A DNA stretch of 64,000 nt from Roseomonas sp. OT10. GTDB lineage: Bacteria; Pseudomonadota; Alphaproteobacteria; Acetobacterales; Acetobacteraceae. Within the stretch, counting starts at the first letter, position 1; each line of letters begins with the position of its first letter. The notes beneath the pieces were generated by a model. The model saw nothing but the letters and a program-made list of their open reading frames with translations. It ran no database searches and was not told the DNA's origin. Positions 1 through 64,000 of this stretch are shown here, in pieces. A program made the position numbers and the translations under genes. The stretch spans positions 4,050,001 through 4,114,000 of the forward strand of contig NZ_CP087719.1 of NCBI RefSeq assembly GCF_020991085.1, written 5' to 3'.

Positions 1-270
1 CACGTCATCCTGCCCGGCGCCCTGCCCTCCGGGCTGGTCGGGCTGCGCTACGCGCTGGGCAGCGCCTGGCTGTCCCTGGTGATCGCCGAGCAGATCAACG
101 CGACCTCCGGCATCGGCTTCCTCATCAACGACGCGCGCGACTTCCTGCGCACGGACATCATCGTGGTCGGCCTCGTGGTCTACGCGCTGCTCGGCCTCGG
201 CGCCGATGCGCTGGTCCGCGCGGTGGAGCGCCACGCCCTGGCCTGGCGGCCGCAGCTGGTGAAGGGCTGA
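1..270 (+). CDS. ABC transporter permease, SsuC/TauC-like (3' part only)
   Basis: C-terminal 89 residues of an inner-membrane permease of the sulfonate/nitrate/taurine importer type; the gene begins before the window. The open frame runs from base 1. It opens with a partial EAA-like loop (LPGALPSGLVGLRYALG), which in this family contacts the ATPase, followed by the typical GIGFLI...DII segment and a last membrane helix (about VVGLVVYALLGLGADALV). The downstream ATPase starts 5 bp after its stop, so the two are one operon. The family call rests on the SsuC-like C-terminus and on the SsuB, SsuA and SsuD-like genes that follow. The exact substrate is inferred. Confidence 0.85.
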   Translation, partial: HVILPGALPSGLVGLRYALGSAWLSLVIAEQINATSGIGFLINDARDFLRTDIIVVGLVVYALLGLGADALVRAVERHALAWRPQLVKG

Positions 271-275
271 CCCCG

Positions 276-1007
276 ATGACCGCTCCCGACAACCGCTCCG
301 TGCGCGTCGCCGGCCTGACCCGGCGCTTCGGCCAGAACACCGTGCTGCACGGGCTGGACCTGGAGCTGGCGCCCGGCTCCTTCACCGCCCTGCTCGGCCG
401 CAGCGGCTCGGGCAAGACGACGCTGCTGCGGACGCTCGCGGGGCTGGACCCGGCCCCGGCCGAGGCGCGGCTGGACCTGCCGGAATCGGTCGCCGCCGTC
501 TTCCAGGAGCCGCGCCTGCTGCCCTGGAAGAAGGTCTGGCAGAACGTCGCCCTCGGGCTGGATGGCGCCGGCGTGAAGACCCGCGCCGAGGCCGCGCTGG
601 CCGAGGTCGGGCTGGCGAAGCACCGCGACGCCTGGCCTGCGACCCTTTCGGGCGGCGAGGCCCAGCGCGTGGCGCTCGCCCGCGCCCTGGTGCGCGAGCC
701 GCGGCTGCTGCTGCTCGACGAGCCCTTCGCCGCGCTGGACGCGCTGACCCGCATCCGCATGCACGCGCTGGTGCTGGAGCTGTGGCGCCACCACGGCCCG
801 ACGACGCTGATCGTCACCCATGACGTGGACGAGGCGGTGCTGCTGGCCGACCGGGTGCTGGTGCTCGATGCCGGGCGGATCGCCGCCGACATCGCGGTGG
901 CGCTGCCGCGCCCGCGCAGCCATGCCGATGCGGGCTTCGTCGCCCTGCGCCGCCGCCTGCTCTCCGAGCTGGGCGTCGAGGCGGACGTGATCCGGGAGGC
1001 CGCGTGA
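276..1007 (+). CDS. ssuB: ABC transporter ATP-binding protein, SsuB-like
   Basis: Cytoplasmic ATPase (243 aa) that would power uptake of an aliphatic sulfonate or related compound with the permease just upstream. Visible motifs: Walker A GRSGSGKT at about residues 41-48, Q-loop FQEPRLLPW, signature LSGGEAQR near 124, Walker B LLLLDEP near 143 and the switch histidine in IVTHD. The Q-loop followed by a PW pair is typical of the SsuB/TauB/NrtD branch. The start codon lies 5 bp after the permease stop. Its TGA shares one base with the ATG of the next gene, indicating translational coupling. The symbol is by family and context; taurine or another organosulfur substrate is possible. Confidence 0.87.
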   Translation: MTAPDNRSVRVAGLTRRFGQNTVLHGLDLELAPGSFTALLGRSGSGKTTLLRTLAGLDPAPAEARLDLPESVAAVFQEPRLLPWKKVWQNVALGLDGAGVKTRAEAALAEVGLAKHRDAWPATLSGGEAQRVALARALVREPRLLLLDEPFAALDALTRIRMHALVLELWRHHGPTTLIVTHDVDEAVLLADRVLVLDAGRIAADIAVALPRPRSHADAGFVALRRRLLSELGVEADVIREAA

Positions 1008-1972
1008 TGCACGCCCTGCCCCGCCGGACCGCGCTGCTCGGCGCGCTGGCCATGCCCTTCCTGGCGCGGGCCGCCGCCGCGCAGTCCCCGGTCACGCTGC
1101 GCCTCGCCAACTACAAGGCGGGCGACAACCTCCTGCTGCGCCTCGCGGGGCAGGCGGAGGGCGCGCCCTACCGCGCCGAATGGGCCGAGTTCGGCTCCGG
1201 CAACCTGATGGTCGAGGCGGTGAACGCCGGCTCGCTCGACCTCGCCTATGGCAGCGAGATCCCGCCCGCCTTCGCCGCCGCCTCCGGCGCGAAGATCAAG
1301 GTGGTGGCCGTCATCCGCGGCGACGTGAACGAGCAGGTGGTGCTGGTCCCGAAGGACTCGCCCATCCGCACCATCACCGACCTCAAGGGCAAGCGCGTCG
1401 GCTATGTCCGCGCCACGACGACGCACTACTACCTGAACCGCATGCTGGGCGAGGTCGGGCTCTCCTTCGCCGATATCCGCCCGGTGAACCTGACCCCCAG
1501 CGACGGGCTGGCCGCCTTCCGCAACGGCGCGCTCGATACCTGGGCGATCTACGGCTACTCCGTGCCCGTCGCGCGGCAGGAGGGGGCGCGGGTGCTGCGC
1601 AACGCCGCCGGCATCCTCTCCGGCAACTACCTGTTCTTCGCCGCCCCCGCCGCGCTGGAGAATCCGGGCAAGCGCGCCGCCATCGCGGAGCACCTGCGCC
1701 GGGTGAACCGCGCCTTCCGCTGGCAGGACACGCATGTCCCGGAGCTGGCGGCGGCGCAGTCCGCGCTCCTCGGCGTGCCGGAGCCGGTGATCCGCTCGGT
1801 GCTGGAGAATGTCAGCCAGCCGCGCCGCCTGACGCCGCCCGACGACGCGGCCGTCGCCTCGCACCAGGCGGTGGCCGACGAGTTCGTGCGCCTCGGCCTG
1901 CTGCCGGCCGGGGTGCAGGTCGCGCCGCTCTGGGACCGCTCCTTCGGCGGCACGCTGGAGCTGGGCGCATGA
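1007..1972 (+). CDS. ssuA: ABC transporter periplasmic substrate-binding protein, SsuA-like
   Basis: Exported binding protein (321 aa) for a sulfonate-type importer. The N-terminus has an arginine pair, a hydrophobic core (TALLGALAMPFLA) and an AxA-type cleavage region near residue 25, so it is secreted. The mature part has the SsuA/NMT1 pattern: LANYKAGDN, a segment with GSLDLAYGSEIPPAFAAA, then DLKGKRVGYVRATTTHYYL. The ATG at 1007 overlaps the stop of the ATPase gene (TGATG); a GTG three bases earlier is possible but less attractive. The next gene overlaps its end as ATGA. Substrate inferred from neighbours. Confidence 0.85.
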   Translation: MHALPRRTALLGALAMPFLARAAAAQSPVTLRLANYKAGDNLLLRLAGQAEGAPYRAEWAEFGSGNLMVEAVNAGSLDLAYGSEIPPAFAAASGAKIKVVAVIRGDVNEQVVLVPKDSPIRTITDLKGKRVGYVRATTTHYYLNRMLGEVGLSFADIRPVNLTPSDGLAAFRNGALDTWAIYGYSVPVARQEGARVLRNAAGILSGNYLFFAAPAALENPGKRAAIAEHLRRVNRAFRWQDTHVPELAAAQSALLGVPEPVIRSVLENVSQPRRLTPPDDAAVASHQAVADEFVRLGLLPAGVQVAPLWDRSFGGTLELGA

Positions 1973-3114
1973 TGGACGGGCTGGTCCTGCGCGCCGATCC
2001 GGTCCGCGACACGCTGGCGACGCTGGCCTACCGCTTCGCCCTGGGGGCGGCGGAGCACGACCGCGCGGGCAGCTTCCCGCACGAGAACTTCGCCGCCCTG
2101 CACGATGCGGGCCTCCTCGGCCTGACCGTGCCGCGCGGGCTGGGCTGCGAGGGCGCCCCGCTCGCCGAGGTGGCGGAGACGGTGGGCATCCTGGCCGAGG
2201 GCTGCCCCGCCACCGCCCTGGTGCTGGCGATGCAGGCGATCCACACCCGCCACGTCACCCAGGGCCCCGGCTGGTCCGCCCGGGTGCGCGAGCTGGTCGC
2301 CAGCGGCGCCGTCGATCGCGGCGAGCTGGTCAACGCGCTGCGCGTCGAGCCGGAGCTGGGCACCCCCGCGCGTGGCGGGCTGCCGGCCACGGTGGCGCGC
2401 CGCACGGCCGAAGGCTGGTCCCTCACCGGGCGCAAGATCTATTCGACCGGCGCGCCCGGCCTGTCCTGGGGGCTGGTCTTCGCCCGGACCGAGGAGGAGG
2501 CGCCGCGCACGGGGATGTTCCTCGTCCCGCTGCGCGCCCCCGGGGTGAGCATCGTCGAGACCTGGGACCAGGCGGGGCTGCGCGCCTCGGGCAGCCACGA
2601 CGTGCTGTTCCAGGAGGTCGCCATCCCCGCCGACCAGGCCGGCGAGTTGCGCGTCCCCGCCGAGTGGGGCCGCCCGGATGTCGAGCAGGCGGCCTGGAAC
2701 ACGCTGCTGATCGCTGCCCTCTACACGGGCGTGGCACGGGCGGCGCGGGGCTGGCTGCTCGGCTTCCTGCGCGACCGCGTGCCGGCCAATCTCGGCAAGC
2801 CGCTCGCCACCCTGCCGCGCATGCAGGAGGCGGTGGGGCGGATCGAGGGGCTGATCCGTTGCAACGAGCGCCTGGTGCGCTCCGCCGCGCTCGACGGCGG
2901 CGGCGATGCGAACGAGCTGGCGCTGCTCAAGACCACCGCCGCCGAGAACGCCATCGAAGCCGTGCAGCAGGCCGTGGCGCTCTGCGGCAACCACGCCCTG
3001 TCGCGCTCCAACCCGCTGGAGCGGCACCTGCGCGACGTGCTCTGCGCCCGAATCCACACCCCCCAACCCGATGCCGCCCTGACCGCCGCCGGCCGCGCGG
3101 CGCTCGGCCAGTGA
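1969..3114 (+). CDS. Acyl-CoA dehydrogenase-fold flavoprotein, SfnB/DszC-like (organosulfur metabolism)
   Basis: A 381-residue protein of the acyl-CoA dehydrogenase fold: N-terminal helical domain, central beta domain (LTGRKIYSTGAPG near residue 150, then the substrate/FAD-facing GLRASGSHDVLFQEV) and a C-terminal helical domain ending in AVALCGNHALSRSNPLERHLRDV. Relatives in sulfur operons (SfnB, DszC, DmoA-associated enzymes) use reduced flavin and O2 to attack organosulfur compounds. Its place between ssuA and ssuD-like genes supports that over fatty-acid oxidation. The ATG at 1969 overlaps the previous stop (ATGA), so the longer upstream open frame is a shadow. Exact reaction unknown. Confidence 0.8.
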   Translation: MMDGLVLRADPVRDTLATLAYRFALGAAEHDRAGSFPHENFAALHDAGLLGLTVPRGLGCEGAPLAEVAETVGILAEGCPATALVLAMQAIHTRHVTQGPGWSARVRELVASGAVDRGELVNALRVEPELGTPARGGLPATVARRTAEGWSLTGRKIYSTGAPGLSWGLVFARTEEEAPRTGMFLVPLRAPGVSIVETWDQAGLRASGSHDVLFQEVAIPADQAGELRVPAEWGRPDVEQAAWNTLLIAALYTGVARAARGWLLGFLRDRVPANLGKPLATLPRMQEAVGRIEGLIRCNERLVRSAALDGGGDANELALLKTTAAENAIEAVQQAVALCGNHALSRSNPLERHLRDVLCARIHTPQPDAALTAAGRAALGQ

Positions 3115-3148
3115 TCCCAGGCCAGTGATCCCGGAGGAGAACGAACCC

Positions 3149-4261
3149 ATGTCCTCGCACCTGAACCCCGTCGAGTTCATCGGCATGATCCAGCCGCGCG
3201 AGCAGTCGGAGATCCATCCGGCGCGCGGCCCCTCGGTCGATCCCGGCTACCTTGTCGCCTCCGCCCAGGCGCATGACGAGGCAGGCTTCGACCGCATCCT
3301 GATCGGCTGGCACAGCAACGGGCCGGACGGCTTCCAGCTCGCCGCCCATGCCGGCGCGCACACGAAGAAGGTCGGCTTCCTGGTCGCCCACCGCCCCGGC
3401 TTCCGCTCGCCCAGCGTGGCGGCGCGCGACTACGCGACGCTGGACCAGCTCACCGGCGGCCGCGCCGCGATCCACGTCATCTCCGGCGGCGACGACGTGG
3501 ACCAGGCGCGCGACGGCGACTGGCTGGACAAGGACGCGCGCTACGCCCGCACGGACGAGTACGTGCAGATCCTGAAGTCCATCTGGACGGCGCAGCAGCC
3601 GGTGGATTTCGAGGGCGCGTACTACCGCATCAAGGGCGCCTCGCCCGAGGTGCGGACGGTGCAGCGGCCGCGCCTGCCGATCTACTTCGGCGGCGCCTCG
3701 GAGGCCGCGCTGCGCGTCGCCGGGAAGCACGCCGACGTCTACGCGCTGTGGGGCGAGACCCAGGCGCAGGTGCGCGAGATCGTCACCCGCGTCCGCGCCG
3801 AGGCGGCGAAGCACGGCCGCCAGAACGAGGTGCGCTTCTCCCTCTCCTTCCGCCCCATCCTGGCGGAGACGGAGGAGGCCGCCTGGGCCAAGGCGGAGCG
3901 CATCCTGGGCCGCATCCGCGAGATCCGCGGCAGCGCCATCCTGGGCGGCAACACCCACGCGCCGCAGAACGCGGGCTCGCAGCGCCTGCTCGCCGCCGCG
4001 GCACTGGGCGACCGGCCGGAGGGGCGGCTCTACACCGCCATCGCGCGCGAGACGGGGGCGCGCGGCAACACCACCGCCCTGGTCGGCACGCCGCAGCAGG
4101 TGGCGGAGGCGTTCCTGGAGTACCACGCCCTCGGCGTCACCACCTTCCTGATCCGCGGCTTCGACCCGCTGGAGGATGCGATCGACTACGGGCGCGCGCT
4201 GCTGCCCATCACGAAGCGCCTGGTGGCGGAGCGCGCGGCGCTGCGCGTGGCGGCCGAATAG
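3149..4261 (+). CDS. ssuD: FMNH2-dependent alkanesulfonate monooxygenase-like (LLM family)
   Basis: Luciferase-like (TIM-barrel) flavin monooxygenase, 370 aa, close to the length of SsuD. SsuD cleaves the C-S bond of alkanesulfonates with FMNH2 and O2, releasing sulfite and an aldehyde. Family landmarks: HRPGFRSPSVAARDYATLDQLTGGR, the HVISGGDDVDQARDGD stretch, DARYARTDEYV and LPIYFGGASEAA. The start at 3149 is fixed by a GGAGGA ribosome site at 3133-3138; a GTG at 3125 is open but lies upstream of it. No reductase (SsuE) gene is next to it, so flavin must be reduced by an unlinked enzyme. Substrate specificity cannot be read from sequence. Confidence 0.82.
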   Translation: MSSHLNPVEFIGMIQPREQSEIHPARGPSVDPGYLVASAQAHDEAGFDRILIGWHSNGPDGFQLAAHAGAHTKKVGFLVAHRPGFRSPSVAARDYATLDQLTGGRAAIHVISGGDDVDQARDGDWLDKDARYARTDEYVQILKSIWTAQQPVDFEGAYYRIKGASPEVRTVQRPRLPIYFGGASEAALRVAGKHADVYALWGETQAQVREIVTRVRAEAAKHGRQNEVRFSLSFRPILAETEEAAWAKAERILGRIREIRGSAILGGNTHAPQNAGSQRLLAAAALGDRPEGRLYTAIARETGARGNTTALVGTPQQVAEAFLEYHALGVTTFLIRGFDPLEDAIDYGRALLPITKRLVAERAALRVAAE

Positions 4262-4328
4262 GCCGCCCGCCGGGATCAGGACGGACAGGCCGGGCCGGGA
4301 CGCCCTGCCGGAGACGAGGAGAGCGACG

Positions 4329-5411
4329 ATGCTGGGACGCCGGGGAATTCTGCGCGTGGCGGGTCTGGCGGGGATGGCGCTGCCGGTGGGGGCCATGGCG
4401 CCCCTGCCAAGGCGAGCCGGCCTGCCGGAAGAGGTTCTGTTCGACGAATCCGCCATCTGCCGGACGAGCCTGGGCAGCAACGCCGCCTCGCTCGCCGCGC
4501 CGGGACCGCGCCGCAAGCTGAAGCTGTCCTTCAACGCCAACGCCATCTGCACCGTGGGCGTGCCGGTGGCGAAGGAGAAGGGGATCTTCGAGCGCCACAA
4601 CCTCGACGTGGACGTGACTAACTTCGGCGGCTCCACCGACCAGCTCCTGGAAGCCATCGCCACCGGCAAGGCGGATGCGGGCGTGGGCATGGCGCTGCGC
4701 TGGCTGAAGCCGCTGGAGCAGGGCTTCGACGTGCGCATCACCGGCGCCACCCATGGCGGCTGCATGCGGCTCTTCGCGCTGAAGGACGGCAGCGTCCGGA
4801 CGGTGGCGGACCTGAAGGGCAAGACGCTCGGCGTCACGGACATGGCCGCGCCGGACAAGAACTTCTTCGGCATCCTCGCCGCCAAGGCGGGCGTCGATCC
4901 GGAGAAGGACATCGCCTACCGCGTCTTCCCCGGCGACCTGCTGGCCGAGGCGCTGAAGCGCGGCGAGGTGCAGGCCTTCGCACTGGGCGATCCGCTCGCC
5001 TCCATCCTGCGCGACCGCGACGGGCTGCTGGAGGTCTCCAACAACCTCGTCGGCGAGTATGCCAGCCGCTCCTGCTGCGTCATCGGCATCCGCGGCAGCC
5101 TGATCCGCGACGACCGCCCGGCCGCCCGCGCCCTGACGGCCGCGCTGATCGAGGCGCAAGACTGGATCGTGGCGAACCCGGACGAGGCCGCGGCGATCTT
5201 CGCGGCCAACTCGCCCCTGCCGAAGGCGGCGCTGGCGGCCATGCTGCACAGCCACACCCACGGCCACCACCCCGCGAACCAGACGCTGCGCGACGAGCTG
5301 GTGGCCTATCTGGAGGAGCTGAAGCTGGTTCGGGTGATCCGCGCCAACACCAACACCCAGCGCCTGGCCGACCGCATCTTCACCGACGTGCTGAGCCCGG
5401 TGCCCGCATGA
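4329..5411 (+). CDS. ABC transporter substrate-binding protein (NMT1/SsuA-like) with a long N-terminal lead
   Basis: Binding protein of 360 aa. The N-terminus RRGILRVAGLAGMALPVGAMA looks like a Tat/Sec signal, but about 45 further residues, with a cysteine in DESAICRTS, precede the start of the binding fold at RKLKLSFNANAICTVGVPVAKEKGIFE. The EKGIFERHNLDVDV, GGSTDQLLEAIATGKADAGVGM and VADLKGKTLGVTD segments are typical of nitrate/sulfonate-type binding proteins. The ATG at 4329 follows a GAGGAGAG site. The permease downstream starts inside its stop codon (ATGA), so these two belong together. The linker region is unusual for the family. Substrate unknown. Confidence 0.8.
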   Translation: MLGRRGILRVAGLAGMALPVGAMAPLPRRAGLPEEVLFDESAICRTSLGSNAASLAAPGPRRKLKLSFNANAICTVGVPVAKEKGIFERHNLDVDVTNFGGSTDQLLEAIATGKADAGVGMALRWLKPLEQGFDVRITGATHGGCMRLFALKDGSVRTVADLKGKTLGVTDMAAPDKNFFGILAAKAGVDPEKDIAYRVFPGDLLAEALKRGEVQAFALGDPLASILRDRDGLLEVSNNLVGEYASRSCCVIGIRGSLIRDDRPAARALTAALIEAQDWIVANPDEAAAIFAANSPLPKAALAAMLHSHTHGHHPANQTLRDELVAYLEELKLVRVIRANTNTQRLADRIFTDVLSPVPA

Positions 5412-6433
5412 ACAGCCTGACCGACACGGCCGCGCTCGCGCCGGAGGCGCCTGGCCTCTCCCGCCCCGTCCCCGCCACGCCGCCCTGGCGCAGCGGGCTG
5501 CTGGCCGCCGCCGCCTGGCTCGGCACGGCGGCCGTCATCCTGGCGTTGCCGGACGCGGACGACCTGGGCCGCACCGACCTGCTGGGCTGGATCGCCGCCG
5601 GCATCGGTATCCTGGCGCTGCTGGGGGTGGCGGCGCTGGGCCGCCGCCCGGCGCGGGCGGACAGCCCCGCCGGGCGGCTGCGCGCGGCCGGGCCCTGGCT
5701 GGTCGCCCTCGCCCTGGGCCTTGCCGCCTGGGAGCTGGCGACGGCGAAGCTCGCCTGGCTGCCGCGGCCCTTCTTCGCCGCGCCGCAGTCGATCCTGGAG
5801 GTCTTCACCGACGACTGGGAGAAGCTGGGCATCAGCGTGCTGCATTCGCTGGGCCTGCTGGCGCCGGGCTACCTGCTGGGGGCGGCCATCGGCTTCGTCA
5901 CCGGCGTGGCGATGGGCTGGTCGCGCGCCGTCTCCTACTGGGTGCATCCGGCGCTGCGGCTGATCGGGCCGCTGCCGGCCACCGCCTGGCTGCCCATCGC
6001 CTTCTTCGCCTTCGCCACCACGCGGCAGGCGGGGACCTTCCTGATCGCGCTGGCCGCCTTCTTCCCCGTCGCCGTGCTCACCTGGTCGGGCGTCGCGGCG
6101 GTGGCGAGCAACTACTACGACGTCGCCCGCACCATGGGGGCGAGGCCCTGGTTCCTGATCCGCAGGGTGGCGGTGCCGGCGGCCATGCCCTCCGTCTTCG
6201 TCGGCCTGTTCATGGGGCTCGGCGCCTCCTTCTCCGTGCTCGTGGTGGCGGAGATGATGGGGGTGAAGGCGGGACTCGGCTTCTACATGCAGTGGTCCCA
6301 GGGCTGGGCGGCCTATGCCAACCTCTACGCCGCGCTGATCGTGATGGCGCTGATGTGCACCGGCCTCGTCACCCTGCTCTTCCGCCTCCGCGACTGGCGG
6401 CTGGCCTGGCAGAAGGGGGTGGTGCGGTGGTGA
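5408..6433 (+). CDS. ABC transporter permease (SsuC-like) with extra N-terminal membrane segments
   Basis: Inner-membrane permease of 341 aa. The C-terminal 250 residues match the SsuC/TauC pattern: FFAAPQSILEVFTDDW, LGFVTGV-type core helices, and the EAA loop near ARTMGARPWFLIRRVAVPAAMPSVFVGL, then GLGFYMQWSQGWA. Before this are about 85 residues with two extra hydrophobic stretches (LLAAAAWLGTAAVILAL and LLGWIAAGIGILALLGVAAL), longer than a standard 260-residue SsuC. The start overlaps the binding-protein stop (ATGA) and the stop overlaps the next start (GTGA), so translation of the three genes is coupled. Confidence 0.83.
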   Translation: MNSLTDTAALAPEAPGLSRPVPATPPWRSGLLAAAAWLGTAAVILALPDADDLGRTDLLGWIAAGIGILALLGVAALGRRPARADSPAGRLRAAGPWLVALALGLAAWELATAKLAWLPRPFFAAPQSILEVFTDDWEKLGISVLHSLGLLAPGYLLGAAIGFVTGVAMGWSRAVSYWVHPALRLIGPLPATAWLPIAFFAFATTRQAGTFLIALAAFFPVAVLTWSGVAAVASNYYDVARTMGARPWFLIRRVAVPAAMPSVFVGLFMGLGASFSVLVVAEMMGVKAGLGFYMQWSQGWAAYANLYAALIVMALMCTGLVTLLFRLRDWRLAWQKGVVRW

Positions 6434-7188
6434 ACCCGATCGGGCTGCGCCTGCGCGGCGTCAGCCACGCCTTCGACCTCAAGGGCCGCGACCTGCCGGT
6501 GCTGGACGAGGTGGACCTGGACCTGCCGCCGGGCGGCTCCGTCGCCCTGCTCGGCCCCTTCGGTTGCGGCAAGTCCACGCTGCTGCGCCTCGTCGCCGGG
6601 CTGGACACCCCGCGCGAGGGGATCGTGGAGGCGGACGGGCGGCCGATCGCCGGCCCCGACCCGTCGCGCGTGCTGATGTTCCAGGACCCGACCCTCTACC
6701 CCTGGCGCACCGTGCGCGGGAATGCGGGGCTGGGGCTGGAGGCGCGCGGCCTGCTGCGGCAGGAGGGGGCGCGGGTGGAGCAGGCGCTGCGCCTCGTCGG
6801 GCTGGACGAGTTCGGCGATGCCTACCCGCACCAGCTCTCCGGCGGCATGGCGCAGCGCACGGCCCTGGCCCGGGCGCTGGTCAACCGCCCCGGCCTGCTG
6901 CTGCTGGACGAGCCGCTGGGCAAGCTGGACAGCCTCACCCGGCTGCAGATGCAGACGGAGCTGGTCGCGCTGTGGCGGCGGGAGGGCTTCTCCATGCTGC
7001 TCGTCACCCACGACATCGAGGAGGCGCTGCTGATGGCGGACCGCGTCCTCGTCTTCTCGCCCCGGCCGGCGCGCGTCATCGCCGATCTGGCGGTGGACCT
7101 GCCCTATCCGCGCCACCGGGACGATCCCGCGCTGGTCGCGCAGCGCCGCGAGGTGCTGGAGATCCTCGGCCTGAAGGAGGCCGCCTGA
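6430..7188 (+). CDS. ABC transporter ATP-binding protein (SsuB/NrtD-like), second system
   Basis: Second cytoplasmic ATPase of the locus, 252 aa from a GTG at 6430 whose last bases form the upstream TGA. Walker A GPFGCGKST near residue 40, Q-loop MFQDPTLYPW, signature QLSGGMAQR, Walker B LLLLDEPLGKLD and switch LVTHDIEE are all intact. The PW after the Q-loop again places it in the nitrate/sulfonate/taurine branch. It partners the 5408 permease; the window therefore holds two separate ATPase-permease pairs of the same family side by side. Confidence 0.85.
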   Translation: MNPIGLRLRGVSHAFDLKGRDLPVLDEVDLDLPPGGSVALLGPFGCGKSTLLRLVAGLDTPREGIVEADGRPIAGPDPSRVLMFQDPTLYPWRTVRGNAGLGLEARGLLRQEGARVEQALRLVGLDEFGDAYPHQLSGGMAQRTALARALVNRPGLLLLDEPLGKLDSLTRLQMQTELVALWRREGFSMLLVTHDIEEALLMADRVLVFSPRPARVIADLAVDLPYPRHRDDPALVAQRREVLEILGLKEAA

Positions 7189-7192
7189 CACC

Positions 7193-8164
7193 ATGAAGAC
7201 CATCCTGCCGCGCCGCGCCCTGCTGGGCGCCGCGCTCTCCGTGCCGCTGCTGGCCGCGCCCCGTATCCTCCGGGCCCAGGGGGCGCCGCTGCGCGTGGGC
7301 GACCAGCGCGGCAATGCCCGCGCGGTGATGGAGGCCGCCGGCGTGCTGAAGGGCTTCGAGGGCCGCCTCGCCTGGAGCGAGTTCCCCGCCGCCGCCCCGC
7401 TGGTGGAGGCGCTGAACGCCAACGCCATCGACACCGGGCTGGTGGGCGACGCGCCCTTCACCTTCGGCGCCGCCGCCGGCGTGCCCGCCAAGGCCATCGC
7501 CGCGACGCGGGAGAACCGCGGCGGCCTCGCCATCCTGGTGCAGAAGGACAGCCCCATCCAGGACATCCGCGGGCTGGTCGGCAAGCGCGTCGCCACCGGG
7601 CGCGGCTCCATCGGCCACCAGATCGTGCTGGCCGCGCTGGAGGAGGCCGGGCTGCCGCTGGACGCCGTGACCTTCGTCTTCCTGCTGCCGGCCGATGCCA
7701 AGGCCGCCTGGACGCGCGGCTCGGTCGAGGCCTGGTCCACCTGGGAGCCCTATGTCAGCCAGGAGGAGGTGCTGAACGGCGCCCGCCGCATCGCGAACGG
7801 CGAGGGCATCACCCCCGGCCTCGGCTTCCAGGCGGCGCGCGAGGACGCCATCGCCAACCGCCGCCCGGAGCTGACGGAGTTCGTGAAGCGCCTCGCCATC
7901 GCGCGGGCCTGGGCGAACGGCAACGTCTCCGGCTATGCCCGCACCTGGTCGGAGCTGATGAACGTCCCCGCCCCGGTCGCCGAGCACTGGTTCGCCCGCG
8001 CCAACACCCGCGTCGTGCCGATCGACGCCAGCGTGGAGCGGGACGAGCAGCGCAACATCGACCTCTACACCCGCGCCGGGCTAGTGCGGCGGAAGGTCGT
8101 GGCGGCGGACCTGCTCGACGCCTCCTTCAACGAGGCGATCGCGGCCGGCAACCGGCCGGCCTGA
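7193..8164 (+). CDS. ABC transporter substrate-binding protein, SsuA-like (third in locus)
   Basis: Exported binding protein, 323 aa. Signal peptide MKTILPRRALLGAALSVPLLAAPRILRAQ with an arginine pair and AQ cleavage zone. The body is the clearest SsuA match here: LRVGDQRGNARAVMEAAGVL, LAWSEFPAAAPLVEALNANAIDTGLVGDAPFTFGAAAGVP, ILVQKDSPIQDIRGLVGKRVA and EAWSTWEPYV. It starts 4 bp after the ATPase stop, so it is the last gene of the sulfonate-type operon. With the 4329 protein this gives two binding proteins for one permease-ATPase pair, which suggests broadened substrate range (inference). Confidence 0.85.
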   Translation: MKTILPRRALLGAALSVPLLAAPRILRAQGAPLRVGDQRGNARAVMEAAGVLKGFEGRLAWSEFPAAAPLVEALNANAIDTGLVGDAPFTFGAAAGVPAKAIAATRENRGGLAILVQKDSPIQDIRGLVGKRVATGRGSIGHQIVLAALEEAGLPLDAVTFVFLLPADAKAAWTRGSVEAWSTWEPYVSQEEVLNGARRIANGEGITPGLGFQAAREDAIANRRPELTEFVKRLAIARAWANGNVSGYARTWSELMNVPAPVAEHWFARANTRVVPIDASVERDEQRNIDLYTRAGLVRRKVVAADLLDASFNEAIAAGNRPA

Positions 8165-8269
8165 CGTCCCGGCGCCCCGGGGCGGCGGCCCCGCGGCGCC
8201 ACGACGCACCCAACCCCCGGCCCCACCCGGCGTTGACCGCCCGGAGCGCCGAGGGAGGGACAGGCCGGG
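8165..8269. other. Short intergenic spacer between the sulfur locus and the pgmB-like operon
   Basis: Holds a very GC-rich inverted repeat just after the stop (GGCGCC arms around a CCGGGGC/GGCCCCG core, about 8171-8200) without a T-tract, so at best a weak terminator, and a strong ribosome site GAGGGAGG at 8251-8258 for the next gene. Confidence 0.35.
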
Positions 8270-9118
8270 ATGCCGATGGATGCGACGCCGCGCCGTGCCC
8301 TGCCCCTGGCGCCGGGTGAGTTGCGCGCCTGGCTCTTCGACCTTGACGGGGTGGTGACGCAGACCGGCGCGCTGCATGCCGAAGCGTGGAAGCGCCTGTT
8401 CGACCCCGTCCTGGAGCGGATGCAGGGGCCGGGCGACCATTCCCCCTTCCGCCTGCCGGAGGACTACACCGCCCATGTCGACGGCCGGCCGCGGCTGGAG
8501 GGCATCCGCACCTTCCTGGCCGCCCGTGGCCTCGACCTGCCCGAGGGCGGGCCGGAGGACCCGGCGGGGGCGCCGACCGTCCAGGGCCTCGCCCGCCGCA
8601 AGGACGCGCTGTTCCACGAGGCGCTGTCGGAGCAGGGGGTGGTCGTCTTCCCGGGCAGCCTGCGGCTGATGCACGCGCTGCGCGGCGCCGGGGCGCGGCT
8701 GGCCTGCGTCTCCGCCTCGCGCAACGCACGCCCGGTGCTGGAGCGCGCGGGGCTGACCGGGATGTTCGACGTGATCCTCGGCGGGGAGGAGCTGGCGCAG
8801 CAGGGGCTGGCCGGCAAGCCCGCGCCCGACAGCTTCCTCGCCGCTGCCCGGGCGCTCGGGACGCCGCCGGAACGCTGCGTGGTGATCGAGGATGCCCTGG
8901 CCGGGGTCGAGGCCGGGCGGGCGGGCGGCTTCGGCCTGGTGATCGGCGTCGATCGCGGCGCCGGCCATGCCGCGCTGCGCGAGGCGGGGGCGGATCTGGT
9001 GGTGGACGACCTGGGGGGCGCTGCTGCCGGAGCCGACGCCGTGACGGCCGGACTTGCCAAGCCGTCCCTCCGGCAGTCCGCTGCAGCCGGACACACGGGG
9101 CGAGAGCAGCGGGGATGA
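8270..9118 (+). CDS. pgmB: HAD-family beta-phosphoglucomutase-like phosphatase/mutase
   Basis: Haloacid dehalogenase-fold enzyme (282 aa). Motif I is FDLDGVVTQT (nucleophile Asp, general acid Asp) near residue 24, a helical cap follows, motif II VSASRNA near 145, motif III with the lysine in AGKPAPDSF and motif IV VIEDALAGVEAG. A cap region with DYTAHVDGRPRLEGIRTFL is typical of beta-phosphoglucomutase and related sugar-phosphate HAD enzymes. The GH65 phosphorylase two genes downstream would release beta-glucose 1-phosphate, which this enzyme would convert to glucose 6-phosphate. GAGGGAGG at 8251-8258 supports the start. The role as a mutase rather than a phosphatase rests on context. Confidence 0.78.
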   Translation: MPMDATPRRALPLAPGELRAWLFDLDGVVTQTGALHAEAWKRLFDPVLERMQGPGDHSPFRLPEDYTAHVDGRPRLEGIRTFLAARGLDLPEGGPEDPAGAPTVQGLARRKDALFHEALSEQGVVVFPGSLRLMHALRGAGARLACVSASRNARPVLERAGLTGMFDVILGGEELAQQGLAGKPAPDSFLAAARALGTPPERCVVIEDALAGVEAGRAGGFGLVIGVDRGAGHAALREAGADLVVDDLGGAAAGADAVTAGLAKPSLRQSAAAGHTGREQRG

Positions 9119-10212
9119 ATCGTCGTGACATGGCAACGGGAGCCACGCTGGGCCTGGGCACGGCCCTCCTGGTGGGTGGCATGAGCCAGGCGCAGCCGGC
9201 GCCGGTCGCACGCGCCCCGGGATCACGCCTCCTGGGCGGCGCCATCACCGAGGTGCCGGGCATCCGGGTCGGCCACTTCACCGATTCCCGCCGGCCGACC
9301 GGCTGCACCGTGATCCTCACGGAGGAGGGCGCCACCGCCGGGGTGGACGTGCGCGGCGCCGCCCCCGGCACGCGGGAGACCGACCTGCTCGACCCTTCCA
9401 ACCTGGTGGAGAAGGTGCACGCCGTCCTGCTCTCCGGCGGCTCCGCCTTCGGGCTGGAGGCGGCGACCGGGGTGGTGCGCTGGCTGGAGGAAAAGGGCAT
9501 CGGCTACCCCGCCGGCCCGGCCCGGGTGCCGATCGTGCCGGCGGCGATCCTCTTCGACCTGGGGGTGGGCGACCACCGCATCCGCCCCGACGCCGCCGCC
9601 GGCCATGCGGCCTGCGCGGCCGCCACGGACAGGGCGCCGGAGGAAGGCTCGGTCGGCGCCGGGGCGGGCGCCACGGTCGGCAAGCTGTTCGGCATGGCGC
9701 GGGCGATGAAGGGCGGCATCGGCACCGCCTCGGTGAAGGTCGGCGGCATCACCGTGGGGGCCATCGTCGCGGTGAACGCCCTGGGCGACGTGATCGACCC
9801 GGCGACGGGGATCGTGCTGGCCGGGGCGCGCGGGCCGCAGGGGGAGCGGCCCACGGGCGTCACCGCCGGCATCCTGCGCGGCGAGCTGCCCGCCTCGATG
9901 CAGGCGGGGATGGCGACCACCATCGGCGTGGTGGCGACCGACGCGGCGCTGACCAAGGCGCAGTGCCACCGCCTGGCTGGGGCGGGGCATGACGGGCTCG
10001 CCCGCTGCATCGACCCGATCCACACCATGGCCGATGGCGACACGATCTTCGCCCTGGCCACGGGGAAGAGCGGCCTGCCCGGGAACATGATGGCGCTGGG
10101 CGCGATCGTGCCGCGGGTGATGGAGGCCGCGGTGCTGCGCGCCATCCGCGCCGCGCGCGGCCTCTCCGGCCCCGGCCTGCCCGCCGTGCCCGCCGCCTCC
10201 GAACTGGGATAG
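9115..10212 (+). CDS. P1-family (S58, DmpA/NylC-type) peptidase, exported
   Basis: 365-residue member of the Ntn-like P1 peptidase family, which includes the aminopeptidase DmpA and the nylon-oligomer hydrolase NylC and whose members self-cleave. Landmarks: ITEVPGIRVGHFTD at the fold start, GCTVIL, VDVRGAAPGTRETDLL, HAVLLSGGSAFGLEAATGV, VGAGAGATVGK and near the C-terminus DGDTIFALATG, the family's conserved C-terminal motif. The N-terminus (MNRRDMATGATLGLGTALLVGG) looks like a Tat signal, so it probably acts outside the cytoplasm. The ATG overlaps the HAD stop (ATGA). It is an odd inclusion between two sugar-phosphate enzymes; substrate unknown. Confidence 0.8.
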   Translation: MNRRDMATGATLGLGTALLVGGMSQAQPAPVARAPGSRLLGGAITEVPGIRVGHFTDSRRPTGCTVILTEEGATAGVDVRGAAPGTRETDLLDPSNLVEKVHAVLLSGGSAFGLEAATGVVRWLEEKGIGYPAGPARVPIVPAAILFDLGVGDHRIRPDAAAGHAACAAATDRAPEEGSVGAGAGATVGKLFGMARAMKGGIGTASVKVGGITVGAIVAVNALGDVIDPATGIVLAGARGPQGERPTGVTAGILRGELPASMQAGMATTIGVVATDAALTKAQCHRLAGAGHDGLARCIDPIHTMADGDTIFALATGKSGLPGNMMALGAIVPRVMEAAVLRAIRAARGLSGPGLPAVPAASELG

Positions 10213-10221
10213 CGCCGCCCG

Positions 10222-12585
10222 ATGCTCCGTGCCCGTTTCCGCCCGCCCGCCGACATCTTCCCCGTCGACCCCTGGCGCCTGGACTCCCGCGCCTTCGCGC
10301 AGGAGTTCACGGAGGAGGCGGAGACCATCTTCGCGCTGAGCAACGGCTATCTGGGCCTGCGCGGCAGCCACGAGGAAGGGCATCCGGTCCGCGAGCCGGG
10401 GACCTACCTCAACGGCTTCTTCGAGTACCGCAAGATCGTCTACGGCGAGACGGCCTACGGCTTCCCCGATCGCGGGCAGACCATGCTGGACTGCCCGGAC
10501 GGGAAGATCCTGCAGCTCTTCGTCGATGGCGACCCGCTGGTGCTGGGCCGGCAGGAGACGCTGCGCTACCGCCGCTGCCTGGACATGCGGCGCGCGGTGC
10601 TGGAGCGCGACATCGTCTGGGCCACGCCCAACGGCAAGCACGTGCGGCTGACCACCAGGCGCCTGGTCTCGCTGACGCACCGCCACCTGGCCTGCATCCA
10701 CATGGAGGTGGTGTCCGAGGACGCGGATGCGGACCTGATGATCGTCTCCGAACTGCGCAACGCCGGCCCGCCGGTGGAACGCGACGACGGCGTCGAGGAC
10801 CCGCGCGCCGGCCATGCCTTCGAGGCGCATGTGCTGCGCCCGGCCGGGCAGCGCCCGCTGGAGACGGGCGGCATCCTGAGCTTCAGCACCGCCTGGTCGC
10901 GCCAGACCGTCGCCTGCGGCATCGACCACGTTCTGGACACGGAGTGCCACAACAGCGTCGAGGTGAGCGCCGACGAGGAGATGGTGCGGGTGGAGTACCG
11001 CATCCATGCCTGTCCCGGCCTGCCGATCCGGCTGACCAAGTACATGGGCTACCATTTCGACGACCGCCGCGCGCCGGAGGAGCTGCGCGACCAGGTGAGC
11101 TGGACGCTGCGCGACGCGAAGGAGGCGGGGTTCGAGGCGATCGCCGCCGGCCAGGCCGAGGCGGCAGCCGCCTTCTGGGCGACGAGCGACGTGGAGATCC
11201 GCGGCGATGCGCGCAAGCAGCAGGTGATCCGCTGGAACCTGTTCCAGCTCCTCCAGGCCTCCCGCCGCGTCGACGGGGCGGGGATCGCCGCGCGCGGGCT
11301 GACGGGGCGCGCCTATGAGGGGCACTACTTCTGGGACACGGAAATCTACATCCTGCCCTTCCTGACCTATACCGCGCCGCGCATCGCCCGCAGCCTGCTG
11401 CGGCGGCGCCACCAGCAGCTGCCGCAGGCGCGGGCACGCGCGAAGGAGCTGGGGCACCGCGGCGCGCTCTACCCCTGGCGCACCATCGACGGGAACGAGG
11501 CCTCCGCCTACTTCGCCGCCAGCACGGCGCAGTACCACATCAACGCCGACATCATCTACGCCATGCGGAAGTATGTGGAGGTCAGCGGCGACGAGGACTT
11601 CCTGCGCCGCTACGGCGCGGAGATGCTGGTCGAGACGGCGCGGCTCTGGGTGACGTTGGGCTGGTACAACCCGCGCCGCGGCGGCGCCTTCGTCATCAAC
11701 GGCGTCACCGGACCGGACGAGTACGCCGCGCTGGTGGACAACAACTACTTCACCAACCTGATGGCGCGGGAGAACCTCGCCTACGCCGCCTCCGTGCTGC
11801 GCCGCTTCCAGGCCCAGGAGCCGGAGGCCTGGCGCACCGTGGTCCGCCGCACGGAGCTGCACGTCGCCGAGATCGAGGAATGGGAGCGGGCCGCCTCGGC
11901 CATGTGCCTGCCCTATGACGAGACGCTGCGCATCCACCCGCAGGACGACAGCTTCCTGGACAAGCAGCCCTGGGACTTCGCCCATACCCCGCGCGAGAAG
12001 TACCCGCTGCTGCTGCACTTCCACCCGCTGAACCTGTACCGGCACCAGGTGATCAAGCAGGCGGACGTGCTGCTGGCGATGTTCCTGCTGGGCCAGCAGT
12101 TCACGCGCGACCACAAGCGGCGCAACTTCGACTTCTACGACCCCCGGACCACGCACGATTCCTCGCTCTCCGTCTGCATCCAGAGCATCGTGGCCAGCGA
12201 GATCGGCTATGCCGAGCGGGCGATGGACTATTTCGACAACGCCGCGACCATGGATCTGTCCGACATCGGCGGCAACGTGAAGCACGGCGCGCACCTCGCC
12301 GCGATCGGCGGCACCTGGCTGGCGCTGGTCTATGGCTTCGGCGGGCTGACGGACCATGGCGGGCGTATCGCCTTCTCTCCCCGCCTCCCGGCCCGCTGGA
12401 AGGGCATGACCTTCCACCTCTGCATCCGTGGGACGCGGCTGCGCGCCGCCATGACGGCGGCGGAAACCTGCTACGAGCTGCTGGACGGCGGGCCGCTCGA
12501 GATCGAGCATGCCGGGGAGGCGCTGCGGCTGGAGCCGGAGGCCGGGCCCGTGACCCGCCCCAACCCGCCGCCGGCGGCGGAATAG
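10222..12585 (+). CDS. Glycoside hydrolase family 65 disaccharide phosphorylase
   Basis: 787-residue GH65 enzyme, of the maltose/trehalose/kojibiose phosphorylase type. These split an alpha-linked glucose disaccharide with inorganic phosphate to beta-glucose 1-phosphate and glucose. N-terminal beta-sandwich domain (about 15-260, with ETIFALSNGYLGLRGSHEEG), linker, then the (alpha/alpha)6 barrel: GRAYEGHYFWDTEIY near 360, the catalytic-acid motif VTGPDEY near 495, KQADVLLAMFLL near 615 and HDSSLSVCIQSIVA near 645. C-terminal jelly-roll follows. Starts 9 bp after the peptidase. No sugar importer is adjacent, so the substrate may be internal (inference); which linkage is cut cannot be told from sequence. 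Confidence 0.87.
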   Translation: MLRARFRPPADIFPVDPWRLDSRAFAQEFTEEAETIFALSNGYLGLRGSHEEGHPVREPGTYLNGFFEYRKIVYGETAYGFPDRGQTMLDCPDGKILQLFVDGDPLVLGRQETLRYRRCLDMRRAVLERDIVWATPNGKHVRLTTRRLVSLTHRHLACIHMEVVSEDADADLMIVSELRNAGPPVERDDGVEDPRAGHAFEAHVLRPAGQRPLETGGILSFSTAWSRQTVACGIDHVLDTECHNSVEVSADEEMVRVEYRIHACPGLPIRLTKYMGYHFDDRRAPEELRDQVSWTLRDAKEAGFEAIAAGQAEAAAAFWATSDVEIRGDARKQQVIRWNLFQLLQASRRVDGAGIAARGLTGRAYEGHYFWDTEIYILPFLTYTAPRIARSLLRRRHQQLPQARARAKELGHRGALYPWRTIDGNEASAYFAASTAQYHINADIIYAMRKYVEVSGDEDFLRRYGAEMLVETARLWVTLGWYNPRRGGAFVINGVTGPDEYAALVDNNYFTNLMARENLAYAASVLRRFQAQEPEAWRTVVRRTELHVAEIEEWERAASAMCLPYDETLRIHPQDDSFLDKQPWDFAHTPREKYPLLLHFHPLNLYRHQVIKQADVLLAMFLLGQQFTRDHKRRNFDFYDPRTTHDSSLSVCIQSIVASEIGYAERAMDYFDNAATMDLSDIGGNVKHGAHLAAIGGTWLALVYGFGGLTDHGGRIAFSPRLPARWKGMTFHLCIRGTRLRAAMTAAETCYELLDGGPLEIEHAGEALRLEPEAGPVTRPNPPPAAE

Positions 12586-12626
12586 GGCGACCGCGCCCGC
12601 CGGGGGAAAGGCCCCGCGGCCGCGGG

Positions 12627-13355
12627 TCAGCGCCCGGCGGCGATCAGCAGGAACATGGGCCGATCCATCTCCTCCGCCCATTCCGGATGGGCGGCGAGCT
12701 GGGCCTGATCGGGATGCCACTCCTCGACATGGCGCAGGGTGAAGCCGGCGACGATCAGGGTGTTCAGCGTCATGCCCAGGCTGCGGTGGTACTTCCGGAC
12801 GCCCGGGGCGAGCCAGTCCGTCACGCGCGGCCCCTCGAGGCTGTAGCAATCCAGCGGCCAGACCCGCCGCCCGTCCTCCGCCGCCATCCAGCCCGGGCGG
12901 GAGGGCGCCATGTAGATCGGGTGCTCGATGGAGAAGACGAAGGCGGCGCCGGGCAGCAGCGCGTGGTGGATGGTCCGGGCCAGCCGGGCGAAGTCCTCGA
13001 CGTAGTGGAAGGCGAGGGAGCTGTAGGCCAGGTCGAAGCCGCCCCCGGGCAGGTCCAGCGACTCCAGGTCGGCGCGCCGGTAGGCCACGGCGGGGCTGGC
13101 CGTCTCCACCCGGGCGCGGGCCAGCATCTGCTCCGACAGGTCAAGGCCGAGTACGGCGGCCGCGCCCTGCTCCGCGGCCCAGCGGGCGAACCAGCCGAAG
13201 CCACAGCCCAGGTCCACCACGCGGCGACCGGCGAGCGGCGGCAGCAGGGCCCGCAGGGAAGGCCATTCGGGCGCCCCGTCCAGCCCCTGCACCGAGCGCG
13301 GCAAGCGACTGTAGCCCGCAAAGAAATCCGGCGTGTCGTAGATGTTCTGGGCCAT
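12627..13355 (-). CDS. Class I SAM-dependent methyltransferase
   Basis: 242-residue Rossmann-fold methyltransferase. SAM-binding motif I VVDLGCGFGWFARWA near residue 48, acidic loop end LGLDLSEQML, motif GGFDLAYSSLAFHYVED and PGAAFVFSIEHP. This pattern is that of UbiE/BioC-like small-molecule methyltransferases. The start at 13355 is chosen because AAGGAG sits 5 bases before it; a GTG two codons earlier overlaps that site. It converges on the GH65 gene with a 41-bp gap. Its upstream edge meets repeat copy 1, so its promoter must be in or beside that element. Substrate unknown. Confidence 0.75.
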   Translation of the reverse strand: MAQNIYDTPDFFAGYSRLPRSVQGLDGAPEWPSLRALLPPLAGRRVVDLGCGFGWFARWAAEQGAAAVLGLDLSEQMLARARVETASPAVAYRRADLESLDLPGGGFDLAYSSLAFHYVEDFARLARTIHHALLPGAAFVFSIEHPIYMAPSRPGWMAAEDGRRVWPLDCYSLEGPRVTDWLAPGVRKYHRSLGMTLNTLIVAGFTLRHVEEWHPDQAQLAAHPEWAEEMDRPMFLLIAAGR

Positions 13356-13382
13356 GCCCACTCCTTTCTCGGCCGAGGTGGG

Positions 13383-13809
13383 CCGGTATCATACCGACGG
13401 CGGGATGACCTGACCGGTCGTGCTGTGGTGTTCCAGCGCCGGCACCGGGAGGGGACGCCGTCCCCTCCCAGACCCTCCCCTGCCGGGGCCACAAGCGGGC
13501 CCCGGTCCCCGCTGGGAGTTTGGTGCTTCATGGCTGCCGTCAGCCTGCGGGCTGATCCCTGACGGAACGCGGACAGGCGGGACTCTGAAGAAAGCTTTCA
13601 GAGGGCGTCAGCGAGGGCTGCGGCCGTACCCGCCGAGGAGCCAAGCTCCTCGGCGCCGTGACCCCGTCACCACCACCGCGCGGCAGCGCTGATCGGGTCC
13701 AGGGCCCGCAGGGTCCTGGCGGAGTGGGGGGTACGGGGGCGAGGCAGCGCCTTGCCCCCGGGGAACGGGCGCCACGCCGGCACGGATCAACGGCACCGCA
13801 CCGTCCGTA
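13383..13809 (+). repeat. Interspersed structured repeat, copy 1 (forward)
   Basis: Near-complete copy of the roughly 400-bp family described in the findings. From left: outer palindrome CGGTATcATACCG, terminal CGGCGGGATG, palindrome GGAGGGGACG/CGTCCCCTCC (near 13451), hairpin CCGGGGCC/GGGCCCCGG, hairpin TCAGCC/GGCTGA, hairpin GCCGAGGAGC/GCTCCTCGGC, hairpin CCAGG...CCTGG and GGGGGCGAGGC/GCCTTGCCCCC. The right end abuts the stop codon of the kinase-like gene at 13810; the left end lies just upstream of the methyltransferase start. The only junction with both flanking genes on the minus strand besides copy 6. Confidence 0.9.
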
Positions 13810-14352
13810 TCAGTCCCGGCCACCCTGTTCCAGTCGCGCCAGCACCGCCTCCACCAGAGTGCCGACCGGCATCAGGCTGTCCAGCCGCAGCAGGGGGCAA
13901 TGCAGCCGCGCCAGCCAGGCCTCCTGCGACCGGCGCGAGCGCGTCTCCAGCCCGGCCGTATCGTAGGACGCTGCCCAATCGAGGAAGGACACGCTGCCCT
14001 GGTGCATGTCGCCGCCGGGCCCGATGCGGCGACCGTAGCGCGACGCCTCGCGCGCGCGCAGCCGCCGCATCCGCTCCCCCTGGTCGAGGGCGAGGAAGAC
14101 CACGAAGGTCAGCCGCTCGGTGAGCGAGTCGCCCCAGGAGATCAGCGAGCCGCTCATCACCCAGCCCCGCGAATCGTCCAGCGCCGCGTTCATCCGCGCC
14201 AGCCGCTCCGGCACCGGCCGCCGCGTGGTGTAGGGCGGGTCGGTCGGCACCCAGTAGAAATCATCCGTGTCGTGCCAGGGCAGGCCCAGCCGCGCCGCCA
14301 GCGCCTCCCCCAGCGTGGAGGTGCCGCTGCCGGAGGCGCCGATGACGTGCAT
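13810..14352 (-). CDS. P-loop kinase-like protein (adenylate kinase-related, atypical Walker A)
   Basis: 180-residue P-loop protein starting MHVIGASGSGTSTLGEALA. The loop has the layout GxxGSGTST, so the usual Walker A lysine is a threonine, as seen in a group of uncharacterised small-molecule kinase-like proteins. Later features: HDTDDFYW, an arginine-rich lid-like region (MRRLRAREASRYGRRIGPGG) and a C-terminal LRLDS strand. Its start lies 29 bp after the acyl-CoA synthetase stop; an in-frame GTG at 14376 is an alternative. The stop coincides with the end of repeat copy 1. Function unknown; nucleotide or sugar kinase activity is a guess. Confidence 0.65.
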   Translation of the reverse strand: MHVIGASGSGTSTLGEALAARLGLPWHDTDDFYWVPTDPPYTTRRPVPERLARMNAALDDSRGWVMSGSLISWGDSLTERLTFVVFLALDQGERMRRLRAREASRYGRRIGPGGDMHQGSVSFLDWAASYDTAGLETRSRRSQEAWLARLHCPLLRLDSLMPVGTLVEAVLARLEQGGRD

Positions 14353-14381
14353 CCGCAGGGGCGGGCGGGCCGCCACGGCGG

Positions 14382-16109
14382 TCAGGTCAGCTCGCTCAGC
14401 GTGGCGGCGTAGCGCTCGATCACGGCGCGGCGGCGGACCTTCATGGTGGGGGTCAGCAGCCCCTCCTCCAGGGTGAAGGCCGGGACTGCCTTCCAGCGCC
14501 GGACCCGCTCCACGTTGGACAGCTTCGCGTTCACCCGCTCCAGCGCCTTCGCCACCCCCTGCGCCGGGTCGGCGCCCTCGGCCGGGACCAGCAGGGCGAC
14601 GATGGCGGGCGCCCCCTCCCCGGCCACCACCGCCTGGGCGATCTCCGGCTCGGCCATCAGCAGGCCCTCGATCTTGGCCGGGCTGACCATGTCGCCGCCC
14701 AGCGTCTTGAGGAAGTCCTTCTTGCGGTCGCGGATGACGATGCGGCCCTCCTCGATCGTCGCCACGTCGCCCGTGTGCAGCCAGGGCGGCGAATCCGGCG
14801 GGTCGCCCGGCAGATGGGCCAGGGCGGCGGCCGTGGCCACCGGGTCGTTCCAGTAGCCGTCCATCACCAGGTCGCCGCGGATCAGCAGTTCCCCGTCCCC
14901 GGCGATATGGGCTTCCACCCCCGGCAGCGGGTGGCCGACGGTGCGGCGGTGGTTGTCCCAGGGCAGGTTGACGCTGACCACCGGCCCCGCCTCGGTCTGG
15001 CCGTAGCCCTGGAGCACCGGCACGCCCAGCGCCAGGAAGAAGCCCGACAGGTCCGGGTCCAGCCGCGCCCCGCCGGAGACCAGCGCCACCAGCCGGCTGC
15101 CGAAGCGGTCGCGCACCTTGGCCCGCACCAGCCGGTCCAGCACGGTATCCTCCACCCGCTCCAGCAGGTTCAGGGGAGGCCCGTCCAGCTTGCGCAGGCC
15201 CAGCGCCACGGCCCGTTCGAACAGCCGCCGCCGCCAGGGCTTCTCCTTCTCCAGCCCGGCCAGGATGCGGCCGCGCAGCACCTCGAAGAGCCGTGGCACG
15301 GCGGTGACGATGGTGGGGGAGACGTCCTGCAGCTCGGCGGCCAGCCGGTCGGCGCCGCGGCTGTAGACCACCTCCATGCCCAGGGAGGGGAGCAGGAAGT
15401 TGCCCACCGTGTGCTCGTAGGCATGGGAGAGCGGCAGGAAGGAGAGGTAGGGCGTGCCGTTGAGGTGCAGCCGCGACACCACCTCCGCCAGGCCGCGCTG
15501 GTTGGCCAGCATCGCCCGGTGCGGCAGCATCACCCCCTTGGGCGTGCCGCCGGTGCCGGAGGTGTAGACCAGGCAGGCCAGCCGCCCGGCCGGGATCTGC
15601 TCCGCCTCGGCCCGCAGCATGTCCAGGTCGCCGGGCCCGGCGGCCAGGTCGGACCAGGGCACGGCGCCTTCCGGCAGCTCCCCCTTCTCCGCGTCCATCA
15701 CCGCCAGCAGGTCCAGCCCGCCGGCGTCCGCGGCGCCCTGCGCCACCTGCTTCGCCAGCCGGGGCGAGGAGACGAGCGCCGCCCGCGCCCCGCAGTCGCG
15801 CAGGATATGGGCGTGGTCGGCGGTGGTGTTGGTGGTGTAGGTCGGCACCGTCACCCCGCCGATGGCCATGATGGCCGTGTCGGCGACGGGGAATTCCGGC
15901 CGGCTCTCGCTGACCAGCAGCACCCGGTCCCCCGGCATGACCCCCCGCGCCCGCAGCCCGGCGGCCAGGGCGGCGACGTCCCGGGCGAAGCCGATCCAGC
16001 TGACCTGGCGCCACGCCCCGCCCGACCAGTGCCGCAGCATCGGCGCCTCGCCGCGCTGCACGGCGAGTTCCAGCATCATCCCCGGCAGGCTGGTCCAGTG
16101 TCCCGGCAT
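14382..16109 (-). CDS. fadD: AMP-dependent long-chain fatty-acid--CoA ligase
   Basis: 575-residue adenylate-forming enzyme of the long-chain acyl-CoA synthetase group, which activates a fatty acid with ATP and CoA. AMP-binding P-loop YTSGTGGTPKGVML near residue 183, LPLSHAYEHT, the A5-type segment LQGYGQTEAGPVVSVN near 345, then WLHTGDVATIEEGRIVIRDRKKDFLKTLGG near 440, which carries the conserved Asp and the hinge, and a C-terminal domain with a weakly conserved end (PTMKVRRRAVIERY). The layout with an early long insert between A3 and A5 is that of the FAA1/FACS branch rather than the short acetyl-CoA synthetase branch. Natural chain length unknown. Confidence 0.85.
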   Translation of the reverse strand: MPGHWTSLPGMMLELAVQRGEAPMLRHWSGGAWRQVSWIGFARDVAALAAGLRARGVMPGDRVLLVSESRPEFPVADTAIMAIGGVTVPTYTTNTTADHAHILRDCGARAALVSSPRLAKQVAQGAADAGGLDLLAVMDAEKGELPEGAVPWSDLAAGPGDLDMLRAEAEQIPAGRLACLVYTSGTGGTPKGVMLPHRAMLANQRGLAEVVSRLHLNGTPYLSFLPLSHAYEHTVGNFLLPSLGMEVVYSRGADRLAAELQDVSPTIVTAVPRLFEVLRGRILAGLEKEKPWRRRLFERAVALGLRKLDGPPLNLLERVEDTVLDRLVRAKVRDRFGSRLVALVSGGARLDPDLSGFFLALGVPVLQGYGQTEAGPVVSVNLPWDNHRRTVGHPLPGVEAHIAGDGELLIRGDLVMDGYWNDPVATAAALAHLPGDPPDSPPWLHTGDVATIEEGRIVIRDRKKDFLKTLGGDMVSPAKIEGLLMAEPEIAQAVVAGEGAPAIVALLVPAEGADPAQGVAKALERVNAKLSNVERVRRWKAVPAFTLEEGLLTPTMKVRRRAVIERYAATLSELT

Positions 16110-16141
16110 TCCGTCATCCCTGTCACGTGTCCGCCCCGGCC

Positions 16142-16169
16142 TTGGTCCCGACCGCCCTGCTCATATATC
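16142..16169 (+). promoter_or_regulatory. Candidate sigma-70-type promoter for pepF
   Basis: TTGGTC at 16142-16147 and TATATC at 16164-16169 with 16 bases between, about 40 bases before the pepF ATG. The AT-rich TATATC hexamer stands out in this GC-rich intergenic DNA. Seen in sequence; activity not shown. Confidence 0.45.
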
Positions 16170-16209
16170 GGTGGGGCGTCCGTCTGTCCTGTAAGGTGAC
16201 CCCGTCTCC

Positions 16210-18084
16210 ATGAGCCTCCCGACCGTTCCGAGCGGCGATCGTTCCGCCGCCCCCCTTTCCCCGGTGCTGGACACGGTCGGACGGGGCGGCAGCAGCGAGG
16301 CGGCCGGCAGCCTGCCGGAATGGGACCTGTCGGACCTCTATGCCGGCGCGGACGACCCGAAGCTGGCGGCCGACCTGGACTGGGCGGAGGCGGAGGCCGT
16401 GGCCTTCGAGGCGGCCCATGCCGGCAAGCTGGCCGCGCTGTCCGGCGACGCGCTGGCCGGGGCCATCGCCCGCTTCGAGCGGATCGAGGAGGTGCTGGGC
16501 CGGGCCATGTCCTTCGCCCAGCTCCGCTTCTCGGGCGACGCCACCGATGCGGAGAACGGCCGCTTCTACCAGACCATGCAGGAGCGGGCGACGGCGATCG
16601 GCAGCCACCTGATCTTTCTGACCCTGGAGCTGAACCGGCTGGAGGACGAGGTGCTGGCGAGCAAGCTCGCCGCCTCGCCCGCGCTGGCCGCCTGGGAGCC
16701 CTGGCTGCGCGACCTGCGCGTCTTCCGCGAGCACCAGCTCTCCGACGAGGTGGAGAAGCTGCTGCACGAGAAGGAGGTGACCGGCCGCGCCGCCTGGAAC
16801 CGCCTGTTCGACGAGACGATGGCGGCGATGAAGGTGAAGGTCGGCGAGGAGGAGCTGACCGTCTCCGATGCCCTGAACCGCCTCTCCGACAAGGACCGCG
16901 CGAGGCGCGAGGCGGCGGCGAAGGGCATCTCCGCCGCTTTCGGCGAGCGCATCCGGCTGTTCTCGCTGATCACCAACACCCTCGCCAAGGACAAGGAGAT
17001 CATCGACAACTGGCGCCGCTACCCCCGCCCCGGCTCGGCGCGCAACCGCGCCAACATGGTCGAGGACGAGGTGGTGGACGCGCTGGTCACCGCCGTGCGC
17101 GACGCCTATCCGCGCCTCTCCCACCGCTACTACGCGCTGAAGGCGAAGTGGCTGGGCCTCCCGAAGCTCCAGCACTGGGACCGCAACGCGCCGCTGCCGG
17201 ACGACCAGGACCGCACCATCCCCTGGCCCGAGGCGAGGACCCGCGTGCTGGACGCCTATGCCGCCTTCTCGCCGGAGCTCGCGCGGATCGGCCGGCGCTT
17301 CTTCGACAACCCCTGGATCGACGTGCCGCCGCGCCCGGGCAAGGCGGGCGGCGCCTTCGCGCACCCGACCGTGCCCGCTGTCCACCCGTATCTGCTGCTG
17401 AACTACCACGGCAAGTCGCGCGACGTGATGACGCTGGCGCATGAGCTGGGGCACGGCGTCCACCAGATCCTGGCGGCCGACCAGGGCTATCTCCGCTCCG
17501 GCACGCCGCTGACCCTGGCCGAGACGGCGAGCGTCTTCGGCGAGATGCTGACCTTCCGCGCCGTGCTGGACGCGGAGACCGATCCCGTCCGCCGCCGCAC
17601 CCTCCTCGCCGGCAAGGTCGAGGACATGCTCAACACGGTGGTGCGGCAGATCGCCTTCTACCGCTTCGAGACGCTGCTGCACGACGAGCGCCGCAAGGGC
17701 GAGCTGTCCGCCGAGCGGATCGGCGAGCTGTGGATGCAGGTGCAGACGGAGAGCCTGGGCCCGGCCTTCGAGTTCACGCCGGACTACCACGTCTACTGGG
17801 CCTATGTGCCGCACTTCGTGCACTCGCCCTTCTACGTCTACGCCTATGCCTTCGGCGACTGCCTGGTGAACGCGCTCTACGGCGTCTACCAGGCGAAGGT
17901 CGTGCCGGAGTTCGAGCGCAAGTACCTCGACCTGCTGCGCGCCGGCGGCACGCTGCGGCACAAGGAACTGCTGGCCCCCTTCGGCCTCGACGCCTCCGAC
18001 CCCGCCTTCTGGGCCAAGGGCCTGGACGTGATCGCGGGCTTCATCGCCGAGCTGGAGCGCCCGGCGCAGGAAAGGACCGCATGA
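16210..18084 (+). CDS. pepF: M3 family oligoendopeptidase F
   Basis: Cytoplasmic zinc oligopeptidase, 624 aa. The zinc site is HELGHG (LAHELGHGVHQI near residue 413) with the downstream glutamate in LAETASVFGEML, as in M3 peptidases. The C-terminal part has the PepF-type YHVYWAYVPHFVHSPFYVYAYAFG segment that closes the substrate channel. PepF enzymes cut peptides of roughly 7-17 residues. The start follows a TTGGTC/TATATC promoter-like pair in the 100-bp divergent gap from fadD. The next gene overlaps its stop (ATGA). Confidence 0.9.
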   Translation: MSLPTVPSGDRSAAPLSPVLDTVGRGGSSEAAGSLPEWDLSDLYAGADDPKLAADLDWAEAEAVAFEAAHAGKLAALSGDALAGAIARFERIEEVLGRAMSFAQLRFSGDATDAENGRFYQTMQERATAIGSHLIFLTLELNRLEDEVLASKLAASPALAAWEPWLRDLRVFREHQLSDEVEKLLHEKEVTGRAAWNRLFDETMAAMKVKVGEEELTVSDALNRLSDKDRARREAAAKGISAAFGERIRLFSLITNTLAKDKEIIDNWRRYPRPGSARNRANMVEDEVVDALVTAVRDAYPRLSHRYYALKAKWLGLPKLQHWDRNAPLPDDQDRTIPWPEARTRVLDAYAAFSPELARIGRRFFDNPWIDVPPRPGKAGGAFAHPTVPAVHPYLLLNYHGKSRDVMTLAHELGHGVHQILAADQGYLRSGTPLTLAETASVFGEMLTFRAVLDAETDPVRRRTLLAGKVEDMLNTVVRQIAFYRFETLLHDERRKGELSAERIGELWMQVQTESLGPAFEFTPDYHVYWAYVPHFVHSPFYVYAYAFGDCLVNALYGVYQAKVVPEFERKYLDLLRAGGTLRHKELLAPFGLDASDPAFWAKGLDVIAGFIAELERPAQERTA

Positions 18085-19448
18085 GCGGCAACGGCGACCA
18101 GCGGCGCGAAGGCAGCCTGTTCGGCGAGATCCGCCGCATGGCCCGCACCTCCGGCGCGGTGGGCGGCATCGCCGCCCGCGTCGCGGGGGAGCGCTACCTC
18201 GGCATCAAGACGGACAAGTCCGCCCATGCGGAGGATCTGAAGGCGGTGCTGGGCGGGCTGAAGGGCCCGATGATGAAGGTCGCCCAGCTCCTCTCCACCA
18301 TCCCCGACGCGCTGCCCGAGGAATACGCGCGCGAGCTGGCGACGCTGCAATCCAACGCGCCGCCGATGGGCTGGCCCTTCGTGCGCCGACGCATGTCTAC
18401 CGAACTCGGCCCAAGCTGGCAGTCCCGCTTCGCGAGCTTCGGGCAGGAGGCGGCGGCCGCGGCCTCGCTGGGGCAGGTCCACCGCGCCACCCTGCCCGAC
18501 GGGCGCGAGGTCGCCTGCAAGCTGCAATACCCGGACATGCCCAGCGTGGTGGAGGCGGACCTGCGCCAGCTCCGCCTCGCCATGGGCGTCTACGCCCGCA
18601 TGGACCCCGCGATCCAGAGCGGCGACGTCTACGAGGAGCTGTCGGAGCGCCTGCGCGAGGAGCTGGACTACGAGCGCGAGGCGTCGCAGATGCGGCTCTA
18701 TGGCCTCATGCTCGACGGGGTGCGGGGCGTCCGGGTGCCGGAGCCGGTGCCGGAGCTGACGACGAAGCGCCTGCTCACCATGACCTGGCTGGAGGGGCGC
18801 TCCATCCTCCAGCGGCTGGAGGAGAACCCCTCGCAGGAGGAGCGCGACGACTACGCGCGCACGCTGTTCCGCGCCTGGTACGTGCCCTTCTACCACTACG
18901 GCGTGATCCACGGCGACCCGCACCTGGGCAACTACCAGGTGCGGCAGGCGGATCACGGCATCAACCTGCTCGACTTCGGCACCATCCGCGTCTTCGCGCC
19001 GCGCTTCGTCACGGGCACGCTGATGCTGTTCGAGGCGATCGAGGAGGGCGACGACGACAAGGCCGCGCACGCCTTCGAGAAATGGGGCTTCCCCGACCTG
19101 AAGCGCGAGACGATGGAGGTCCTGATGAAATGGGCCCGCTTCGTCCACGAGCCCCTCCTCGACGACCGAGACCGCCCGATCCAGGAGACGGACGACCCGA
19201 TGTACGGCCGCCGCGTCGCCGAGGAGGTGCATGCCGGCCTCAAGCGCACCGGCGGCGTCCGCCCGCCGCGCGAGTTCGTGCTGATGGACCGCGCCACCGT
19301 CGGGCTGGGCAGCGTCTTCCTACGCCTCAAGGCGCGGGTGAACTGGCGGCGCATGTTCCGCGAGCTGATCGAGGGCTACGACGAGGCGGCCCTCGCCGCC
19401 CGCCAGGCCGAGGCGCTGCGCCGTGCTGGTGTTCCCGGCGCGGCCTAG
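18081..19448 (+). CDS. ABC1/ADCK (UbiB-like) atypical kinase
   Basis: 455-residue member of the ABC1/ADCK/UbiB protein-kinase-like family, linked in bacteria to quinone and lipid homeostasis. The N-terminal family helix reads GPMMKVAQLLSTIPDALPEEYA (KxAQ where classic members have KxGQ), followed by the alanine-rich nucleotide loop AAAAASLGQVHRA, lysine in VACKLQYP, EELDYEREA, the catalytic-loop region HYGVIHGDPHLGNYQV and metal-binding DFGTIR. The start overlaps the pepF stop (ATGA). The deacetylase gene begins 26 bp before its end. A role in ubiquinone supply is inferred from family only. Confidence 0.85.
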   Translation: MSGNGDQRREGSLFGEIRRMARTSGAVGGIAARVAGERYLGIKTDKSAHAEDLKAVLGGLKGPMMKVAQLLSTIPDALPEEYARELATLQSNAPPMGWPFVRRRMSTELGPSWQSRFASFGQEAAAAASLGQVHRATLPDGREVACKLQYPDMPSVVEADLRQLRLAMGVYARMDPAIQSGDVYEELSERLREELDYEREASQMRLYGLMLDGVRGVRVPEPVPELTTKRLLTMTWLEGRSILQRLEENPSQEERDDYARTLFRAWYVPFYHYGVIHGDPHLGNYQVRQADHGINLLDFGTIRVFAPRFVTGTLMLFEAIEEGDDDKAAHAFEKWGFPDLKRETMEVLMKWARFVHEPLLDDRDRPIQETDDPMYGRRVAEEVHAGLKRTGGVRPPREFVLMDRATVGLGSVFLRLKARVNWRRMFRELIEGYDEAALAARQAEALRRAGVPGAA

Positions 19449-20331
19449 CACCCCGCAGCCCCCGTCCGGGATGGCCGGGCCACCCCGCTGGGTGCCGACC
19501 CCGGCGGTGCGCGCCTCGCTCTGGCTGCACGGCGCCGGGCTGCTGGCCCTGGGGGCTGCACCGGGGGTCTGGCCCTGGGTGCTGGGCGTGCTGGCGGCCG
19601 ACCATGCGGTGCTGGGGCTGGTCGGCATGCGGCCGCGCAGCACGCTGCTGGGCCCCAACCTCTCGCGCCTGCCGCCCGCCAGCGCGGCGCGCGGCGAGGT
19701 GGCGCTGACCTTCGACGACGGTCCGCACCCCGGGGTGACGCCACGCGTCCTCGACCTGCTGGAGACGGCGGGCGCCACGGCCTCCTTCTTCCTGATCGGC
19801 GAGCGGGCCACCCGGCATCCGGCACTGGTGCGGGAGATCCTGCGGCGCGGCCACGACGTCCAGAACCACACCCAGACCCATCCGCTGAGCTTCGCCCTGC
19901 GCGGGCCCTTCGCCCAGCGGCGGGAGATCCTGCGCGCGCAGGCCGCGCTGATGCAGGCGGGCGCCGAGGCGCCGCGCTTCTTCCGCCCCCCGGCGGGGCT
20001 GCGCAACCCGCTGCTGGACCCGGTGCTGGCGGGCGCCGGGCTGGGCTACGTCTCCTGGACCCGGCGCGGGGCCGACGCGCTGCTGGCGGATGCGGATCGC
20101 GTGCTGCGCCGCCTGCTGCAAGGGCTGGCAGCAGGAGACATCCTGCTGCTGCACGACGGGACATGGCGGAAGGACGCCGCCGGGCAGCCGGTGATCCTGA
20201 CGGTGCTGCCGCGCCTGCTCGCGGCGCTGGACGCCGCCGGGCTGCGCGGCGTGTCGCTGACCCGGGCCCTGGCCGGGCCGCTTCGCCCGGAGGTGCAGGA
20301 GTCCCTCCGGCAGCAGCGATCCGCCGCATGA
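19423..20331 (+). CDS. Membrane-anchored polysaccharide deacetylase (NodB domain)
   Basis: 302-residue carbohydrate esterase family 4 protein, removing acetyl groups from GlcNAc-type polymers. NodB motifs: LTFDDGPHPG near residue 92 (catalytic base and metal Asp), HTQTH near 148 (metal histidines), RFFRPPAGLRNP near 186 and DILLLHDG near 239. Before the domain are two hydrophobic stretches (SLWLHGAGLLALGAAPGVW and VLGVLAADHAVLGLVGM), so it is probably bound to the inner membrane. The GTG at 19423 overlaps the preceding gene by 26 bp; an ATG at 19471 is a shorter choice with no better ribosome site. Repeat copy 2 follows about 100 bp later. Confidence 0.82.
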   Translation: MLVFPARPSTPQPPSGMAGPPRWVPTPAVRASLWLHGAGLLALGAAPGVWPWVLGVLAADHAVLGLVGMRPRSTLLGPNLSRLPPASAARGEVALTFDDGPHPGVTPRVLDLLETAGATASFFLIGERATRHPALVREILRRGHDVQNHTQTHPLSFALRGPFAQRREILRAQAALMQAGAEAPRFFRPPAGLRNPLLDPVLAGAGLGYVSWTRRGADALLADADRVLRRLLQGLAAGDILLLHDGTWRKDAAGQPVILTVLPRLLAALDAAGLRGVSLTRALAGPLRPEVQESLRQQRSAA

Positions 20332-20437
20332 TCCCGGATGTCCGGGCGCAAGGCCGGGGACGCCCTCCCCCCTTCCGCACCCCGGGCCCCTGCGGGAGTC
20401 TGGCACTCGCGACAAGGGTCGGACGACGGACTGAAGC

Positions 20438-20840
20438 GAACGACGCGATGCCCTGGTCCGTGCCGGCGCGGGGGGGGGGGCGCCCGTGGCCCGGGGGCAA
20501 GGCTCTGCCTCGCCCCCGTACCCCCACTCCGCCAGGACCCTGCGGGCCCTGGACCCGATCAGCGCTGCCGCGGGATAGCCTGCGACGGGGTCGATGCGCC
20601 GAGGAGCCATGCTCCTCGGCAGGTACGGCCTCTGTTCTCGCTGACGCCTTTGAAGCTTTTTCGGAGTCCCGCCTGTCCGAGCTCCGTCAGGGTTCAGCCC
20701 GGAGGCTGACGTTCACCGCGAAGAGCCAACTCCCAGCGGGGACCGGGGCCCGCTTGTGGCCCCGGCAGGGGAGGGTCTGGGAGGGGACGGCGTCCCCTCC
20801 CAGTCCGACGCCGGAACACCATAGCACAACGGGCCAGGCC
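20438..20840 (-). repeat. Interspersed structured repeat, copy 2 (reverse)
   Basis: Same element as copy 1 in opposite orientation, between the convergent deacetylase and D-aminopeptidase genes. Contains all conserved hairpins, with the GGAGGGGACG/CGTCCCCTCC palindrome at the right end near 20786. Near its left end a run of 11 G residues (20470-20480) interrupts the conserved stretch, a likely expansion or sequencing-sensitive spot. The terminal CGGCGGGATG-type sequences are diverged (left end reads ACGACGCGATG). Confidence 0.88.
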
Positions 20841-20860
20841 GGCGAATCGCGCGGTGCCTG

Positions 20861-22417
20861 TCAGCCGATGCGGCGGTAATCCAGCCCGCGGGCCAGCCAG
20901 CAGCCCAGGGTGAGGCCCTCGATCCCGCCGGTTGCGTCGCGGCGGAAGGCGAGGGTCCAGTCGCCCGGCGGGGTATGATCCAGGGCGCGCGGGCAGGGCA
21001 GCGCCCAGAGGTCGGGCCCGATCGGCTCCAGCAGTTCCATGCGGCCCTGGCCCAGGAAGCCGGAGAAGCCACCATAGAGGACGCCGCCGGCATCCACGAC
21101 CGTCACCTCCGCCTCCAGCTCGGCGCAGCGGTAGCGGCCGGCGATGTCCGTCGCGGCGGCGCCGTCGCAGGGTTGCAGGCGGGTGCTCTGGTTCTCTTGC
21201 GGCCGGTCCATCCACAGCCCGTCCGCGGCCTGGCGCAGCCGGGTGCGCCCGTTGTCGGCGCTGCCGTCCTCGCGCAGCTCCAGCCGTTCCGCCGAATGGC
21301 CGTAGCGCAGGCGCAGCGTACCGGGGCCGGCGGCGTCGATGCGGACGGCGAGGCCGCTTTCCGGCTCGCGATAGGCGCCCAGCCAGCTGGGCGGCAGCAC
21401 GGGCTCCGGCGCGGCCGGCCGCGCCTCGCCCAGCACGGCCGCGAGCAGATCCAGCGCGGCCGCGTGGGCGTCGGAGAGGTGGTTGAACATCACCACCACC
21501 GAGACGCGCTCCGCCGGCAGGTAGAAGCGGTGGCTACGCCAGCCGCGCAGGGCGCCGCCATGGCCGGTCAGCGCCCGTCCGAACTCCTGCCCGCGGCCCA
21601 GCCCGAAGCCGTAGGGCGCCGACGCGCCGCCGGCGAAGGCGACGGGCACCGAGAGCCGCCGGTAGAGCGAATCCGGATCGTCGCGGGTGGCGTCGATCCA
21701 GCGCTCCCAGGCGATCATGTCGTCCAGGCTGGCGCCCAGCCCGGCATCGCCGGTCCACAGCACGCGATTCTCCGCCGCCCGGAAACCGCCGGCCTGGCTG
21801 CCCTCGTAGCCCTCCGTCCCGTCGGGCATGGCGCGGGTGTCGGCGGCGAGGAGGGCGCCGCCCATGCCGGCACGGTCGAGGACGTGGCTCCGCAGCAGCT
21901 CCCCGAAGCCGCGGCCGGTGCGCTCCTGCAGGATGTCGGAGAGCAGGCGGAAGTTCTGGTTGACGTAGGAATAGCGCGTGCCCGGCGCGAAATGCAGGGT
22001 GCGGGTGCCGGCGATGACCCGCTCCGCCTCGGCATCGCCGAAGGGCGCCTCGGCCGGCGATCCGTGCAGCATCGCCACCGCCCAGTAGTCGCGCAGCCCG
22101 GACTGGTTGTGGCACAGGTGCAGGATGCCCGGCGCCGGTTGCTCCAGCCGCGGCAGCCGGGCGCGCAGGTCGCCGTCCAGCACCGTGGGGTCCGGGAAGG
22201 CGTCCAGCAGCGTCGCGCAGGTGAACTGCTTGGTGAGGGAGCACATCCGGAACAGCGTCCGCGGCGTGAAGGCGATCCGCCGCTCGGCATTGGCCCAGCC
22301 CCAGGCATGGCGGGCGACCACCTCGCCCCGGCGCAGTATGGCGGCCGCGCCGCCCGGTCCGGGATAGGCGCGCGGGAGGGCGGCGAGGGCGCGGTCGAGG
22401 GCGGCGGCATCGGTCAT
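20861..22417 (-). CDS. dap: D-aminopeptidase, penicillin-recognising serine hydrolase
   Basis: 518-residue serine hydrolase of the class C beta-lactamase/D-aminopeptidase fold. Active-site SxxK is S60-L-T-K63 in FRMCSLTKQFT and the YxN motif is Y151-V-N153 in RYSYVNQNF, within two residues of the positions known for the 520-residue Ochrobactrum D-aminopeptidase; the HGG motif is in TGHGGAL. The C-terminal 190 residues would be the two lipocalin-like barrel domains of that enzyme. It releases D-amino acids from the N-terminus of peptides. No signal peptide is seen, so it is cytoplasmic. Diverges from the M20 amidase with a 90-bp gap. Confidence 0.82.
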   Translation of the reverse strand: MTDAAALDRALAALPRAYPGPGGAAAILRRGEVVARHAWGWANAERRIAFTPRTLFRMCSLTKQFTCATLLDAFPDPTVLDGDLRARLPRLEQPAPGILHLCHNQSGLRDYWAVAMLHGSPAEAPFGDAEAERVIAGTRTLHFAPGTRYSYVNQNFRLLSDILQERTGRGFGELLRSHVLDRAGMGGALLAADTRAMPDGTEGYEGSQAGGFRAAENRVLWTGDAGLGASLDDMIAWERWIDATRDDPDSLYRRLSVPVAFAGGASAPYGFGLGRGQEFGRALTGHGGALRGWRSHRFYLPAERVSVVVMFNHLSDAHAAALDLLAAVLGEARPAAPEPVLPPSWLGAYREPESGLAVRIDAAGPGTLRLRYGHSAERLELREDGSADNGRTRLRQAADGLWMDRPQENQSTRLQPCDGAAATDIAGRYRCAELEAEVTVVDAGGVLYGGFSGFLGQGRMELLEPIGPDLWALPCPRALDHTPPGDWTLAFRRDATGGIEGLTLGCWLARGLDYRRIG

Positions 22418-22507
22418 GCCCGGCAGTGTTGCGGCTGGCGCGGCCGGCCGCCAGTGCCGGACGCGAGGCTCTTGTCCCGGCGGCGGGCGCCCGCCACCCT
22501 GCCGGGC

Positions 22508-23710
22508 ATGCCGATCCAGCCTGACACCGACCGCTTCCTCGCCGACCTGAACGCGCTCCGCCGCATCGGGGCGTACAGGACGGGCGTCCACCGCCCGACC
22601 TTCTCGCCCGAGGACATGGAGTCCCGCCGCTGGCTGATGGAGCGCATGGCCGAGGCGGGGCTGGAGCCCACCATCGACGGCATCGGCAACGTCTACGGCC
22701 GCCATCCCGGGCCGGGGCCGAAGCTGCTCGCCGGCAGCCACATCGAATCGCAGAACCAGGCGGGCTGGCTGGACGGGGCGCTGGGCGTCGTCTCCGCGCT
22801 CGCCCTGGCCCGCGCCGGGCTGCCGGTGGACGTGGTCGCCTTCGCCGACGAGGAGGGGCACTACGGCTCCTTCATCGGCTCGCGCTCCTTCACCGGGCTG
22901 CTGGAGGAGGCGGAGATCGACCGCCTCGCCAACCGCTACCACGGCAAGCCGCTGCGCGACGCGCTGGCCGAGGCGGGGCTGGCCGGCAAGCCGCGCCTCG
23001 CCCTGGAGGAAGGCCGCCACAAGGGCTTCCTGGAGATGCACATCGAGCAGGGCACGACGCTGGAGAATGCGGGCGAGCAGGTGGGCGTCGTCACCGGCAT
23101 CGTGGCGATCTGGCAGTACCGCATCCTGTTCGAGGGCATGCAGGACCATGCCGGCGGCACCACCATGATCGAGCGCCGGGATGCCGGCCTCGCCGCCGTG
23201 CGGATGCTGGCCTGGCTGGACGCGGAGTTCCCGAAGCATTGCGGCGAGCGCACCGTCTGGACCTGCGGCCGCATCGCCCTGGAGCCCGGTGCGCCCTCGA
23301 TCATCCCGGGCAGCGCCGAGGTGCTGTTCCAGTTCCGCGACATCTCCATGGAGGTACTGGAGCGCCTCGACGGCGTGCTGCGCCGCGCCGTGTGGGAGAG
23401 CAACCGGCGCGAGCGCTGCACCGCCACGCTGGAGGTGGTGAGCCAGTCGAAGCCCGCCCTCTGCGACCCGGGGCTCCAGGCGGCTCTGGCCGGGGCCGCG
23501 GAGGCCCTGGCGCCGGGACGGTGGCGCCACATGCCCTCCGGCGCCGGGCACGACGCCCAGTATTTGGCGCGGAAGATGCCGGCGGCGATGCTCTTCGTGC
23601 CCTCGATCGGCGGCATCAGCCACCACTGGGCGGAGGATACGAAGCCCGAGGACCTCGCCATGGGCCTGCGCGTCCTGGCCGAGGGCGCGCGACGCTACCT
23701 GGAGGGGTAG
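22508..23710 (+). CDS. M20-family amidase (N-carbamoyl-L-amino acid hydrolase/allantoate amidohydrolase type)
   Basis: 400-residue zinc amidohydrolase of the Zn-dependent hydantoinase/carbamoylase group. Metal ligands are visible in AGSHIESQNQAGWLDGALGVV near residue 78 (His and Asp), FADEEGHYGSFIGSRSF near 115 (tandem Glu) and EMHIEQGTTLE near 180 (His), with the C-terminal histidine in GGISHHWAEDTKPEDL. The central lid domain (TGIVAIWQYRILFEGMQDHAGGTTM) is the dimerisation domain. Such enzymes hydrolyse N-carbamoyl amino acids or allantoate and related ureido compounds. Which one cannot be decided here: no purine or hydantoin gene is next to it. Confidence 0.82.
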   Translation: MPIQPDTDRFLADLNALRRIGAYRTGVHRPTFSPEDMESRRWLMERMAEAGLEPTIDGIGNVYGRHPGPGPKLLAGSHIESQNQAGWLDGALGVVSALALARAGLPVDVVAFADEEGHYGSFIGSRSFTGLLEEAEIDRLANRYHGKPLRDALAEAGLAGKPRLALEEGRHKGFLEMHIEQGTTLENAGEQVGVVTGIVAIWQYRILFEGMQDHAGGTTMIERRDAGLAAVRMLAWLDAEFPKHCGERTVWTCGRIALEPGAPSIIPGSAEVLFQFRDISMEVLERLDGVLRRAVWESNRRERCTATLEVVSQSKPALCDPGLQAALAGAAEALAPGRWRHMPSGAGHDAQYLARKMPAAMLFVPSIGGISHHWAEDTKPEDLAMGLRVLAEGARRYLEG

Positions 23711-23790
23711 CCGGCGAGGGGTAGCCGGCGCGCGGCGCCGGCGGCCCCTCCCCGGGGGCCGGCACCGCCGCGGGGATACGGAGGTCCGCT

Positions 23791-24249
23791 TCAGGGATCC
23801 TCGGACTTCCAGCTCAGGTAGATGCCGACGTCGCCCGGCTTGCCCTCCGGGTAGTCCATGATGACGGGGCGCACCACGAAGCCGCGCGGCTGCAGCTCGC
23901 GCCGGTAGAAGTCGTAGGCGCGGGCGGCGAAGCCATCCAGCCGCGTGTGCCAGTCCGGCTGGCCGCTGGTGACGGAGCGGCCGCTATCCGTCATCCAGTC
24001 CGAGGGGAAGCGCATCACCAGCACCTCCCGCTCGCCCCGCATCGCCGCCCGGCGGATCAGGGTCTGCAGCCGCTCCAGCGCATCCGGCGGCACCTGGCGC
24101 TCGCGGAAGGCGCGGTGGAGCGCGCCGCGCTCCTGCCGGCGCTGCTGCGCGGCGCGGCGCGCCTCCTCCGCCTGCTCCGCCCGCCGGCGGTCCATCCAGG
24201 CGCGGATGCTGGCGGCGTCGAAGGAGAAGTCCGATCCCTGGTCGCTCAT
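23791..24249 (-). CDS. Hypothetical cytoplasmic protein with charged coiled-coil
   Basis: 152 residues, not recognised. After an acidic start (MSDQGSDFSFDAASIRAWMDRR) comes a strongly charged helix rich in Arg, Glu, Ala and Gln (about residues 20-50), likely a coiled coil. A compact C-terminal domain follows, with LMRFPSDWMTDSGR-like and RAYDFYRRELQPRGFVVRPVIMDYPEGKPGDVGIYLSW segments that look like a mixed alpha/beta fold. No signal peptide or membrane segment. A longer start at 24285 is open, but the ATG at 24249 begins the conserved-looking part. It sits alone downstream of the TIGR02186 gene, 57 bp away. Composition matches its neighbours. Confidence 0.6.
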   Translation of the reverse strand: MSDQGSDFSFDAASIRAWMDRRRAEQAEEARRAAQQRRQERGALHRAFRERQVPPDALERLQTLIRRAAMRGEREVLVMRFPSDWMTDSGRSVTSGQPDWHTRLDGFAARAYDFYRRELQPRGFVVRPVIMDYPEGKPGDVGIYLSWKSEDP

Positions 24250-24306
24250 GCGGCCATTGTCGGACGAAGCGGCGCGCCGAGCCACCCCGGCCGGGGCCGC
24301 CCGCCG

Positions 24307-25131
24307 TCAGCGCCGGAACAGCACGCTGCCCAGCCAGCCGGCCCCGGCGGCCAGCAGGACGCAGGCCAGGCCGTAGAGCAGAGGCGCGCTGCGCGACACG
24401 TCGGCGATCTGGGCCGCGGTGCCGATTCGCTGGACGCGGAAGGCCAGCTCCTGCCGCGCCGCCACCCGGCCGCCGCGGATCAGCAGCACCTGCACGATGT
24501 AGTCGCCCGTCGGCACGGTGGAGGGCAGCGGCAGCCGCACGTGGAACAGCCGCCCGCCGGACACCTCGACCGGGGCCTCGTCCTCGTTCCACAGCTCGGC
24601 CGCCTGCTTGCGCTCGACCAGCGCCTCGCGGAACTCCGGGTCGGGACGGCCGATGGCGCGGCGCGCCAGGGCGTTGAGGCCGAGCTGCAGCTCGCGCCGC
24701 TCCGGCTGCTCCAGCAGGGCGCGCAGCGGCGCGGTGCCGGTCAGCGCGTACCAGGACGGCACGTCCTCGAACTGCGCCGAGGGACCGTTGAGCCAGATCC
24801 CCAGAACCCGCACCCGGCGCCGCACCACCGTGACCTGCGCCGGGCCCTGGGCGACCACGAGGATGTTGTCCCCGTCCGGGCCCAGCAGGCGCTCCGTGGC
24901 GCCGAAGACGAGCAGGTCGGTGCCCGCGAAGGCGGTCGTCACCTCGATCCGGCCCGCGCCCAGCTCGGCCACCAGGGCCGGGGCGCCCGGCGCGGCAGGC
25001 GCGGCCGGCGGCGGCAGGGGGATGGGCGCGCCGGGCGCCTGTGCCAGGGCCGGGATGCCCGGCGACAGGGCGCCCAGCAGCAGCGCCGCCAGGCAGAGGC
25101 CGCGGGCGACGGGACGCCGGCTGCGGCTCAT
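24307..25131 (-). CDS. TIGR02186-type exported membrane-anchored protein, TauE partner
   Basis: 274 residues: signal peptide (GLCLAALLLGALSPGIPALAQ), a proline/alanine-rich linker, an exported beta-rich domain (IEVTTAFAGTDLLVFGATERL, then VVRRRVRVLGIWLNG and a GDYIVQVLLIRGGRV strand) and one C-terminal membrane helix (LLYGLACVLLAAGAGWLGSVLF). This is the architecture of the TIGR02186 family, usually encoded next to a TauE/SafE permease as here. The start codon overlaps the TauE stop (ATGA on the minus strand). Probable role: periplasmic accessory of that exporter (inference). Confidence 0.78.
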   Translation of the reverse strand: MSRSRRPVARGLCLAALLLGALSPGIPALAQAPGAPIPLPPPAAPAAPGAPALVAELGAGRIEVTTAFAGTDLLVFGATERLLGPDGDNILVVAQGPAQVTVVRRRVRVLGIWLNGPSAQFEDVPSWYALTGTAPLRALLEQPERRELQLGLNALARRAIGRPDPEFREALVERKQAAELWNEDEAPVEVSGGRLFHVRLPLPSTVPTGDYIVQVLLIRGGRVAARQELAFRVQRIGTAAQIADVSRSAPLLYGLACVLLAAGAGWLGSVLFRR

Positions 25132-26036
25132 CGCACCGGACCGATGGCGTAGAGGCTTTGGGGCGTGCTCAGCAGGTTCCACAGCAGGCTGAGCGCCACG
25201 CTCAGCACCAGCGCGCCCAGCAGCGCGCGCATCTCCTCGCCCCGCAGCTTGCCGCCCATGGCGGCGCCGAACTGCGCCCCCGCCACGCCCCCGGCGAGCA
25301 GCAGCATGGTCAGCACGATATCGACCGCGCCGGTCTGCAGTGCCTGCAGCAGGGTGACGCTGGCGGTCACGAAGGTGACCTGGAACAGCGAGGTGCCGAT
25401 CGTCACCTGGGTCGGCACGCCCAGGATGTAGATCATCGCCGGCACCAGCATGAAGCCGCCGCCGACGCCCATGATGGCGGAGAGGATGCCGATGCCGAAG
25501 CCCACCGCCAGCGGCGGCAGCACGGACATGTAGAGGCGCGACTTGCGGAAGCGCACCTTGAAGGGCAGGCCGTGCGCCCAGCCGTGCTCGTGCAGCCGCG
25601 TGGGCTTGGCGTGGCGGCGGCGCAGGATGGCGCGCACGCTCTCCCGCACCATCAGCAGGCCGACCGTGCCCAGCACCACCACGTAGAAGAGGCTGACCGC
25701 GAGGTCGACCTGCCCCAGCCGCCGCAGCAGCACGAACAGCTGCGTCCCCGAGGCGGAGCCGGCCAGGCCGCCGGCGAGCAGCACCCCGCCCATCAGCGGA
25801 TCCACGTTGCCGCGCCGCCACTGCGCGATGAGGCCGGAGACGGAGGCCCCCAGGGTCTGGTTGGCGCCCGAGGCCACCGCAACCGGCGCCGGGATACCGA
25901 TCAGCAGCAGCACCGGGGTCAGCAGGAAGCCGCCCCCCACCCCGAAGAGCCCGGACAGGAACCCCACCCCTGCGCCGATTCCCAGCAGCACCAGCGCGTC
26001 CACCGACATCTCGGCGATGGGCAGGTAGACCTGCAT
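25128..26036 (-). CDS. TauE/SafE-family sulfite/anion exporter
   Basis: 302-residue inner-membrane permease with two homologous halves, each carrying the family motif: SGLFGVGGGFLLTPVLLL near residue 28 and SAIMGVGGGFMLVPAMIYILG near 180, and about eight hydrophobic helices. The family exports sulfite, sulfoacetate or other organosulfur anions, or moves sulfur compounds inward. The start at 26036 has a GAGGGG site just upstream; the open frame continues further but with no membrane character. A link to sulfite released by the SsuD-like enzyme at the left end of the window is plausible but they are 20 kb apart. Confidence 0.82.
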   Translation of the reverse strand: MQVYLPIAEMSVDALVLLGIGAGVGFLSGLFGVGGGFLLTPVLLLIGIPAPVAVASGANQTLGASVSGLIAQWRRGNVDPLMGGVLLAGGLAGSASGTQLFVLLRRLGQVDLAVSLFYVVVLGTVGLLMVRESVRAILRRRHAKPTRLHEHGWAHGLPFKVRFRKSRLYMSVLPPLAVGFGIGILSAIMGVGGGFMLVPAMIYILGVPTQVTIGTSLFQVTFVTASVTLLQALQTGAVDIVLTMLLLAGGVAGAQFGAAMGGKLRGEEMRALLGALVLSVALSLLWNLLSTPQSLYAIGPVR

Positions 26037-26167
26037 CGCGACGTCCCCTCCAGCCCTCCCCCGCCCGATCGGCCATGCCGACCGCCGGACAGAGGTATCT
26101 ACGGCGCGCCCGCCGCAGGGGACGCACCGCCATCCGCACACCATGGACTCGGGGGCGGCTGCCCCCG

Positions 26168-26243
26168 CCCGCCATCATCGCTGCGAAGATGGCGGGTTTC
26201 AGGCTATGCAGCGAGCCATGCCCTTTCGCGGTTGCGAAAAGGG
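26168..26243 (+). promoter_or_regulatory. Two hairpins in the leader before the 5'-nucleotidase gene
   Basis: A perfect 9-bp stem CCCGCCATC/GATGGCGGG (26168-26176 with 26188-26196, loop 11, followed by TTT) and a second stem CCCTTTCGC/GCGAAAAGGG with one bulged A (26221-26229 with 26234-26243, loop GGTT). They lie 25-100 bases before the probable start. They could be an attenuator or a terminator for upstream transcription. Seen in sequence; function inferred. Confidence 0.4.
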
Positions 26244-26268
26244 CGGTGGACCCTCGGAGACCATCCGC

Positions 26269-27888
26269 GTGCGACCGATCTGCAACACCCCCGTCCCCGC
26301 CCGCCCCCTGTCGCGCCGCGGCCTGCTGGGCGCCGCCCTGGCGCTGCCGCTGGCGGCCCCCGCGCTGCGGCGCGCCGCGGCCGATCCGGCCACCCGGGTC
26401 TCCCTCCTGCACTTCAACGACTTCCACTCGCACCTGGAACCGATCGTCGCGGGCGGCGCCGCCTGCCGCGCCAACGCCACCTGCTTCGGCGGCGCCGCGC
26501 GACTCGCGACCGCCGTGGCGCAGGGCCGCGCCGCCGCCCGGGCCGAAGGCCGCGCGCCCCTGCTGCTCGATGGGGGCGACGAGTTCACGGGCACGCTGTT
26601 CTTCACCAGGCACCGCGGCATGGCCGAAGCGGCGATGCAGCGCGAGCTGGGCGTGCAGGCCATGACGCTGGGCAACCACGAGTTCGACCGCGGCCCGGCC
26701 CTGCTGGGCGCGTACCTGGCCACCCTGCCCTTCCCCATCGTCTCGGCCAACCTCGACCTGGCCGACGAGCCGGCGCTGCGCGAGCAGGTGATCCCCTGGA
26801 CCGTGCTGCGCGCCGGGCGGCAGCGCTTCGCGGTGATCGGGCTGACCACGCCGGAGACGGCCAACATCGCCTCGCCCGGCCCGAACGTGCGCTTCGGCGA
26901 CCCGGCCGTGGCGACGGAGCGCGCCATCGCCGAGATCCGCGCGAAGGAGCCTGGGGCGACGGTGATGCTGCTGTCGCATTGCGGCCTGCTCGCGGACCGG
27001 ATGCTGGCGCGGCAGGTGGCGGGGATCGACCTGATCGTGGGCGGCCATTCCCACACCCTGCTCGCCAACGGGCTGGCCGAGGCGGAGGGGCCGGCCCCGG
27101 TGCTGGAGGACGGGCCGGACCGTCCCGTGCGCATCGTCCAGGCGGGGGCCTATGGCCGCTACCTCGGCCGGCTGGACCTGGACCTCGCCGAGTCCGGCCG
27201 CATCGCCGGCCATGCCGGGCTCGTGCGGGAGCTGGGCGCCGATGTCGCGCCCGACCCGGTGATGGCGGCCATCGTCGCCACCTTCGCGGCCCCCCTGGAG
27301 GAGCTGCGCCGCAGCGTGGTGGCGCGCATCCCCGAAACCCTCTCGATCGACGGCTGCCGCGTCGGCGAATGCGCCATCGGCAACCTGATGGCGGACTCCC
27401 TCCTCGCCGCCACGCCGCGGGCCGAGGTCGCGCTGTCCAATGCCGGCGGCATCCGCGCCGGGCTGGTCGCCGGCAACGTCACCATGGGCGACGTGCTGGC
27501 CATGCTGCCCTTCAACAACACCGCCGTCGTCATGCGGCTGCGCGGCGACGACCTGCGCCTGGCGCTGGAGAACGGCGTCTCCCAGGTCGCGGCCACCGCC
27601 GGGCGCTTCCCCGTCTTCGCCGGCCTCCGCGCCGCCTGGGACCCGAACGCCCCGGAGGGGAAGCGAGTGACGGTGCTGGAGGTCGCCGGCAAGCCCTTCG
27701 ACCCGGGCGCGCTCTACCGCGTGGTGACCAACAACTTCATGGCGCGCGGCGGGGACGGCTACGACAGCCTGCGCGACGGCGGCCAGGAGGTGGTGGATAT
27801 CGGCACGCCCTTGCAGGACCCGCTGATCGACTTCCTCACCGCCGGGCGCCCACTGCCGGGCATCGACGGCCGCCTGGGGCGACGCTGA
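26269..27888 (+). CDS. ushA: Exported 5'-nucleotidase/2',3'-cyclic phosphodiesterase-like metallophosphatase (UshA type)
   Basis: Two-domain exported nucleotidase, 539 aa from the GTG at 26269. N-terminal Tat-like signal LSRRGLLGAALALPLAAPALRRAAA. Metallophosphoesterase domain: LLHFNDFHSHLEP, LLLDGGDEFTGTLFF, MTLGNHEFDRG, LLSHCG and VGGHSHTLLANG, all metal-ligand blocks of the family. C-terminal substrate domain: NLMADSLLAATPRAEVALSNAGGIRAG and RVVTNNFMARGGDGYDSL. It would dephosphorylate nucleotides in the periplasm for salvage of phosphate and nucleosides. Start choice: GGAGA at 26256-26260 sits 8 bases before the GTG; in-frame ATGs at 26206 and 26218 would put a long odd tail before the signal. 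Confidence 0.85.
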   Translation: MRPICNTPVPARPLSRRGLLGAALALPLAAPALRRAAADPATRVSLLHFNDFHSHLEPIVAGGAACRANATCFGGAARLATAVAQGRAAARAEGRAPLLLDGGDEFTGTLFFTRHRGMAEAAMQRELGVQAMTLGNHEFDRGPALLGAYLATLPFPIVSANLDLADEPALREQVIPWTVLRAGRQRFAVIGLTTPETANIASPGPNVRFGDPAVATERAIAEIRAKEPGATVMLLSHCGLLADRMLARQVAGIDLIVGGHSHTLLANGLAEAEGPAPVLEDGPDRPVRIVQAGAYGRYLGRLDLDLAESGRIAGHAGLVRELGADVAPDPVMAAIVATFAAPLEELRRSVVARIPETLSIDGCRVGECAIGNLMADSLLAATPRAEVALSNAGGIRAGLVAGNVTMGDVLAMLPFNNTAVVMRLRGDDLRLALENGVSQVAATAGRFPVFAGLRAAWDPNAPEGKRVTVLEVAGKPFDPGALYRVVTNNFMARGGDGYDSLRDGGQEVVDIGTPLQDPLIDFLTAGRPLPGIDGRLGRR

Positions 27889-27948
27889 GCGCACCGTCTT
27901 GCCGGCCGGCGCCTCCGGTGCCCTGATCCCCGCGAGAAGGAGTCGCCG

Positions 27949-28185
27949 ATGCGCCGTCTGATGCCCGCCCTGGCCCTGCCCCTGCTGCTCGCCGCCTGCG
28001 GCGGAGGAGAGGCCGGCCCCGCCGAGCGCACCGGCCGCTCGCTGGACCGCGCCGCCGAACGCACCGGCGCCGCCGTGGGCCGCGGCGCCCGCGCCACGGG
28101 CGACGCCCTCGGCCGCGCCGGCAACTGGGTGGGAGAGAAGATGGACCCCGCCCCGGAACCCGCCGCGCCAGCCCGGGCCTACTGA
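27949..28185 (+). CDS. Small lipoprotein with glycine/alanine/arginine repeats
   Basis: 78-residue predicted lipoprotein: MRRLMPALALPLLLAACGGG with lipobox LAAC and the acylated cysteine at residue 17. The mature part is a low-complexity amphipathic stretch with recurring RTGxxxxRA, GRGARATGDALGRAG units, ending in a proline-rich tail. A good ribosome site (GAGAAGGAG, about 27933) precedes the ATG, so it is likely a real gene. Resembles small entericidin-like or envelope-stress lipoproteins only in size and composition; no function claimed. It lies 60 bp after the nucleotidase gene and may be co-transcribed. Repeat copy 3 begins about 70 bp after its stop. Confidence 0.65.
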   Translation: MRRLMPALALPLLLAACGGGEAGPAERTGRSLDRAAERTGAAVGRGARATGDALGRAGNWVGEKMDPAPEPAAPARAY

Positions 28186-28255
28186 CCGAGGCGCCGCCCC
28201 GATCATCTCGGGGCTCGCCAACCCACTGCGTCGTTCCCCCGGCAGCCGCAGGAAC

Positions 28256-28665
28256 CCATCCGGACGGCGGGATGCCTTGGTCCGTGCCGGCGTGGTAGCC
28301 GTGGCCCGGGGGCAAGGCGCTGCCTCGCCCCCGTACCCCCACTCCGCCAGGACCCTGCGGGCCCTGGACCCGATGGGTGCTGCCGCAGGACAGCCTGACA
28401 CGGGGTCACAGTGCCGAGGAGCCATGCTCCTCGGCGGGCACGGCCTCCATGCTCGCGGACGCCTTCTGAAGTTTTTCCAGAGTCCCACCTGTCCGCGCGC
28501 CGTCAGGGTTCAGCCCGCAGGCTGACGGCGGCCAAGAAGCACCAGACTCCCAGCGGGGTCCGGGGCCCGCTTGTGGCCCCGGCAGGGGAGGGTCTGGGAG
28601 GGGACGGCGTCCCCTCCCGGTCCGCCGCCGGAACGCCACAGCACAACGGGTCAGATCGTTCAGCC
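28256..28665 (-). repeat. Interspersed structured repeat, copy 3 (reverse)
   Basis: Full copy with a clean left terminus (CCGGACGGCGGGATG at about 28259) and all internal hairpins; the GGAGGGGACG/CGTCCCCTCC palindrome is near 28598. Lies between the convergent lipoprotein and DHA2 exporter genes. The right end is diverged beyond the CACAGCAC block. About 90 bp of unremarkable DNA separates it from the exporter stop. Confidence 0.9.
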
Positions 28666-28753
28666 GCCGGTGTCAGGTCCTGCCGGACAGGGGGCCGCAG
28701 GGGCAGGGCGGGTCCATCCCCGTCGCGCGTGGCCGGCCGCCGGACGTGTCCGG

Positions 28754-30301
28754 TCAGCCTGTTCCGGCCTGCATGCGTCCGCGCAGGGCCTGGACGGGGA
28801 TGGTCATCACCAGGGCGAAGGCCAGGCACATCATCACGCCGCTGAGGGTGAAGGAGGCGGCGATGGCGCCGCGATAGGCGTCGACCACGGCGGCGTGCTG
28901 GGGGCCGCCCAGGGTTTCCACCTCGCGGATGCCGTGTTCCAGCAGGGCCGGGACGTCGATCCCCACGGCCTGCGCCGCCAGGCGGCTGTTCAGCCAGGCG
29001 ATCATCAGGGCCCCGGAGAGGGAGACGCCCAGCGCGCCGCCGAGGGAGCGGATGAAGTTCATCGAGGAGGTGGCGACGCCCATCTGGGCCTGCGGCACGG
29101 CGTTCTGCACCGCGACCGTGACGTTGGGCATGCCGACGCCCATGCCGAGGCCCAGCGCCAACAGGACGCAGCCGAAGGCGAAGGGGCTGGCGTCGAGCCG
29201 CGCCATGACGGCCAGGGCGGCCAGGGCGAAGGCCTCCAGCCCCACGCCCGCCAGCAGGAAGGGCTTCAGGCGCCCGGTGGCCGAGACCATCCGGCCGCCG
29301 AGAACGGAGGAGAAGAGCATGCCGCCGACCTGCGGCAGCATCATCATCCCCGCCCTGACCGGGGTCATGCCCAGCACCAGCTGGAAGTAGAGCGGCAGGA
29401 AGACCGTGGCGCCGAGCATGGCGAAGACCATCAGCCCCGCCGTGGAGACGCCCAGGGTGAAGGTGCGGATGCGGAAGAGCGGCAGGTTGACGATGGGCTC
29501 CGCCGCCCGGCGCTCCTGCCGCAGGAACAGGGCGAAGAGCGCCAGCACCGCCACGCCCAGGCCCAGGATGACGGGCGAGACCCAGCCATGCTCCGTCCCG
29601 CCCCAGCTCAGCAGCAGGAGCAGGGCCGTGGTCCCCGCGGCGAGGAGCGCCGCCCCGGCATAGTCGATCCGCCGGGCGGCCAGCGGCGCCGGGGGCGAGC
29701 GCAGCCCCATGGCCAGCATGGCCAGCGCCAGCGCGCCCAGCGGCAGGTTCACGTAGAACACCCAGTGCCAGGACAGCGCCGAGGTCAGCGCGCCGCCGAT
29801 CAGCGGCCCAGCCACGCTGCTGACGGCGAAGGCCCCGGTGAACAGGCCCTGGTAGCGGCCGCGCTCGCGCGGCGGCACCACGTCGCCGATCACCGTCTGC
29901 GCCAGGGTGATGAGCCCGCCGGCGCCCAGCCCCTGGAGCGCGCGGAAGGCGATCAGCTGCGTCATGGACTGCGCCAGGCCGCACAGCGCGGAGCCGAGCA
30001 GGAACAGCCCGATCGCCACCATGAACAGGCGCCGCCGGCCGTACATGTCGCTCAGCTTGCCGTAGAGCGGCGTGGTGGCGGTGGAGGTGAGCATGAAGGC
30101 CGTCACCACCCAGGACAGGTGGGAGGCGCCGCCCAGGTCGGCCACGATGCGCGGCAGGGCGGTGGCGACGATGTTCTGGTCCAGCGCCGCCAGCACCAGC
30201 ACCAGCAGAGCGCCGCCCATGATGATGCGGAAGCGACGGGCCGGGAGGGAGGGCGGCGGGGCGGGCGGGGCGAGGCGCTCGGCGGGGGTGTTGACGTCCA
30301 T
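28754..30301 (-). CDS. MFS drug:proton antiporter, DHA2 (EmrB/QacA) family
   Basis: 515-residue, 14-helix exporter of the inner membrane. DHA2 signatures: ALDQNIVATALPRIVADLG (helix 1 motif D1), YGKLSDMYGRRRLFM (motif A), FRALQGLGAGG (motif B) and SVAGPLIGGALTSALSWHWVFYVNLPLG (motif C). It would use the proton gradient to expel a hydrophobic or amphipathic compound. No membrane-fusion partner (EmrA) or regulator is adjacent. Start at ATG 30301; a GTG three codons upstream is possible. Substrate unknown. Confidence 0.85.
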   Translation of the reverse strand: MDVNTPAERLAPPAPPPSLPARRFRIIMGGALLVLVLAALDQNIVATALPRIVADLGGASHLSWVVTAFMLTSTATTPLYGKLSDMYGRRRLFMVAIGLFLLGSALCGLAQSMTQLIAFRALQGLGAGGLITLAQTVIGDVVPPRERGRYQGLFTGAFAVSSVAGPLIGGALTSALSWHWVFYVNLPLGALALAMLAMGLRSPPAPLAARRIDYAGAALLAAGTTALLLLLSWGGTEHGWVSPVILGLGVAVLALFALFLRQERRAAEPIVNLPLFRIRTFTLGVSTAGLMVFAMLGATVFLPLYFQLVLGMTPVRAGMMMLPQVGGMLFSSVLGGRMVSATGRLKPFLLAGVGLEAFALAALAVMARLDASPFAFGCVLLALGLGMGVGMPNVTVAVQNAVPQAQMGVATSSMNFIRSLGGALGVSLSGALMIAWLNSRLAAQAVGIDVPALLEHGIREVETLGGPQHAAVVDAYRGAIAASFTLSGVMMCLAFALVMTIPVQALRGRMQAGTG

Positions 30302-30435
30302 CCTGCTCACGGCGATCGGTGCGGGGGACGGATGCACCCCCCGGGCGATCCCGTCCAGCCACGCCGCCGCCGCGCGCGCATGCGTGACCGGGCACCGGAT
30401 GGGGCGGCGCGACGGGACGGCGGGACCGCCGGGGC

Positions 30436-31278
30436 TCAGCCGGCGGGCCAGGGCTCCCGCCCGTACCAGCGGCGGATCTTGGGCGAGACGATGGCCGAGG
30501 CGGCCAGCACCGTCAGCCCGCCATCCACCGGCAGGTCCACGCCGTTGACGAAGCCCGCCTCGTCGGAGGCGAGGAACAGCGCGGCATAGGCCACGTCCTC
30601 CGGCTCCCCGGCGCGGCCCACCGGATAGGCTTCGAGGGTGGTGCGCAGGTCGGACTCGCTCAGCCCCTCGCGGGTGCGTTCGGTCAGCACCAGCCCGGGC
30701 GAGAGGGCGTTGCAGCGGAGGCCGCGTGGCCCGTACTCGATGGCGATCTGCAAGGTCAGCGCGCACACCCCGCCCTTGGCGGCGGTGTAGGCGGGCAGGC
30801 GCGGGTTGCCGTGGATCTGGTTGACCGAGGCGAGGTTGACGATGCTGCCGCGCCCGCGCGGGACCATCGCGCCGACCGCCGCGCGGCACATCCGGAACAC
30901 CTGGCCCAGGCAGTTCTCCTGCGCGAAGGCCCAGTCCTCGTCGGTGGTGTCGAGCAGCGACGTCGCGCCATAGGCGGCGGCGTTGTTCACCAGGATGTCC
31001 AGCGGCCCCAGCGCCTCCGCCGCCGCGACCAGCCGGGCGGGGGCGGCGGGGTCCGCCACATCGGCTACCACGGGGCGCAGCACACCGCCCGCCGCCGCGA
31101 CCTCGGCCGCCAGCGCATCCAGCCCCTCCGCCGTGCGATCGCAGGCGAGGACGGCGGCGCCGGCCGCGGTGAAGAGGCGCGCGATGCCGCGCCCGATCCC
31201 CTGGCCCGCGCCGGTGACCAGGGCGGTGCGCCCGGCCAGCCGCCCGGCGACGGGGCCGCGCGCGACGGGCGTGCTCAT
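30436..31278 (-). CDS. Short-chain dehydrogenase/reductase
   Basis: 280-residue classical SDR. NAD(P) site TGAGQGIGRGIA near residue 23, acidic residue after beta2 (CDRTAEG), NNAAAYG, the catalytic triad Ser in IVNLASVNQ, Tyr and Lys in YTAAKGG, and SPGLVLTERTREG. It overlaps the MalG-type permease gene by ATGA on the minus strand and so is part of the sugar importer operon, where an ATPase gene would usually stand. It probably oxidises the imported sugar or polyol (inference). Confidence 0.82.
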   Translation of the reverse strand: MSTPVARGPVAGRLAGRTALVTGAGQGIGRGIARLFTAAGAAVLACDRTAEGLDALAAEVAAAGGVLRPVVADVADPAAPARLVAAAEALGPLDILVNNAAAYGATSLLDTTDEDWAFAQENCLGQVFRMCRAAVGAMVPRGRGSIVNLASVNQIHGNPRLPAYTAAKGGVCALTLQIAIEYGPRGLRCNALSPGLVLTERTREGLSESDLRTTLEAYPVGRAGEPEDVAYAALFLASDEAGFVNGVDLPVDGGLTVLAASAIVSPKIRRWYGREPWPAG

Positions 31279-32120
31279 CCCTTCACCGCCCCGGCCGTCA
31301 GGCCCTGGACGAAGAAGCGCTGCACGAAGCCGAAGGCGACCACCACCGGCAGGGAGGCGAGCAGCGAGGCCGCCATCGCCCCGCCCCAGTCGCTCCGCGC
31401 CTCGCCCAGATAGCCCAGCAGCAGCCCCGGCCCCACGGTGCGCAGCGCCGGGTCGGTGATGAGGGTCAGGGCGTAGAGCAGGTCGTTCCAGGCCCACATG
31501 AAGGCGTAGAGCCCGACCGTCACCAGCCCGGGGATGGAGAGCGGCAGGACGATGCGCCGCAGGATCAGCCATTCCCCCGCCCCGTCGGCCCGCGCGGCCT
31601 CCAGGATGTCGTCGGGGATGGCGGCGAAGTTGCTGTAGAGCATGTAGATCCCCGGCGGCAGGGCGAAGACCACGTAGGACAGCACCAGCCCCAGCCGCGT
31701 GTCGAGCAGCCCCGCCCGCTGCAGCAGCGGATGCAGGCTGAGCAGCAGCACGGCGAAGGGGAACATCTGCGCCGCGATCATCAGCAGCATCAGCGCCCGC
31801 CGGCCGCGGTAGCGGAACTTGGCGAAGCTGTAGCCCGCCATCGCCGCCAGGGCCGTCGTCAGCAGCGCCCCGCCGCCGGCGGTGACCAGGCTGTTCCACA
31901 ATTGCCGCGGCAGCTCGCTGCGCGTCAGCGCGCGGGCATAGTTCAGCAGGGTGGGCGATTGCGGCAGGAGGGAGGGGCGCTGGACGAAGATCTCCGCCTC
32001 GGGCTTGAGCGAGGTGAGGACCAGCCACAGCATCGGCAGGAACAGGAAGCCGCCGATCGCCAGCGCGACCAGGGCGAAGCCCAGCTTCGCGCGGGGGGAG
32101 GAGAGGTCGAGCGTCGTCAT
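31275..32120 (-). CDS. Carbohydrate ABC transporter permease, MalG-like
   Basis: 281-residue inner-membrane permease with six hydrophobic helices. The ATPase-contact EAA loop reads EAARADGAGEWLILRRIVLPLSIPG near residue 190, and the N-terminus has the MalG-type FLPMLWLVLTSLKPEAEIF. Forms a heterodimer with the MalF-like protein encoded 46 bp upstream in the transcript. Overlaps the SDR gene at its 3' end. Substrate probably a sugar, polyol or oligosaccharide. Confidence 0.87.
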   Translation of the reverse strand: MTTLDLSSPRAKLGFALVALAIGGFLFLPMLWLVLTSLKPEAEIFVQRPSLLPQSPTLLNYARALTRSELPRQLWNSLVTAGGGALLTTALAAMAGYSFAKFRYRGRRALMLLMIAAQMFPFAVLLLSLHPLLQRAGLLDTRLGLVLSYVVFALPPGIYMLYSNFAAIPDDILEAARADGAGEWLILRRIVLPLSIPGLVTVGLYAFMWAWNDLLYALTLITDPALRTVGPGLLLGYLGEARSDWGGAMAASLLASLPVVVAFGFVQRFFVQGLTAGAVKG

Positions 32121-32166
32121 CCCGCCTTCCTCGTCGGGGGCCTCGCCGGGGGCCTCGCCTGGAGCC

Positions 32167-33114
32167 TCACCGGGCGTCCCGCAGGATCGAGCGCAGGTAG
32201 ATCACCGACGGCACGGCGATGGTGGCGAACCACACCACGCCCACCGCGGCGGCGAGGCCGGTGTTCCAGTTGCCGAAGGCCTGGCGCTGCACCTCCACCG
32301 ACAGCACGGTGGTGGCGCGCACCGGCCCGCCGCCGGTCATGGCGTAGATCACGTCGAACTGCTGGAGGTTGCCCATCGCCCCCAGCACCAGCACGATCGC
32401 CATGGTCGGCCGCAGGTGCGGCAGCACGACGTGGCGCAGCACGCGGCGGTTGCCCGCGCCGTCGATGCGCGCCGCCTCGACCAGCTCGCCCGGCAGGCTC
32501 TGGAGACCGGCCAGGAAGAAGGCGGCGAAGAGCGGCACGGAGAGCCAGGTCTTGGCCGCCACCACCGCCGCCATCGCGCCCGCCGGATCGGCCAGCCAGG
32601 CGACGGGGGCGTCCAGGGCGCCGGCCGAGAGCAGCCCCGCGTTCAGCACCCCGTACTGGGCGTTGAAGATCCAGGCCCAGAGGAAGGCCGTCACCGTCGA
32701 GGGCAGCACCCAGGGCAGCATGGAGGCCGCCCGCACCGCCGCGCGGCCGCGGAAGGGGTGGTTCAGCACCAGCGCCCAGGCGAGGCCGAGGGCGAAGGTC
32801 AGCGCCGTGGCGGCCCCCACGAAGACCAGCGTGTTGCGCCAGATCTCGCCCGCCGCCTCGTCCTCGAACAGCGAGCGGAAGTTGCCCAGCCCGATGAAGC
32901 GCGGCTCCGGGCTCAGCAGCGTCGAGCGCTGGGTGGACATCCACAGCGAGCGCAGGAAGGGGAACAGGATCACCGCGCCATAGGCGAGCAGCGCCGGCAG
33001 CATCAGCAGCACGCCGAAGCGCGCCTCGCCGCCGCCCCCCTCGCCGGCACGGCGCCGTCGGTTGCGCGGCCGGGGCGGCGCGGCGGAGCCCGACGCCGCA
33101 GCCGCCCCGCTCAA
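32167..33114 (-). CDS. Carbohydrate ABC transporter permease, MalF-like
   Basis: 315-residue permease from a TTG at 33114 that overlaps the stop of the binding-protein gene (TTGA). A basic, proline/arginine-rich cytoplasmic tail of about 30 residues precedes the first helix (GVLLMLPALLAYGAVILFPFL). EAA loop EAARIDGAGNRRVLRHVVLPHLRPT near 215. No ATG or GTG is suitably placed, so TTG is the best start; the open frame continues into the preceding gene as a shadow. Partner of the MalG-like protein. Confidence 0.83.
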   Translation of the reverse strand: MSGAAAASGSAAPPRPRNRRRRAGEGGGGEARFGVLLMLPALLAYGAVILFPFLRSLWMSTQRSTLLSPEPRFIGLGNFRSLFEDEAAGEIWRNTLVFVGAATALTFALGLAWALVLNHPFRGRAAVRAASMLPWVLPSTVTAFLWAWIFNAQYGVLNAGLLSAGALDAPVAWLADPAGAMAAVVAAKTWLSVPLFAAFFLAGLQSLPGELVEAARIDGAGNRRVLRHVVLPHLRPTMAIVLVLGAMGNLQQFDVIYAMTGGGPVRATTVLSVEVQRQAFGNWNTGLAAAVGVVWFATIAVPSVIYLRSILRDAR

Positions 33115-34418
33115 CGCACCTCGCGCATCCGCGCCTCCAGCCGCCGCGCCATGTCGTCCAGCGCGGCGCGGGGCGGCTTGGTGCCGAGCAGCGCGCCCTG
33201 CACCTCCTCGCCCACCACCGTCACGATATCGGCGGCGTTGGGCCATTTGGACGGCTCGTCGCGTTCCGCCGTGGCGGCGAGCTTCGTCCAGTTGGTGACG
33301 TAGGCATCGCCCGAGAGGGTCGCGAGCGCCGACTTCGTCACCGGGAAGAGGCCCACCGCCTCGAAGTAGCGGAGCTGGCTCGCGTCGTTCAGCGCCAGGT
33401 GCTGCACCAGCCGCAGCGCCGCCCCGTCCCGCGCGGGCCGCCGCCCGCCCACCACGGGCAGGGCCAGCAGGTGGCCCCACATCACCGATTTCGGCGCATC
33501 GCCCGGCTTCGCCACGGGGGTCGCCACCGCCAGCACCTGCCCGTCCACCGCCTTGCCGCGGCCGCTGTTGTCGCGGGCGAAGCCGCGGGCCAGCGGCGCG
33601 TCGAAGTAGAAGCCCGCGCGGTCCTGGGCGAAGAGGCGGCGGCTGTCGGGCCGGTCCACGTCGCGCGCCGCCAGCCCCTCCTTCACCAGCATGGCGAGCA
33701 GGGTCAGCGTCTTCTCCCCCGCCTCGCTCGCCACCGTCACCTTGCCCGCATCGTCCAGCAGCCGGCCGCCCAGGCTCCAGAGCACGATCTGGAAGTCCGG
33801 CAGGATCGAGGCGTTGTTCTTGGTGCAGAGCGCGAAGGGCACGGACTCCGGCTGGGCCTTCTTGATCGCCCGCAGCCCCTCGACGAAGGCGTCGAGCGTC
33901 GCCGGCGGCTCGTGCAGCCCGCCCGCCTCCAGCACCTTCGCATTCGCCACCATCCCCAGCGAGCCGGCGGTCCAGGGCAGGGCGAGCTGCTTCCCCCCGA
34001 TCTGGCCCAGGCGCAGCAGGCCGGGGTCGATCCGCTCCTCCATCCAGGCGCGGCCGAGCAGCGCGTCGAGGTCGGTCAGGTTGCCCAGCGGGGCGAGGGT
34101 GGGCAGCCAGCGTTCCTGCAGCTGCACCACGTCCAGCCGCTGGCCGGAGCGGATGCGCAGGATGGTGTTCTGCTGCATCTGCGCCCAGGGGAAGCCGATC
34201 ACCTCCAGCTTCACGCCCGGGTTGGCGGCGGCGAAGCCGTCGAGCAGCCCGGTCAGCACGGGCTTGCTCGCCGCCTCCTCCTGGCTCCAGCCGAGATAGG
34301 TCAGCGGTTCCGGCGCCTGGGCGGCGGCGGGCCGGAGGGACGGGCCGGCGAAGGGGATGGCGGCGGCCAGCGGCGGCAGCGCCGCGGCACGCAGCAACGA
34401 ACGGCGACGCAGCCCCAT
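33111..34418 (-). CDS. Extracellular solute-binding protein family 1 (sugar)
   Basis: 435-residue periplasmic sugar-binding protein. Signal MGLRRRSLLRAAALPPLAAAIPFAGPSLRPAAAQ with a twin-arginine-like start. The fold shows LTYLGWSQEEAASKPVLTGLLDGFAAANPGVKLEVIGF, QLQERWLPTLAPLGNLTDLDALL, LPWTAGSLGMVANAKVLEAGG and a C-terminal KSALATLSGDAYVTNW, typical of MalE/UgpB-type family 1. First gene of the importer operon on the minus strand, with a GAGGGAG site before its ATG. The operon has no ATPase gene; a shared MsmK/UgpC-type ATPase elsewhere is assumed. Confidence 0.87.
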   Translation of the reverse strand: MGLRRRSLLRAAALPPLAAAIPFAGPSLRPAAAQAPEPLTYLGWSQEEAASKPVLTGLLDGFAAANPGVKLEVIGFPWAQMQQNTILRIRSGQRLDVVQLQERWLPTLAPLGNLTDLDALLGRAWMEERIDPGLLRLGQIGGKQLALPWTAGSLGMVANAKVLEAGGLHEPPATLDAFVEGLRAIKKAQPESVPFALCTKNNASILPDFQIVLWSLGGRLLDDAGKVTVASEAGEKTLTLLAMLVKEGLAARDVDRPDSRRLFAQDRAGFYFDAPLARGFARDNSGRGKAVDGQVLAVATPVAKPGDAPKSVMWGHLLALPVVGGRRPARDGAALRLVQHLALNDASQLRYFEAVGLFPVTKSALATLSGDAYVTNWTKLAATAERDEPSKWPNAADIVTVVGEEVQGALLGTKPPRAALDDMARRLEARMREVR

Positions 34419-34524
34419 CGGACGCACTCCCTCGGACGCTCCGCCCGGCTTCGTGCCGGGTCGTCCGCCCAGGATAGCGCGCCCGCCGGCCGCGCCCAGC
34501 CCTTGCGAGGCGGCGCCGCCTGCC

Positions 34525-34944
34525 TCAGCCGCGCGGGACGTGGACGGGCACGATCTCCACCATCGCCACGCCCGCCTCGCGCATGCCCAGCTGCGCCGCC
34601 GTGCGCGGGCTGACGTCCAGCACCCGGCCGCGCCCGTGCGGGCCGCGGTCGGTGATGGTGACCACGGCCGTGCGCCCGTTCGCCAGGTTGCGCACCCGCA
34701 CGCGGGTGCCGAGCGGCAGGGTCCTGCTGGCCGCCGTTGCGCCGTGCCGGTCGAACCGCTCGCCGTTGGCCATGCGCCGGCCGTGGAAGCGCGGGCTGTA
34801 GAAGGAGGCCTGCCCGCGCTGCGGCCGGATGGGCCGCGTCGCCTCCGGTCGGGCCTGCAGCCCGGCCTCGCGCCGGGTCTCCCGCGCCGCTGCCGGGGTG
34901 GACAGGGTGGCGAGGCAGAGCAGGGCGGTGGTGATGATCCGCAT
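34525..34944 (-). CDS. rlpA: RlpA-type septal ring lytic transglycosylase (double-psi beta-barrel)
   Basis: 139-residue exported protein: signal peptide MRIITTALLCLATLSTPAAA, then the RlpA barrel with GQASFYSPRFHGRRMANGERFDRHGATAASRTLPLGTRVRVRNL and the catalytic-site TITDRGPHGRGRVLDVSPRTAAQLGM. RlpA enzymes cut peptidoglycan strands lacking stem peptides, at the septum. The SPOR domain of the E. coli protein is absent, common in short alphaproteobacterial RlpA-like proteins, so septal targeting is not assured. Monocistronic; divergent from the membrane hydroxylase with a 227-bp gap where I see no clear promoter. Confidence 0.82.
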   Translation of the reverse strand: MRIITTALLCLATLSTPAAARETRREAGLQARPEATRPIRPQRGQASFYSPRFHGRRMANGERFDRHGATAASRTLPLGTRVRVRNLANGRTAVVTITDRGPHGRGRVLDVSPRTAAQLGMREAGVAMVEIVPVHVPRG

Positions 34945-35171
34945 GGGCTGTGTCCCCCTCGTGACAAGGCTGCGCCGGGCCTGCGCCCCTGCCTCCCCCG
35001 GGGCCGGGCCTCGGGACTCAAGCGCCGGTGGGGCCCGGGGTTGCCCTGGGAGGGCAGGGTGCCGCTCGGGACGTCCCTGCACCGGGCGCATGGCTCGCCG
35101 GAGGCCGGCAAGGGCTCCGCCCCCCTCCTTCGGCGTTCCCCCGGGGAAGCGAAGCGCCTAAACCTCGGGCC

Positions 35172-36161
35172 ATGTTCGACGCGCTGCGCGACCTGCTGGA
35201 CGGGGTCACCAACTGGGCCTTCACCGCCGCCCTGCAGCCCCTGCTCTACGAGCTGGGGCTGATGGCCTGGGAGGAGGAGGCGCTGAACTGGCTGGGCTTC
35301 GTGGTCTTCGGCCTGCTGCAGGTGGCCGTGGTCTACGCCATCTGCCGGCCGCTCGAGGCCTGGCGGCCGGTCGAGCCCCGGGCCGAGAGCGGCAAGATCC
35401 GCACGGACATCGTCTATACCCTGCTGGCCCGGCTGGGGCTGCTGCCTCTCCTCGCCTTCGTGCTGCTCTCCGGGGTGGGGATCTGGCTGAATGCCGCGCT
35501 GGCCGATCTCGGCTGGGTGCCGCCCTCGCTGGAGAGCGCGCTTCCCTGGCTGCGCGACCACCAGTTCGTCGCCTTCCTCCTCTACGTCGCCATCCTCGAC
35601 CTGGGCGAGTACTGGCGCCACCGCCTGCAGCACAGCCTGCCCTGGTGGTGGGCGCTGCATTCCATCCACCACGCCCAGACCCAGATGACCTTCTGGACGG
35701 ACGACCGGAACCACGTCATCGACGACCTGATCGGCGCGCTCTGGCTGGGTGGCCTGGCCCTGGCGATCGGCGTGCCGCCGGAGCAGTTCCCGCTGATCGT
35801 GCTGCTGCTGCGGCTGGCGGAAGCCCTCTCCCACGCCAACCTGCGCCTGTCCTTCGGGCGGATCGGCGAACGGCTGGTGGTCTCGCCGCGCTTCCACCGG
35901 CTGCACCACGGCGTGCTCTCGGCCGGGCAGACGGGGCGCAACTACGCCGTGCTGCTGCCGGTCTGGGACTGGATCTTCGGCACCGCCGACTGGAAGCGCG
36001 ACGCCTTCCCCGAGACGGGAGACCCGGAGGCCCCGGAGGCGCTGGTCTCCGGCGGCTGGTGGCGGCAGCAGGTGGTGGGCGCCCGGCGCATGTGGGCGGC
36101 GCTGCGCGGCCGCGAGGCCGAGGCGACCCCGCGCGGGGCGGCCGCCGGACGCAGGGCCTGA
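35172..36161 (+). CDS. Sterol desaturase/fatty-acid hydroxylase superfamily membrane protein
   Basis: 329-residue multi-pass membrane di-iron oxygenase. The histidine clusters are HRLQH near residue 154, HSIHH near 167 and HRLHH near 246, the set that binds the two irons in this superfamily. Five or so hydrophobic segments surround them. Members hydroxylate or desaturate sterols, fatty acids, carotenoids or hopanoid-like lipids. A role on hopanoids is attractive because hopanoid genes lie 10-19 kb away, but it is not adjacent, so the substrate is open. No good ribosome site before the ATG. Confidence 0.82.
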   Translation: MFDALRDLLDGVTNWAFTAALQPLLYELGLMAWEEEALNWLGFVVFGLLQVAVVYAICRPLEAWRPVEPRAESGKIRTDIVYTLLARLGLLPLLAFVLLSGVGIWLNAALADLGWVPPSLESALPWLRDHQFVAFLLYVAILDLGEYWRHRLQHSLPWWWALHSIHHAQTQMTFWTDDRNHVIDDLIGALWLGGLALAIGVPPEQFPLIVLLLRLAEALSHANLRLSFGRIGERLVVSPRFHRLHHGVLSAGQTGRNYAVLLPVWDWIFGTADWKRDAFPETGDPEAPEALVSGGWWRQQVVGARRMWAALRGREAEATPRGAAAGRRA

Positions 36162-36311
36162 TCGGCGGGGCACGGTAGGCCTCCCCTCCCGGCCCCATGA
36201 CCGGGGAGCCTGGGCCGGCAGGCCGGATCGCCGGGCCCGGCCGGTCGGGCCGGACGTCGCCCCGCCCCTCTTCACGAAGCCGTGGCGCGGCAGGGCTGCG
36301 TTCATTTCGGG

Positions 36312-36340
36312 TTGCCGCCCTTTCCCGGGACGCCTAGGGA
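36312..36340 (+). promoter_or_regulatory. Possible promoter before the transglutaminase operon
   Basis: TTGCCG at 36312-36317 and TAGGGA at 36335-36340, spacing 17, about 105 bases before the ATG at 36446. The -35 is fair and the -10 weak. The rest of the 284-bp gap is GC-rich with no other signal I can name. Confidence 0.25.
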
Positions 36341-36445
36341 GCGCCGCCCTGCCCGCCCTCCCCGGCGGGCTTCCCCCACCCCGTCGGAACGGCCGGAACC
36401 GCCCGGCACCCCCTGGCGCGCGGCCCCCCGCGCGGACATCGCCCG

Positions 36446-37402
36446 ATGCCGATCCTCGCCGTCCGCCACGTCACCACCTACCGCTACCGCCAGCCGGTGA
36501 AGCTGGGGGAGCACCGCATCCTGTGCCGCCCGCGCGACGCCCAGGACCAGCGGCTGCTGGAGGCGTCGCTGGAGATCACGCCTCCCCCCGCGGAGCTGCA
36601 CTGGCTGCTGGACAGCTTCGGCAACAACCTGGCCGTCGCCCGCTTCGCCGGGCGCGCGCGGGAGCTGCGGGTGGAAAGCCGGCTGCGCGTCGAGCACCGC
36701 GCGGTGCCGCCGCGCGAGGCGCTGATCCCGCCCGAGGCACGCCGCTGGCCGTTCGCCTACGATGCGGAGGAAATCCCCGACATCGCCCGCTGCATGGAGC
36801 GCCATGTCCGCGACCCGGGGCGCGTGGTGGACCGCTGGGCCCGCCGCTTCGTGCGCGACGACGGGCCGACGGAGATCACCGCCCTGCTCTCCGACATGGC
36901 ACGCGCCATCCGCGAGGGCTTCACCTACCTGCGTCGCGAGGAGCGCGGCGTGCAGGAGGCGACCCGCACCCTGCAGCTGAACAGCGGCACCTGCCGCGAC
37001 TTCGCGGTGCTGATGATGGAGGCGGTGCGCTCCCTCGGCCTCGCCGCCCGCTTCGTCAGCGGCTACCTGCACGTCCCCCGCCGCCCCGGGCGGGACGGCC
37101 CGCGCGAGGGCGGCGGCGCCACCCACGCCTGGGTGCAGGTCTACCTGCCCGGTGCCGGCTGGGTGGAGTACGACCCGACCAACGCGATCATCGGCAGCCA
37201 CGACCTGATCCGCGTCGCGGTGGCGCGCGAGCCGTACCAGGCGATCCCGCTCTCCGGCAGCTTCATCGGCTTCCCCGACGACGACCTCGGCATGGAGGTC
37301 GAGGTGTCCGTCCGCGAGGAGACCCCGCCCGCGCCCCGCGCCCCCGGCCGGGACTCCCCCGGCGCAGCCACTTCCGCCCCGCCGCGTTCGCCCGCGGCAT
37401 AG
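36446..37402 (+). CDS. Transglutaminase-like protease-fold protein (N-terminal beta domain type)
   Basis: 318 residues. N-terminal beta-rich region (RHVTTYRYRQPVKLGEHRILCRPRD) followed by the transglutaminase core with the catalytic cysteine in NSGTCRDFAVLMMEAVRSLGLAARFVSGYL near residue 185, histidine in GGATHAWVQVYLPGAGWVEYDPTN near 230 and the following Asp. Ends in a proline-rich disordered tail. These cytosolic bacterial proteins are often paired, as here, with a second transglutaminase-like protein and are thought to be peptidases or amide-bond enzymes; substrate unknown. Confidence 0.83.
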   Translation: MPILAVRHVTTYRYRQPVKLGEHRILCRPRDAQDQRLLEASLEITPPPAELHWLLDSFGNNLAVARFAGRARELRVESRLRVEHRAVPPREALIPPEARRWPFAYDAEEIPDIARCMERHVRDPGRVVDRWARRFVRDDGPTEITALLSDMARAIREGFTYLRREERGVQEATRTLQLNSGTCRDFAVLMMEAVRSLGLAARFVSGYLHVPRRPGRDGPREGGGATHAWVQVYLPGAGWVEYDPTNAIIGSHDLIRVAVAREPYQAIPLSGSFIGFPDDDLGMEVEVSVREETPPAPRAPGRDSPGAATSAPPRSPAA

Positions 37403-37461
37403 GTTTCGCTTCCCTCCCAGAACGGCCCTCCAGGCCAGGACGACCCGAAGGACCACCCACC

Positions 37462-38304
37462 ATGCTCATCCGCTGCGGCTACGAAATCTCCTACGATTGC
37501 TGGCAGGAGGTCCCGATGGTCCTGATGCTCGGCCTCGTCCAGGACCGGCTGCCGGATCTGCGCTCGCCGCTGCAGATGACCTTCAACAAGGAGGTCCGCG
37601 CGCACAGCTACTATGACGGCTTCGGCAACTTCTGCACCCGCGTGGTGGCGCCGCCGGGCCGCTTCACCGTCTCCGCCGACTTCCTGATGCACGACAGCGG
37701 GCTGCACGACCCGATCGCCGCCGACGCCGTGCAGCACGAGGTGGCCGACCTGCCGGACGACGTCATGGTCTACCTGCTCGGCAGCCGCTACTGCGAGACG
37801 GACAAGCTGACCGACGAGGCTTGGTCGCTCTTCGGCCATACCCCCCTGGGCTGGGCGCGGGTGCAGGCGATCTGCGACCATGTCCACAACCGGATCCGGT
37901 TCGGCTACGAGTTCGCCCGCGCCACCAAGACCGCCTTCGAGGCGAACCAGGAGCAGCGCGGCGTCTGCCGCGACTACACCCACCTCGCCGTCGCCTTCTG
38001 CCGCTGCATGAACATCCCGGCGCGCTACGTCACCGGCTATCTCGGCGACATCGGCGTGCCGCCGGTGGACTACCCGATGGACTTCTCCGCCTGGTTCGAG
38101 GTCTATCTCGGGGGCCGCTGGCACACCTTCGACGCCCGCCACAACACGCCGCGCATCGGCCGCATCCTGATGGCGCGCGGGCGCGACGCCACCGACGTCG
38201 CCATCTCCACCGCCTTCGGCCGGGCGCAGCTGGCCGGCTTCAACGTCATCACCGACGAGGTGACGGACGAGGCCGCGGCCCTCGCCCGCTACAACCCGGC
38301 CTGA
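37462..38304 (+). CDS. Transglutaminase-like protein, second type
   Basis: 280 residues with a different N-terminal domain (MLIRCGYEISYDCWQEVPMVLML) and a transglutaminase core: Cys in QEQRGVCRDYTHLAVAFCRCMNIPARYVTGYLGDIG near residue 170, His/Trp region DFSAWFEVYLGGRWHTFDARHNTPRIGRILMARGRDATDVA near 210. In this copy the usual HAW before the beta strand is SAWFEVY, so the second catalytic residue appears to be the later histidine of WHTFD; this should be compared with the family. GAAGGA at 37446-37451 precedes the ATG. Lies 59 bp after the first transglutaminase gene. Confidence 0.82.
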   Translation: MLIRCGYEISYDCWQEVPMVLMLGLVQDRLPDLRSPLQMTFNKEVRAHSYYDGFGNFCTRVVAPPGRFTVSADFLMHDSGLHDPIAADAVQHEVADLPDDVMVYLLGSRYCETDKLTDEAWSLFGHTPLGWARVQAICDHVHNRIRFGYEFARATKTAFEANQEQRGVCRDYTHLAVAFCRCMNIPARYVTGYLGDIGVPPVDYPMDFSAWFEVYLGGRWHTFDARHNTPRIGRILMARGRDATDVAISTAFGRAQLAGFNVITDEVTDEAAALARYNPA

Positions 38305-38315
38305 CGGCGCGGGCC

Positions 38316-39080
38316 ATGGAGGAGGAGCTGCCCCCGCCCGTCACCGCGGTGAACGCGGCCGGGGGATCGCCGCTGGTGCTGCTCTGCGAGCACGCATCCA
38401 ACTTCATCCCCGCCCGCTACGCCGGGCTGGGGCTGATGGAGCGCGACCTGACCCGGCACATCGCCTGGGACCCCGGCGCGGCGCCGCTGGCCCGGCTGCT
38501 GTCGGAGCGGCTGGACGCGCCGCTCTTCCTCTCCGGCTATTCGCGCCTGCTGATCGACTGCAACCGCCCACCCGGCGCCCCCACCTCCATCCCCGTCCGC
38601 AGCGAGGCGACGGACATCCCCGGCAATGCGGCCATCACGCCGGAGGAGCGGGCAGCGCGCGAGGCGGCCTACTTCCTCCCCTTCCGCGACGCCGTGGCGG
38701 CGCATCTCGACGCCCGCCAGGCGGCGGGACGCCCCACCCTGCTGCTGGGCGTGCACAGCTTCACCCCCGTCTTCCTGGGCGAGGTCCGCCCCTGGCAGGC
38801 CGGCATCCTCTACGCCGGGGCAAAAGACTTCGCCGCCGCCCTGCTCGACGGGCTGCGGGCGCAGCCGGACCTGACCGTGGGCGACAACGAGCCCTATCGC
38901 ATCGAACCGGAGCACGACCACACCGTGCCCGTCCACGGCGACGCCCGCAGCATCCCCGCCGCCCTGCTGGAAATCCGCCAGGACCTGATCGCGGACGACG
39001 CCGGCGTGGCGGAATGGGCCGACCGGCTGACGCCCATGCTCGCGCGCATCACACGACAGGCGCCGGCACTGGGCGGGTAG
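38316..39080 (+). CDS. N-formylglutamate amidohydrolase family protein
   Basis: 254-residue zinc amidohydrolase of the FGase family (DUF-type relatives of HutG). Landmarks: LVLLCEHASNFIPARYAGLGL near residue 22 with metal-binding Glu and His, HIAWDPGAAPLARLLSERLDAPLFLSGYSRLLIDCNRPP near 55, LLLGVHSFTPVF near 143 and EPEHDHTVPVHGDARSIPAALLEIRQDLI near 200. Starts 11 bp after the transglutaminase stop, so one operon. No histidine-degradation gene is nearby, which suggests a peptide/amide role with the transglutaminase-like proteins rather than the Hut pathway (inference). Confidence 0.83.
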   Translation: MEEELPPPVTAVNAAGGSPLVLLCEHASNFIPARYAGLGLMERDLTRHIAWDPGAAPLARLLSERLDAPLFLSGYSRLLIDCNRPPGAPTSIPVRSEATDIPGNAAITPEERAAREAAYFLPFRDAVAAHLDARQAAGRPTLLLGVHSFTPVFLGEVRPWQAGILYAGAKDFAAALLDGLRAQPDLTVGDNEPYRIEPEHDHTVPVHGDARSIPAALLEIRQDLIADDAGVAEWADRLTPMLARITRQAPALGG

Positions 39081-39092
39081 CGCGGCGATGCG

Positions 39093-39519
39093 CCGGCCGA
39101 TCATGCGGCCAGCGGGATGACCTGACCGGTCGTGCTGTGGTGTTCGGGCGGCGGACCGGGAGGGGACGCCGTCCCCTCCCAAACCCTCCCCTGCCGGGGC
39201 CACAAGCGGGCCCCGGACCCCGCTGAGAGTCTGGTACTTCCGGTAGTGTCAGCCTCCGGGCTCAACCCTGACGGAACGCGGACAGGCGGGACTCCAGAAT
39301 AGCTTTGAAGGCGTCAGAGCGGGCTGAGGCCGTGCTCGCCGAGGAGCCATGCTCCTCGGCGCCTCGACCCCTTATCAGGCTGTCCCGCGGCAGCGCTGAT
39401 CGGGTCCAGGGCCCGCAGGGTCCTGGCGGAGTGGGGGTACCGGGGGCGAGGCAGAGCCTTGCCCCCGGGCCACGGGCGCCCCCCGCGCCGGCACGGATCG
39501 GGGCATCCCGCCGCCCGGA
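39093..39519 (+). repeat. Interspersed structured repeat, copy 4 (forward)
   Basis: Near-complete copy between the convergent amidohydrolase and ftsK genes. Left terminus ATCATGCGGCCAGCGGGATG (from about 39099), right terminus GCATCCCGCCGCCCGGATCA, whose last three bases are the ftsK stop codon read on the minus strand. All internal hairpins are present; the GGAGGGGACG/CGTCCCCTCC palindrome is near 39161. Confidence 0.9.
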
Positions 39520-42078
39520 TCAGTCGTCCGAGCGCCGGGCCAGGACCTCGCGCTTGCCGACATGGTTGGCCGGGCCGACGATGCCGTCCTTCTCCATCTG
39601 CTCGATCAGCTTGGCGGCGCGGTTGTAGCCGATGTTCAGGTGGCGCTGGACGAAGGAGGTGCTGGCCTTGCCCTCGCGCGACACCAGGTCCACCGCTTGG
39701 TCGTAGAGGCCCTGCTCGCCCCCGCTGCTGCTGCTGCCGCTGGCGGGGCTGCCCTCCTCCTCGTCGGGAACCTCGGTGACCTCCTCGACATAGGCGGGCT
39801 CGCCCTGCTCGCGCAGGTACTCGACGATCGCCTCCACCTCCGCGTCGGAGACGAAGGGGCCGTGGACGCGGTTCATGCGGCCGACGCCGGCCATGAACAG
39901 CATGTCGCCCTGGCCGAGGAGCTGCTCGGCGCCCATCTCGCCCAGGATGGTGCGGCTGTCGATCTTGGACGAGACCTGGAAGCTGATGCGCGCCGGGAAG
40001 TTCGCCTTGATGACGCCGGTGATGACGTCCACCGAGGGGCGCTGCGTCGCCATGATGACGTGGATGCCGGCGGCGCGCGCCATCTGGGCCAGGCGCTGGA
40101 CGGAGGCCTCGATCTCCTTGCCTGCCACCACCATCAGGTCCGCCATCTCGTCGATGACGACGACGATCATGGGCAGCGGCTCGAGCGAGAGCGGCAGGTC
40201 CTCGAAGACCGGCTTGCCGGTGTCGGGGTCGTAGCCGGTCTGCACGCGCCGGGTCAGCGCCTCGCCGCGGTCGCGCGCGTCGCGCACCTTCTTGTTGTAG
40301 CCGGCGATGTTGCGCACGCCGAGCTGGGAGAGGGCGCGGTAGCGGCGCTCCATCTCGCGGACCGTCCACTTCAGCGCGCCGATCGCCTTGGGCGCCTCCG
40401 TCACCACAGGGGCGAGCAGGTGCGGGATGCGGTCGTAGACGGACAGCTCCAGCATCTTCGGGTCGATCATGATGAAGCGGCACTCGTCCGGCCCGTGCCG
40501 GTAGAGCAGCGACAGGATCATGGTGTTGATCGCGACCGACTTGCCCGAACCCGTCGTGCCCGCGACCAGCAGGTGCGGCATGGTGGCGAGGTCGGCGATC
40601 ACCGGCGCGCCGCCGATGTCCTTGCCCAGCGCGAGGCTCAGCCGGCCCGGCGTGGAATCCCAGGCCTCGGAGGTGAAGAGCTCGGAGAGGTACACCGTCT
40701 CCCGCTTGGTGTTCGGCATCTCGATGCCGATGACGTTGCGGCCCGGCACGGTGGCGATGCGCACCGCGGTCACCGACATCGACCGCGCGATGTCGTCCGC
40801 GAGGCCGATGACCCGCGCCGACTTGGTGCCCGGCGCCGGCTCCAGCTCGTAGAGGGTGACGACCGGGCCGGGGCGGATCTCGCCGATCCGGCCGCGCACG
40901 CCGTAATCCTCCAGCACGCTCTCCAGCAGCCGGGCGTTGTTCTGCAGCGCCTCCTCGGTCGGGCCGGTGGCCTTCCGCGCGGGGGGCGCGTTCAGCAGCT
41001 CCAGCGGCGGCAGGTGGAAGCCGCGCGGCGGTTCCGGCTCGGCCTGGCGCACCGCCGGAGCCGGCCGGACGGGCGGCGGTGGCGGGGCGACGACACGGCT
41101 GGGGCGGGGCGGCGGGGCCAGCTCCGGCGCCTCCGCCTCCTCCTCGCCCGGCGACTCGGCCGCCGGCTCCGGCGGGCGGGTGCGGAGGCGGGGCGGCCGG
41201 GCCGCGCGCGGCGCGGCGCGGACCTCCCCGGGCAGGGCCGCGGCGGCCTCGGCATTGTCCAGCAGGGTGCGCAACTGCACGGAGGGCTCGCGCCGCCGGC
41301 TGAGCAGCCCGCCCAGCGCCCCGCCCAGGGCCCGGAAGGGCCGCAGCAGCCAGAGGGGCCGCCGCTCCGCCCGCCGGCGCTCGGCGCGGGCGGAGATGCC
41401 CGCCCCCAGCGAGGAGCCGAGCGAGGCGCCCACGGCCACGCCCTGCTTCGCCGCGGCGATGCCGGTGCGGCGCCAGACCACCAGCGGGATGCCCAGCGCC
41501 AGCAGCGCCAGCAGCAGGCCCAGCACCAGGGTGGCGATGTCGCCCGCCAAGCCGCCGAAGGGCCCGAACCAGCCGGTGGCGATGCCGTCGATGCCGCCGC
41601 GCACGATCGGCCCGATGGCGCCGCCCGGCGGCAGGTAGCTGAGCCCCGGCAGGCCCAGCTGCACCGCCGCGGCGGCCAGCAGCGGCAGCGCGGCGAGCAG
41701 GGCGGCGACACGGCCGGCGAAGGGCTTCAGCCCCTGGTGCATCCCCAGCCGCAGCGCCCAGCAGAGCAGGCAGGCGGCGGGCAGCCAGCCGGCCCAGCCG
41801 AAGCCCTGCAGCAGCACGTCCGACGCCATCGCGCCGAAGGGGCCGGCCAGGTTGGTCGGCGCGCGGCTGGTGGCGGTGGACAGGGACGGATCGGCCGGGT
41901 TGTGGCTGTAGAGGGCGACGACCAGGGCCAGCCCGACCAGCCCCAGCACCATGCCCAGGGACTCGCCGCCGCGCCGCCGCATCGTCGCCCGCACCGCCGG
42001 GGAGGCGAAGCGCGCCAGGGCGGCGGCCCAGCGGCCCGGGGGGTTGGCGGATCGGTCGGCAAGGGAGCGCGGCGGCAT
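39520..42078 (-). CDS. ftsK: DNA translocase FtsK
   Basis: 852-residue DNA pump of the division septum, which clears chromosome ends into daughter cells and activates XerCD recombination. N-terminal domain with four or so membrane helices (about residues 40-190), an arginine/proline-rich linker to about 360, RecA-like motor with Walker A GTTGSGKS near 508, MIDPKMLELSVY, Walker B-type IVVVIDEMADLMMV region and ATQRPSVDVITG, and the C-terminal gamma winged helix (YDQAVDLVSREGKASTSFVQRHLNIGYNRAA) that reads KOPS sites. Full length for the family. The stop codon coincides with the end of repeat copy 4. Confidence 0.95.
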   Translation of the reverse strand: MPPRSLADRSANPPGRWAAALARFASPAVRATMRRRGGESLGMVLGLVGLALVVALYSHNPADPSLSTATSRAPTNLAGPFGAMASDVLLQGFGWAGWLPAACLLCWALRLGMHQGLKPFAGRVAALLAALPLLAAAAVQLGLPGLSYLPPGGAIGPIVRGGIDGIATGWFGPFGGLAGDIATLVLGLLLALLALGIPLVVWRRTGIAAAKQGVAVGASLGSSLGAGISARAERRRAERRPLWLLRPFRALGGALGGLLSRRREPSVQLRTLLDNAEAAAALPGEVRAAPRAARPPRLRTRPPEPAAESPGEEEAEAPELAPPPRPSRVVAPPPPPVRPAPAVRQAEPEPPRGFHLPPLELLNAPPARKATGPTEEALQNNARLLESVLEDYGVRGRIGEIRPGPVVTLYELEPAPGTKSARVIGLADDIARSMSVTAVRIATVPGRNVIGIEMPNTKRETVYLSELFTSEAWDSTPGRLSLALGKDIGGAPVIADLATMPHLLVAGTTGSGKSVAINTMILSLLYRHGPDECRFIMIDPKMLELSVYDRIPHLLAPVVTEAPKAIGALKWTVREMERRYRALSQLGVRNIAGYNKKVRDARDRGEALTRRVQTGYDPDTGKPVFEDLPLSLEPLPMIVVVIDEMADLMVVAGKEIEASVQRLAQMARAAGIHVIMATQRPSVDVITGVIKANFPARISFQVSSKIDSRTILGEMGAEQLLGQGDMLFMAGVGRMNRVHGPFVSDAEVEAIVEYLREQGEPAYVEEVTEVPDEEEGSPASGSSSSGGEQGLYDQAVDLVSREGKASTSFVQRHLNIGYNRAAKLIEQMEKDGIVGPANHVGKREVLARRSDD

Positions 42079-42269
42079 CGGCGTAGACCCAACTCAACTC
42101 AGACAGGATCGCAACCTAGCATGGCAAGTGGCTGGCGCGCACCGCTTTCGCCACGCTGCGTCCGGTGGCGGGCGGCCTCCATCCGGCAGCATGGCCGGGG
42201 GCCGGCGGGCGGCGCCCCGCGTCCCGGCGGTGGCTCCGCCCCTCCCGCGGGGGCGCCACCCCCTTCCGC

Positions 42270-43136
42270 TCAGTCCGCGAACCGCCCCACCGGCGCCCCC
42301 GCCACGCCCACGTCCAGCTCGAGGATGCTGCCCTCCACCGGCGGATCGTCCGGGCGGCGCAGGCTGGTGACGTAGAGGGTGCGCAGGCCGGGCCCGCCGA
42401 AGCAGGGCATGGTGGGGCTGGACACCGGCAGCGTCACCACCCGGTCGAGCGTGCCGTCCGGCAGCCAGCGGTTCAGCACCCCGGCGGAGACGCCCGCGGA
42501 CCAGTAGCCGCCCTCCGCATCCGTGGCGGCGCCGTCGGGGCGGCCGGTCGGGGTGTCGGGCGAGGCGACGAGTCGCTGGTGCGCGACCTCCCCGGTCACC
42601 GGGTCGTAGTCCCAGCACCAGATCTTCTCCTGCCGGCTGTCGGAATGCCACAGGGTCCGCCCGTCCGGGCTCCAGGCGAGGCCGTTGGAGACGGTGAGGC
42701 CCGAGGCCAGCCGCGACACCCCGCCACCGGGCGAGATGGCATAGAGCCCGGCGATCGCCTCCTTCTCCGGCCGGTCGTCCATCGAGCCCACGACGAAGCG
42801 CCCCTCTGGGCTGGCCTTGCCGTCGTTCAGCCGGTTCTCCGGCCGGTCGGGCTCCGGCGCGGCGTAGCGGTCCAGCGCGCGGTCGCGCGGGTCGAAGCGA
42901 TAGACGCCGGAGCGCAGCGCCACCAGCAGCGCGCCGGAGCGGCAGAGGGCGAAGCTACCGATCGATTCCGGCATCTCCCAGGTCTCGGTCTCGCCGGTCG
43001 CGGGGACGGAGCGGTGCAGGGCGGGGCGGTTGATGTCCACCCACCACAGCCGTTCGGTCCCGGCATCCCAGACGGGGCATTCGCCGACCGTCCGGGCCGG
43101 GGCGATCTCCAGCACCCGCGCGATTCGATTTTGCAT
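42270..43136 (-). CDS. SMP-30/gluconolactonase/LRE-family protein
   Basis: 288-residue six-bladed beta-propeller lactonase-type enzyme. Metal-site glutamate in VGECPVWDAGTERLWWVDI near residue 18, RPENRLNDGKASPEGRFVVGSM near 100 with the conserved Asn-Asp, LTVSNGLAWSPDGRTLWHSDS near 148 and RPDGAATDAEGGYWSA near 195. Family members hydrolyse sugar-acid lactones. The divergent GntR regulator starts 32 bp away and an enolase-superfamily sugar-acid enzyme is in that operon, so a sugar-lactone to sugar-acid step is likely. A perfect palindrome overlaps its start codon. Confidence 0.85.
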   Translation of the reverse strand: MQNRIARVLEIAPARTVGECPVWDAGTERLWWVDINRPALHRSVPATGETETWEMPESIGSFALCRSGALLVALRSGVYRFDPRDRALDRYAAPEPDRPENRLNDGKASPEGRFVVGSMDDRPEKEAIAGLYAISPGGGVSRLASGLTVSNGLAWSPDGRTLWHSDSRQEKIWCWDYDPVTGEVAHQRLVASPDTPTGRPDGAATDAEGGYWSAGVSAGVLNRWLPDGTLDRVVTLPVSSPTMPCFGGPGLRTLYVTSLRRPDDPPVEGSILELDVGVAGAPVGRFAD

Positions 43137-43146
43137 TTTCGAAAAT
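43135..43146. promoter_or_regulatory. Predicted GntR operator: 12-bp perfect palindrome between divergent genes
   Basis: ATTTTCGAAAAT, a perfect and AT-rich palindrome in very GC-rich DNA, overlapping the ATG of the SMP-30 gene and 23 bases before the gntR ATG. A promoter-like pair for gntR, TTGCAT (43131-43136) and TAAGCT (43153-43158), flanks it, which would make the gntR mRNA nearly leaderless. A single bound dimer could block both genes. Inference from position and symmetry. Confidence 0.55.
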
Positions 43147-43168
43147 CCTCCGTAAGCTCTCCCCTACC

Positions 43169-43852
43169 ATGCCCAAACCCGCCGCGCACCACGAGGCCGA
43201 GACCCTCTCCACCCCGGCCTATGCCCGGGTGCGCGAACGGCTCCGCGAGGAAATCCTGGCCGGCGACTGGCCCGCCGGGGAGCACCGCACCCTCGCCCAG
43301 CTCGGCGCCCGGCATGGCCTCTCGCTCAGCCCGATCCGCGAGGCGCTGCTGCACCTCCAGGGCGAGGGGCTGGTGGAGCTGCGCCAGCACCGCGGCGCCG
43401 TCGTGCCGCTGCTCGACGCGGCGCTGCTGGCCGACCTCTACGACCTGCGCGCCGCGCTGCAGTCGCTCCAGGCCCGGCGCGCCGCCGAGCGGGCGACGGC
43501 GGCGGAGCTGGCGCGCATGGCGGAGCACGTGGCGGGATTCGCTGCCGCCGCCGCCCGGAAGGCGGTGGACGAGGCTCTGGCGCAGAACGACGCCTTCCAC
43601 ACGCTGATCGACGCCGCCGCGCGCAACCCGCAGGCCAGCGCCGTCTACCGCGCGCGCAGCGCCTTCGTGAACACCGCGCGCCGCCGCCTCGGCTACGGGC
43701 CCGGCCGCATGGGCGAGGCGGACACGCAGCACCGCGCCCTGCTCGCCGCCATCACGGCACGGCAGGCGGAGACCGCCGCCCGCCTGGCCTTCGAGCACGC
43801 CCAGGCGGCGCGACGCGACCTGATCGCCCGGCTGGAGCAGAGCGCGGGCTGA
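43169..43852 (+). CDS. GntR-family transcriptional regulator, FCD (FadR) subfamily
   Basis: 227 residues: N-terminal winged helix (YARVRERLREEILAGDWPAGEHRTLAQLGARHGLSLSPIREALLHLQGEGLVELRQHRGAVV, about 12-75) and an all-helical FCD effector domain with LYDLRAALQSLQARRAAERATAAEL, DAFHTLIDAAARNP and a C-terminal HRALLAAITARQAETAARLAFEHAQ carrying the metal/ligand residues. FCD regulators of sugar-acid operons release DNA when the acid binds. It is expected to act on the palindrome at 43135-43146 and to control the SMP-30 gene and the Bug/enolase-superfamily genes downstream. Confidence 0.87.
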   Translation: MPKPAAHHEAETLSTPAYARVRERLREEILAGDWPAGEHRTLAQLGARHGLSLSPIREALLHLQGEGLVELRQHRGAVVPLLDAALLADLYDLRAALQSLQARRAAERATAAELARMAEHVAGFAAAAARKAVDEALAQNDAFHTLIDAAARNPQASAVYRARSAFVNTARRRLGYGPGRMGEADTQHRALLAAITARQAETAARLAFEHAQAARRDLIARLEQSAG

Positions 43853-43889
43853 ACCGCGCACCGGACGGGTTCATCCGAGGGAGACGTTC

Positions 43890-44864
43890 ATGACACTGCA
43901 TCGCCGGGGGCTGCTCGCCCTCACCGCCGGGGCGCTTGCCGCGCCCCGCCTGGCCCGCGCCGCCTGGGCGCCGGACCGGCCGATCTCCTTCCAGGTCGGC
44001 TTCCCGCCCGGCGGCAACATCGACTACGTCGCGCGGCTGCTGGCCAAGGAGCTGACGCCGCGCCTGGGGCAGAGCGTGGTGGTGGAGAACCGCACCGGCG
44101 CATCGGGCAACCTCGCCACCCAGGCGATGCTGCGCGCCCCCGCCGACGGGCACACCATCGGCTTCGCGGCGATCCACCTCGCCACCAACCCCTTCCTGGT
44201 GCCGCTGGGCTACGATCCGGCGGAGATCGACCCGCTGACCCAGATCGGCGACGTGCCCGTGCTGTTCCTGGCCAGCACCGCCTCCGGCCTGCGCGACGTG
44301 GCGGCGGCGGTGGCGGCGGCGAAGGAGGCGAAGGGCGACATCACCTTCTCCTCCGGCGGCATCGGCACCTCCTCCCACCTCGCGGCGGAGCTCTTCGCGC
44401 GGCGGGCGGGATTCACCTTCACCCACGTCCCCTTCCGTGGCGGCGGGCCCTCGATGCAGGCGCTGCTGGCGGGGCAGACCGCGCTCTCCTTCACCGTGGC
44501 CGAGGCCGCGATCCCGGAGAACGTCGCCGCCGGCAAGATCCGGGGCCTGGCCGTGATGCAGCGCGAGCGGCTGGCGGCGATGCCCGACATGCCCAGCATC
44601 GCCGAGGCGGGCTATGGCCCCGAGGTCTTCATCAGCTCCTGGCACGGCGTCATGCTGCGCGCCGGCACGCCGCAGCCGGCGCGGGAGCGGCTGTTCGCGG
44701 CGATCGCCGACGCCGTGCGCGGCCCGGAGATGGTCCAGGGGCTGCGCCGCGCCGCGATCGAGCCGGCGGTCAGCGAATCCCCCGCCGCCTTCAAGGCCTT
44801 CGTCCAGAGCGAGACGGAACGCTGGGGCAAGGTCATCCGCGAGGCCGGGATCACCGCGCAATGA
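43890..44864 (+). CDS. Bug-family (TctC-like) periplasmic solute-binding protein
   Basis: 324 residues with a signal peptide (LHRRGLLALTAGALAAPRLARA, arginine pair) and the Bug fold: PISFQVGFPPGGNIDYVARLLAKELTPRLGQSVVVENRTGASGNLATQAMLRAPADGHTIGFAAI, then HVPFRGGGPSMQALLAGQTALSFTVAEAA, RGLAVMQRERLAAMPDMPSIAEAGY and the C-terminal AFVQSETERWGKVIREAGI. Bug proteins bind carboxylic acids, some with TctAB permeases and many as orphans. No TctA/TctB gene is adjacent. The ATG follows a GAGGGAGA site. Confidence 0.88.
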   Translation: MTLHRRGLLALTAGALAAPRLARAAWAPDRPISFQVGFPPGGNIDYVARLLAKELTPRLGQSVVVENRTGASGNLATQAMLRAPADGHTIGFAAIHLATNPFLVPLGYDPAEIDPLTQIGDVPVLFLASTASGLRDVAAAVAAAKEAKGDITFSSGGIGTSSHLAAELFARRAGFTFTHVPFRGGGPSMQALLAGQTALSFTVAEAAIPENVAAGKIRGLAVMQRERLAAMPDMPSIAEAGYGPEVFISSWHGVMLRAGTPQPARERLFAAIADAVRGPEMVQGLRRAAIEPAVSESPAAFKAFVQSETERWGKVIREAGITAQ

Positions 44865-46105
44865 CCCCCGGGCAGGCCGCGCCGTCCCCCCGCTCCGGGC
44901 TGCGCATCACCGGCATCCGCACCTTCCTGATGCAGGCCGGGCCGCTGGGCGCCAGCGGCTGGGGCGACGTGCGGACCTCCGTCACCACCGGCACGCGCAA
45001 CTGGCTCTTCGTGAAGGTGGACACGGATGCCGGCATCACCGGCATCGGCGAGGGCAGCGGCTGGCCCGTGGTGGTCGAGGCGGGGGTGCGCGACCTGTCG
45101 CACGTCCTGGTCGGCGAGGACCCCTTCGACATCGAGCGGCTGTGGCAGCGGATGCAGGTCGCCACCATGGGCCACGGCATGACCGGCGTGGTCGGCCAGG
45201 GCGCGATCGGTGCCATCGACATGGCGCTGTGGGACATCAAGGGGAAGGCGCTTGGCGTGCCCGTCTGGCAGCTGCTCGGCGGCCGTACCCGCGACCGCAT
45301 CCGCGCCTATGCCCATGCCTCGACCCCCGAGGCGGCGCGCGACGCGCTGGCCCGCGGCTATACCGCCATCAAGACCGGCGGCGTGGCGGCGACGGTGGCG
45401 AAGGCGGAAGCGATCCGCGCCGCGATCGGTGACGGGGCCGACCTGATGATCGACCTGCACGGCCCGCCCTGGCTGACCGCGCCCGACGCCATCGCCGTCT
45501 GCCGGGCCCTGGAGCCCCTCGCCCCGCTCTTCGTCGAGGAGCCGGTGGCGCCCGAGAACATCGAGGGCTATCGCCGCCTGCGTGGCGAAACCGCCGTCCC
45601 CCTGGCGGGCGGCGAGCGCCATGCCGGGCTCTGGGGCATCGCGCCGCTGCTGGCCGAGGGGCTTCTGGACGTGGTGCAGCCCGATACCGGCCGCGCCGGC
45701 GGGCTGACCGGGCTGCGCAAGGTGGCGGCGGTGGCAGAGGCGCGCTTCGCCACCGTGGCCCCCCATGCCGGCTCGCTCGGCCCGGTCGCGGAGTTCGCCA
45801 CGCTGCACCTGCTGGCCGCCATCCCCAACGCCCTGATCCTGGAGAAGATGGACCCGGACTGGGAAGGCCGCGCCCGCACCGTGACGGTCAGCCCGGAACT
45901 GCGCGACGGCTGCCTGCTGGTGCCCGATGCGCCCGGCCTCGGCGTGGACATCGACGAAGGCTTCGTCGCCGCGCACCCGCATCGGCGCAACGTCGGCCTC
46001 GCCTCCGGACAATGGCCCGACGGCACGGCCGCCGCGACCCTCTATACCCAGCCACGCCACCCCCGTCGCCCCATCCTGGGCGGGCAGGGCCGCAACGCCG
46101 GATAG
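44861..46105 (+). CDS. Mandelate racemase/muconate-lactonising enzyme family, sugar-acid dehydratase-like
   Basis: 414-residue enolase-superfamily enzyme. Capping domain with ITGIGEGSGWPVVVEAGVRDL, barrel with GQGAIGAIDMALWDIKGKALGVPVWQLLGGRTRDRIRAYAH, the KTGG end of strand 2, metal ligands in LMIDLHGPPW (Asp), FVEEPVAPEN (Glu) and VPLAGGERHAG (Glu), and the general-base region TVAPHAGSLGPVAEFATLHL. Resembles D-galactonate/gluconate-type dehydratases, which remove water from sugar acids to give 2-keto-3-deoxy acids. The start overlaps the Bug gene stop (ATGA). Exact substrate cannot be read. Confidence 0.83.
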   Translation: MTPGQAAPSPRSGLRITGIRTFLMQAGPLGASGWGDVRTSVTTGTRNWLFVKVDTDAGITGIGEGSGWPVVVEAGVRDLSHVLVGEDPFDIERLWQRMQVATMGHGMTGVVGQGAIGAIDMALWDIKGKALGVPVWQLLGGRTRDRIRAYAHASTPEAARDALARGYTAIKTGGVAATVAKAEAIRAAIGDGADLMIDLHGPPWLTAPDAIAVCRALEPLAPLFVEEPVAPENIEGYRRLRGETAVPLAGGERHAGLWGIAPLLAEGLLDVVQPDTGRAGGLTGLRKVAAVAEARFATVAPHAGSLGPVAEFATLHLLAAIPNALILEKMDPDWEGRARTVTVSPELRDGCLLVPDAPGLGVDIDEGFVAAHPHRRNVGLASGQWPDGTAAATLYTQPRHPRRPILGGQGRNAG

Positions 46106-46137
46106 GCATCGCACGGGTAGCCCGGCTCGTCGGCCTG

Positions 46138-46505
46138 CGGCGGCAGGTGCGCCCGTGGCCCGGGGGCAAGGCTCTGCCTCGCCCCCGATACCCCCACTCC
46201 GCCAGGACCCTGCGGGCCCTGGACCCATTTGGCGCTGCCGCGGGACAGCCGGACACGGGGTCACAGCGCCGAGGAGCCATGCTCCTCGGCGGGTACGGCC
46301 GCAGCATTCGCTGACGCCTTCTGGATTTCTTCTGGAGTCCCGCCTGTCCGCGCGCCGTCAGGGTTCAGTCCGCAGGCTGACGGCAGCCGCGAAGAGCCAA
46401 CTCCCAGCGGGGTCCGGGGCCCGCTTGTGGCCCCGGCAGGGGAGGGTCTGGGAGGGGACGGCGTCCCCTCCCGGTCCGACGCCCGAACACGACGGCGCGA
46501 CAGCC
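46138..46505 (-). repeat. Interspersed structured repeat, copy 5 (reverse)
   Basis: Copy between the convergent enolase-superfamily gene and hpnN, lacking the left terminal sequence (it begins at the GCGCCCGTGGCCCGGGGGC block) and with a worn right end. Internal hairpins intact, palindrome GGAGGGGACG/CGTCCCCTCC near 46455. The hpnN stop lies about 10 bp beyond the right end. Confidence 0.88.
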
Positions 46506-46516
46506 CGCGATCCGCG

Positions 46517-49009
46517 TCAGCCGCCGCCGGCGTGGCGCAGCTCGCTTGGCGGCACGGCCAGCAGGGCGGGGCGGACCAGCAGGGAGACGAGCAGTTCCCA
46601 GGCCAGGGAGAGCATCAGCAGGCGGCCCATGCTGGCGGTGCCGGGGTGGCTGGACAGCCACAGCGCGCCGAAGGCGGTGGCTGTGGTCAGGGCGCTGAAG
46701 ACGATGGCGCGGGTCAGGCTGGATTGCAGCAGGTGCGCCTCGCCGGCGCGCCAAGCCATGACGAAGTAGATGTTGAAGGCCACGCCGATGCCGAACAGCA
46801 GCGGCAGCGCGATGATGTTGGCGAAGTTCAGCGGCCAGTCGAGCAGGGCGCAGGAGGCGAGGGTCAGCACGCCGCTGAGCAGCACCGGCAGCATGGTCAG
46901 CACCACGTCGCGGGCGCGCCGCAGCACCAGCGCCAGCAGCAGCACGATGGCGAGGCCGGACAGGGCCCCGGCCTGCAGGAAGGCGGTGACGACCATGCCG
47001 CCGGCCTCGCGGATGGAGATGGGCGGCCCCACCGCCTCGGGCGCGAGAGCCAGGATCGCGTCGGAGAAGCGGAGCAGCACCGCGTTGTCCGCGGAATCGC
47101 CGCGCGGCAGCGCCTCGACCCGGTAGCGCCCGTCACGCGCCACCCAGTCGGCCACCAGGTCGGGGGGCAGGCTCTCGCGCGTCACCGGCCCGGCCTGGAG
47201 CAGCGCCCGGAGCTGGCCGAGCAGCACCTCCAGCGGCGCCACGACGGCCTGGGCGGCCGCGGCGCGCGCCTCCGGCGGGCCGCCCGCCAGACGCTCCAGC
47301 GCCACGGCCAGGCGCCGGGCCGCGGCGGCGGGCGGGTCGCTGTCCCCCTGCCCCGCCGCCCGGCGCAGTGCCGCCGCGGTCTCCGCCATCCGCCGCGCCA
47401 GGGCGGCGTCGTCGGGCGGCGCGGGCGGCGCGGCGGCTTCCAGCGCCGGCTCCAGCAGCATCGCGGCATCGGCGATGGCGGCCAGCTTCTCCTCCTGCTG
47501 CGCCGGCACGAAGGTGGCCAGGGTGAGGGTGCCCGCCACCTCCGGCAGCGCCTCCAGCCGGCGGGCCATCGCCTCCGCCTCCGCCGGCGAGGGCAGCAGC
47601 ACGTTGATGGTGTTGGGCGTGCGCTCCGGGTCGCGCATCAGGTCGTGCAGCGTCGCCATCGACTCCACATGCGGGCTGCGCAGGTGCATCGGGTTGAAGT
47701 CGAAGCGCAGCCAGGGCAGCAGCGCGGCCGAGCCGAGCGCGGCCAGGGCGGAGACGGCCAGCACCGCGCGCCGGTGCCGTGCCAGCGCCGCCTCCATCGG
47801 GGCCAGGGCGGGGAAGCCCGCCTCCGCCAGCGCGTCCGGCGCGGGCCGCAGCAGCACCAGCAGCGCGGGCAGCAGGGTGAGGCAGAGCAGGAAGGCCACC
47901 ACCATCCCCAGCCCGGCGATCGCGCCCAGCTCCGCCACGCCCACGAAGCTGGTCGGCAGCAGGGCGAAGAACCCCAGGGCGATGGCGGCCGCCGCCAGCG
48001 CCAGCCCGCCGCCGACGCCCCGCCCCGCCGCCTCCAGCGCCTCCCGCAGCCCGGGGCGCGAGAGGCGCTCCGCCAGCGTGCGGACGCTGAGCTGGATGCT
48101 GAAATCCACCCCCAGCCCGACGAAGAGCGGGATGAAGGCGACGGAGATCAGGTTGAAGCGGCCGACCGCCCAGAGGCCGAGGCCGGCGGTGGCTGCCAGC
48201 CCGATCAGCGTGGTCGCCAGGATCGCCGCGACGGTGCGCCCGGAGCGGACGGCCAGCCACAGGATGCCAACCAGGGCCAGCAGCATGGCACCCGTCACCA
48301 GCTGCCAGTTCTCGGCCAGGGTGACGAACTCCTCGTCCGCCAGCGGCACCGGGCCGGTCAGGCGGACCGTCACGCCCTGCTCCGGCGCCAGGCCCAGCGA
48401 GGCGGCGGTGGCACGGATCGCCTCGCTCGCCGCCGCTCCCGGCTCCAGCGCCGTGAAGTCCATCACCGGCTGCACCAGCACGAAGCGGCGCGTCTCGCGC
48501 AGGCCGGGCGCGCGCCCCTCGACCAGCGCCTGCCAGGAGAAGAAGGCCGGCCGGCCCTCGGCCGCCGCGGCGAAGCTCCCGGCCAGCCCGTCCAGCGCCG
48601 GGGCGACGTCGCCCAGCGACGCCTGCCCCCGCTCCACCCCCTCCAGCAGCAGCCCCACCGCCCCCAGGACGCCGCGCAGGCTGGGATCGGCGGCCAGCGG
48701 CCCCAGGAAGGGCTGGGCCCGGACCAGCTGCTCCATCCGCGCGCGGACCTCCTCCAGCGGCAGCAGCAGCAGGCCGTGGCGGGCGAAGAAGGGCCCGCCG
48801 CCCGGCTCCCGCACGCTGCGGAACATCCCCGGCTGTGCCCGCAACGCCGTGGCCAGCCGCTCCGCCGCCGCGGCCGCCAGCTCCGGCGTGGCGCCGTCGA
48901 TCACCGCCAGGGTGACGTCCACCTGCTGCGGGAAGGCCTGGTCCCAGGCGATCTCGCGCTGGCGCCAGTCCAGGCCGGGGTCGATCAGCTCCGCCGTGTC
49001 GGCGGTCAT
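46517..49009 (-). CDS. hpnN: Hopanoid RND (MMPL) transporter HpnN
   Basis: Large inner-membrane RND-type exporter that moves hopanoids toward the outer membrane. From the ATG at 49009, 830 aa: soluble loop 1 ([27 protein letters not shown]), membrane block of five helices (about 235-400, [21 protein letters not shown]), soluble loop 2 ([31 protein letters not shown]) and a second block (665-830, [19 protein letters not shown]). The first helix of the family is missing from this start. The open frame continues upstream to 49243 and does encode it ([25 protein letters not shown]), but with no ATG, GTG or TTG, so the true start is a rare codon or the 5' end holds a frameshift. Sits in a hopanoid cluster with shc, hpnG and hpnH. 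Confidence 0.85.
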
Positions 49010-49423
49010 GGCGAAGTGCCGCGCGCCATAGGCCAGCGACCCGGCGGCCAGCAGCAGGCCGAGCAGCAGGACCAGCCAGGGGCGGGCCGCGCTGGCCGCG
49101 ACGATCCGTCCGAGCAGCCGCGCGCCGGCCGATGCGGGAGCCGACAGGGGGTCCGAGGCGGGGGCGGAATGCGGGTCCGGGACAGGCAGGGCGAGGCTCC
49201 CCTCAGGCTGGGGCCGCCCACTCCCCTGCCCTGCCGCCCGGCGTCAACCCCGGCCCGGCCTGGCCTGTCGCGGCGGCCCGAATCCGGCGCGCCCGCCCCA
49301 CCCGCGTCTTCGACCCTGCGAAACGGGCTTCCGGGCCGGGGGGCCCCGACCTATCCTCGCTTCGGGACCGCCAGCATCGCCGGGCATCCGAACGCAGTCT
49401 CCGCCACCGGAGGAATGGCCTGC
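49010..49423. other. Divergent hpnN-ispH region, including unassigned 5' end of hpnN
   Basis: The first 230 bases (to 49243) are an open extension of the hpnN frame that encodes its missing first membrane helix near 49010-49080 but offers no standard start codon. GTG at 49221 is in another frame. G-runs near 49146-49151 and 49160-49164 are places where an indel could have shifted the frame. The remaining 180 bases must carry promoters for both directions; no convincing -35/-10 pair was found. GGAGG at 49409-49413 is the ispH ribosome site. Confidence 0.5.
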
Positions 49424-50377
49424 ATGCGGGTTCTCCTTGCCCAGCCTCGCGGCTTCTGCGCCGGGGTCGTCCGTGCCATCGAGATCGTGGAGCGTTCGCT
49501 CGAGCGGTTCGGGGCGCCGGTCTATGTCCGTCACGAAATCGTGCACAACCGCCACGTGGTGGAGGCGCTGCGCCGCAAGGGCGCCGTCTTCGTGGAAGAC
49601 CTGTCCGAGATTCCGGACGGGGCGGTGACCATCTTCAGCGCGCATGGCGTCGCCCAGTCGGTCATCGACGACGCGGCAGGCCGCGGCCTGCCGGTGCTGG
49701 ACGCCACCTGCCCGCTGGTGGCCAAGGTGCACATGCAGGGCAAGCGCTACGTCGCGCGCGGGCGGACCCTGGTGCTGATCGGCCATGCCGGCCATCCGGA
49801 GGTGGAGGGCACGATCGGCCAGATCGACGCGCGGGTTCACCTCGTCTCCAGTGTCGAGGAGGTCGCGGCGCTCGACCTGCCCATGGACACGCCCATCGCC
49901 TACGTCACCCAGACGACGCTCAGCGTGGACGACACGCGCGGGGTGATCGCGGCGCTGAAGGCACGCTTCCGCGACCTGGAGGGGCCGGAGGTGTCGGACA
50001 TCTGCTATGCCACCCAGCATCGCCAGTCCGCCGTGCGAGACCTCTGTGCCCAGGTGGACCTGCTGCTGGTGGTGGGCGGCCGCAACAGCTCCAACTCCAA
50101 CCGCCTGCGGGAGATCGGGGCGGAGTACGGGCTGCCGAGCCACCTCATCGCCGATGGCGGCGAACTGGACCCGGCCTGGCTGGATGGGGTAGGCACGGTC
50201 GGGCTGACCGCCGGCGCCTCGGCCCCCGAGGAGCTGGTGCTCGACGTGATCGCGGCGCTCCGCCGCCACGCCGAGATCGAGGTGCAGCCGATGAGCGGGC
50301 TGCGGGAGGAGGTCGAGTTCCGCCTCCCCGTCGAACTCCGGACGCCGGCGGCCGCCGGCGCCGCGCAGCAAGGATAG
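49424..50377 (+). CDS. ispH: 4-hydroxy-3-methylbut-2-enyl diphosphate reductase
   Basis: 317-residue iron-sulfur enzyme that makes IPP and DMAPP in the last step of the MEP isoprenoid pathway. The three cluster cysteines are C12 ([14 protein letters not shown]), C96 ([12 protein letters not shown]) and C194 ([13 protein letters not shown]); active-site HEIVHN, SAHGV and [12 protein letters not shown] are intact. Start: GGAGG at 49409-49413 is 10 bases before the ATG at 49424, while the ATG at 49415 lies directly against it, and [14 protein letters not shown] is the usual N-terminus. hpnH starts 6 bp downstream, so isoprenoid supply is co-transcribed with hopanoid tailoring. Confidence 0.95.
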
Positions 50378-50383
50378 ATCGCG

Positions 50384-51586
<1,203 letters not shown>

Positions 51587-52196
51587 CGCGCAGAAGGCCC
51601 GCTCCGCCTCCCACCCCGTCCGCAGCAGGGCGGGCAACTGCCCCGGCCGTGCCGCCAGCGCGCGCAGCACGGCCGGCAGGTCCATTCCCCCATCCGGCCG
51701 CATTCCCACCCGCGCGGCCGGCGGCAGGTCGCGATCCGCCGCGTCCGACACCACCCGCGCGGCCGCGAAGGGCACCCCGTGCCGCCGCGCCACCCGCGCC
51801 GCGACGTGTGATTCCATGTCCACGGCGATGGCCCCCGTCGCCGCATGCCGCGCGGCCTTCGCGGCCGCATCCGCCACCATCGTGTCGCTGCCCAGCAGCA
51901 GCCCGGTCCGCGCCCCGGGCAGCGCCGCCGCCAGCCGGTCGCGCCACGCCGCGTCGGCCGGGATCGCCTCGGCCCCGTCCAGCACCGCCTCCGCCACCAC
52001 CCAGTCGCCCGGTGCCAGCCCCGGCGCCAGCGCCCCCGCGATGCCCAGGCTGATCACGCCCCGCGCGATCCGCACGGCATCCCCCAGCACCGCCTCCAGC
52101 CGGGCGGCATCGCCCCCGCCGGCAACGGTCTCGATGCCCGGGCCGGACAGGATGCGGGCCTCGCGGCGCAGGCCGGTGACGACGAGGAGCCTCACG

Positions 52197-52605
52197 GCGC
52201 GCCCGTGGCCCGGGGCAAGGCTCCGGACCCCGCTGATACGGGCGGTGCGATGCCCTGATCCGGGCCGGCGGGGCACCCGTGGCCCGGGGGCAAGGCTCTG
52301 CCTCGCCCCCGATACCCCCACTCCGCCAGGACCCTGCGGGCCCTGGACCCGATCAGTGCTGCCGCGGGACAGTCTGCGACGGGGTCACAGCGCCGAGGAG
52401 CTTGGCTCCTCGGCGGGTACGGCCGCCGCACTCGCGGACGCCTTTGAAGCTTTTTCAGGGTCCCGCCTGTCCGCGTACCGTCAGGGTTCAGCCCGCAGGC
52501 TGACGGCAGCCACGCAGCACCAGGCTCCCAGCGGGGACCGGGGCCCACTTGTGGCCCCGACAGGGGAGGGTCTGGGAGGGGCAGGGAGGAGCCGTCCCCC
52601 CTTGA
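52197..52605 (-). repeat. Interspersed structured repeat, copy 6 (reverse, with partial duplication)
   Basis: Degenerate copy between hpnG (start at 52195) and shc (stop at 52626), both on the minus strand. The terminal GCGCCCGTGGCCCGGGGCAAGG block occurs twice, at about 52198-52220 and 52266-52292, so the end has been duplicated or two insertions are nested. The palindrome at the other end is broken (GGAGGGGC...GAGCCGTCCCCCC). Central hairpins are kept; GCCGAGGAGC/GCTCCTCGGC is at about 52392-52414. The element forms the leader of hpnG. Confidence 0.85.
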
Positions 52606-52625
52606 CCGGGGAGCGACGCTGCCTC

Positions 52626-54593
52626 TCACATCCCGTGGGCCGGCCGGGCGGCGTTGCCACGGCGGAGGTTGCGGTAGCGCGCGAGGGCCCAGAGCGGGAA
52701 GAACTTCGGATAGCCGTGGTAGCGGAGGTAGAAGACGCGCGGGAAGCCGCCGCCCGTATAGGCTTCCTGGCTCCAGAGCCCGTCCGCGTCCTGATGCTGT
52801 TGCAGCCAGGCGACGCCGCGCCGCACGGCGGGCGAATCCACCTCCCCCGCCGCCATCAGCCCCAGCAGCGCCCAGGCCGTCTGCGAGGCGGTGGAGGGGT
52901 AGGGCCGGTAGCCGGCGTAGTCGAGGCCATAGCTGGCGCAGTCCTCCCCCCAGCCGCCATCCGCGTTCTGGATGCCGGCGAGCCAGGCGGCCGCGCGGGC
53001 GATGGCCGCGTGCTGCGGTTCCAGCCCGGCCGCGTTGAGCGCGCAGAGGGCGGACCAGGTGCCGTAGATGTAGTTCACCCCCCAGCGGCCGAACCAGCTG
53101 CCATCCGCTTCCTGCTCGCGCAGCAGATAGGCCAGCGCGTCCCGCATCCGCGGGCTGTCCGGCTTCTCCCCGAGCTGCGCCATCATGCTGATGACGCGGG
53201 CGCTGACATCGGCCGTGGGCGGGTCCAGCAGCGCGCCGTGGTCGGCGAAGGGGATGTTGTTCAGGTAGTGGTTGTCGTTGTCGGCGTCGAAGGCGCCGAA
53301 GCCGCCGTCACGGCTTTGCAGCCCCATGGTCCATTCGGCGCCGCGGGCGATGGATTCGTCGTAGCCGTTCGCGTCCAGCCCGTGACGCGCGCGGTCCATC
53401 GCCATCACCACCACGGCGGTGTCGTCGAGATCGGGATAGTGCGCGTTGCGGTACTGGAAGGCCCAGCCGCCGGGGCGCAGCCCGGGGCGCTGCACGGCCC
53501 AGTCGCCCACCGCCTCCAGCTCCTGCAGGGGCTTGAGCCAGGCGAGGGCGCGCAGGGCGGCGGCCTCGGCGGGGGCGCCGCCGACCTCCATCATCGCATG
53601 GGCGGCCAGCGCCGTATCCCAGACGGGCGAGACGCAGGGCTGGCAATAGGCTTCGTCCTCGCCGATCACCAGCAGCCTCTCGACGGCGCGGCGGGCGGTG
53701 GCGCGGTCCGGATGCTCGGGCGGATAGCCCAGCACGTCGTACATCATCACCGCATTGGCCATGGCGGGATAGATCGCGCCGAGCCCGTCCTCGCCGTTCA
53801 GCCGCTCCGTCACGAACTCCACGCAGCGGCGGATGGCGCGCCCGCGCAGCCGTTCCGGCCAGAGCGGCTCGGCCGCCTTCAGCGCCACGTCGCAACCGTT
53901 GAAGAACAGCGCCCAGCCCCTGTGGTGATGCTGGCGCCCGCGCCGCAGCGGGAAGCGGCTGGACCGGAACAGCTCGGGGATGCGCACGCCGCGCGGGTTG
54001 CGGGCGCGGGCGCGCCTCGCCTGCAGCACCAGCAGCGGCACCAGCACGGTGCGCGCCCAGTAGGACATCTTGGAGAGGTGGACGGGGAACCAGCGCGGCA
54101 GCAGTACCATCTCCACCGGGATGGTGGGGATGCGGGTCCAGGGCAGCTCCCCGTACAGGGCGAGGAGGATGCGGGTGAAGACATTGGCCCGCGCCGCGCC
54201 ACCATGGGCCAGGATCGCCGCCCGGGCGCGCGCCATGTGGGGCGCCGCCGGGTCGTCGCCGATCATCTTCAGGCAGAAATAGGCCTTCACCGACGCGCTG
54301 AGGTCGAAGGCCCCGCCATGGAACAGCGGCCAGCCGCCATGCCCGCCCTGGATGCGGCGGAGGTAGTTGCCGATCCGCCGCTCCAGCTCCAGGTCGTCCG
54401 GCTCGCCCAGGTGGTGGCGCAGCAGCACGTACTCGGCCGGGATGGTGGCGTCCGCCTCCAGCTCGAAGACCCAGTGCCCGTCCGGCCGCTGCACGTCGAG
54501 CAGGGCGCGGGCGGCGCGGCCGAGACTCGCCTCGAGCCCGTCCAGCCCGGCCTCCGCGTTCCTGGCGGGGACGGCGACCATCCCATCATTCAT
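52626..54593 (-). CDS. shc: Squalene-hopene cyclase
   Basis: 655-residue membrane-associated cyclase that folds squalene into hopene/hopanol, the committed step of hopanoid synthesis. The protonating DxDD motif is in HYPDLDDTAVVVMAM near residue 388. Several QW repeats are visible (QSRDGGFGAFD, QEADGSWFGRWGVNY, QNADGGWGED, QHQDADGLW), plus the YCQPCVSPVWDTALAAHAM segment and the family end YRYHGYPKFFP-type block (LRYHGYPKFFPLWALARY). The ATG at 54593 gives the normal length; an in-frame ATG at 54632 is possible. No squalene-synthesis genes (hpnCDE) are next to it, so they lie elsewhere. Confidence 0.94.
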   Translation of the reverse strand: MNDGMVAVPARNAEAGLDGLEASLGRAARALLDVQRPDGHWVFELEADATIPAEYVLLRHHLGEPDDLELERRIGNYLRRIQGGHGGWPLFHGGAFDLSASVKAYFCLKMIGDDPAAPHMARARAAILAHGGAARANVFTRILLALYGELPWTRIPTIPVEMVLLPRWFPVHLSKMSYWARTVLVPLLVLQARRARARNPRGVRIPELFRSSRFPLRRGRQHHHRGWALFFNGCDVALKAAEPLWPERLRGRAIRRCVEFVTERLNGEDGLGAIYPAMANAVMMYDVLGYPPEHPDRATARRAVERLLVIGEDEAYCQPCVSPVWDTALAAHAMMEVGGAPAEAAALRALAWLKPLQELEAVGDWAVQRPGLRPGGWAFQYRNAHYPDLDDTAVVVMAMDRARHGLDANGYDESIARGAEWTMGLQSRDGGFGAFDADNDNHYLNNIPFADHGALLDPPTADVSARVISMMAQLGEKPDSPRMRDALAYLLREQEADGSWFGRWGVNYIYGTWSALCALNAAGLEPQHAAIARAAAWLAGIQNADGGWGEDCASYGLDYAGYRPYPSTASQTAWALLGLMAAGEVDSPAVRRGVAWLQQHQDADGLWSQEAYTGGGFPRVFYLRYHGYPKFFPLWALARYRNLRRGNAARPAHGM

Positions 54594-54855
54594 GTCCGAA
54601 GCCGTCTCTCGCCTAGCGGAAACCGGTTGCATCGCGGCGGGGGCGCACCGCCTGACGGATCGTGGCGGGGCGGGCGGCCGAAGTCCAGCCGTTCGCTGCA
54701 CCGCGTCAGCATGGCCGCCCTGCCCTCCCCGGGGTCCGGGGCGAGGGGGCCGCCGGTCCGCGTGGCCGCGGCACGGCCCCGCCCACGGGCATGGACCCCG
54801 CCTCCAGGCCGCATGCTAGAGCGCATGCGGCAAGGGATGCGGACCGGAGGGACGG

Positions 54856-55359
54856 GTGACGGGGGCTGCGACGGCACGGGGCGAGGCGGGCGGCGCAGAC
54901 CCCGTCCCGCGCCTGGTGGGGCAGGAGGAGGCCGGGGCGCTGGCGCCGCTGCATGCCGCCGCCTTCCCGGTGGGCGAGGCCTGGGGCCCGGACGCGCTGC
55001 GGCTGATGCTGGAGATGCCCGGCGCCTTTGCCCTCCGCCTGGAGAGCGGCTTCGTCATGGCCCGCGCCGTGGCGGACGAGGCGGAGGTGCTGACCCTGGC
55101 CGTCCATCCCGCCGCCCGTCGGCGCGGTCTGGGCGGGGCGCTGGTCGCGGCCGCCGCGGCCGAGGCGGCGCGGCGGGGGGCGGCGGCGCTGTTCCTCGAA
55201 GTCTCGGAGGCCAATGCCCCCGCACGGGCGCTCTATGCGGCACTGGGGTGCGGCGAGGTGGGACGGCGCCGACGCTACTACGCCGACGGCTCGGACGCTC
55301 TGGTGCTGCGGCTGCCCCTGGAGCAGCGCGCCGAGGGCAGGCTTCGTCCGGGCGCGTGA
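54856..55359 (+). CDS. rimI: GNAT N-acetyltransferase, RimI-like
   Basis: 167-residue acetyltransferase. Acetyl-CoA motif A is VLTLAVHPAARRRGLGGALVAAAAAEAARRGAAALFLEVSEANAPARALYAALGCGEVGRRRRYY, with the R/Q-x-x-G-x-G/A loop as RRRGLGG and the EVSEANAPARALY block typical of RimI, which acetylates the N-terminal alanine of ribosomal protein S18. GTG start at 54856 with GGAGGGACGG upstream. In many alphaproteobacteria rimI follows tsaB; here it stands alone, diverging from shc across 262 bp in which I see no clear promoter. Confidence 0.8.
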   Translation: MTGAATARGEAGGADPVPRLVGQEEAGALAPLHAAAFPVGEAWGPDALRLMLEMPGAFALRLESGFVMARAVADEAEVLTLAVHPAARRRGLGGALVAAAAAEAARRGAAALFLEVSEANAPARALYAALGCGEVGRRRRYYADGSDALVLRLPLEQRAEGRLRPGA

Positions 55360-55435
55360 ACCGGCCCTGCCGGATCGCGTGCGCCGCCGCATCCCGGCCG
55401 GCCGCCCGAGGGCCCGCCCGCCGGAGGTCAGCCTG

Positions 55436-55862
55436 CCGGTGGTCATACCGGCGGCGGGATGATCTGACCCGTTGTGCTGTCGTGTTCCGGCGGCGGACCG
55501 GGAGGGGACGCCGTCCCCTCCCAGACCCTCCCCTGCCGGGGCCACAAGCGGGCCCCGGTCCCCGCTGGGAGTTGGTTCTGTGCGGTAGGTATCAGTCTGC
55601 AGGCTGAACCCTGACGGAGCGCGGACAGGCGGGACTCTGAATAAAGCTTCAGAGCGCGTCAGCGAGTGCGGAGGCCGGTCCCGCCGAGGAGCATGGCTCC
55701 TCGGCGCCTCGACCCCGTATCAGGCTGTCCCGCGGCAGCGCCAAATGGGTCCAGGGCCCGCAGGGTCCTGGCGGAGTGGGGGTACGGGGGCGAGGCAGAG
55801 CCTTGCCCCCGGGCCACGGGCGCCCCCGTGCCGACACGGATCACGGCATCCCGCCGTCCGGA
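55436..55862 (+). repeat. Interspersed structured repeat, copy 7 (forward)
   Basis: One of the best-kept copies, between the convergent rimI and CorC-type genes. Left end GTCATACCGGCGGCGGGATGA (from about 55442; counted as 20 bases from the T), right end GGCATCCCGCCGTCCGGATC with the final TCA being the stop codon of the minus-strand gene. All hairpins are intact: palindrome near 55498, CCGGGGCC/GGGCCCCGG, GCCGAGGAGC/GCTCCTCGGC near 55683, CCAGG/CCTGG, GGGGGCGAGGC/GCCTTGCCCCC. Confidence 0.9.
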
Positions 55863-57203
55863 TCAGCCACTCCGGCCGGCCGGCAGGACTCCTGCCTTGC
55901 GATGCAGCCGGGGCGCGGACGACGCTGTGACCTCGCTGGCCAGGACCTTGTCGATGCGGTTGCCGTCCAGGTCCACCACCTCGAAGCGCCAGCCGCCCAC
56001 CTCGACGTGCTCGCCCACGGCGGGCAGGCGGCCGAAGGCGGCCAGGACATGGCCGGCCACCGTCTGGTAGTCGCGGTTCTCCGGCAGCCGCACGCCGAGG
56101 TGCTCGGCCATCTCGTCCGCGGGCAGCCAGCCGGCGAGCAGCCAGGATCCGTCGTCGCGCTGCACCGCGCCTTCCTCCTCCTCCGGCTCCATGTCGGCGC
56201 GGAAGACGCCGGCGATGGCCTCCAGCAGGTCGGCAGGGACCACGACCCCCTCGAAATGGCCGTACTCGTCATGGACCAGCGCCATCGGCACCTCCGCCTC
56301 GCGCAGCACGTCCAGCGCATCCAGCGCGTCGGCGGTGTCGGGGATGACCGGGGCGGGCCGGACATGGGCGCGCACGTCCAGCCTCTCCCCGGCCAGGGCC
56401 CGGGCCAGCATCTCGCGGGTCTGCACCACCCCGATCATCTCGCCGCCCGGGCCGCTGGAGACGGGGAGGCGGGAATGCGGGGTGGTGGTCAGCACCTCGC
56501 GCACCTTCGCCTCGTCGGCATCGGCGTCCAGCCAGTCGATGTCGGTGCGCGGCGTCATCACCCCCCGGACCGGCCGGTCGCCCAGCCGCATCACCCCGCT
56601 GATCAGGCGGCGCTCCGCCGGCTCGATGGTGCCGGCGCCCTCGGCCTCGGCGACGAGGGAGCGGATCTCCTCGTCCGTCACCTTGCTCTCCTCCTCGGGG
56701 CCCACGCCCAGCAGGCGGAAGACCAGGCCGGTCGAGCTGTCCAGCAGGGAGACCAGCGGCGCCGCGATGCGGGAGATGACGGACATGATCGGCGCCACCG
56801 TGCAGGCCAGGCCCTCCGGGTTGCGCAGGGCGAAGCGCTTCGGGACCAGCTCGCCGATGACGATGGAGAGGTAGGTGACCAGCGCCACCACCAGCCCGAA
56901 GCCCAGCGGCTGCGCCACCGCGGCGGAGAGCCCCTGCGCCTGCAGCCAGGCGGCGAGGCGCCCGCCCAGCGCCTCGCCGGAATAGGCGCCGGCCAGAATG
57001 CCGACCAGGGTGATGCCGATCTGCACGGTGGAGAGGAAGCGCCCCGGATCGCGCGCCAGCGCCAGGGCGGAGGCCGCGCCGCGCCGCCCCTCCGCCTCCA
57101 TGGCCTGCAGCCGCCGCGGCCGGGACGAGACCACGGCGAGCTCGGACAGCGCGAAGACGCCGTTGAGCATGACCAGGAGAAGGACGATGGCGAGTTCCAG
57201 CAT
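55863..57203 (-). CDS. HlyC/CorC-family (CNNM-CBS) membrane protein
   Basis: 446 residues: CNNM (DUF21) membrane domain at about 1-190 (MLNGVFALSELAVVSSRPRRLQAM, then FLSTVQIGITLVGILAGAYSGEALG and SIVIGELVPKRFALRNPEGLA), a pair of CBS domains at about 205-330 (RPVRGVMTPRTDIDWLDADADEAKV, ARALAGERLDVRAHVRPAPVIPDTADALDALDVL) and a C-terminal CorC/HlyC domain (GSWLLAGWLPADEMAEHLGVRL). Family proteins are linked to magnesium and cobalt homeostasis; the hemolysin label is historical. The stop codon coincides with the end of repeat copy 7. Confidence 0.88.
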   Translation of the reverse strand: MLELAIVLLLVMLNGVFALSELAVVSSRPRRLQAMEAEGRRGAASALALARDPGRFLSTVQIGITLVGILAGAYSGEALGGRLAAWLQAQGLSAAVAQPLGFGLVVALVTYLSIVIGELVPKRFALRNPEGLACTVAPIMSVISRIAAPLVSLLDSSTGLVFRLLGVGPEEESKVTDEEIRSLVAEAEGAGTIEPAERRLISGVMRLGDRPVRGVMTPRTDIDWLDADADEAKVREVLTTTPHSRLPVSSGPGGEMIGVVQTREMLARALAGERLDVRAHVRPAPVIPDTADALDALDVLREAEVPMALVHDEYGHFEGVVVPADLLEAIAGVFRADMEPEEEEGAVQRDDGSWLLAGWLPADEMAEHLGVRLPENRDYQTVAGHVLAAFGRLPAVGEHVEVGGWRFEVVDLDGNRIDKVLASEVTASSAPRLHRKAGVLPAGRSG

Positions 57204-57262
57204 GCGGCGAGGCTAGGGCAGATCGCGCCGTCCCGGTACCGGGGCGGCGAGCCGCCCCTGCC

Positions 57263-58267
57263 TCAGCCTGCCGGCCGGTCCCAGGGCGGGGCCGGGGCCC
57301 CGCCGGGGACGGCGCGGGGCCGGCGGCCCCGGTCCCCCGCCCGCTCCAGCAGCGCATAGGCGATGCGCCCGTTGCAGCCGGAGAAGACCGACTTGCGCGT
57401 GCAGGCGGCGTCCGGGATGCAGTCCAGCAGGCTGCGGAGCTGCGCCTCGCCGCGCAGCGCCGGCCGCCAGTCCATGTAGGCGGTCATGTAGCCGAGCTCC
57501 GGCAGGTCGGGCTGCAGGCTGGCGAGGAGGGCCTGGCCACCGGGCTTGAGCACCGCGAACATCGCCTCCACCAGCCGGCGCGCCTCCCGGTCGGCGAGGT
57601 ACTCGCAGCCCGTGGCGGCATAGACCAGGTCGAAGCGCCCGAACTCCAGCGGGTGGAGCATCGTGCGCTCCAGGGAGATCGGCAGCGCGGTCAGCGCCGG
57701 CAGGTCGGCGAAGGCGTCCGCGATCTCCTCGGCCGTCTCCGCGTCGCGGTCCAGCGCGACCCAGCGTCGCAGCTCCGTGGCGTGGCTTACCAGCGCCGCT
57801 TCCCGCAGGTGCTGGGCGCCGAGGGTCAGCACCTCCGCCTCGCCCACCCGCTCCGCCGTGCTGTCCACCAGGCGTGCGAGCAGGGCGCGCCGCTCGCGGA
57901 TCGCCTCGGCCAGCCCGCCCTGCTGGTGGAAGGCCAGAAGGTCCTGGCCGCGCGGCGAGGCTCCGCTGACGGATTCGGCGATGCTGCCGTGGCCGTAGAA
58001 GAAGTCCGACAGGCGGGCATCGTTGGGATAGCCGCGCGGCCGGTGCCAGGACCAGTTGGTCAGCGGGCATTCGCGGGTGAAGGCCGCCACGGGATGCTCG
58101 CGCAGCAGCGCCACCCCGGCCTCGCCGTGGCGGAGCAGGATGTCGCGGCTCAGCTCGAAGAGTCGGGGCCAGTTCTCCCATACGCCCACGAGGTCCCGGC
58201 TGCCGGCCAGGATGTCGTCCAGCAGCGCCCAGGCCCCCGCCCGCGTCCCCAGTGTCACCTCGAGCAT
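57263..58267 (-). CDS. SAM-dependent methyltransferase with RGYxxDA motif N-terminal domain
   Basis: 334 residues. An N-terminal helical domain carries NWSWHRPRGYPNDARLSDFFYGHGSIAESVS (about 70-100), like a set of poorly studied methyltransferases. A Rossmann domain follows with AEVLTLGAQHLREAALVS, WVALDRDAETAEEIA, FDLVYAATGCEYLADREARRLVEAMFAVLKPGGQALLASL. The glycine-rich loop is atypical (LTLGAQHLREA instead of DxGxGxG), so SAM binding deserves a check. A GGGAGG site 5 bases before the ATG at 58267 decides the start over a GTG at 58321. Substrate unknown. Confidence 0.7.
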   Translation of the reverse strand: MLEVTLGTRAGAWALLDDILAGSRDLVGVWENWPRLFELSRDILLRHGEAGVALLREHPVAAFTRECPLTNWSWHRPRGYPNDARLSDFFYGHGSIAESVSGASPRGQDLLAFHQQGGLAEAIRERRALLARLVDSTAERVGEAEVLTLGAQHLREAALVSHATELRRWVALDRDAETAEEIADAFADLPALTALPISLERTMLHPLEFGRFDLVYAATGCEYLADREARRLVEAMFAVLKPGGQALLASLQPDLPELGYMTAYMDWRPALRGEAQLRSLLDCIPDAACTRKSVFSGCNGRIAYALLERAGDRGRRPRAVPGGAPAPPWDRPAG

Positions 58268-58375
58268 ACCCGCCTCCCGGCCTCGCCCGTCGCTCCGTTC
58301 TGTCTGGTGAACGGAAATCACGAAGCCGACAACCGCAAGCTTACCCGAATCGGGCGGAGGTGGGCAGGAAAGCGG

Positions 58376-59656
58376 TCAGCGCGTCCCCGCCGCCACGGAT
58401 CCGGGCGGCAGCAGCCCCCGCCCCTCCAGCAGCCCGGCGAGCGTCCCGCCGCCGAATCCCATGGCCCGGCGGGCGAAGAACCGCTTGACCGGCGGCAGCC
58501 GGTCCACCGCCGCGATGCCCAGGCGGCGGGCCAGGCGCAAGGGCGGCAGGTCGTTGCCGAAGAGCCGCTCCAGCGCATGGGTGGCGCCGAGCATCAGCAG
58601 CGCGTCCGGCCGCCGCGCCGCCTGGTAGCGGGCGAGCGCCACGGGGCCGCCGGGGTCCTGGCCGGCATGGAGCGCGGCGATGGTGGCCTCCGCCAGGGCG
58701 GCGGCATCGCGAAAGCCCAGGTTCAGCCCCTGGCCGGCAATCGGATGGATGCCATGCGCGGCGTCCCCGACCAGGGCCAGCCGGGTGTCCACGAAGCGCG
58801 CGGCCTGCATCGCCGCCAGCGGGTAGGACCAGCGCCGGCCGATCACCCGCACCGCCCCCAGATGGCCGCCCAGGCGCCGCGCCACCTCCCGCTCCAGGGC
58901 GTCGTCGTCCAGGGCCAGGAAGTGCCGGGCGAGGGGCGTGCGCTCGGACCAGACGAGGGAGGAGAGGTGCGGATGCTCCGGCGTGGGCGCCAGCGGGAGC
59001 TGGGCAAAGGGGCCGTTCGGCAGGAAGTGCTCCAGCGCCACGCCGCCATGCGGCCGCTCGTGCGCGATGGCCAGGACCAGGCCGGTCTGGCCGTAGTCCA
59101 GCCGCGCCGCGCCGATCCCCGCGGCCCGGCGGAGGGGGCTGTCCCGCCCCTCCGCCCCCACCACCAGGCGCGCCGCGATTCGCGTGCCATCCGGCAGGCG
59201 GACCAGCGCCCCGGCCGCGTCGCGCGTCACCGCCGGGCTGGCGGGCGCGAAGACCCGTGGCCCGGACTGCGCATGGAGGACCCGGTTCAGCGCGACCCGC
59301 AGCGCCCGCGCCTCGACCATCCACCCGAAGGCGCCTTCCCCGGCCTCCCGGGCATCGAAGTGCAGCCGCAGGCGCGAGGGCGGCTCGCCCGGGCGGCCAT
59401 CCGTCACCCGGATCTCCCGGATCGGGCCCGGCGCCGACGGCAGCGCCGCCCAGACCCCCGCGGCCTCCAGCAGGTTGCGGCTGCTGCGGGCGATGGCATA
59501 GGCGCGGCCGTCGAAGGCGGGCAGCTCCATCGGCGGCAGCGGCGCGGCATCGACCACCGCCGTCGCCACCCCGGCGGCGGCCAGCGTCGCGGCGAGCGTC
59601 GCGCCCACCGGCCCCGCGCCGATCACGCAGACCTCAACCGCGCTGTCCTGCCGCAT
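58376..59656 (-). CDS. ubiH: FAD-dependent ubiquinone hydroxylase, UbiH/COQ6 family
   Basis: 426-residue flavoprotein monooxygenase. N-terminal FAD dinucleotide motif VCVIGAGPVGATLAATLA near residue 9, the middle DG-type motif LVVGAEGRDSPLRRAAG near 163 and the C-terminal FAD-phosphate motif LALVGDAAHGIHPIAGQGLNLGFRDAAALAE near 290, the exact signature of UbiH/UbiF/COQ6 enzymes that hydroxylate the ubiquinone ring. Which ring position cannot be told. An AGGAAGGGGG site upstream supports the ATG at 59656. Diverges from glnK across 166 bp. Confidence 0.85.
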   Translation of the reverse strand: MRQDSAVEVCVIGAGPVGATLAATLAAAGVATAVVDAAPLPPMELPAFDGRAYAIARSSRNLLEAAGVWAALPSAPGPIREIRVTDGRPGEPPSRLRLHFDAREAGEGAFGWMVEARALRVALNRVLHAQSGPRVFAPASPAVTRDAAGALVRLPDGTRIAARLVVGAEGRDSPLRRAAGIGAARLDYGQTGLVLAIAHERPHGGVALEHFLPNGPFAQLPLAPTPEHPHLSSLVWSERTPLARHFLALDDDALEREVARRLGGHLGAVRVIGRRWSYPLAAMQAARFVDTRLALVGDAAHGIHPIAGQGLNLGFRDAAALAEATIAALHAGQDPGGPVALARYQAARRPDALLMLGATHALERLFGNDLPPLRLARRLGIAAVDRLPPVKRFFARRAMGFGGGTLAGLLEGRGLLPPGSVAAGTR

Positions 59657-59684
59657 GGCCGTGCTTGCCCCCTTCCTGCCCCGC

Positions 59685-59701
59685 TGCCCAGCATTTGAGC
59701 A
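59685..59701 (+). promoter_or_regulatory. Possible NtrC-binding half-match upstream of glnK
   Basis: TGC-N11-GCA (TGCCCAGCATTTGAGCA), the outer spacing of NtrC enhancer sites (TGCACCA-N3-TGGTGCA), about 85 bases before the -24/-12 promoter, a usual enhancer distance. Only the outer triplets match, so this is weak. Confidence 0.3.
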
Positions 59702-59762
59702 GTCTGCCTCGCAGGCCAAGGGGCCGGGCCCGGCTTATTCCGTGCGGGCGCGCCGGTTGTAA

Positions 59763-60161
<399 letters not shown>

Positions 60162-60184
60162 GGGAAGCCGCGAGGCAGACGGAC

Positions 60185-61576
60185 ATGAAGGACAAGACAA
60201 CGATGCGAATTCCAGCCCGTGGCCTGGCCGCGGCGCTCCCGGCCCTGTTGCTGGCGCTTCCCGCCCTGGCGCAGGTGACCCCGGGAACCGAGGCCGCGGC
60301 CGAGGCCGCGCCGGCCGCCGCGGCCACGGTCGACACGGGCGACACGGCCTGGATGCTGACCAGCACCGCGCTGGTGCTGATGATGACCATCCCGGGCCTG
60401 GCGCTGTTCTACGCCGGCATGGTGCGCAAGAAGAACGTGCTGGCGACGCTGATGCAGTCCTTCGCGATCGCCGCGATCGCGACGATCGTCTGGATGGTGG
60501 CCGGCTACAGCCTCGCCTTCGGCGAGGGCAACGCCTATGTCGGCGACCTGTCCAAGCTGCTGCTGAACGGCGTGGCGGAGAACTGGAACAGCCCCTTCAG
60601 CCTGGGCACGGGCGACGGCGCGGTGGCCTTCACCATCCCCGAGACCGTCTTCGTGATGTTCCAGATGACCTTCGCGATCATCACGCCGGCGCTGATCACC
60701 GGCGCCTATGCCGAGCGCATGAAGTTCTCGGCGATGGTGCTCTTCACCATCCTCTGGCTGCTGGTCATCTACGCGCCGATCGCGCACTGGGTGTGGCACC
60801 CGAACGGCTGGATCTTCGCCCTCGGCGCGCTGGACTTCGCCGGCGGCACGGTGGTGCACATCAACGCGGGTGTGGCCGGCCTGGTCTGCGCCGTGGTGCT
60901 GGGCAAGCGCGTGGGCCTGGGGCACGACAACCTCTCCCCCTTCAACCTGGCCTTCGCCGTCATCGGCGCCTCCATGCTGTGGGTGGGCTGGTTCGGCTTC
61001 AACGCGGGCTCGGCCGGCGGCGCCGGCGGGCGCGCGGGCATGGCCATGCTGGTGACCCAGGTGGCCGCGGCCGCCGCGACCCTGGCCTGGGTCTTCGCGG
61101 AGTGGATCCTCAAGGGCAAGCCCTCGGTGCTGGGCGCCATCTCCGGCGCCGTCGCGGGCCTCGTTGCCATCACCCCGGCGGCCGGCTTCGTCCTGCCGAT
61201 CCCGGCCCTGGTCATCGGCGTGATCGCCGGCCTGACCGGCTTCTGGGGCGCCACCGCGCTGAAGCACTGGTGCGGCTACGACGACAGCCTGGACGCCTTC
61301 GGCGTGCACGGCCTGTGCGGCATCGTCGGCGCGCTGCTGACGGGCGTCTTCTCCTACGGCCCGCTCTCGGCCACCACCGCCGCGCCGGACGGCACGGTCG
61401 GCTCGGTCGCGCAGCTGATCACCCAGTTCTACGCGGTGGCGGCCACCTTCATCTACACCGCGATCGCGAGCTGGATCCTGCTCAAGATCGTGGATGTGAT
61501 CGTCGGCCTGCGCGTCAGCGAGGAGGAGGAGCGCGAGGGCCTCGACGTCGTCCTGCACGGCGAGCGCCTGGGCTGA
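60185..61576 (+). CDS. amtB: Ammonium transporter AmtB
   Basis: 463-residue inner-membrane ammonia channel. Signal peptide (IPARGLAAALPALLLALPALAQ), an alanine-rich linker, then 11 helices: WMLTSTALVLMMTIPGLALFYAGMVRKKNVL (helix 1), the first pore histidine in LDFAGGTVVHINAGVAGLV, phenylalanine gate MWVGWFGFNAGSA, and the second pore histidine in DAFGVHGLCGIVGALLTG. The C-terminal tail EEEEREGLDVVLHGERLG is the GlnK-responsive tail with the conserved ERxGLD-like stretch. An alternative ATG at 60203 has AAGGA 10 bases before it and would give a neater signal peptide. Followed by a strong terminator. Confidence 0.95.
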   Translation: MKDKTTMRIPARGLAAALPALLLALPALAQVTPGTEAAAEAAPAAAATVDTGDTAWMLTSTALVLMMTIPGLALFYAGMVRKKNVLATLMQSFAIAAIATIVWMVAGYSLAFGEGNAYVGDLSKLLLNGVAENWNSPFSLGTGDGAVAFTIPETVFVMFQMTFAIITPALITGAYAERMKFSAMVLFTILWLLVIYAPIAHWVWHPNGWIFALGALDFAGGTVVHINAGVAGLVCAVVLGKRVGLGHDNLSPFNLAFAVIGASMLWVGWFGFNAGSAGGAGGRAGMAMLVTQVAAAAATLAWVFAEWILKGKPSVLGAISGAVAGLVAITPAAGFVLPIPALVIGVIAGLTGFWGATALKHWCGYDDSLDAFGVHGLCGIVGALLTGVFSYGPLSATTAAPDGTVGSVAQLITQFYAVAATFIYTAIASWILLKIVDVIVGLRVSEEEEREGLDVVLHGERLG

Positions 61577-61591
61577 CCGCCCACCCCTGAG

Positions 61592-61652
61592 CCGCCCGCC
61601 ATCTGCGGGCGGAACCGGAAGGGCACCGGCGGGGGAACCTGCCGGTGCCCTT
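61592..61652 (+). terminator. Tandem-hairpin intrinsic terminator of glnK-amtB
   Basis: First stem CCGCCCGC/GCGGGCGG (61592-61599 with 61605-61612). Second, 12-bp perfect stem AAGGGCACCGGC/GCCGGTGCCCTT (61619-61630 with 61641-61652, loop of 10), followed by the pyrimidine run CTCCTTTCC. It begins 16 bp after the amtB stop. Confidence 0.8.
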
Positions 61653-61799
61653 CTCCTTTCCGGGCCAGGCGCCGGTGGCGCCGGCCAGCGGTTGCAGATG
61701 GCGCGTACCTCGCCCGCAAAACGGGCATCACCTATCGTTTCGAACAAGATTCGGGCTGCCGGGGCCGGCACCCGATGCGAGGAGCGCCGAAACGATGCT
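61653..61799. other. Spacer between the amtB terminator and repeat copy 8
   Basis: Unassigned DNA. It has a short hairpin GCCCG/CGGGC (61712-61716 with 61722-61726) and a locally AT-richer stretch (CACCTATCGTTTCGAACAAG, about 61730). No open frame of interest. Confidence 0.3.
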
Positions 61800-62217
61800 T
61801 CCCGATCCGGCGGCGGACCGGGAGGGAACGCCGGCCTGCGGCATCGACTCCGTGCGTCGATCCCCGTCCCGGACCCTCCCCCGCCGGGGCCACAAGCGAG
61901 CCCCGGTCCCCGCTGGGAGTTGGTTCTGTGCGGTGGGTGTCAGCCTCCGGGCTGAACCCTGACAGCGCGCGGACAGGCGGGACTCTGTAAAAGCTCAGCA
62001 GACGTCAGCGAATGCTGCGGCCATACCCGCCGAGGAGCATGGCTCCTCGGCGCCTCGACCCCGTCGCAGTCATCCGCGCGGCAGCACTGATCGGGTCCAG
62101 GGCCCGCAGGGTCCTGGCGGAGTGGGGGTATCGGGGGCGAGGCAGAGCCTTGCCCCCGGGCCACGAGCGCCGAGGCCACTCATCGACCCCGGGCCGCCAA
62201 TCCGGAGTGCGGCGGGA
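61800..62217 (+). repeat. Interspersed structured repeat, copy 8 (forward, diverged ends)
   Basis: Most diverged copy, between the convergent amtB and ScfR-type genes. Its first palindrome is interrupted by about 25 bp of unrelated sequence (near 61830-61855, containing CATCGACTCCGTGCGTCGAT), and the left terminal repeat is not recognisable. Central and right hairpins are intact (CCGGGGCC/GAGCCCCGG, GCCGAGGAGC/GCTCCTCGGC near 62029, CCAGG/CCTGG, GGGGGCGAGGC/GCCTTGCCCCC). The right end, ...GCGGGATCA, again runs into the stop codon of the minus-strand gene. Confidence 0.85.
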
Positions 62218-63627
62218 TCAGCGTTCCCGTCCCGGCTCCGGCGTCCGGAAACGGTAGGGCGCCGAGCCTGCCACGGCCGGATCGAGGGCGAGTCGGTGCT
62301 CCAGCGGCGGGAAGGCGCGGCTGCGGCATTCGGCGCGGTCGCAGAGGCGGCAGGACAGGCCGATCCCCACCCGCGCCCGGTCCAGGTCGAGGCCGTCGGC
62401 GTAGACCACCTCCTCCGCGCGGCCGATCTCGCAGCCCAGGGCGACGACGTGGACGGGCACCGGCTCGCCCCAGCGCGCAGCGCGGCCCTCCACGGTGCGG
62501 GCGATGGTGAGGAAGGCGGCGCCGTCCGGCAGCTCCACCGGCTGCACCCGCAGCACGCCGGGCGTCGAGAAGGCGCCGTGCACCATCCAGCGCGGGCAGG
62601 AGCCGCCGAAGCGCGCGAAGGGGAAGCCCGCCGCGCTGAAGCGCTTGCCGACGTTGCCGGCGGGATCGACGTGCAGGAAGAAGAACGGCACCCCGCGCGC
62701 GCCGTCGCGTTGCAGCGTGGTGAGGCGCTGGCAGGCCTGCTCGAAGGAGACGCCGAAGCGCGCCGCCAGCCGGTCGAGGTCGTGGCGCAGCGCGGCGGCC
62801 GCCTCGCGGTAGCGTTCATAGGGCATCAGCAGCGCGGCGGCGGCGTAGTTCAGCAGGCCGATGCGGATCAGGCTGCCCGCCTCCTGGGTGCTGGGCGCCG
62901 CGGCGGCGACGATGCCCTCCACCGCGTCGCGCGCCTCGATCAGCATGAGCTGGAAGGCCATGTGGAAGCCGCGGCTTTCGCGCGGCAGCTCCTCCGACAG
63001 GTCCAGCCGGCGCGAGGCAGGGTCGTAGCGGCGCAGCGTGCCCTCGGTGGGGCCGACCATGATGGACAGGCCGTGCCGGCCGCGCAGCCGCTCCGCGATG
63101 GCGTGGTTCAGCTCGGCCGGGGCGTCGGGCAGCTCGCGCCCGATCGCCTCCGCCGCCTCCTCCAGCGCGGGGAAGTGGTTGGCGCGGTCGTGGAAGAAGT
63201 CGCGCGTCTCCTCCGTCGGCAGCAGCAGCTTGCGCCCGGAGGGCAGCGCCAGCCCGCCCGCATCCTCCCGCGCCACGCGCCAGGCGCGGTAGAGCGCGAG
63301 CATCGCCTTGGCCGCCGTCGGCGCGCCCTGGGCCAGCGTCGCCACCTCCGCCTCCGGCACGGCGTCGAGGCCGAGGAGGGGGTCGCGCAGCACCTCGCGC
63401 AGCCCCGTCTCCACCTGTCGCTCCCGCGCGCCGGAGAGGGCGGTGAGGTCCACCTGGAACACCTCCGCCAGCTTGAGCAGCAGGGAGGCGGTGACCGGCC
63501 GCTGGTCGTGCTCGATCAGGTTCAGGTAGCTGGCCGAGATGCCCAGCCGCGAGGCCAGGGCCTGCTGCGTCCGGGACCGTTCCTGCCGCAGGCGGCGGAC
63601 GGTGGGGCCGATGAGGGTGCGGGCCAT
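62218..63627 (-). CDS. Short-chain fatty acyl-CoA regulator (ScfR; RamB/PccR type)
   Basis: 469-residue transcription factor: N-terminal Cro/C1 helix-turn-helix (IGPTVRRLRQERSRTQQALASRLGISASYLNLIEHDQRPVTASLLLKLAEVF, about 6-58), a central IrrE/ImmA-like region (ELNHAIAERLRGRHGLSIM, FHMAFQLMLIEARDAVEGIV) lacking the HExxH zinc motif at its usual place, and a C-terminal cysteine-containing domain (ALGCEIGRAEEVVYADGLDL, CRLCDRAECRSRAFPP). This is the layout of RamB and PccR, which sense short-chain acyl-CoA and control isocitrate lyase or propionyl-CoA genes. Divergent from aceA, its probable target. Three TGTAAA-like repeats lie directly before its start codon. Confidence 0.88.
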   Translation of the reverse strand: MARTLIGPTVRRLRQERSRTQQALASRLGISASYLNLIEHDQRPVTASLLLKLAEVFQVDLTALSGARERQVETGLREVLRDPLLGLDAVPEAEVATLAQGAPTAAKAMLALYRAWRVAREDAGGLALPSGRKLLLPTEETRDFFHDRANHFPALEEAAEAIGRELPDAPAELNHAIAERLRGRHGLSIMVGPTEGTLRRYDPASRRLDLSEELPRESRGFHMAFQLMLIEARDAVEGIVAAAAPSTQEAGSLIRIGLLNYAAAALLMPYERYREAAAALRHDLDRLAARFGVSFEQACQRLTTLQRDGARGVPFFFLHVDPAGNVGKRFSAAGFPFARFGGSCPRWMVHGAFSTPGVLRVQPVELPDGAAFLTIARTVEGRAARWGEPVPVHVVALGCEIGRAEEVVYADGLDLDRARVGIGLSCRLCDRAECRSRAFPPLEHRLALDPAVAGSAPYRFRTPEPGRER

Positions 63628-63629
63628 GA

Positions 63630-63653
63630 TTTACAGGATTTACGGCTTTACAG
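63630..63653. promoter_or_regulatory. Triple TTTAC(A/G)G repeat abutting the ScfR gene start
   Basis: TTTACAG (63630-63636), TTTACGG (63639-63645) and TTTACAG (63647-63653), spaced 8-9 bases, immediately upstream of the ATG at 63627. A likely autoregulatory operator or part of the promoter; inference. Confidence 0.5.
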
Positions 63654-63673
63654 AAACGACCGTCAATCGGGCT

Positions 63674-63718
63674 ACCGGTTTGCGAGGTTTCACCGGCTTT
63701 GCGGGCTGAACTTTTGCG
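63674..63718. promoter_or_regulatory. Three TTTGCG boxes upstream of aceA, RamB/PccR-like operator
   Basis: TTTGCG at 63679, 63698 and 63713. The first two sit in a longer direct repeat, ACCGGTTTGCGAGG and ACCGGCTTTGCGGG. The third, GAACTTTTGCGG, resembles the GAACTTTGC core reported for RamB sites. They lie 50-95 bases before the aceA ATG. Predicted binding site of the adjacent ScfR-type regulator. Confidence 0.5.
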
Positions 63719-63768
63719 GTGCGATGTGAATTATTGACCCAGCGAACGACGCTGCTGGAGACGACGCC

Positions 63769-64000
63769 ATGAACTTCCCGAACCACAACGGCCCCTGTTA
63801 CGCCCCCGATGGCAGCACCGGCCCGGGTAGCGAGCCGGGCCGCTTCGACGGCATCCGCCGCGACTACACCCCCGCCGACGTGGAGCGCATCGCCGGCTCC
63901 TTCCGGGTGAAGCACACCCTGGCCGACCAGGGCGCGCGCCGGCTGTGGAAGCTCCTCAAGGAGGAGCCCTATGTGAACACGCTGGGCGCGCTGACGGGCA
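63769..64000 (+). CDS. aceA: Isocitrate lyase (5' part only)
   Basis: First 77 residues of isocitrate lyase, the glyoxylate-shunt enzyme that splits isocitrate to glyoxylate and succinate during growth on acetate or fatty acids; the gene runs off the window. Recognised from RFDGIRRDYTPADVERI, FRVKHTLADQGARRLWKLL and the conserved EEPYVNTLGALTG. The first 25 residues (glycine, proline and asparagine rich) are a variable lead. GGAG lies about 9 bases before the ATG. The catalytic KKCGH loop is beyond the edge. Divergent from the ScfR-type gene, with putative operator boxes between. Confidence 0.9.
   Translation, partial: MNFPNHNGPCYAPDGSTGPGSEPGRFDGIRRDYTPADVERIAGSFRVKHTLADQGARRLWKLLKEEPYVNTLGALTG

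Follow-up and report, generated by a model that had tools for sequence, protein, structure and literature searches.

A new MITE family with a structured core at gene ends in Roseomonas sp. OT10

The window studied here, a stretch of 64,000 nucleotides of Roseomonas sp. OT10, carries, as the earlier note on this DNA observed, eight copies of a repeat of about 415 bp that is a new MITE family; no description of it was found in the literature among the matches listed. The assignment follows from terminal inverted repeats (TIRs), a 3-bp target-site duplication (TSD), the lack of a transposase and the dispersal of copies between genes. A mobile origin is well supported. We consider it probable that the repeat is a MITE of IS5/IS1031 type that gene ends tolerate, with a core that serves there as a bidirectional RNA structure at 3' ends, the function at 3' ends being the part that we infer.

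Copies, termini and target sites

All eight copies described earlier, four per orientation, were recovered (c13, c39, c55 and c61 on the + strand; c20, c28, c46 and c52 on the - strand), and the order of hairpins proposed for them is the same in each. They are single, dispersed and sited between called genes (genes were called with an in-house codon-usage caller, not a published program), which excludes a tandem array, a CRISPR or a coding repeat. The ends first given stand for c20, c46 and c61 and are revised here for the other five. Both TIRs are complete in c13, c28, c39 and c55, while one or both are degenerate in c20, c46, c52 and c61. Complete copies read TACCG...CGGTA between TIRs, as in c13 (13392-13809), c39 (39104-39519) and c55 (55446-55862), each flanked by TCA/TCA. 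The right TSD of all three is a stop codon on the - strand: in c13, which lies in a codirectional gap and has its TSD at 13389-13391 and 13810-13812, of the gene at 13810-14376; in c39 of ftsK (39520-42078); and in c55 of a CNNM/CorC-like gene (55863-57203), the last two copies lying in convergent gaps. The fourth complete copy, c28 (28259-28672), has TGA/TGG in copy orientation and is also in a convergent gap. So are c20 (20438-20840, degenerate TIRs, between genes ending at 20331 on + and 20861 on -), c46 (46138-46505, core intact, both TIRs degenerate) and c61 (61800-62217, core intact, both ends degenerate). The degenerate left-TIR copy c52 (52237-52625) lies between shc (stop at 52626) and a phosphorylase-like gene. 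It had been started at 52197, and by eye 52197-52236 holds a separate piece, a fragment at 52196-52233 (-) that resembles the 3' end of the repeat and adjoins c52.

The 24-bp left and right TIR consensuses, built from 67 left and 64 right ends, differ at 3 positions. In c55 the left TIR occupies 55446-55469 (family consensus TACCGACGGCGGGATGACCTGACC) and the right TIR 55839-55862 (consensus, reversed, TACGGACGGCGGGATGCCCTGATC); the TIR sequence of the family is TACSGACGGCGGGATG. Between TIR calls the copies measure 320-447 bp, 402-421 bp in 59 of 70. A 3-bp TNA duplication is identical on both sides in 38 of 70 copies (mean of 19.3 for shuffled pairs, maximum of 32 in 20,000 permutations), in a survey that used a loose TIR threshold and in which some placements, such as those of c20 and c61, are doubtful. 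The identical pairs are TGA/TGA (19), TCA/TCA (18) and TAA/TAA (1), with no other triplets, and the target context is C-TNA-G, with C before 24 and G after 22 of 35 concordant duplications. An IS630-like TA duplication was rejected, as a TA inside the TIR cannot explain correlated TNA outside it. The groups IS1031 and ISL2 of the IS5 family make 3-bp TNA duplications, a habit that the Roseomonas element shares, though these elements encode a transposase and the MITE does not. From this habit we presume that an IS1031/ISL2-type DDE transposase is the mover; no transposase is tied to the element. The statement that the repeat encodes none agrees with its length and with its position between called genes.

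The core motif GGACAGGYGGGACYC has 144 exact matches genome-wide, 72 per strand (reversed control: 0), and by extrapolation the family comprises roughly 200 copies. One copy per 8 kb, the density first proposed, holds inside the window and fails elsewhere: there are 31 strong copies in the 464 kb around and including the window, one every 15 kb, and six in the 400 kb at 1.6-2.0 Mb, one every 67 kb.

Searches of DUF4096 loci and of TIR matches found no autonomous element with these TIRs. Of 26 DUF4096 (IS5-type) loci found, 20 were scanned with the TIR profile and none ends in these TIRs. A search by TIR alone, allowing a single mismatch, gave 46 places, which were compared by eye with the listed cores and yielded no parent; 12 such regions of the own genome were inspected, of which 11 lack a listed core, and every one contains MITE copies. 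An inverted pair of weak TIR matches (L247) was rejected as parent, its left member belonging to a MITE copy into which an IS with different ends has inserted. Parents of MITEs are often lost, and TIRs shared with an autonomous IS are not required of a MITE. A 427-bp single-copy query matched no plasmid or phage record (records of or near this genome were possibly excluded), and a phage or plasmid origin was set aside. A known RNA family was likewise rejected: no Rfam family matches in the window at gathering score, the best sub-threshold hit of c55 reaching 23.2 bits against 58.

Structure and covariation of the core

The core is near-symmetrical, with outer hairpins, a closing stem and inner hairpins, described here on c55 (+). 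The left outer hairpin H1, GGGAGGGGACG/CGTCCCCTCCC, lies at 55500-55522 and the right outer hairpin H7, GGGGGCGAGGC/GCCTTGCCCCC, at 55785-55811. The 5' strand of the closing stem (55526-55543) makes a long-range pairing with its 3' strand GGTCCTGGCGGAGTGGGGG (55764-55782), as found by RNAalifold and in sister-species copies; the local hairpin CCGGGGCC/GGCCCCGG (55536-55558) is an alternative to it. Inside are the species-specific block GCGGACAGGCGGGACTC (55621-55637), hairpin H5, CGCCGAGGAGC/GCTCCTCGGCG (55682-55706), with paired changes between species, and hairpin H6, CCAGGGCCC/GGGTCCTGG (55751-55771), where paired changes recur among sister-species copies. Of 50 sister-species copies, 38 could be parsed by pattern, and the MFE fold includes the closing stem in 37 of these.

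It had been argued from loop variation that pairing is under selection. The loops CAT and ATG are reverse complements that look like flipped hairpins, and loop variation alone is therefore no evidence of such selection. As read from the loops, the flips suggest palindrome-templated repair, which could produce compensatory changes without selection. Covariation is not seen within this genome alone, where the stems are too conserved to reveal it and none apart from the small H8 showed more than a single double-change cell. Once other species are added it emerges, above shuffled and slid controls, with H5, H6 and H7 covarying strongly across four species. In 68 copies, hand-picked from 110 segments (42 out of 68 from sister species and 26 out of 42 from this genome) and omitting some copies with a damaged H5, 97.5% of cells are paired and 103 are double changes (shuffled 33.0, slid at most 7), with 12 pairs changed on both sides. 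Using 99 of the 110 segments, with 11 short ones left out, gives the same picture at slightly lower pairing: 97.0% paired, 164 double-change cells (50.8 when shuffled, no more than 17 when slid) and 15 pairs changed on both sides. Pair counts refer to sequences, not evolutionary events, and the 110 segments exclude matches below 40 bits or without an anchor motif. These H5-H7 segment alignments replaced a 50-copy sister-species alignment whose consensus fold was poor (-38 kcal/mol). Compensatory changes are also found between orthologous copies (e.g. G003 L219:12074 versus G012 L235:4011), and H5 is lost in some sister-species copies (G003 L225, G004 L212, G012 L228:1894). A large switch from G-C to A-U in H5 sets the family of the window apart from the others and is perhaps a single change. 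Taken from these alignments, cross-species covariation shows that some force maintains the pairing of the core. Both halves of the earlier proposal, a MITE or a structured RNA/DNA module, thus receive support, one from TIRs, TSD and dispersal and the other from covariation.

Gene ends and related species

Among the 83 strong copies, 62 are in convergent gaps (one of these copies overlapping a called gene), 21 in codirectional gaps and none in divergent ones. Within the 464 kb the share of gaps holding a copy is 21 of 50 for convergent, 15 of 295 for codirectional and 0 of 50 for divergent neighbours. A TSD coincides with a called stop codon in 38 of the 55 copies where this could be tested, against 28.5 expected if insertions were uniform over the TNA sites of the rebuilt gap (27.5 after capping probabilities at one, which a single copy had exceeded); 3 of 20,000 simulations reach 38. 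The preference for stop codons over and above the choice of TNA is modest (38 versus about 28). In none of the 41 copy-bearing gaps does the best perfect hairpin have five T behind it, or five A ahead of it, within nine bases (the gap hairpins were compared with one mononucleotide shuffle per gap), and classical intrinsic termination is therefore not predicted. The earlier note had neither the TSD nor the placement 3' of genes, nor the overlap of TSDs with stop codons, nor the diverged elements of sister species.

A diverged version of the element exists in three other species of the genus (G003, G004 and G012), with some sites orthologous among those three. Of 66 copies there, 26 are in convergent, 34 in codirectional and 2 in divergent gaps and 4 at stretch edges, on stretches picked because they held matches, so that densities are not representative. 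Among the 66 profile matches just 1 starts ahead of profile position 40 and 6 extend past 425, so that the TIRs mostly escape detection. Where both flanks match, at eight sites, the similarity between elements is 72-90%, near the paralogue means of 73-74% despite largely coding flanks 88-97% alike, and individual copies are therefore not well conserved in sequence. The shc-pnp junction measures 430 bp here, with c52, whereas for 16 of the 17 named relatives the distance lies between -4 (the genes overlap by 4 bp) and 36 bp; the exception, R. populi (L130), has 567 bp with no profile match. By gene order and spacing, this one locus appears as an empty orthologous site at the level of genes, not of bases.

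Origin and possible role

We suggest that a DDE transposase acting in trans, of a kind that makes 3-bp TNA duplications, moves this non-autonomous element of about 415 bp. Where GC content is high, TGA stop codons at gene ends would make up many of the TNA sites open to insertion without harm. Insertion at a stop codon would duplicate it, so that the gene stays whole and copies accumulate between convergent genes. The core would then be transcribed from either side and may end or protect transcripts as a bidirectional 3' structure. From such a role it would follow that stems persist while TIRs decay, and among 66 full copies the mean majority-base identity is 97.1% in paired and 87.3% in unpaired core columns versus 83% and 81% in the TIR arms.

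It is possible, if on balance doubtful, that the family is purely selfish, surviving at gene ends only because insertions at other places do harm, with hairpins that either aid transposition or stay perfect through palindrome-templated mutation, and with no benefit to the host. The empty divergent gaps fit purifying selection against promoter damage, the flipped-looking loops suggest template switching, and TNA choice in GC-rich gaps by itself yields most of the coincidence with stop codons (28.5 of 55 expected). A selfish element, however, needs its TIRs, which are less conserved than the internal stems, and sister-species copies keep the stems with TIRs mostly undetected. Templated repair should also convert G-T pairs to G-C or A-T, yet stable ones persist at columns 186/208 and 248/260 of the 99-copy alignment. 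An independent RNA hitch-hiking on the MITE, whether a trans-acting sRNA or riboswitch-like, seems improbable to us, although about 300 nt with several covarying helices and G-U pairs fixed in the sense strand would suit it. G-U outnumbers A-C there by 101 cells to 10, but two columns contribute 86 of the G-U cells, and without them the count is 15 versus 10. Against it, both strands are used about equally (strong copies 44 -, 39 +; in codirectional gaps 13 with the genes, 12 against) and fold almost equally (consensus -135 and -132 kcal/mol), no Rfam family matches, and the copies sit at gene ends.

Some likeness to REP/BIME sequences should be noted, yet it is very unlikely that this is a family of that type moved by a RAYT (Y1 tyrosine) transposase. 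Y1 single-strand transposition is not known to make a TIR or TSD, and REP/BIME elements are not known to have either; the TSD found here thus speaks against this origin. The excerpted text of PMC3733652 places REP/BIME downstream of ORFs, chiefly where neighbouring genes are convergent or unidirectional, and describes GTAG REP termini that often supply stop codons to their neighbours, G-T pairs in stems and a possible RNA role. Gene-end placement, termini as stop codons and stem G-T pairs are shared with our element, which is ten times longer than the 20-40 bp units thought to be RAYT-mobilised and carries TIRs and a TSD; the same excerpts report CGTC REPs as missing in Acetobacteraceae (PMC3733652).

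The preferred MITE reading also has precedents in other small elements. Those of the Correia, ERIC and NEMIS type are hairpin-forming and often co-transcribed with neighbouring genes (NEMIS and the structural details are given from general knowledge). Like ours they are non-coding, small and intergenic with up to hundreds of copies, excerpts of PMC10969869 giving this for Correia (204 bp) and ERIC (up to 711 copies in one genome). Their length is about 100-200 bp. Ours is set apart by about 415 bp with several helices, by making a TNA duplication and by its position at gene 3' ends, where the TSD often falls within the stop codon. QMITE1 of Coxiella burnetii, compared by description and not by sequence, is about 400 bp at full length with many diverged or shortened copies, and the excerpted account describes no gene-end or stop-codon rule for it (PMC10969869).

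We tentatively propose, as a speculation, a mobile dispenser of 3' ends: targeting of C-TNA-G, often a stop codon, would deliver a symmetrical RNA structure that hosts in several species of the genus keep by compensatory evolution, long after TIR loss, as an element for the transcript ends or mRNA stability of convergent genes. Within the dense 464 kb, where the element separates 21 of 50 convergent gene pairs, many gene ends hold transposon-derived sequence. With some 200 copies, orthologous sites in sister species and strong covariation, the family offers a natural experiment on a selfish element possibly becoming a 3'-end regulatory RNA, and it also bears on how transcripts are ended in high-GC alphaproteobacteria in the absence of T-tracts.

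Copy number, ends and the empty site

All eight repeats claimed for the window were found, and the hairpin order described as fixed was borne out in each. An HMM built from these copies detects 37 strong copies in 864 kb (window and tiles), 27 of them with the exact core GGACAGGYGGGACYC, which occurs at 144 places in the OT10 genome (5.69 Mb in three contigs), 72 per strand, with 0 for the reversed control. Extrapolation suggests a total of ∼200 copies, which would occupy roughly 80 kb, or 1.5%, of the chromosome. Every one of the 57 and 70 places at which the two commonest core variants occur is on contig C1; C2 and C3, which add up to about 360 kb, have neither variant. The spread along C1 is uneven, few cores being listed at ∼1.1–2.9 Mb and none in 0–214 kb; the core-poor regions are possibly younger or terminus-side. 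Each of 14 other genomes of the genus has 0 or 1 exact cores, and the single matches in the sister species G004 and G012 are at chance level, since the reversed control equally gives single matches (four of the 14 genomes). Among the matches listed from the published literature on Roseomonas repeats and MITEs and on Acetobacteraceae miniature inverted-repeats, there was no description of this family.

At a loose threshold, terminal inverted repeat (TIR) pairs were found in 70 of 83 strong copies. Their flanking triplets are identical in 38 of the 70 (TGA/TGA 19, TCA/TCA 18, TAA/TAA 1) versus a permutation mean of 19.3 and a maximum of 32 (20,000 permutations). A stricter TIR threshold, with called genes on both sides, keeps 55 copies, 35 of them with concordant target-site duplications (TSDs), whose context is C-TNA-G. 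The element therefore reads TACCG...CGGTA and is flanked by a 3-bp TNA duplication.

One window copy, c52, parts the squalene-hopene cyclase gene (shc) from its phosphorylase-like neighbour (pnp) by 430 bp. Of 17 named relatives, the best of which by shc protein belong to Roseomonas and to genera split off from it, 16 have a spacing of –4 to 36 bp. Seven of these 16 share a 4-bp stop/start overlap, ...GATGTGA... (sequence inspected in three of the seven). The 17th, R. populi, has 567 bp there, and the profile of the repeat matches nothing in it. The junction at c52 is untidy, as a short fragment like the repeat's 3′ end adjoins it. The surrounding genes (window 50399–54593) are of hopanoid type: radical SAM/DUF3463, phosphorylase-like and squalene-hopene cyclase.

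The family is thus a MITE, one of the readings offered in the earlier note, as supported by TIRs, TSDs, dispersal and this gene-level empty site. From the TSD habit we take the probable mover to be an IS5/IS1031-type transposase, which would mobilise the family in trans; no autonomous parent with the family TIRs was found among the 20 DUF4096 (IS5-type) loci scanned, out of 26, or in 12 own-genome regions around TIR matches. Fifteen of 26 DUF4096 matches are on C2, where the two commonest core variants are absent. At about 1.034 Mb on C1 (stretch L247, 699–968 and 3119–3215) a MITE copy is interrupted within its core by an IS5-type unit, apparently itself carrying another insertion; this IS is also present at L248, L249 and L253.

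Sister species and the paired core

Copies in the sister species G003, G004 and G012 have the same architecture at ∼70% identity to the window family, with TIRs mostly not detectable by profile. A search with a G004 copy (60 genomes, at most 12 candidates scored in each) gave any match at E ≤ 0.001 in 16 genomes, including OT10 and these three, beyond which there were short matches only. Orthology holds at some sites among the three: of 12 pairs with any flank match, eight match on both sides, and flank identities run at 88–97% save one probable false pair at 72%. Elements at the eight sites are 72–90% alike (paralogue and cross-species means, 73–74%); compensatory changes are present and H5, a core hairpin, is lost in some. 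In G003 (L286, about 2337–2710) a similar TIR pair ∼370 bp apart surrounds a different interior and may represent another type of MITE that shares these ends. Inspection by eye shows a motif resembling AGGAATAxAATCAA again next to copies in L224, L267 and L287.

Averaged over 66 full copies, majority-base identity reaches 97.1% in paired core columns, 87.3% in unpaired core and 83% and 81% in the TIR arms. Consensus energies (RNAalifold) of –135 kcal/mol sense and –132 antisense make the fold near-symmetrical between strands. The covariation proposed earlier as a check of pairing is almost absent within OT10, because the stems hardly vary, and appears once the sister-species copies are added. 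It was counted twice over 29 pairs of the core hairpins H5, H6 and H7. For 68 selected copies, pairing holds in 97.5% of cells, with two-sided changes at 12 pairs (shuffled 5.6) and 103 double-change cells (shuffled 33.0, slid ≤7); in 99 copies the values are 97.0%, 15 pairs (6.8) and 164 cells (50.8, slid ≤17). Two H5 pairs set the window family apart from the others (G-C 58/A-U 35; A-U 53/G-C 42), probably through one or two old changes; H6 changes recur in sister-species copies, one pair being C-G 81, G-C 13, A-U 4 and U-A 1. The closing stem, a long-range pairing around the inner hairpins, is predicted by MFE folding in 37 of the 38 parsed copies from the sister species (50 in all); because its right strand shares bases with H6, the core could fold in alternative ways.

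The paired core is maintained by some force. For the covariation the main alternative reading is palindrome-templated repair, against which the fixed G-T positions argue mildly. H5 loops (window 55682–55706 and equivalents) read CAT and ATG, reverse complements, as if the hairpin had repeatedly flipped in place by palindrome-templated inversion.

Placement at gene ends

By a codon-usage gene caller, 62 of the 83 strong copies lie in convergent gaps (one overlapping a called gene), 21 in codirectional and 0 in divergent ones; the window copies are six convergent and two codirectional, and eight weak copies three and four, with one at a stretch edge. The 66 sister-species copies in the stretches examined are 26 convergent, 34 codirectional, two divergent and four at edges. 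In 38 of 55 copies, and in 28 of the 35 concordant ones, a TSD coincides exactly with a called stop codon. Uniform choice over TNA sites of the rebuilt gap predicts 28.5 and 19.5, and the observed counts are reached in 3 and 14 of 20,000 simulations, respectively. The coincidence thus comes mostly from the available TNA often being a stop in GC-rich gaps, with a modest extra preference for the stop codon. PMC3733652 describes the same gene-end placement for REP repeats, as well as REP termini that supply stop codons, so these two features alone are not new.

Copies may survive at gene ends since insertion duplicates the stop codon, and the core could serve as a bidirectional 3′-end structure. 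In five of the 371 gaps of ≥50 bp that hold no copy, the best hairpin is ≥9 bp with a T/A-rich side; among these copy-free gaps, best hairpins of ≥9 bp occur in 15 of 43 convergent versus 6 of 111 divergent ones. Given this pattern, the MITE supplies the T-less kind of hairpin already favoured at gene ends there.
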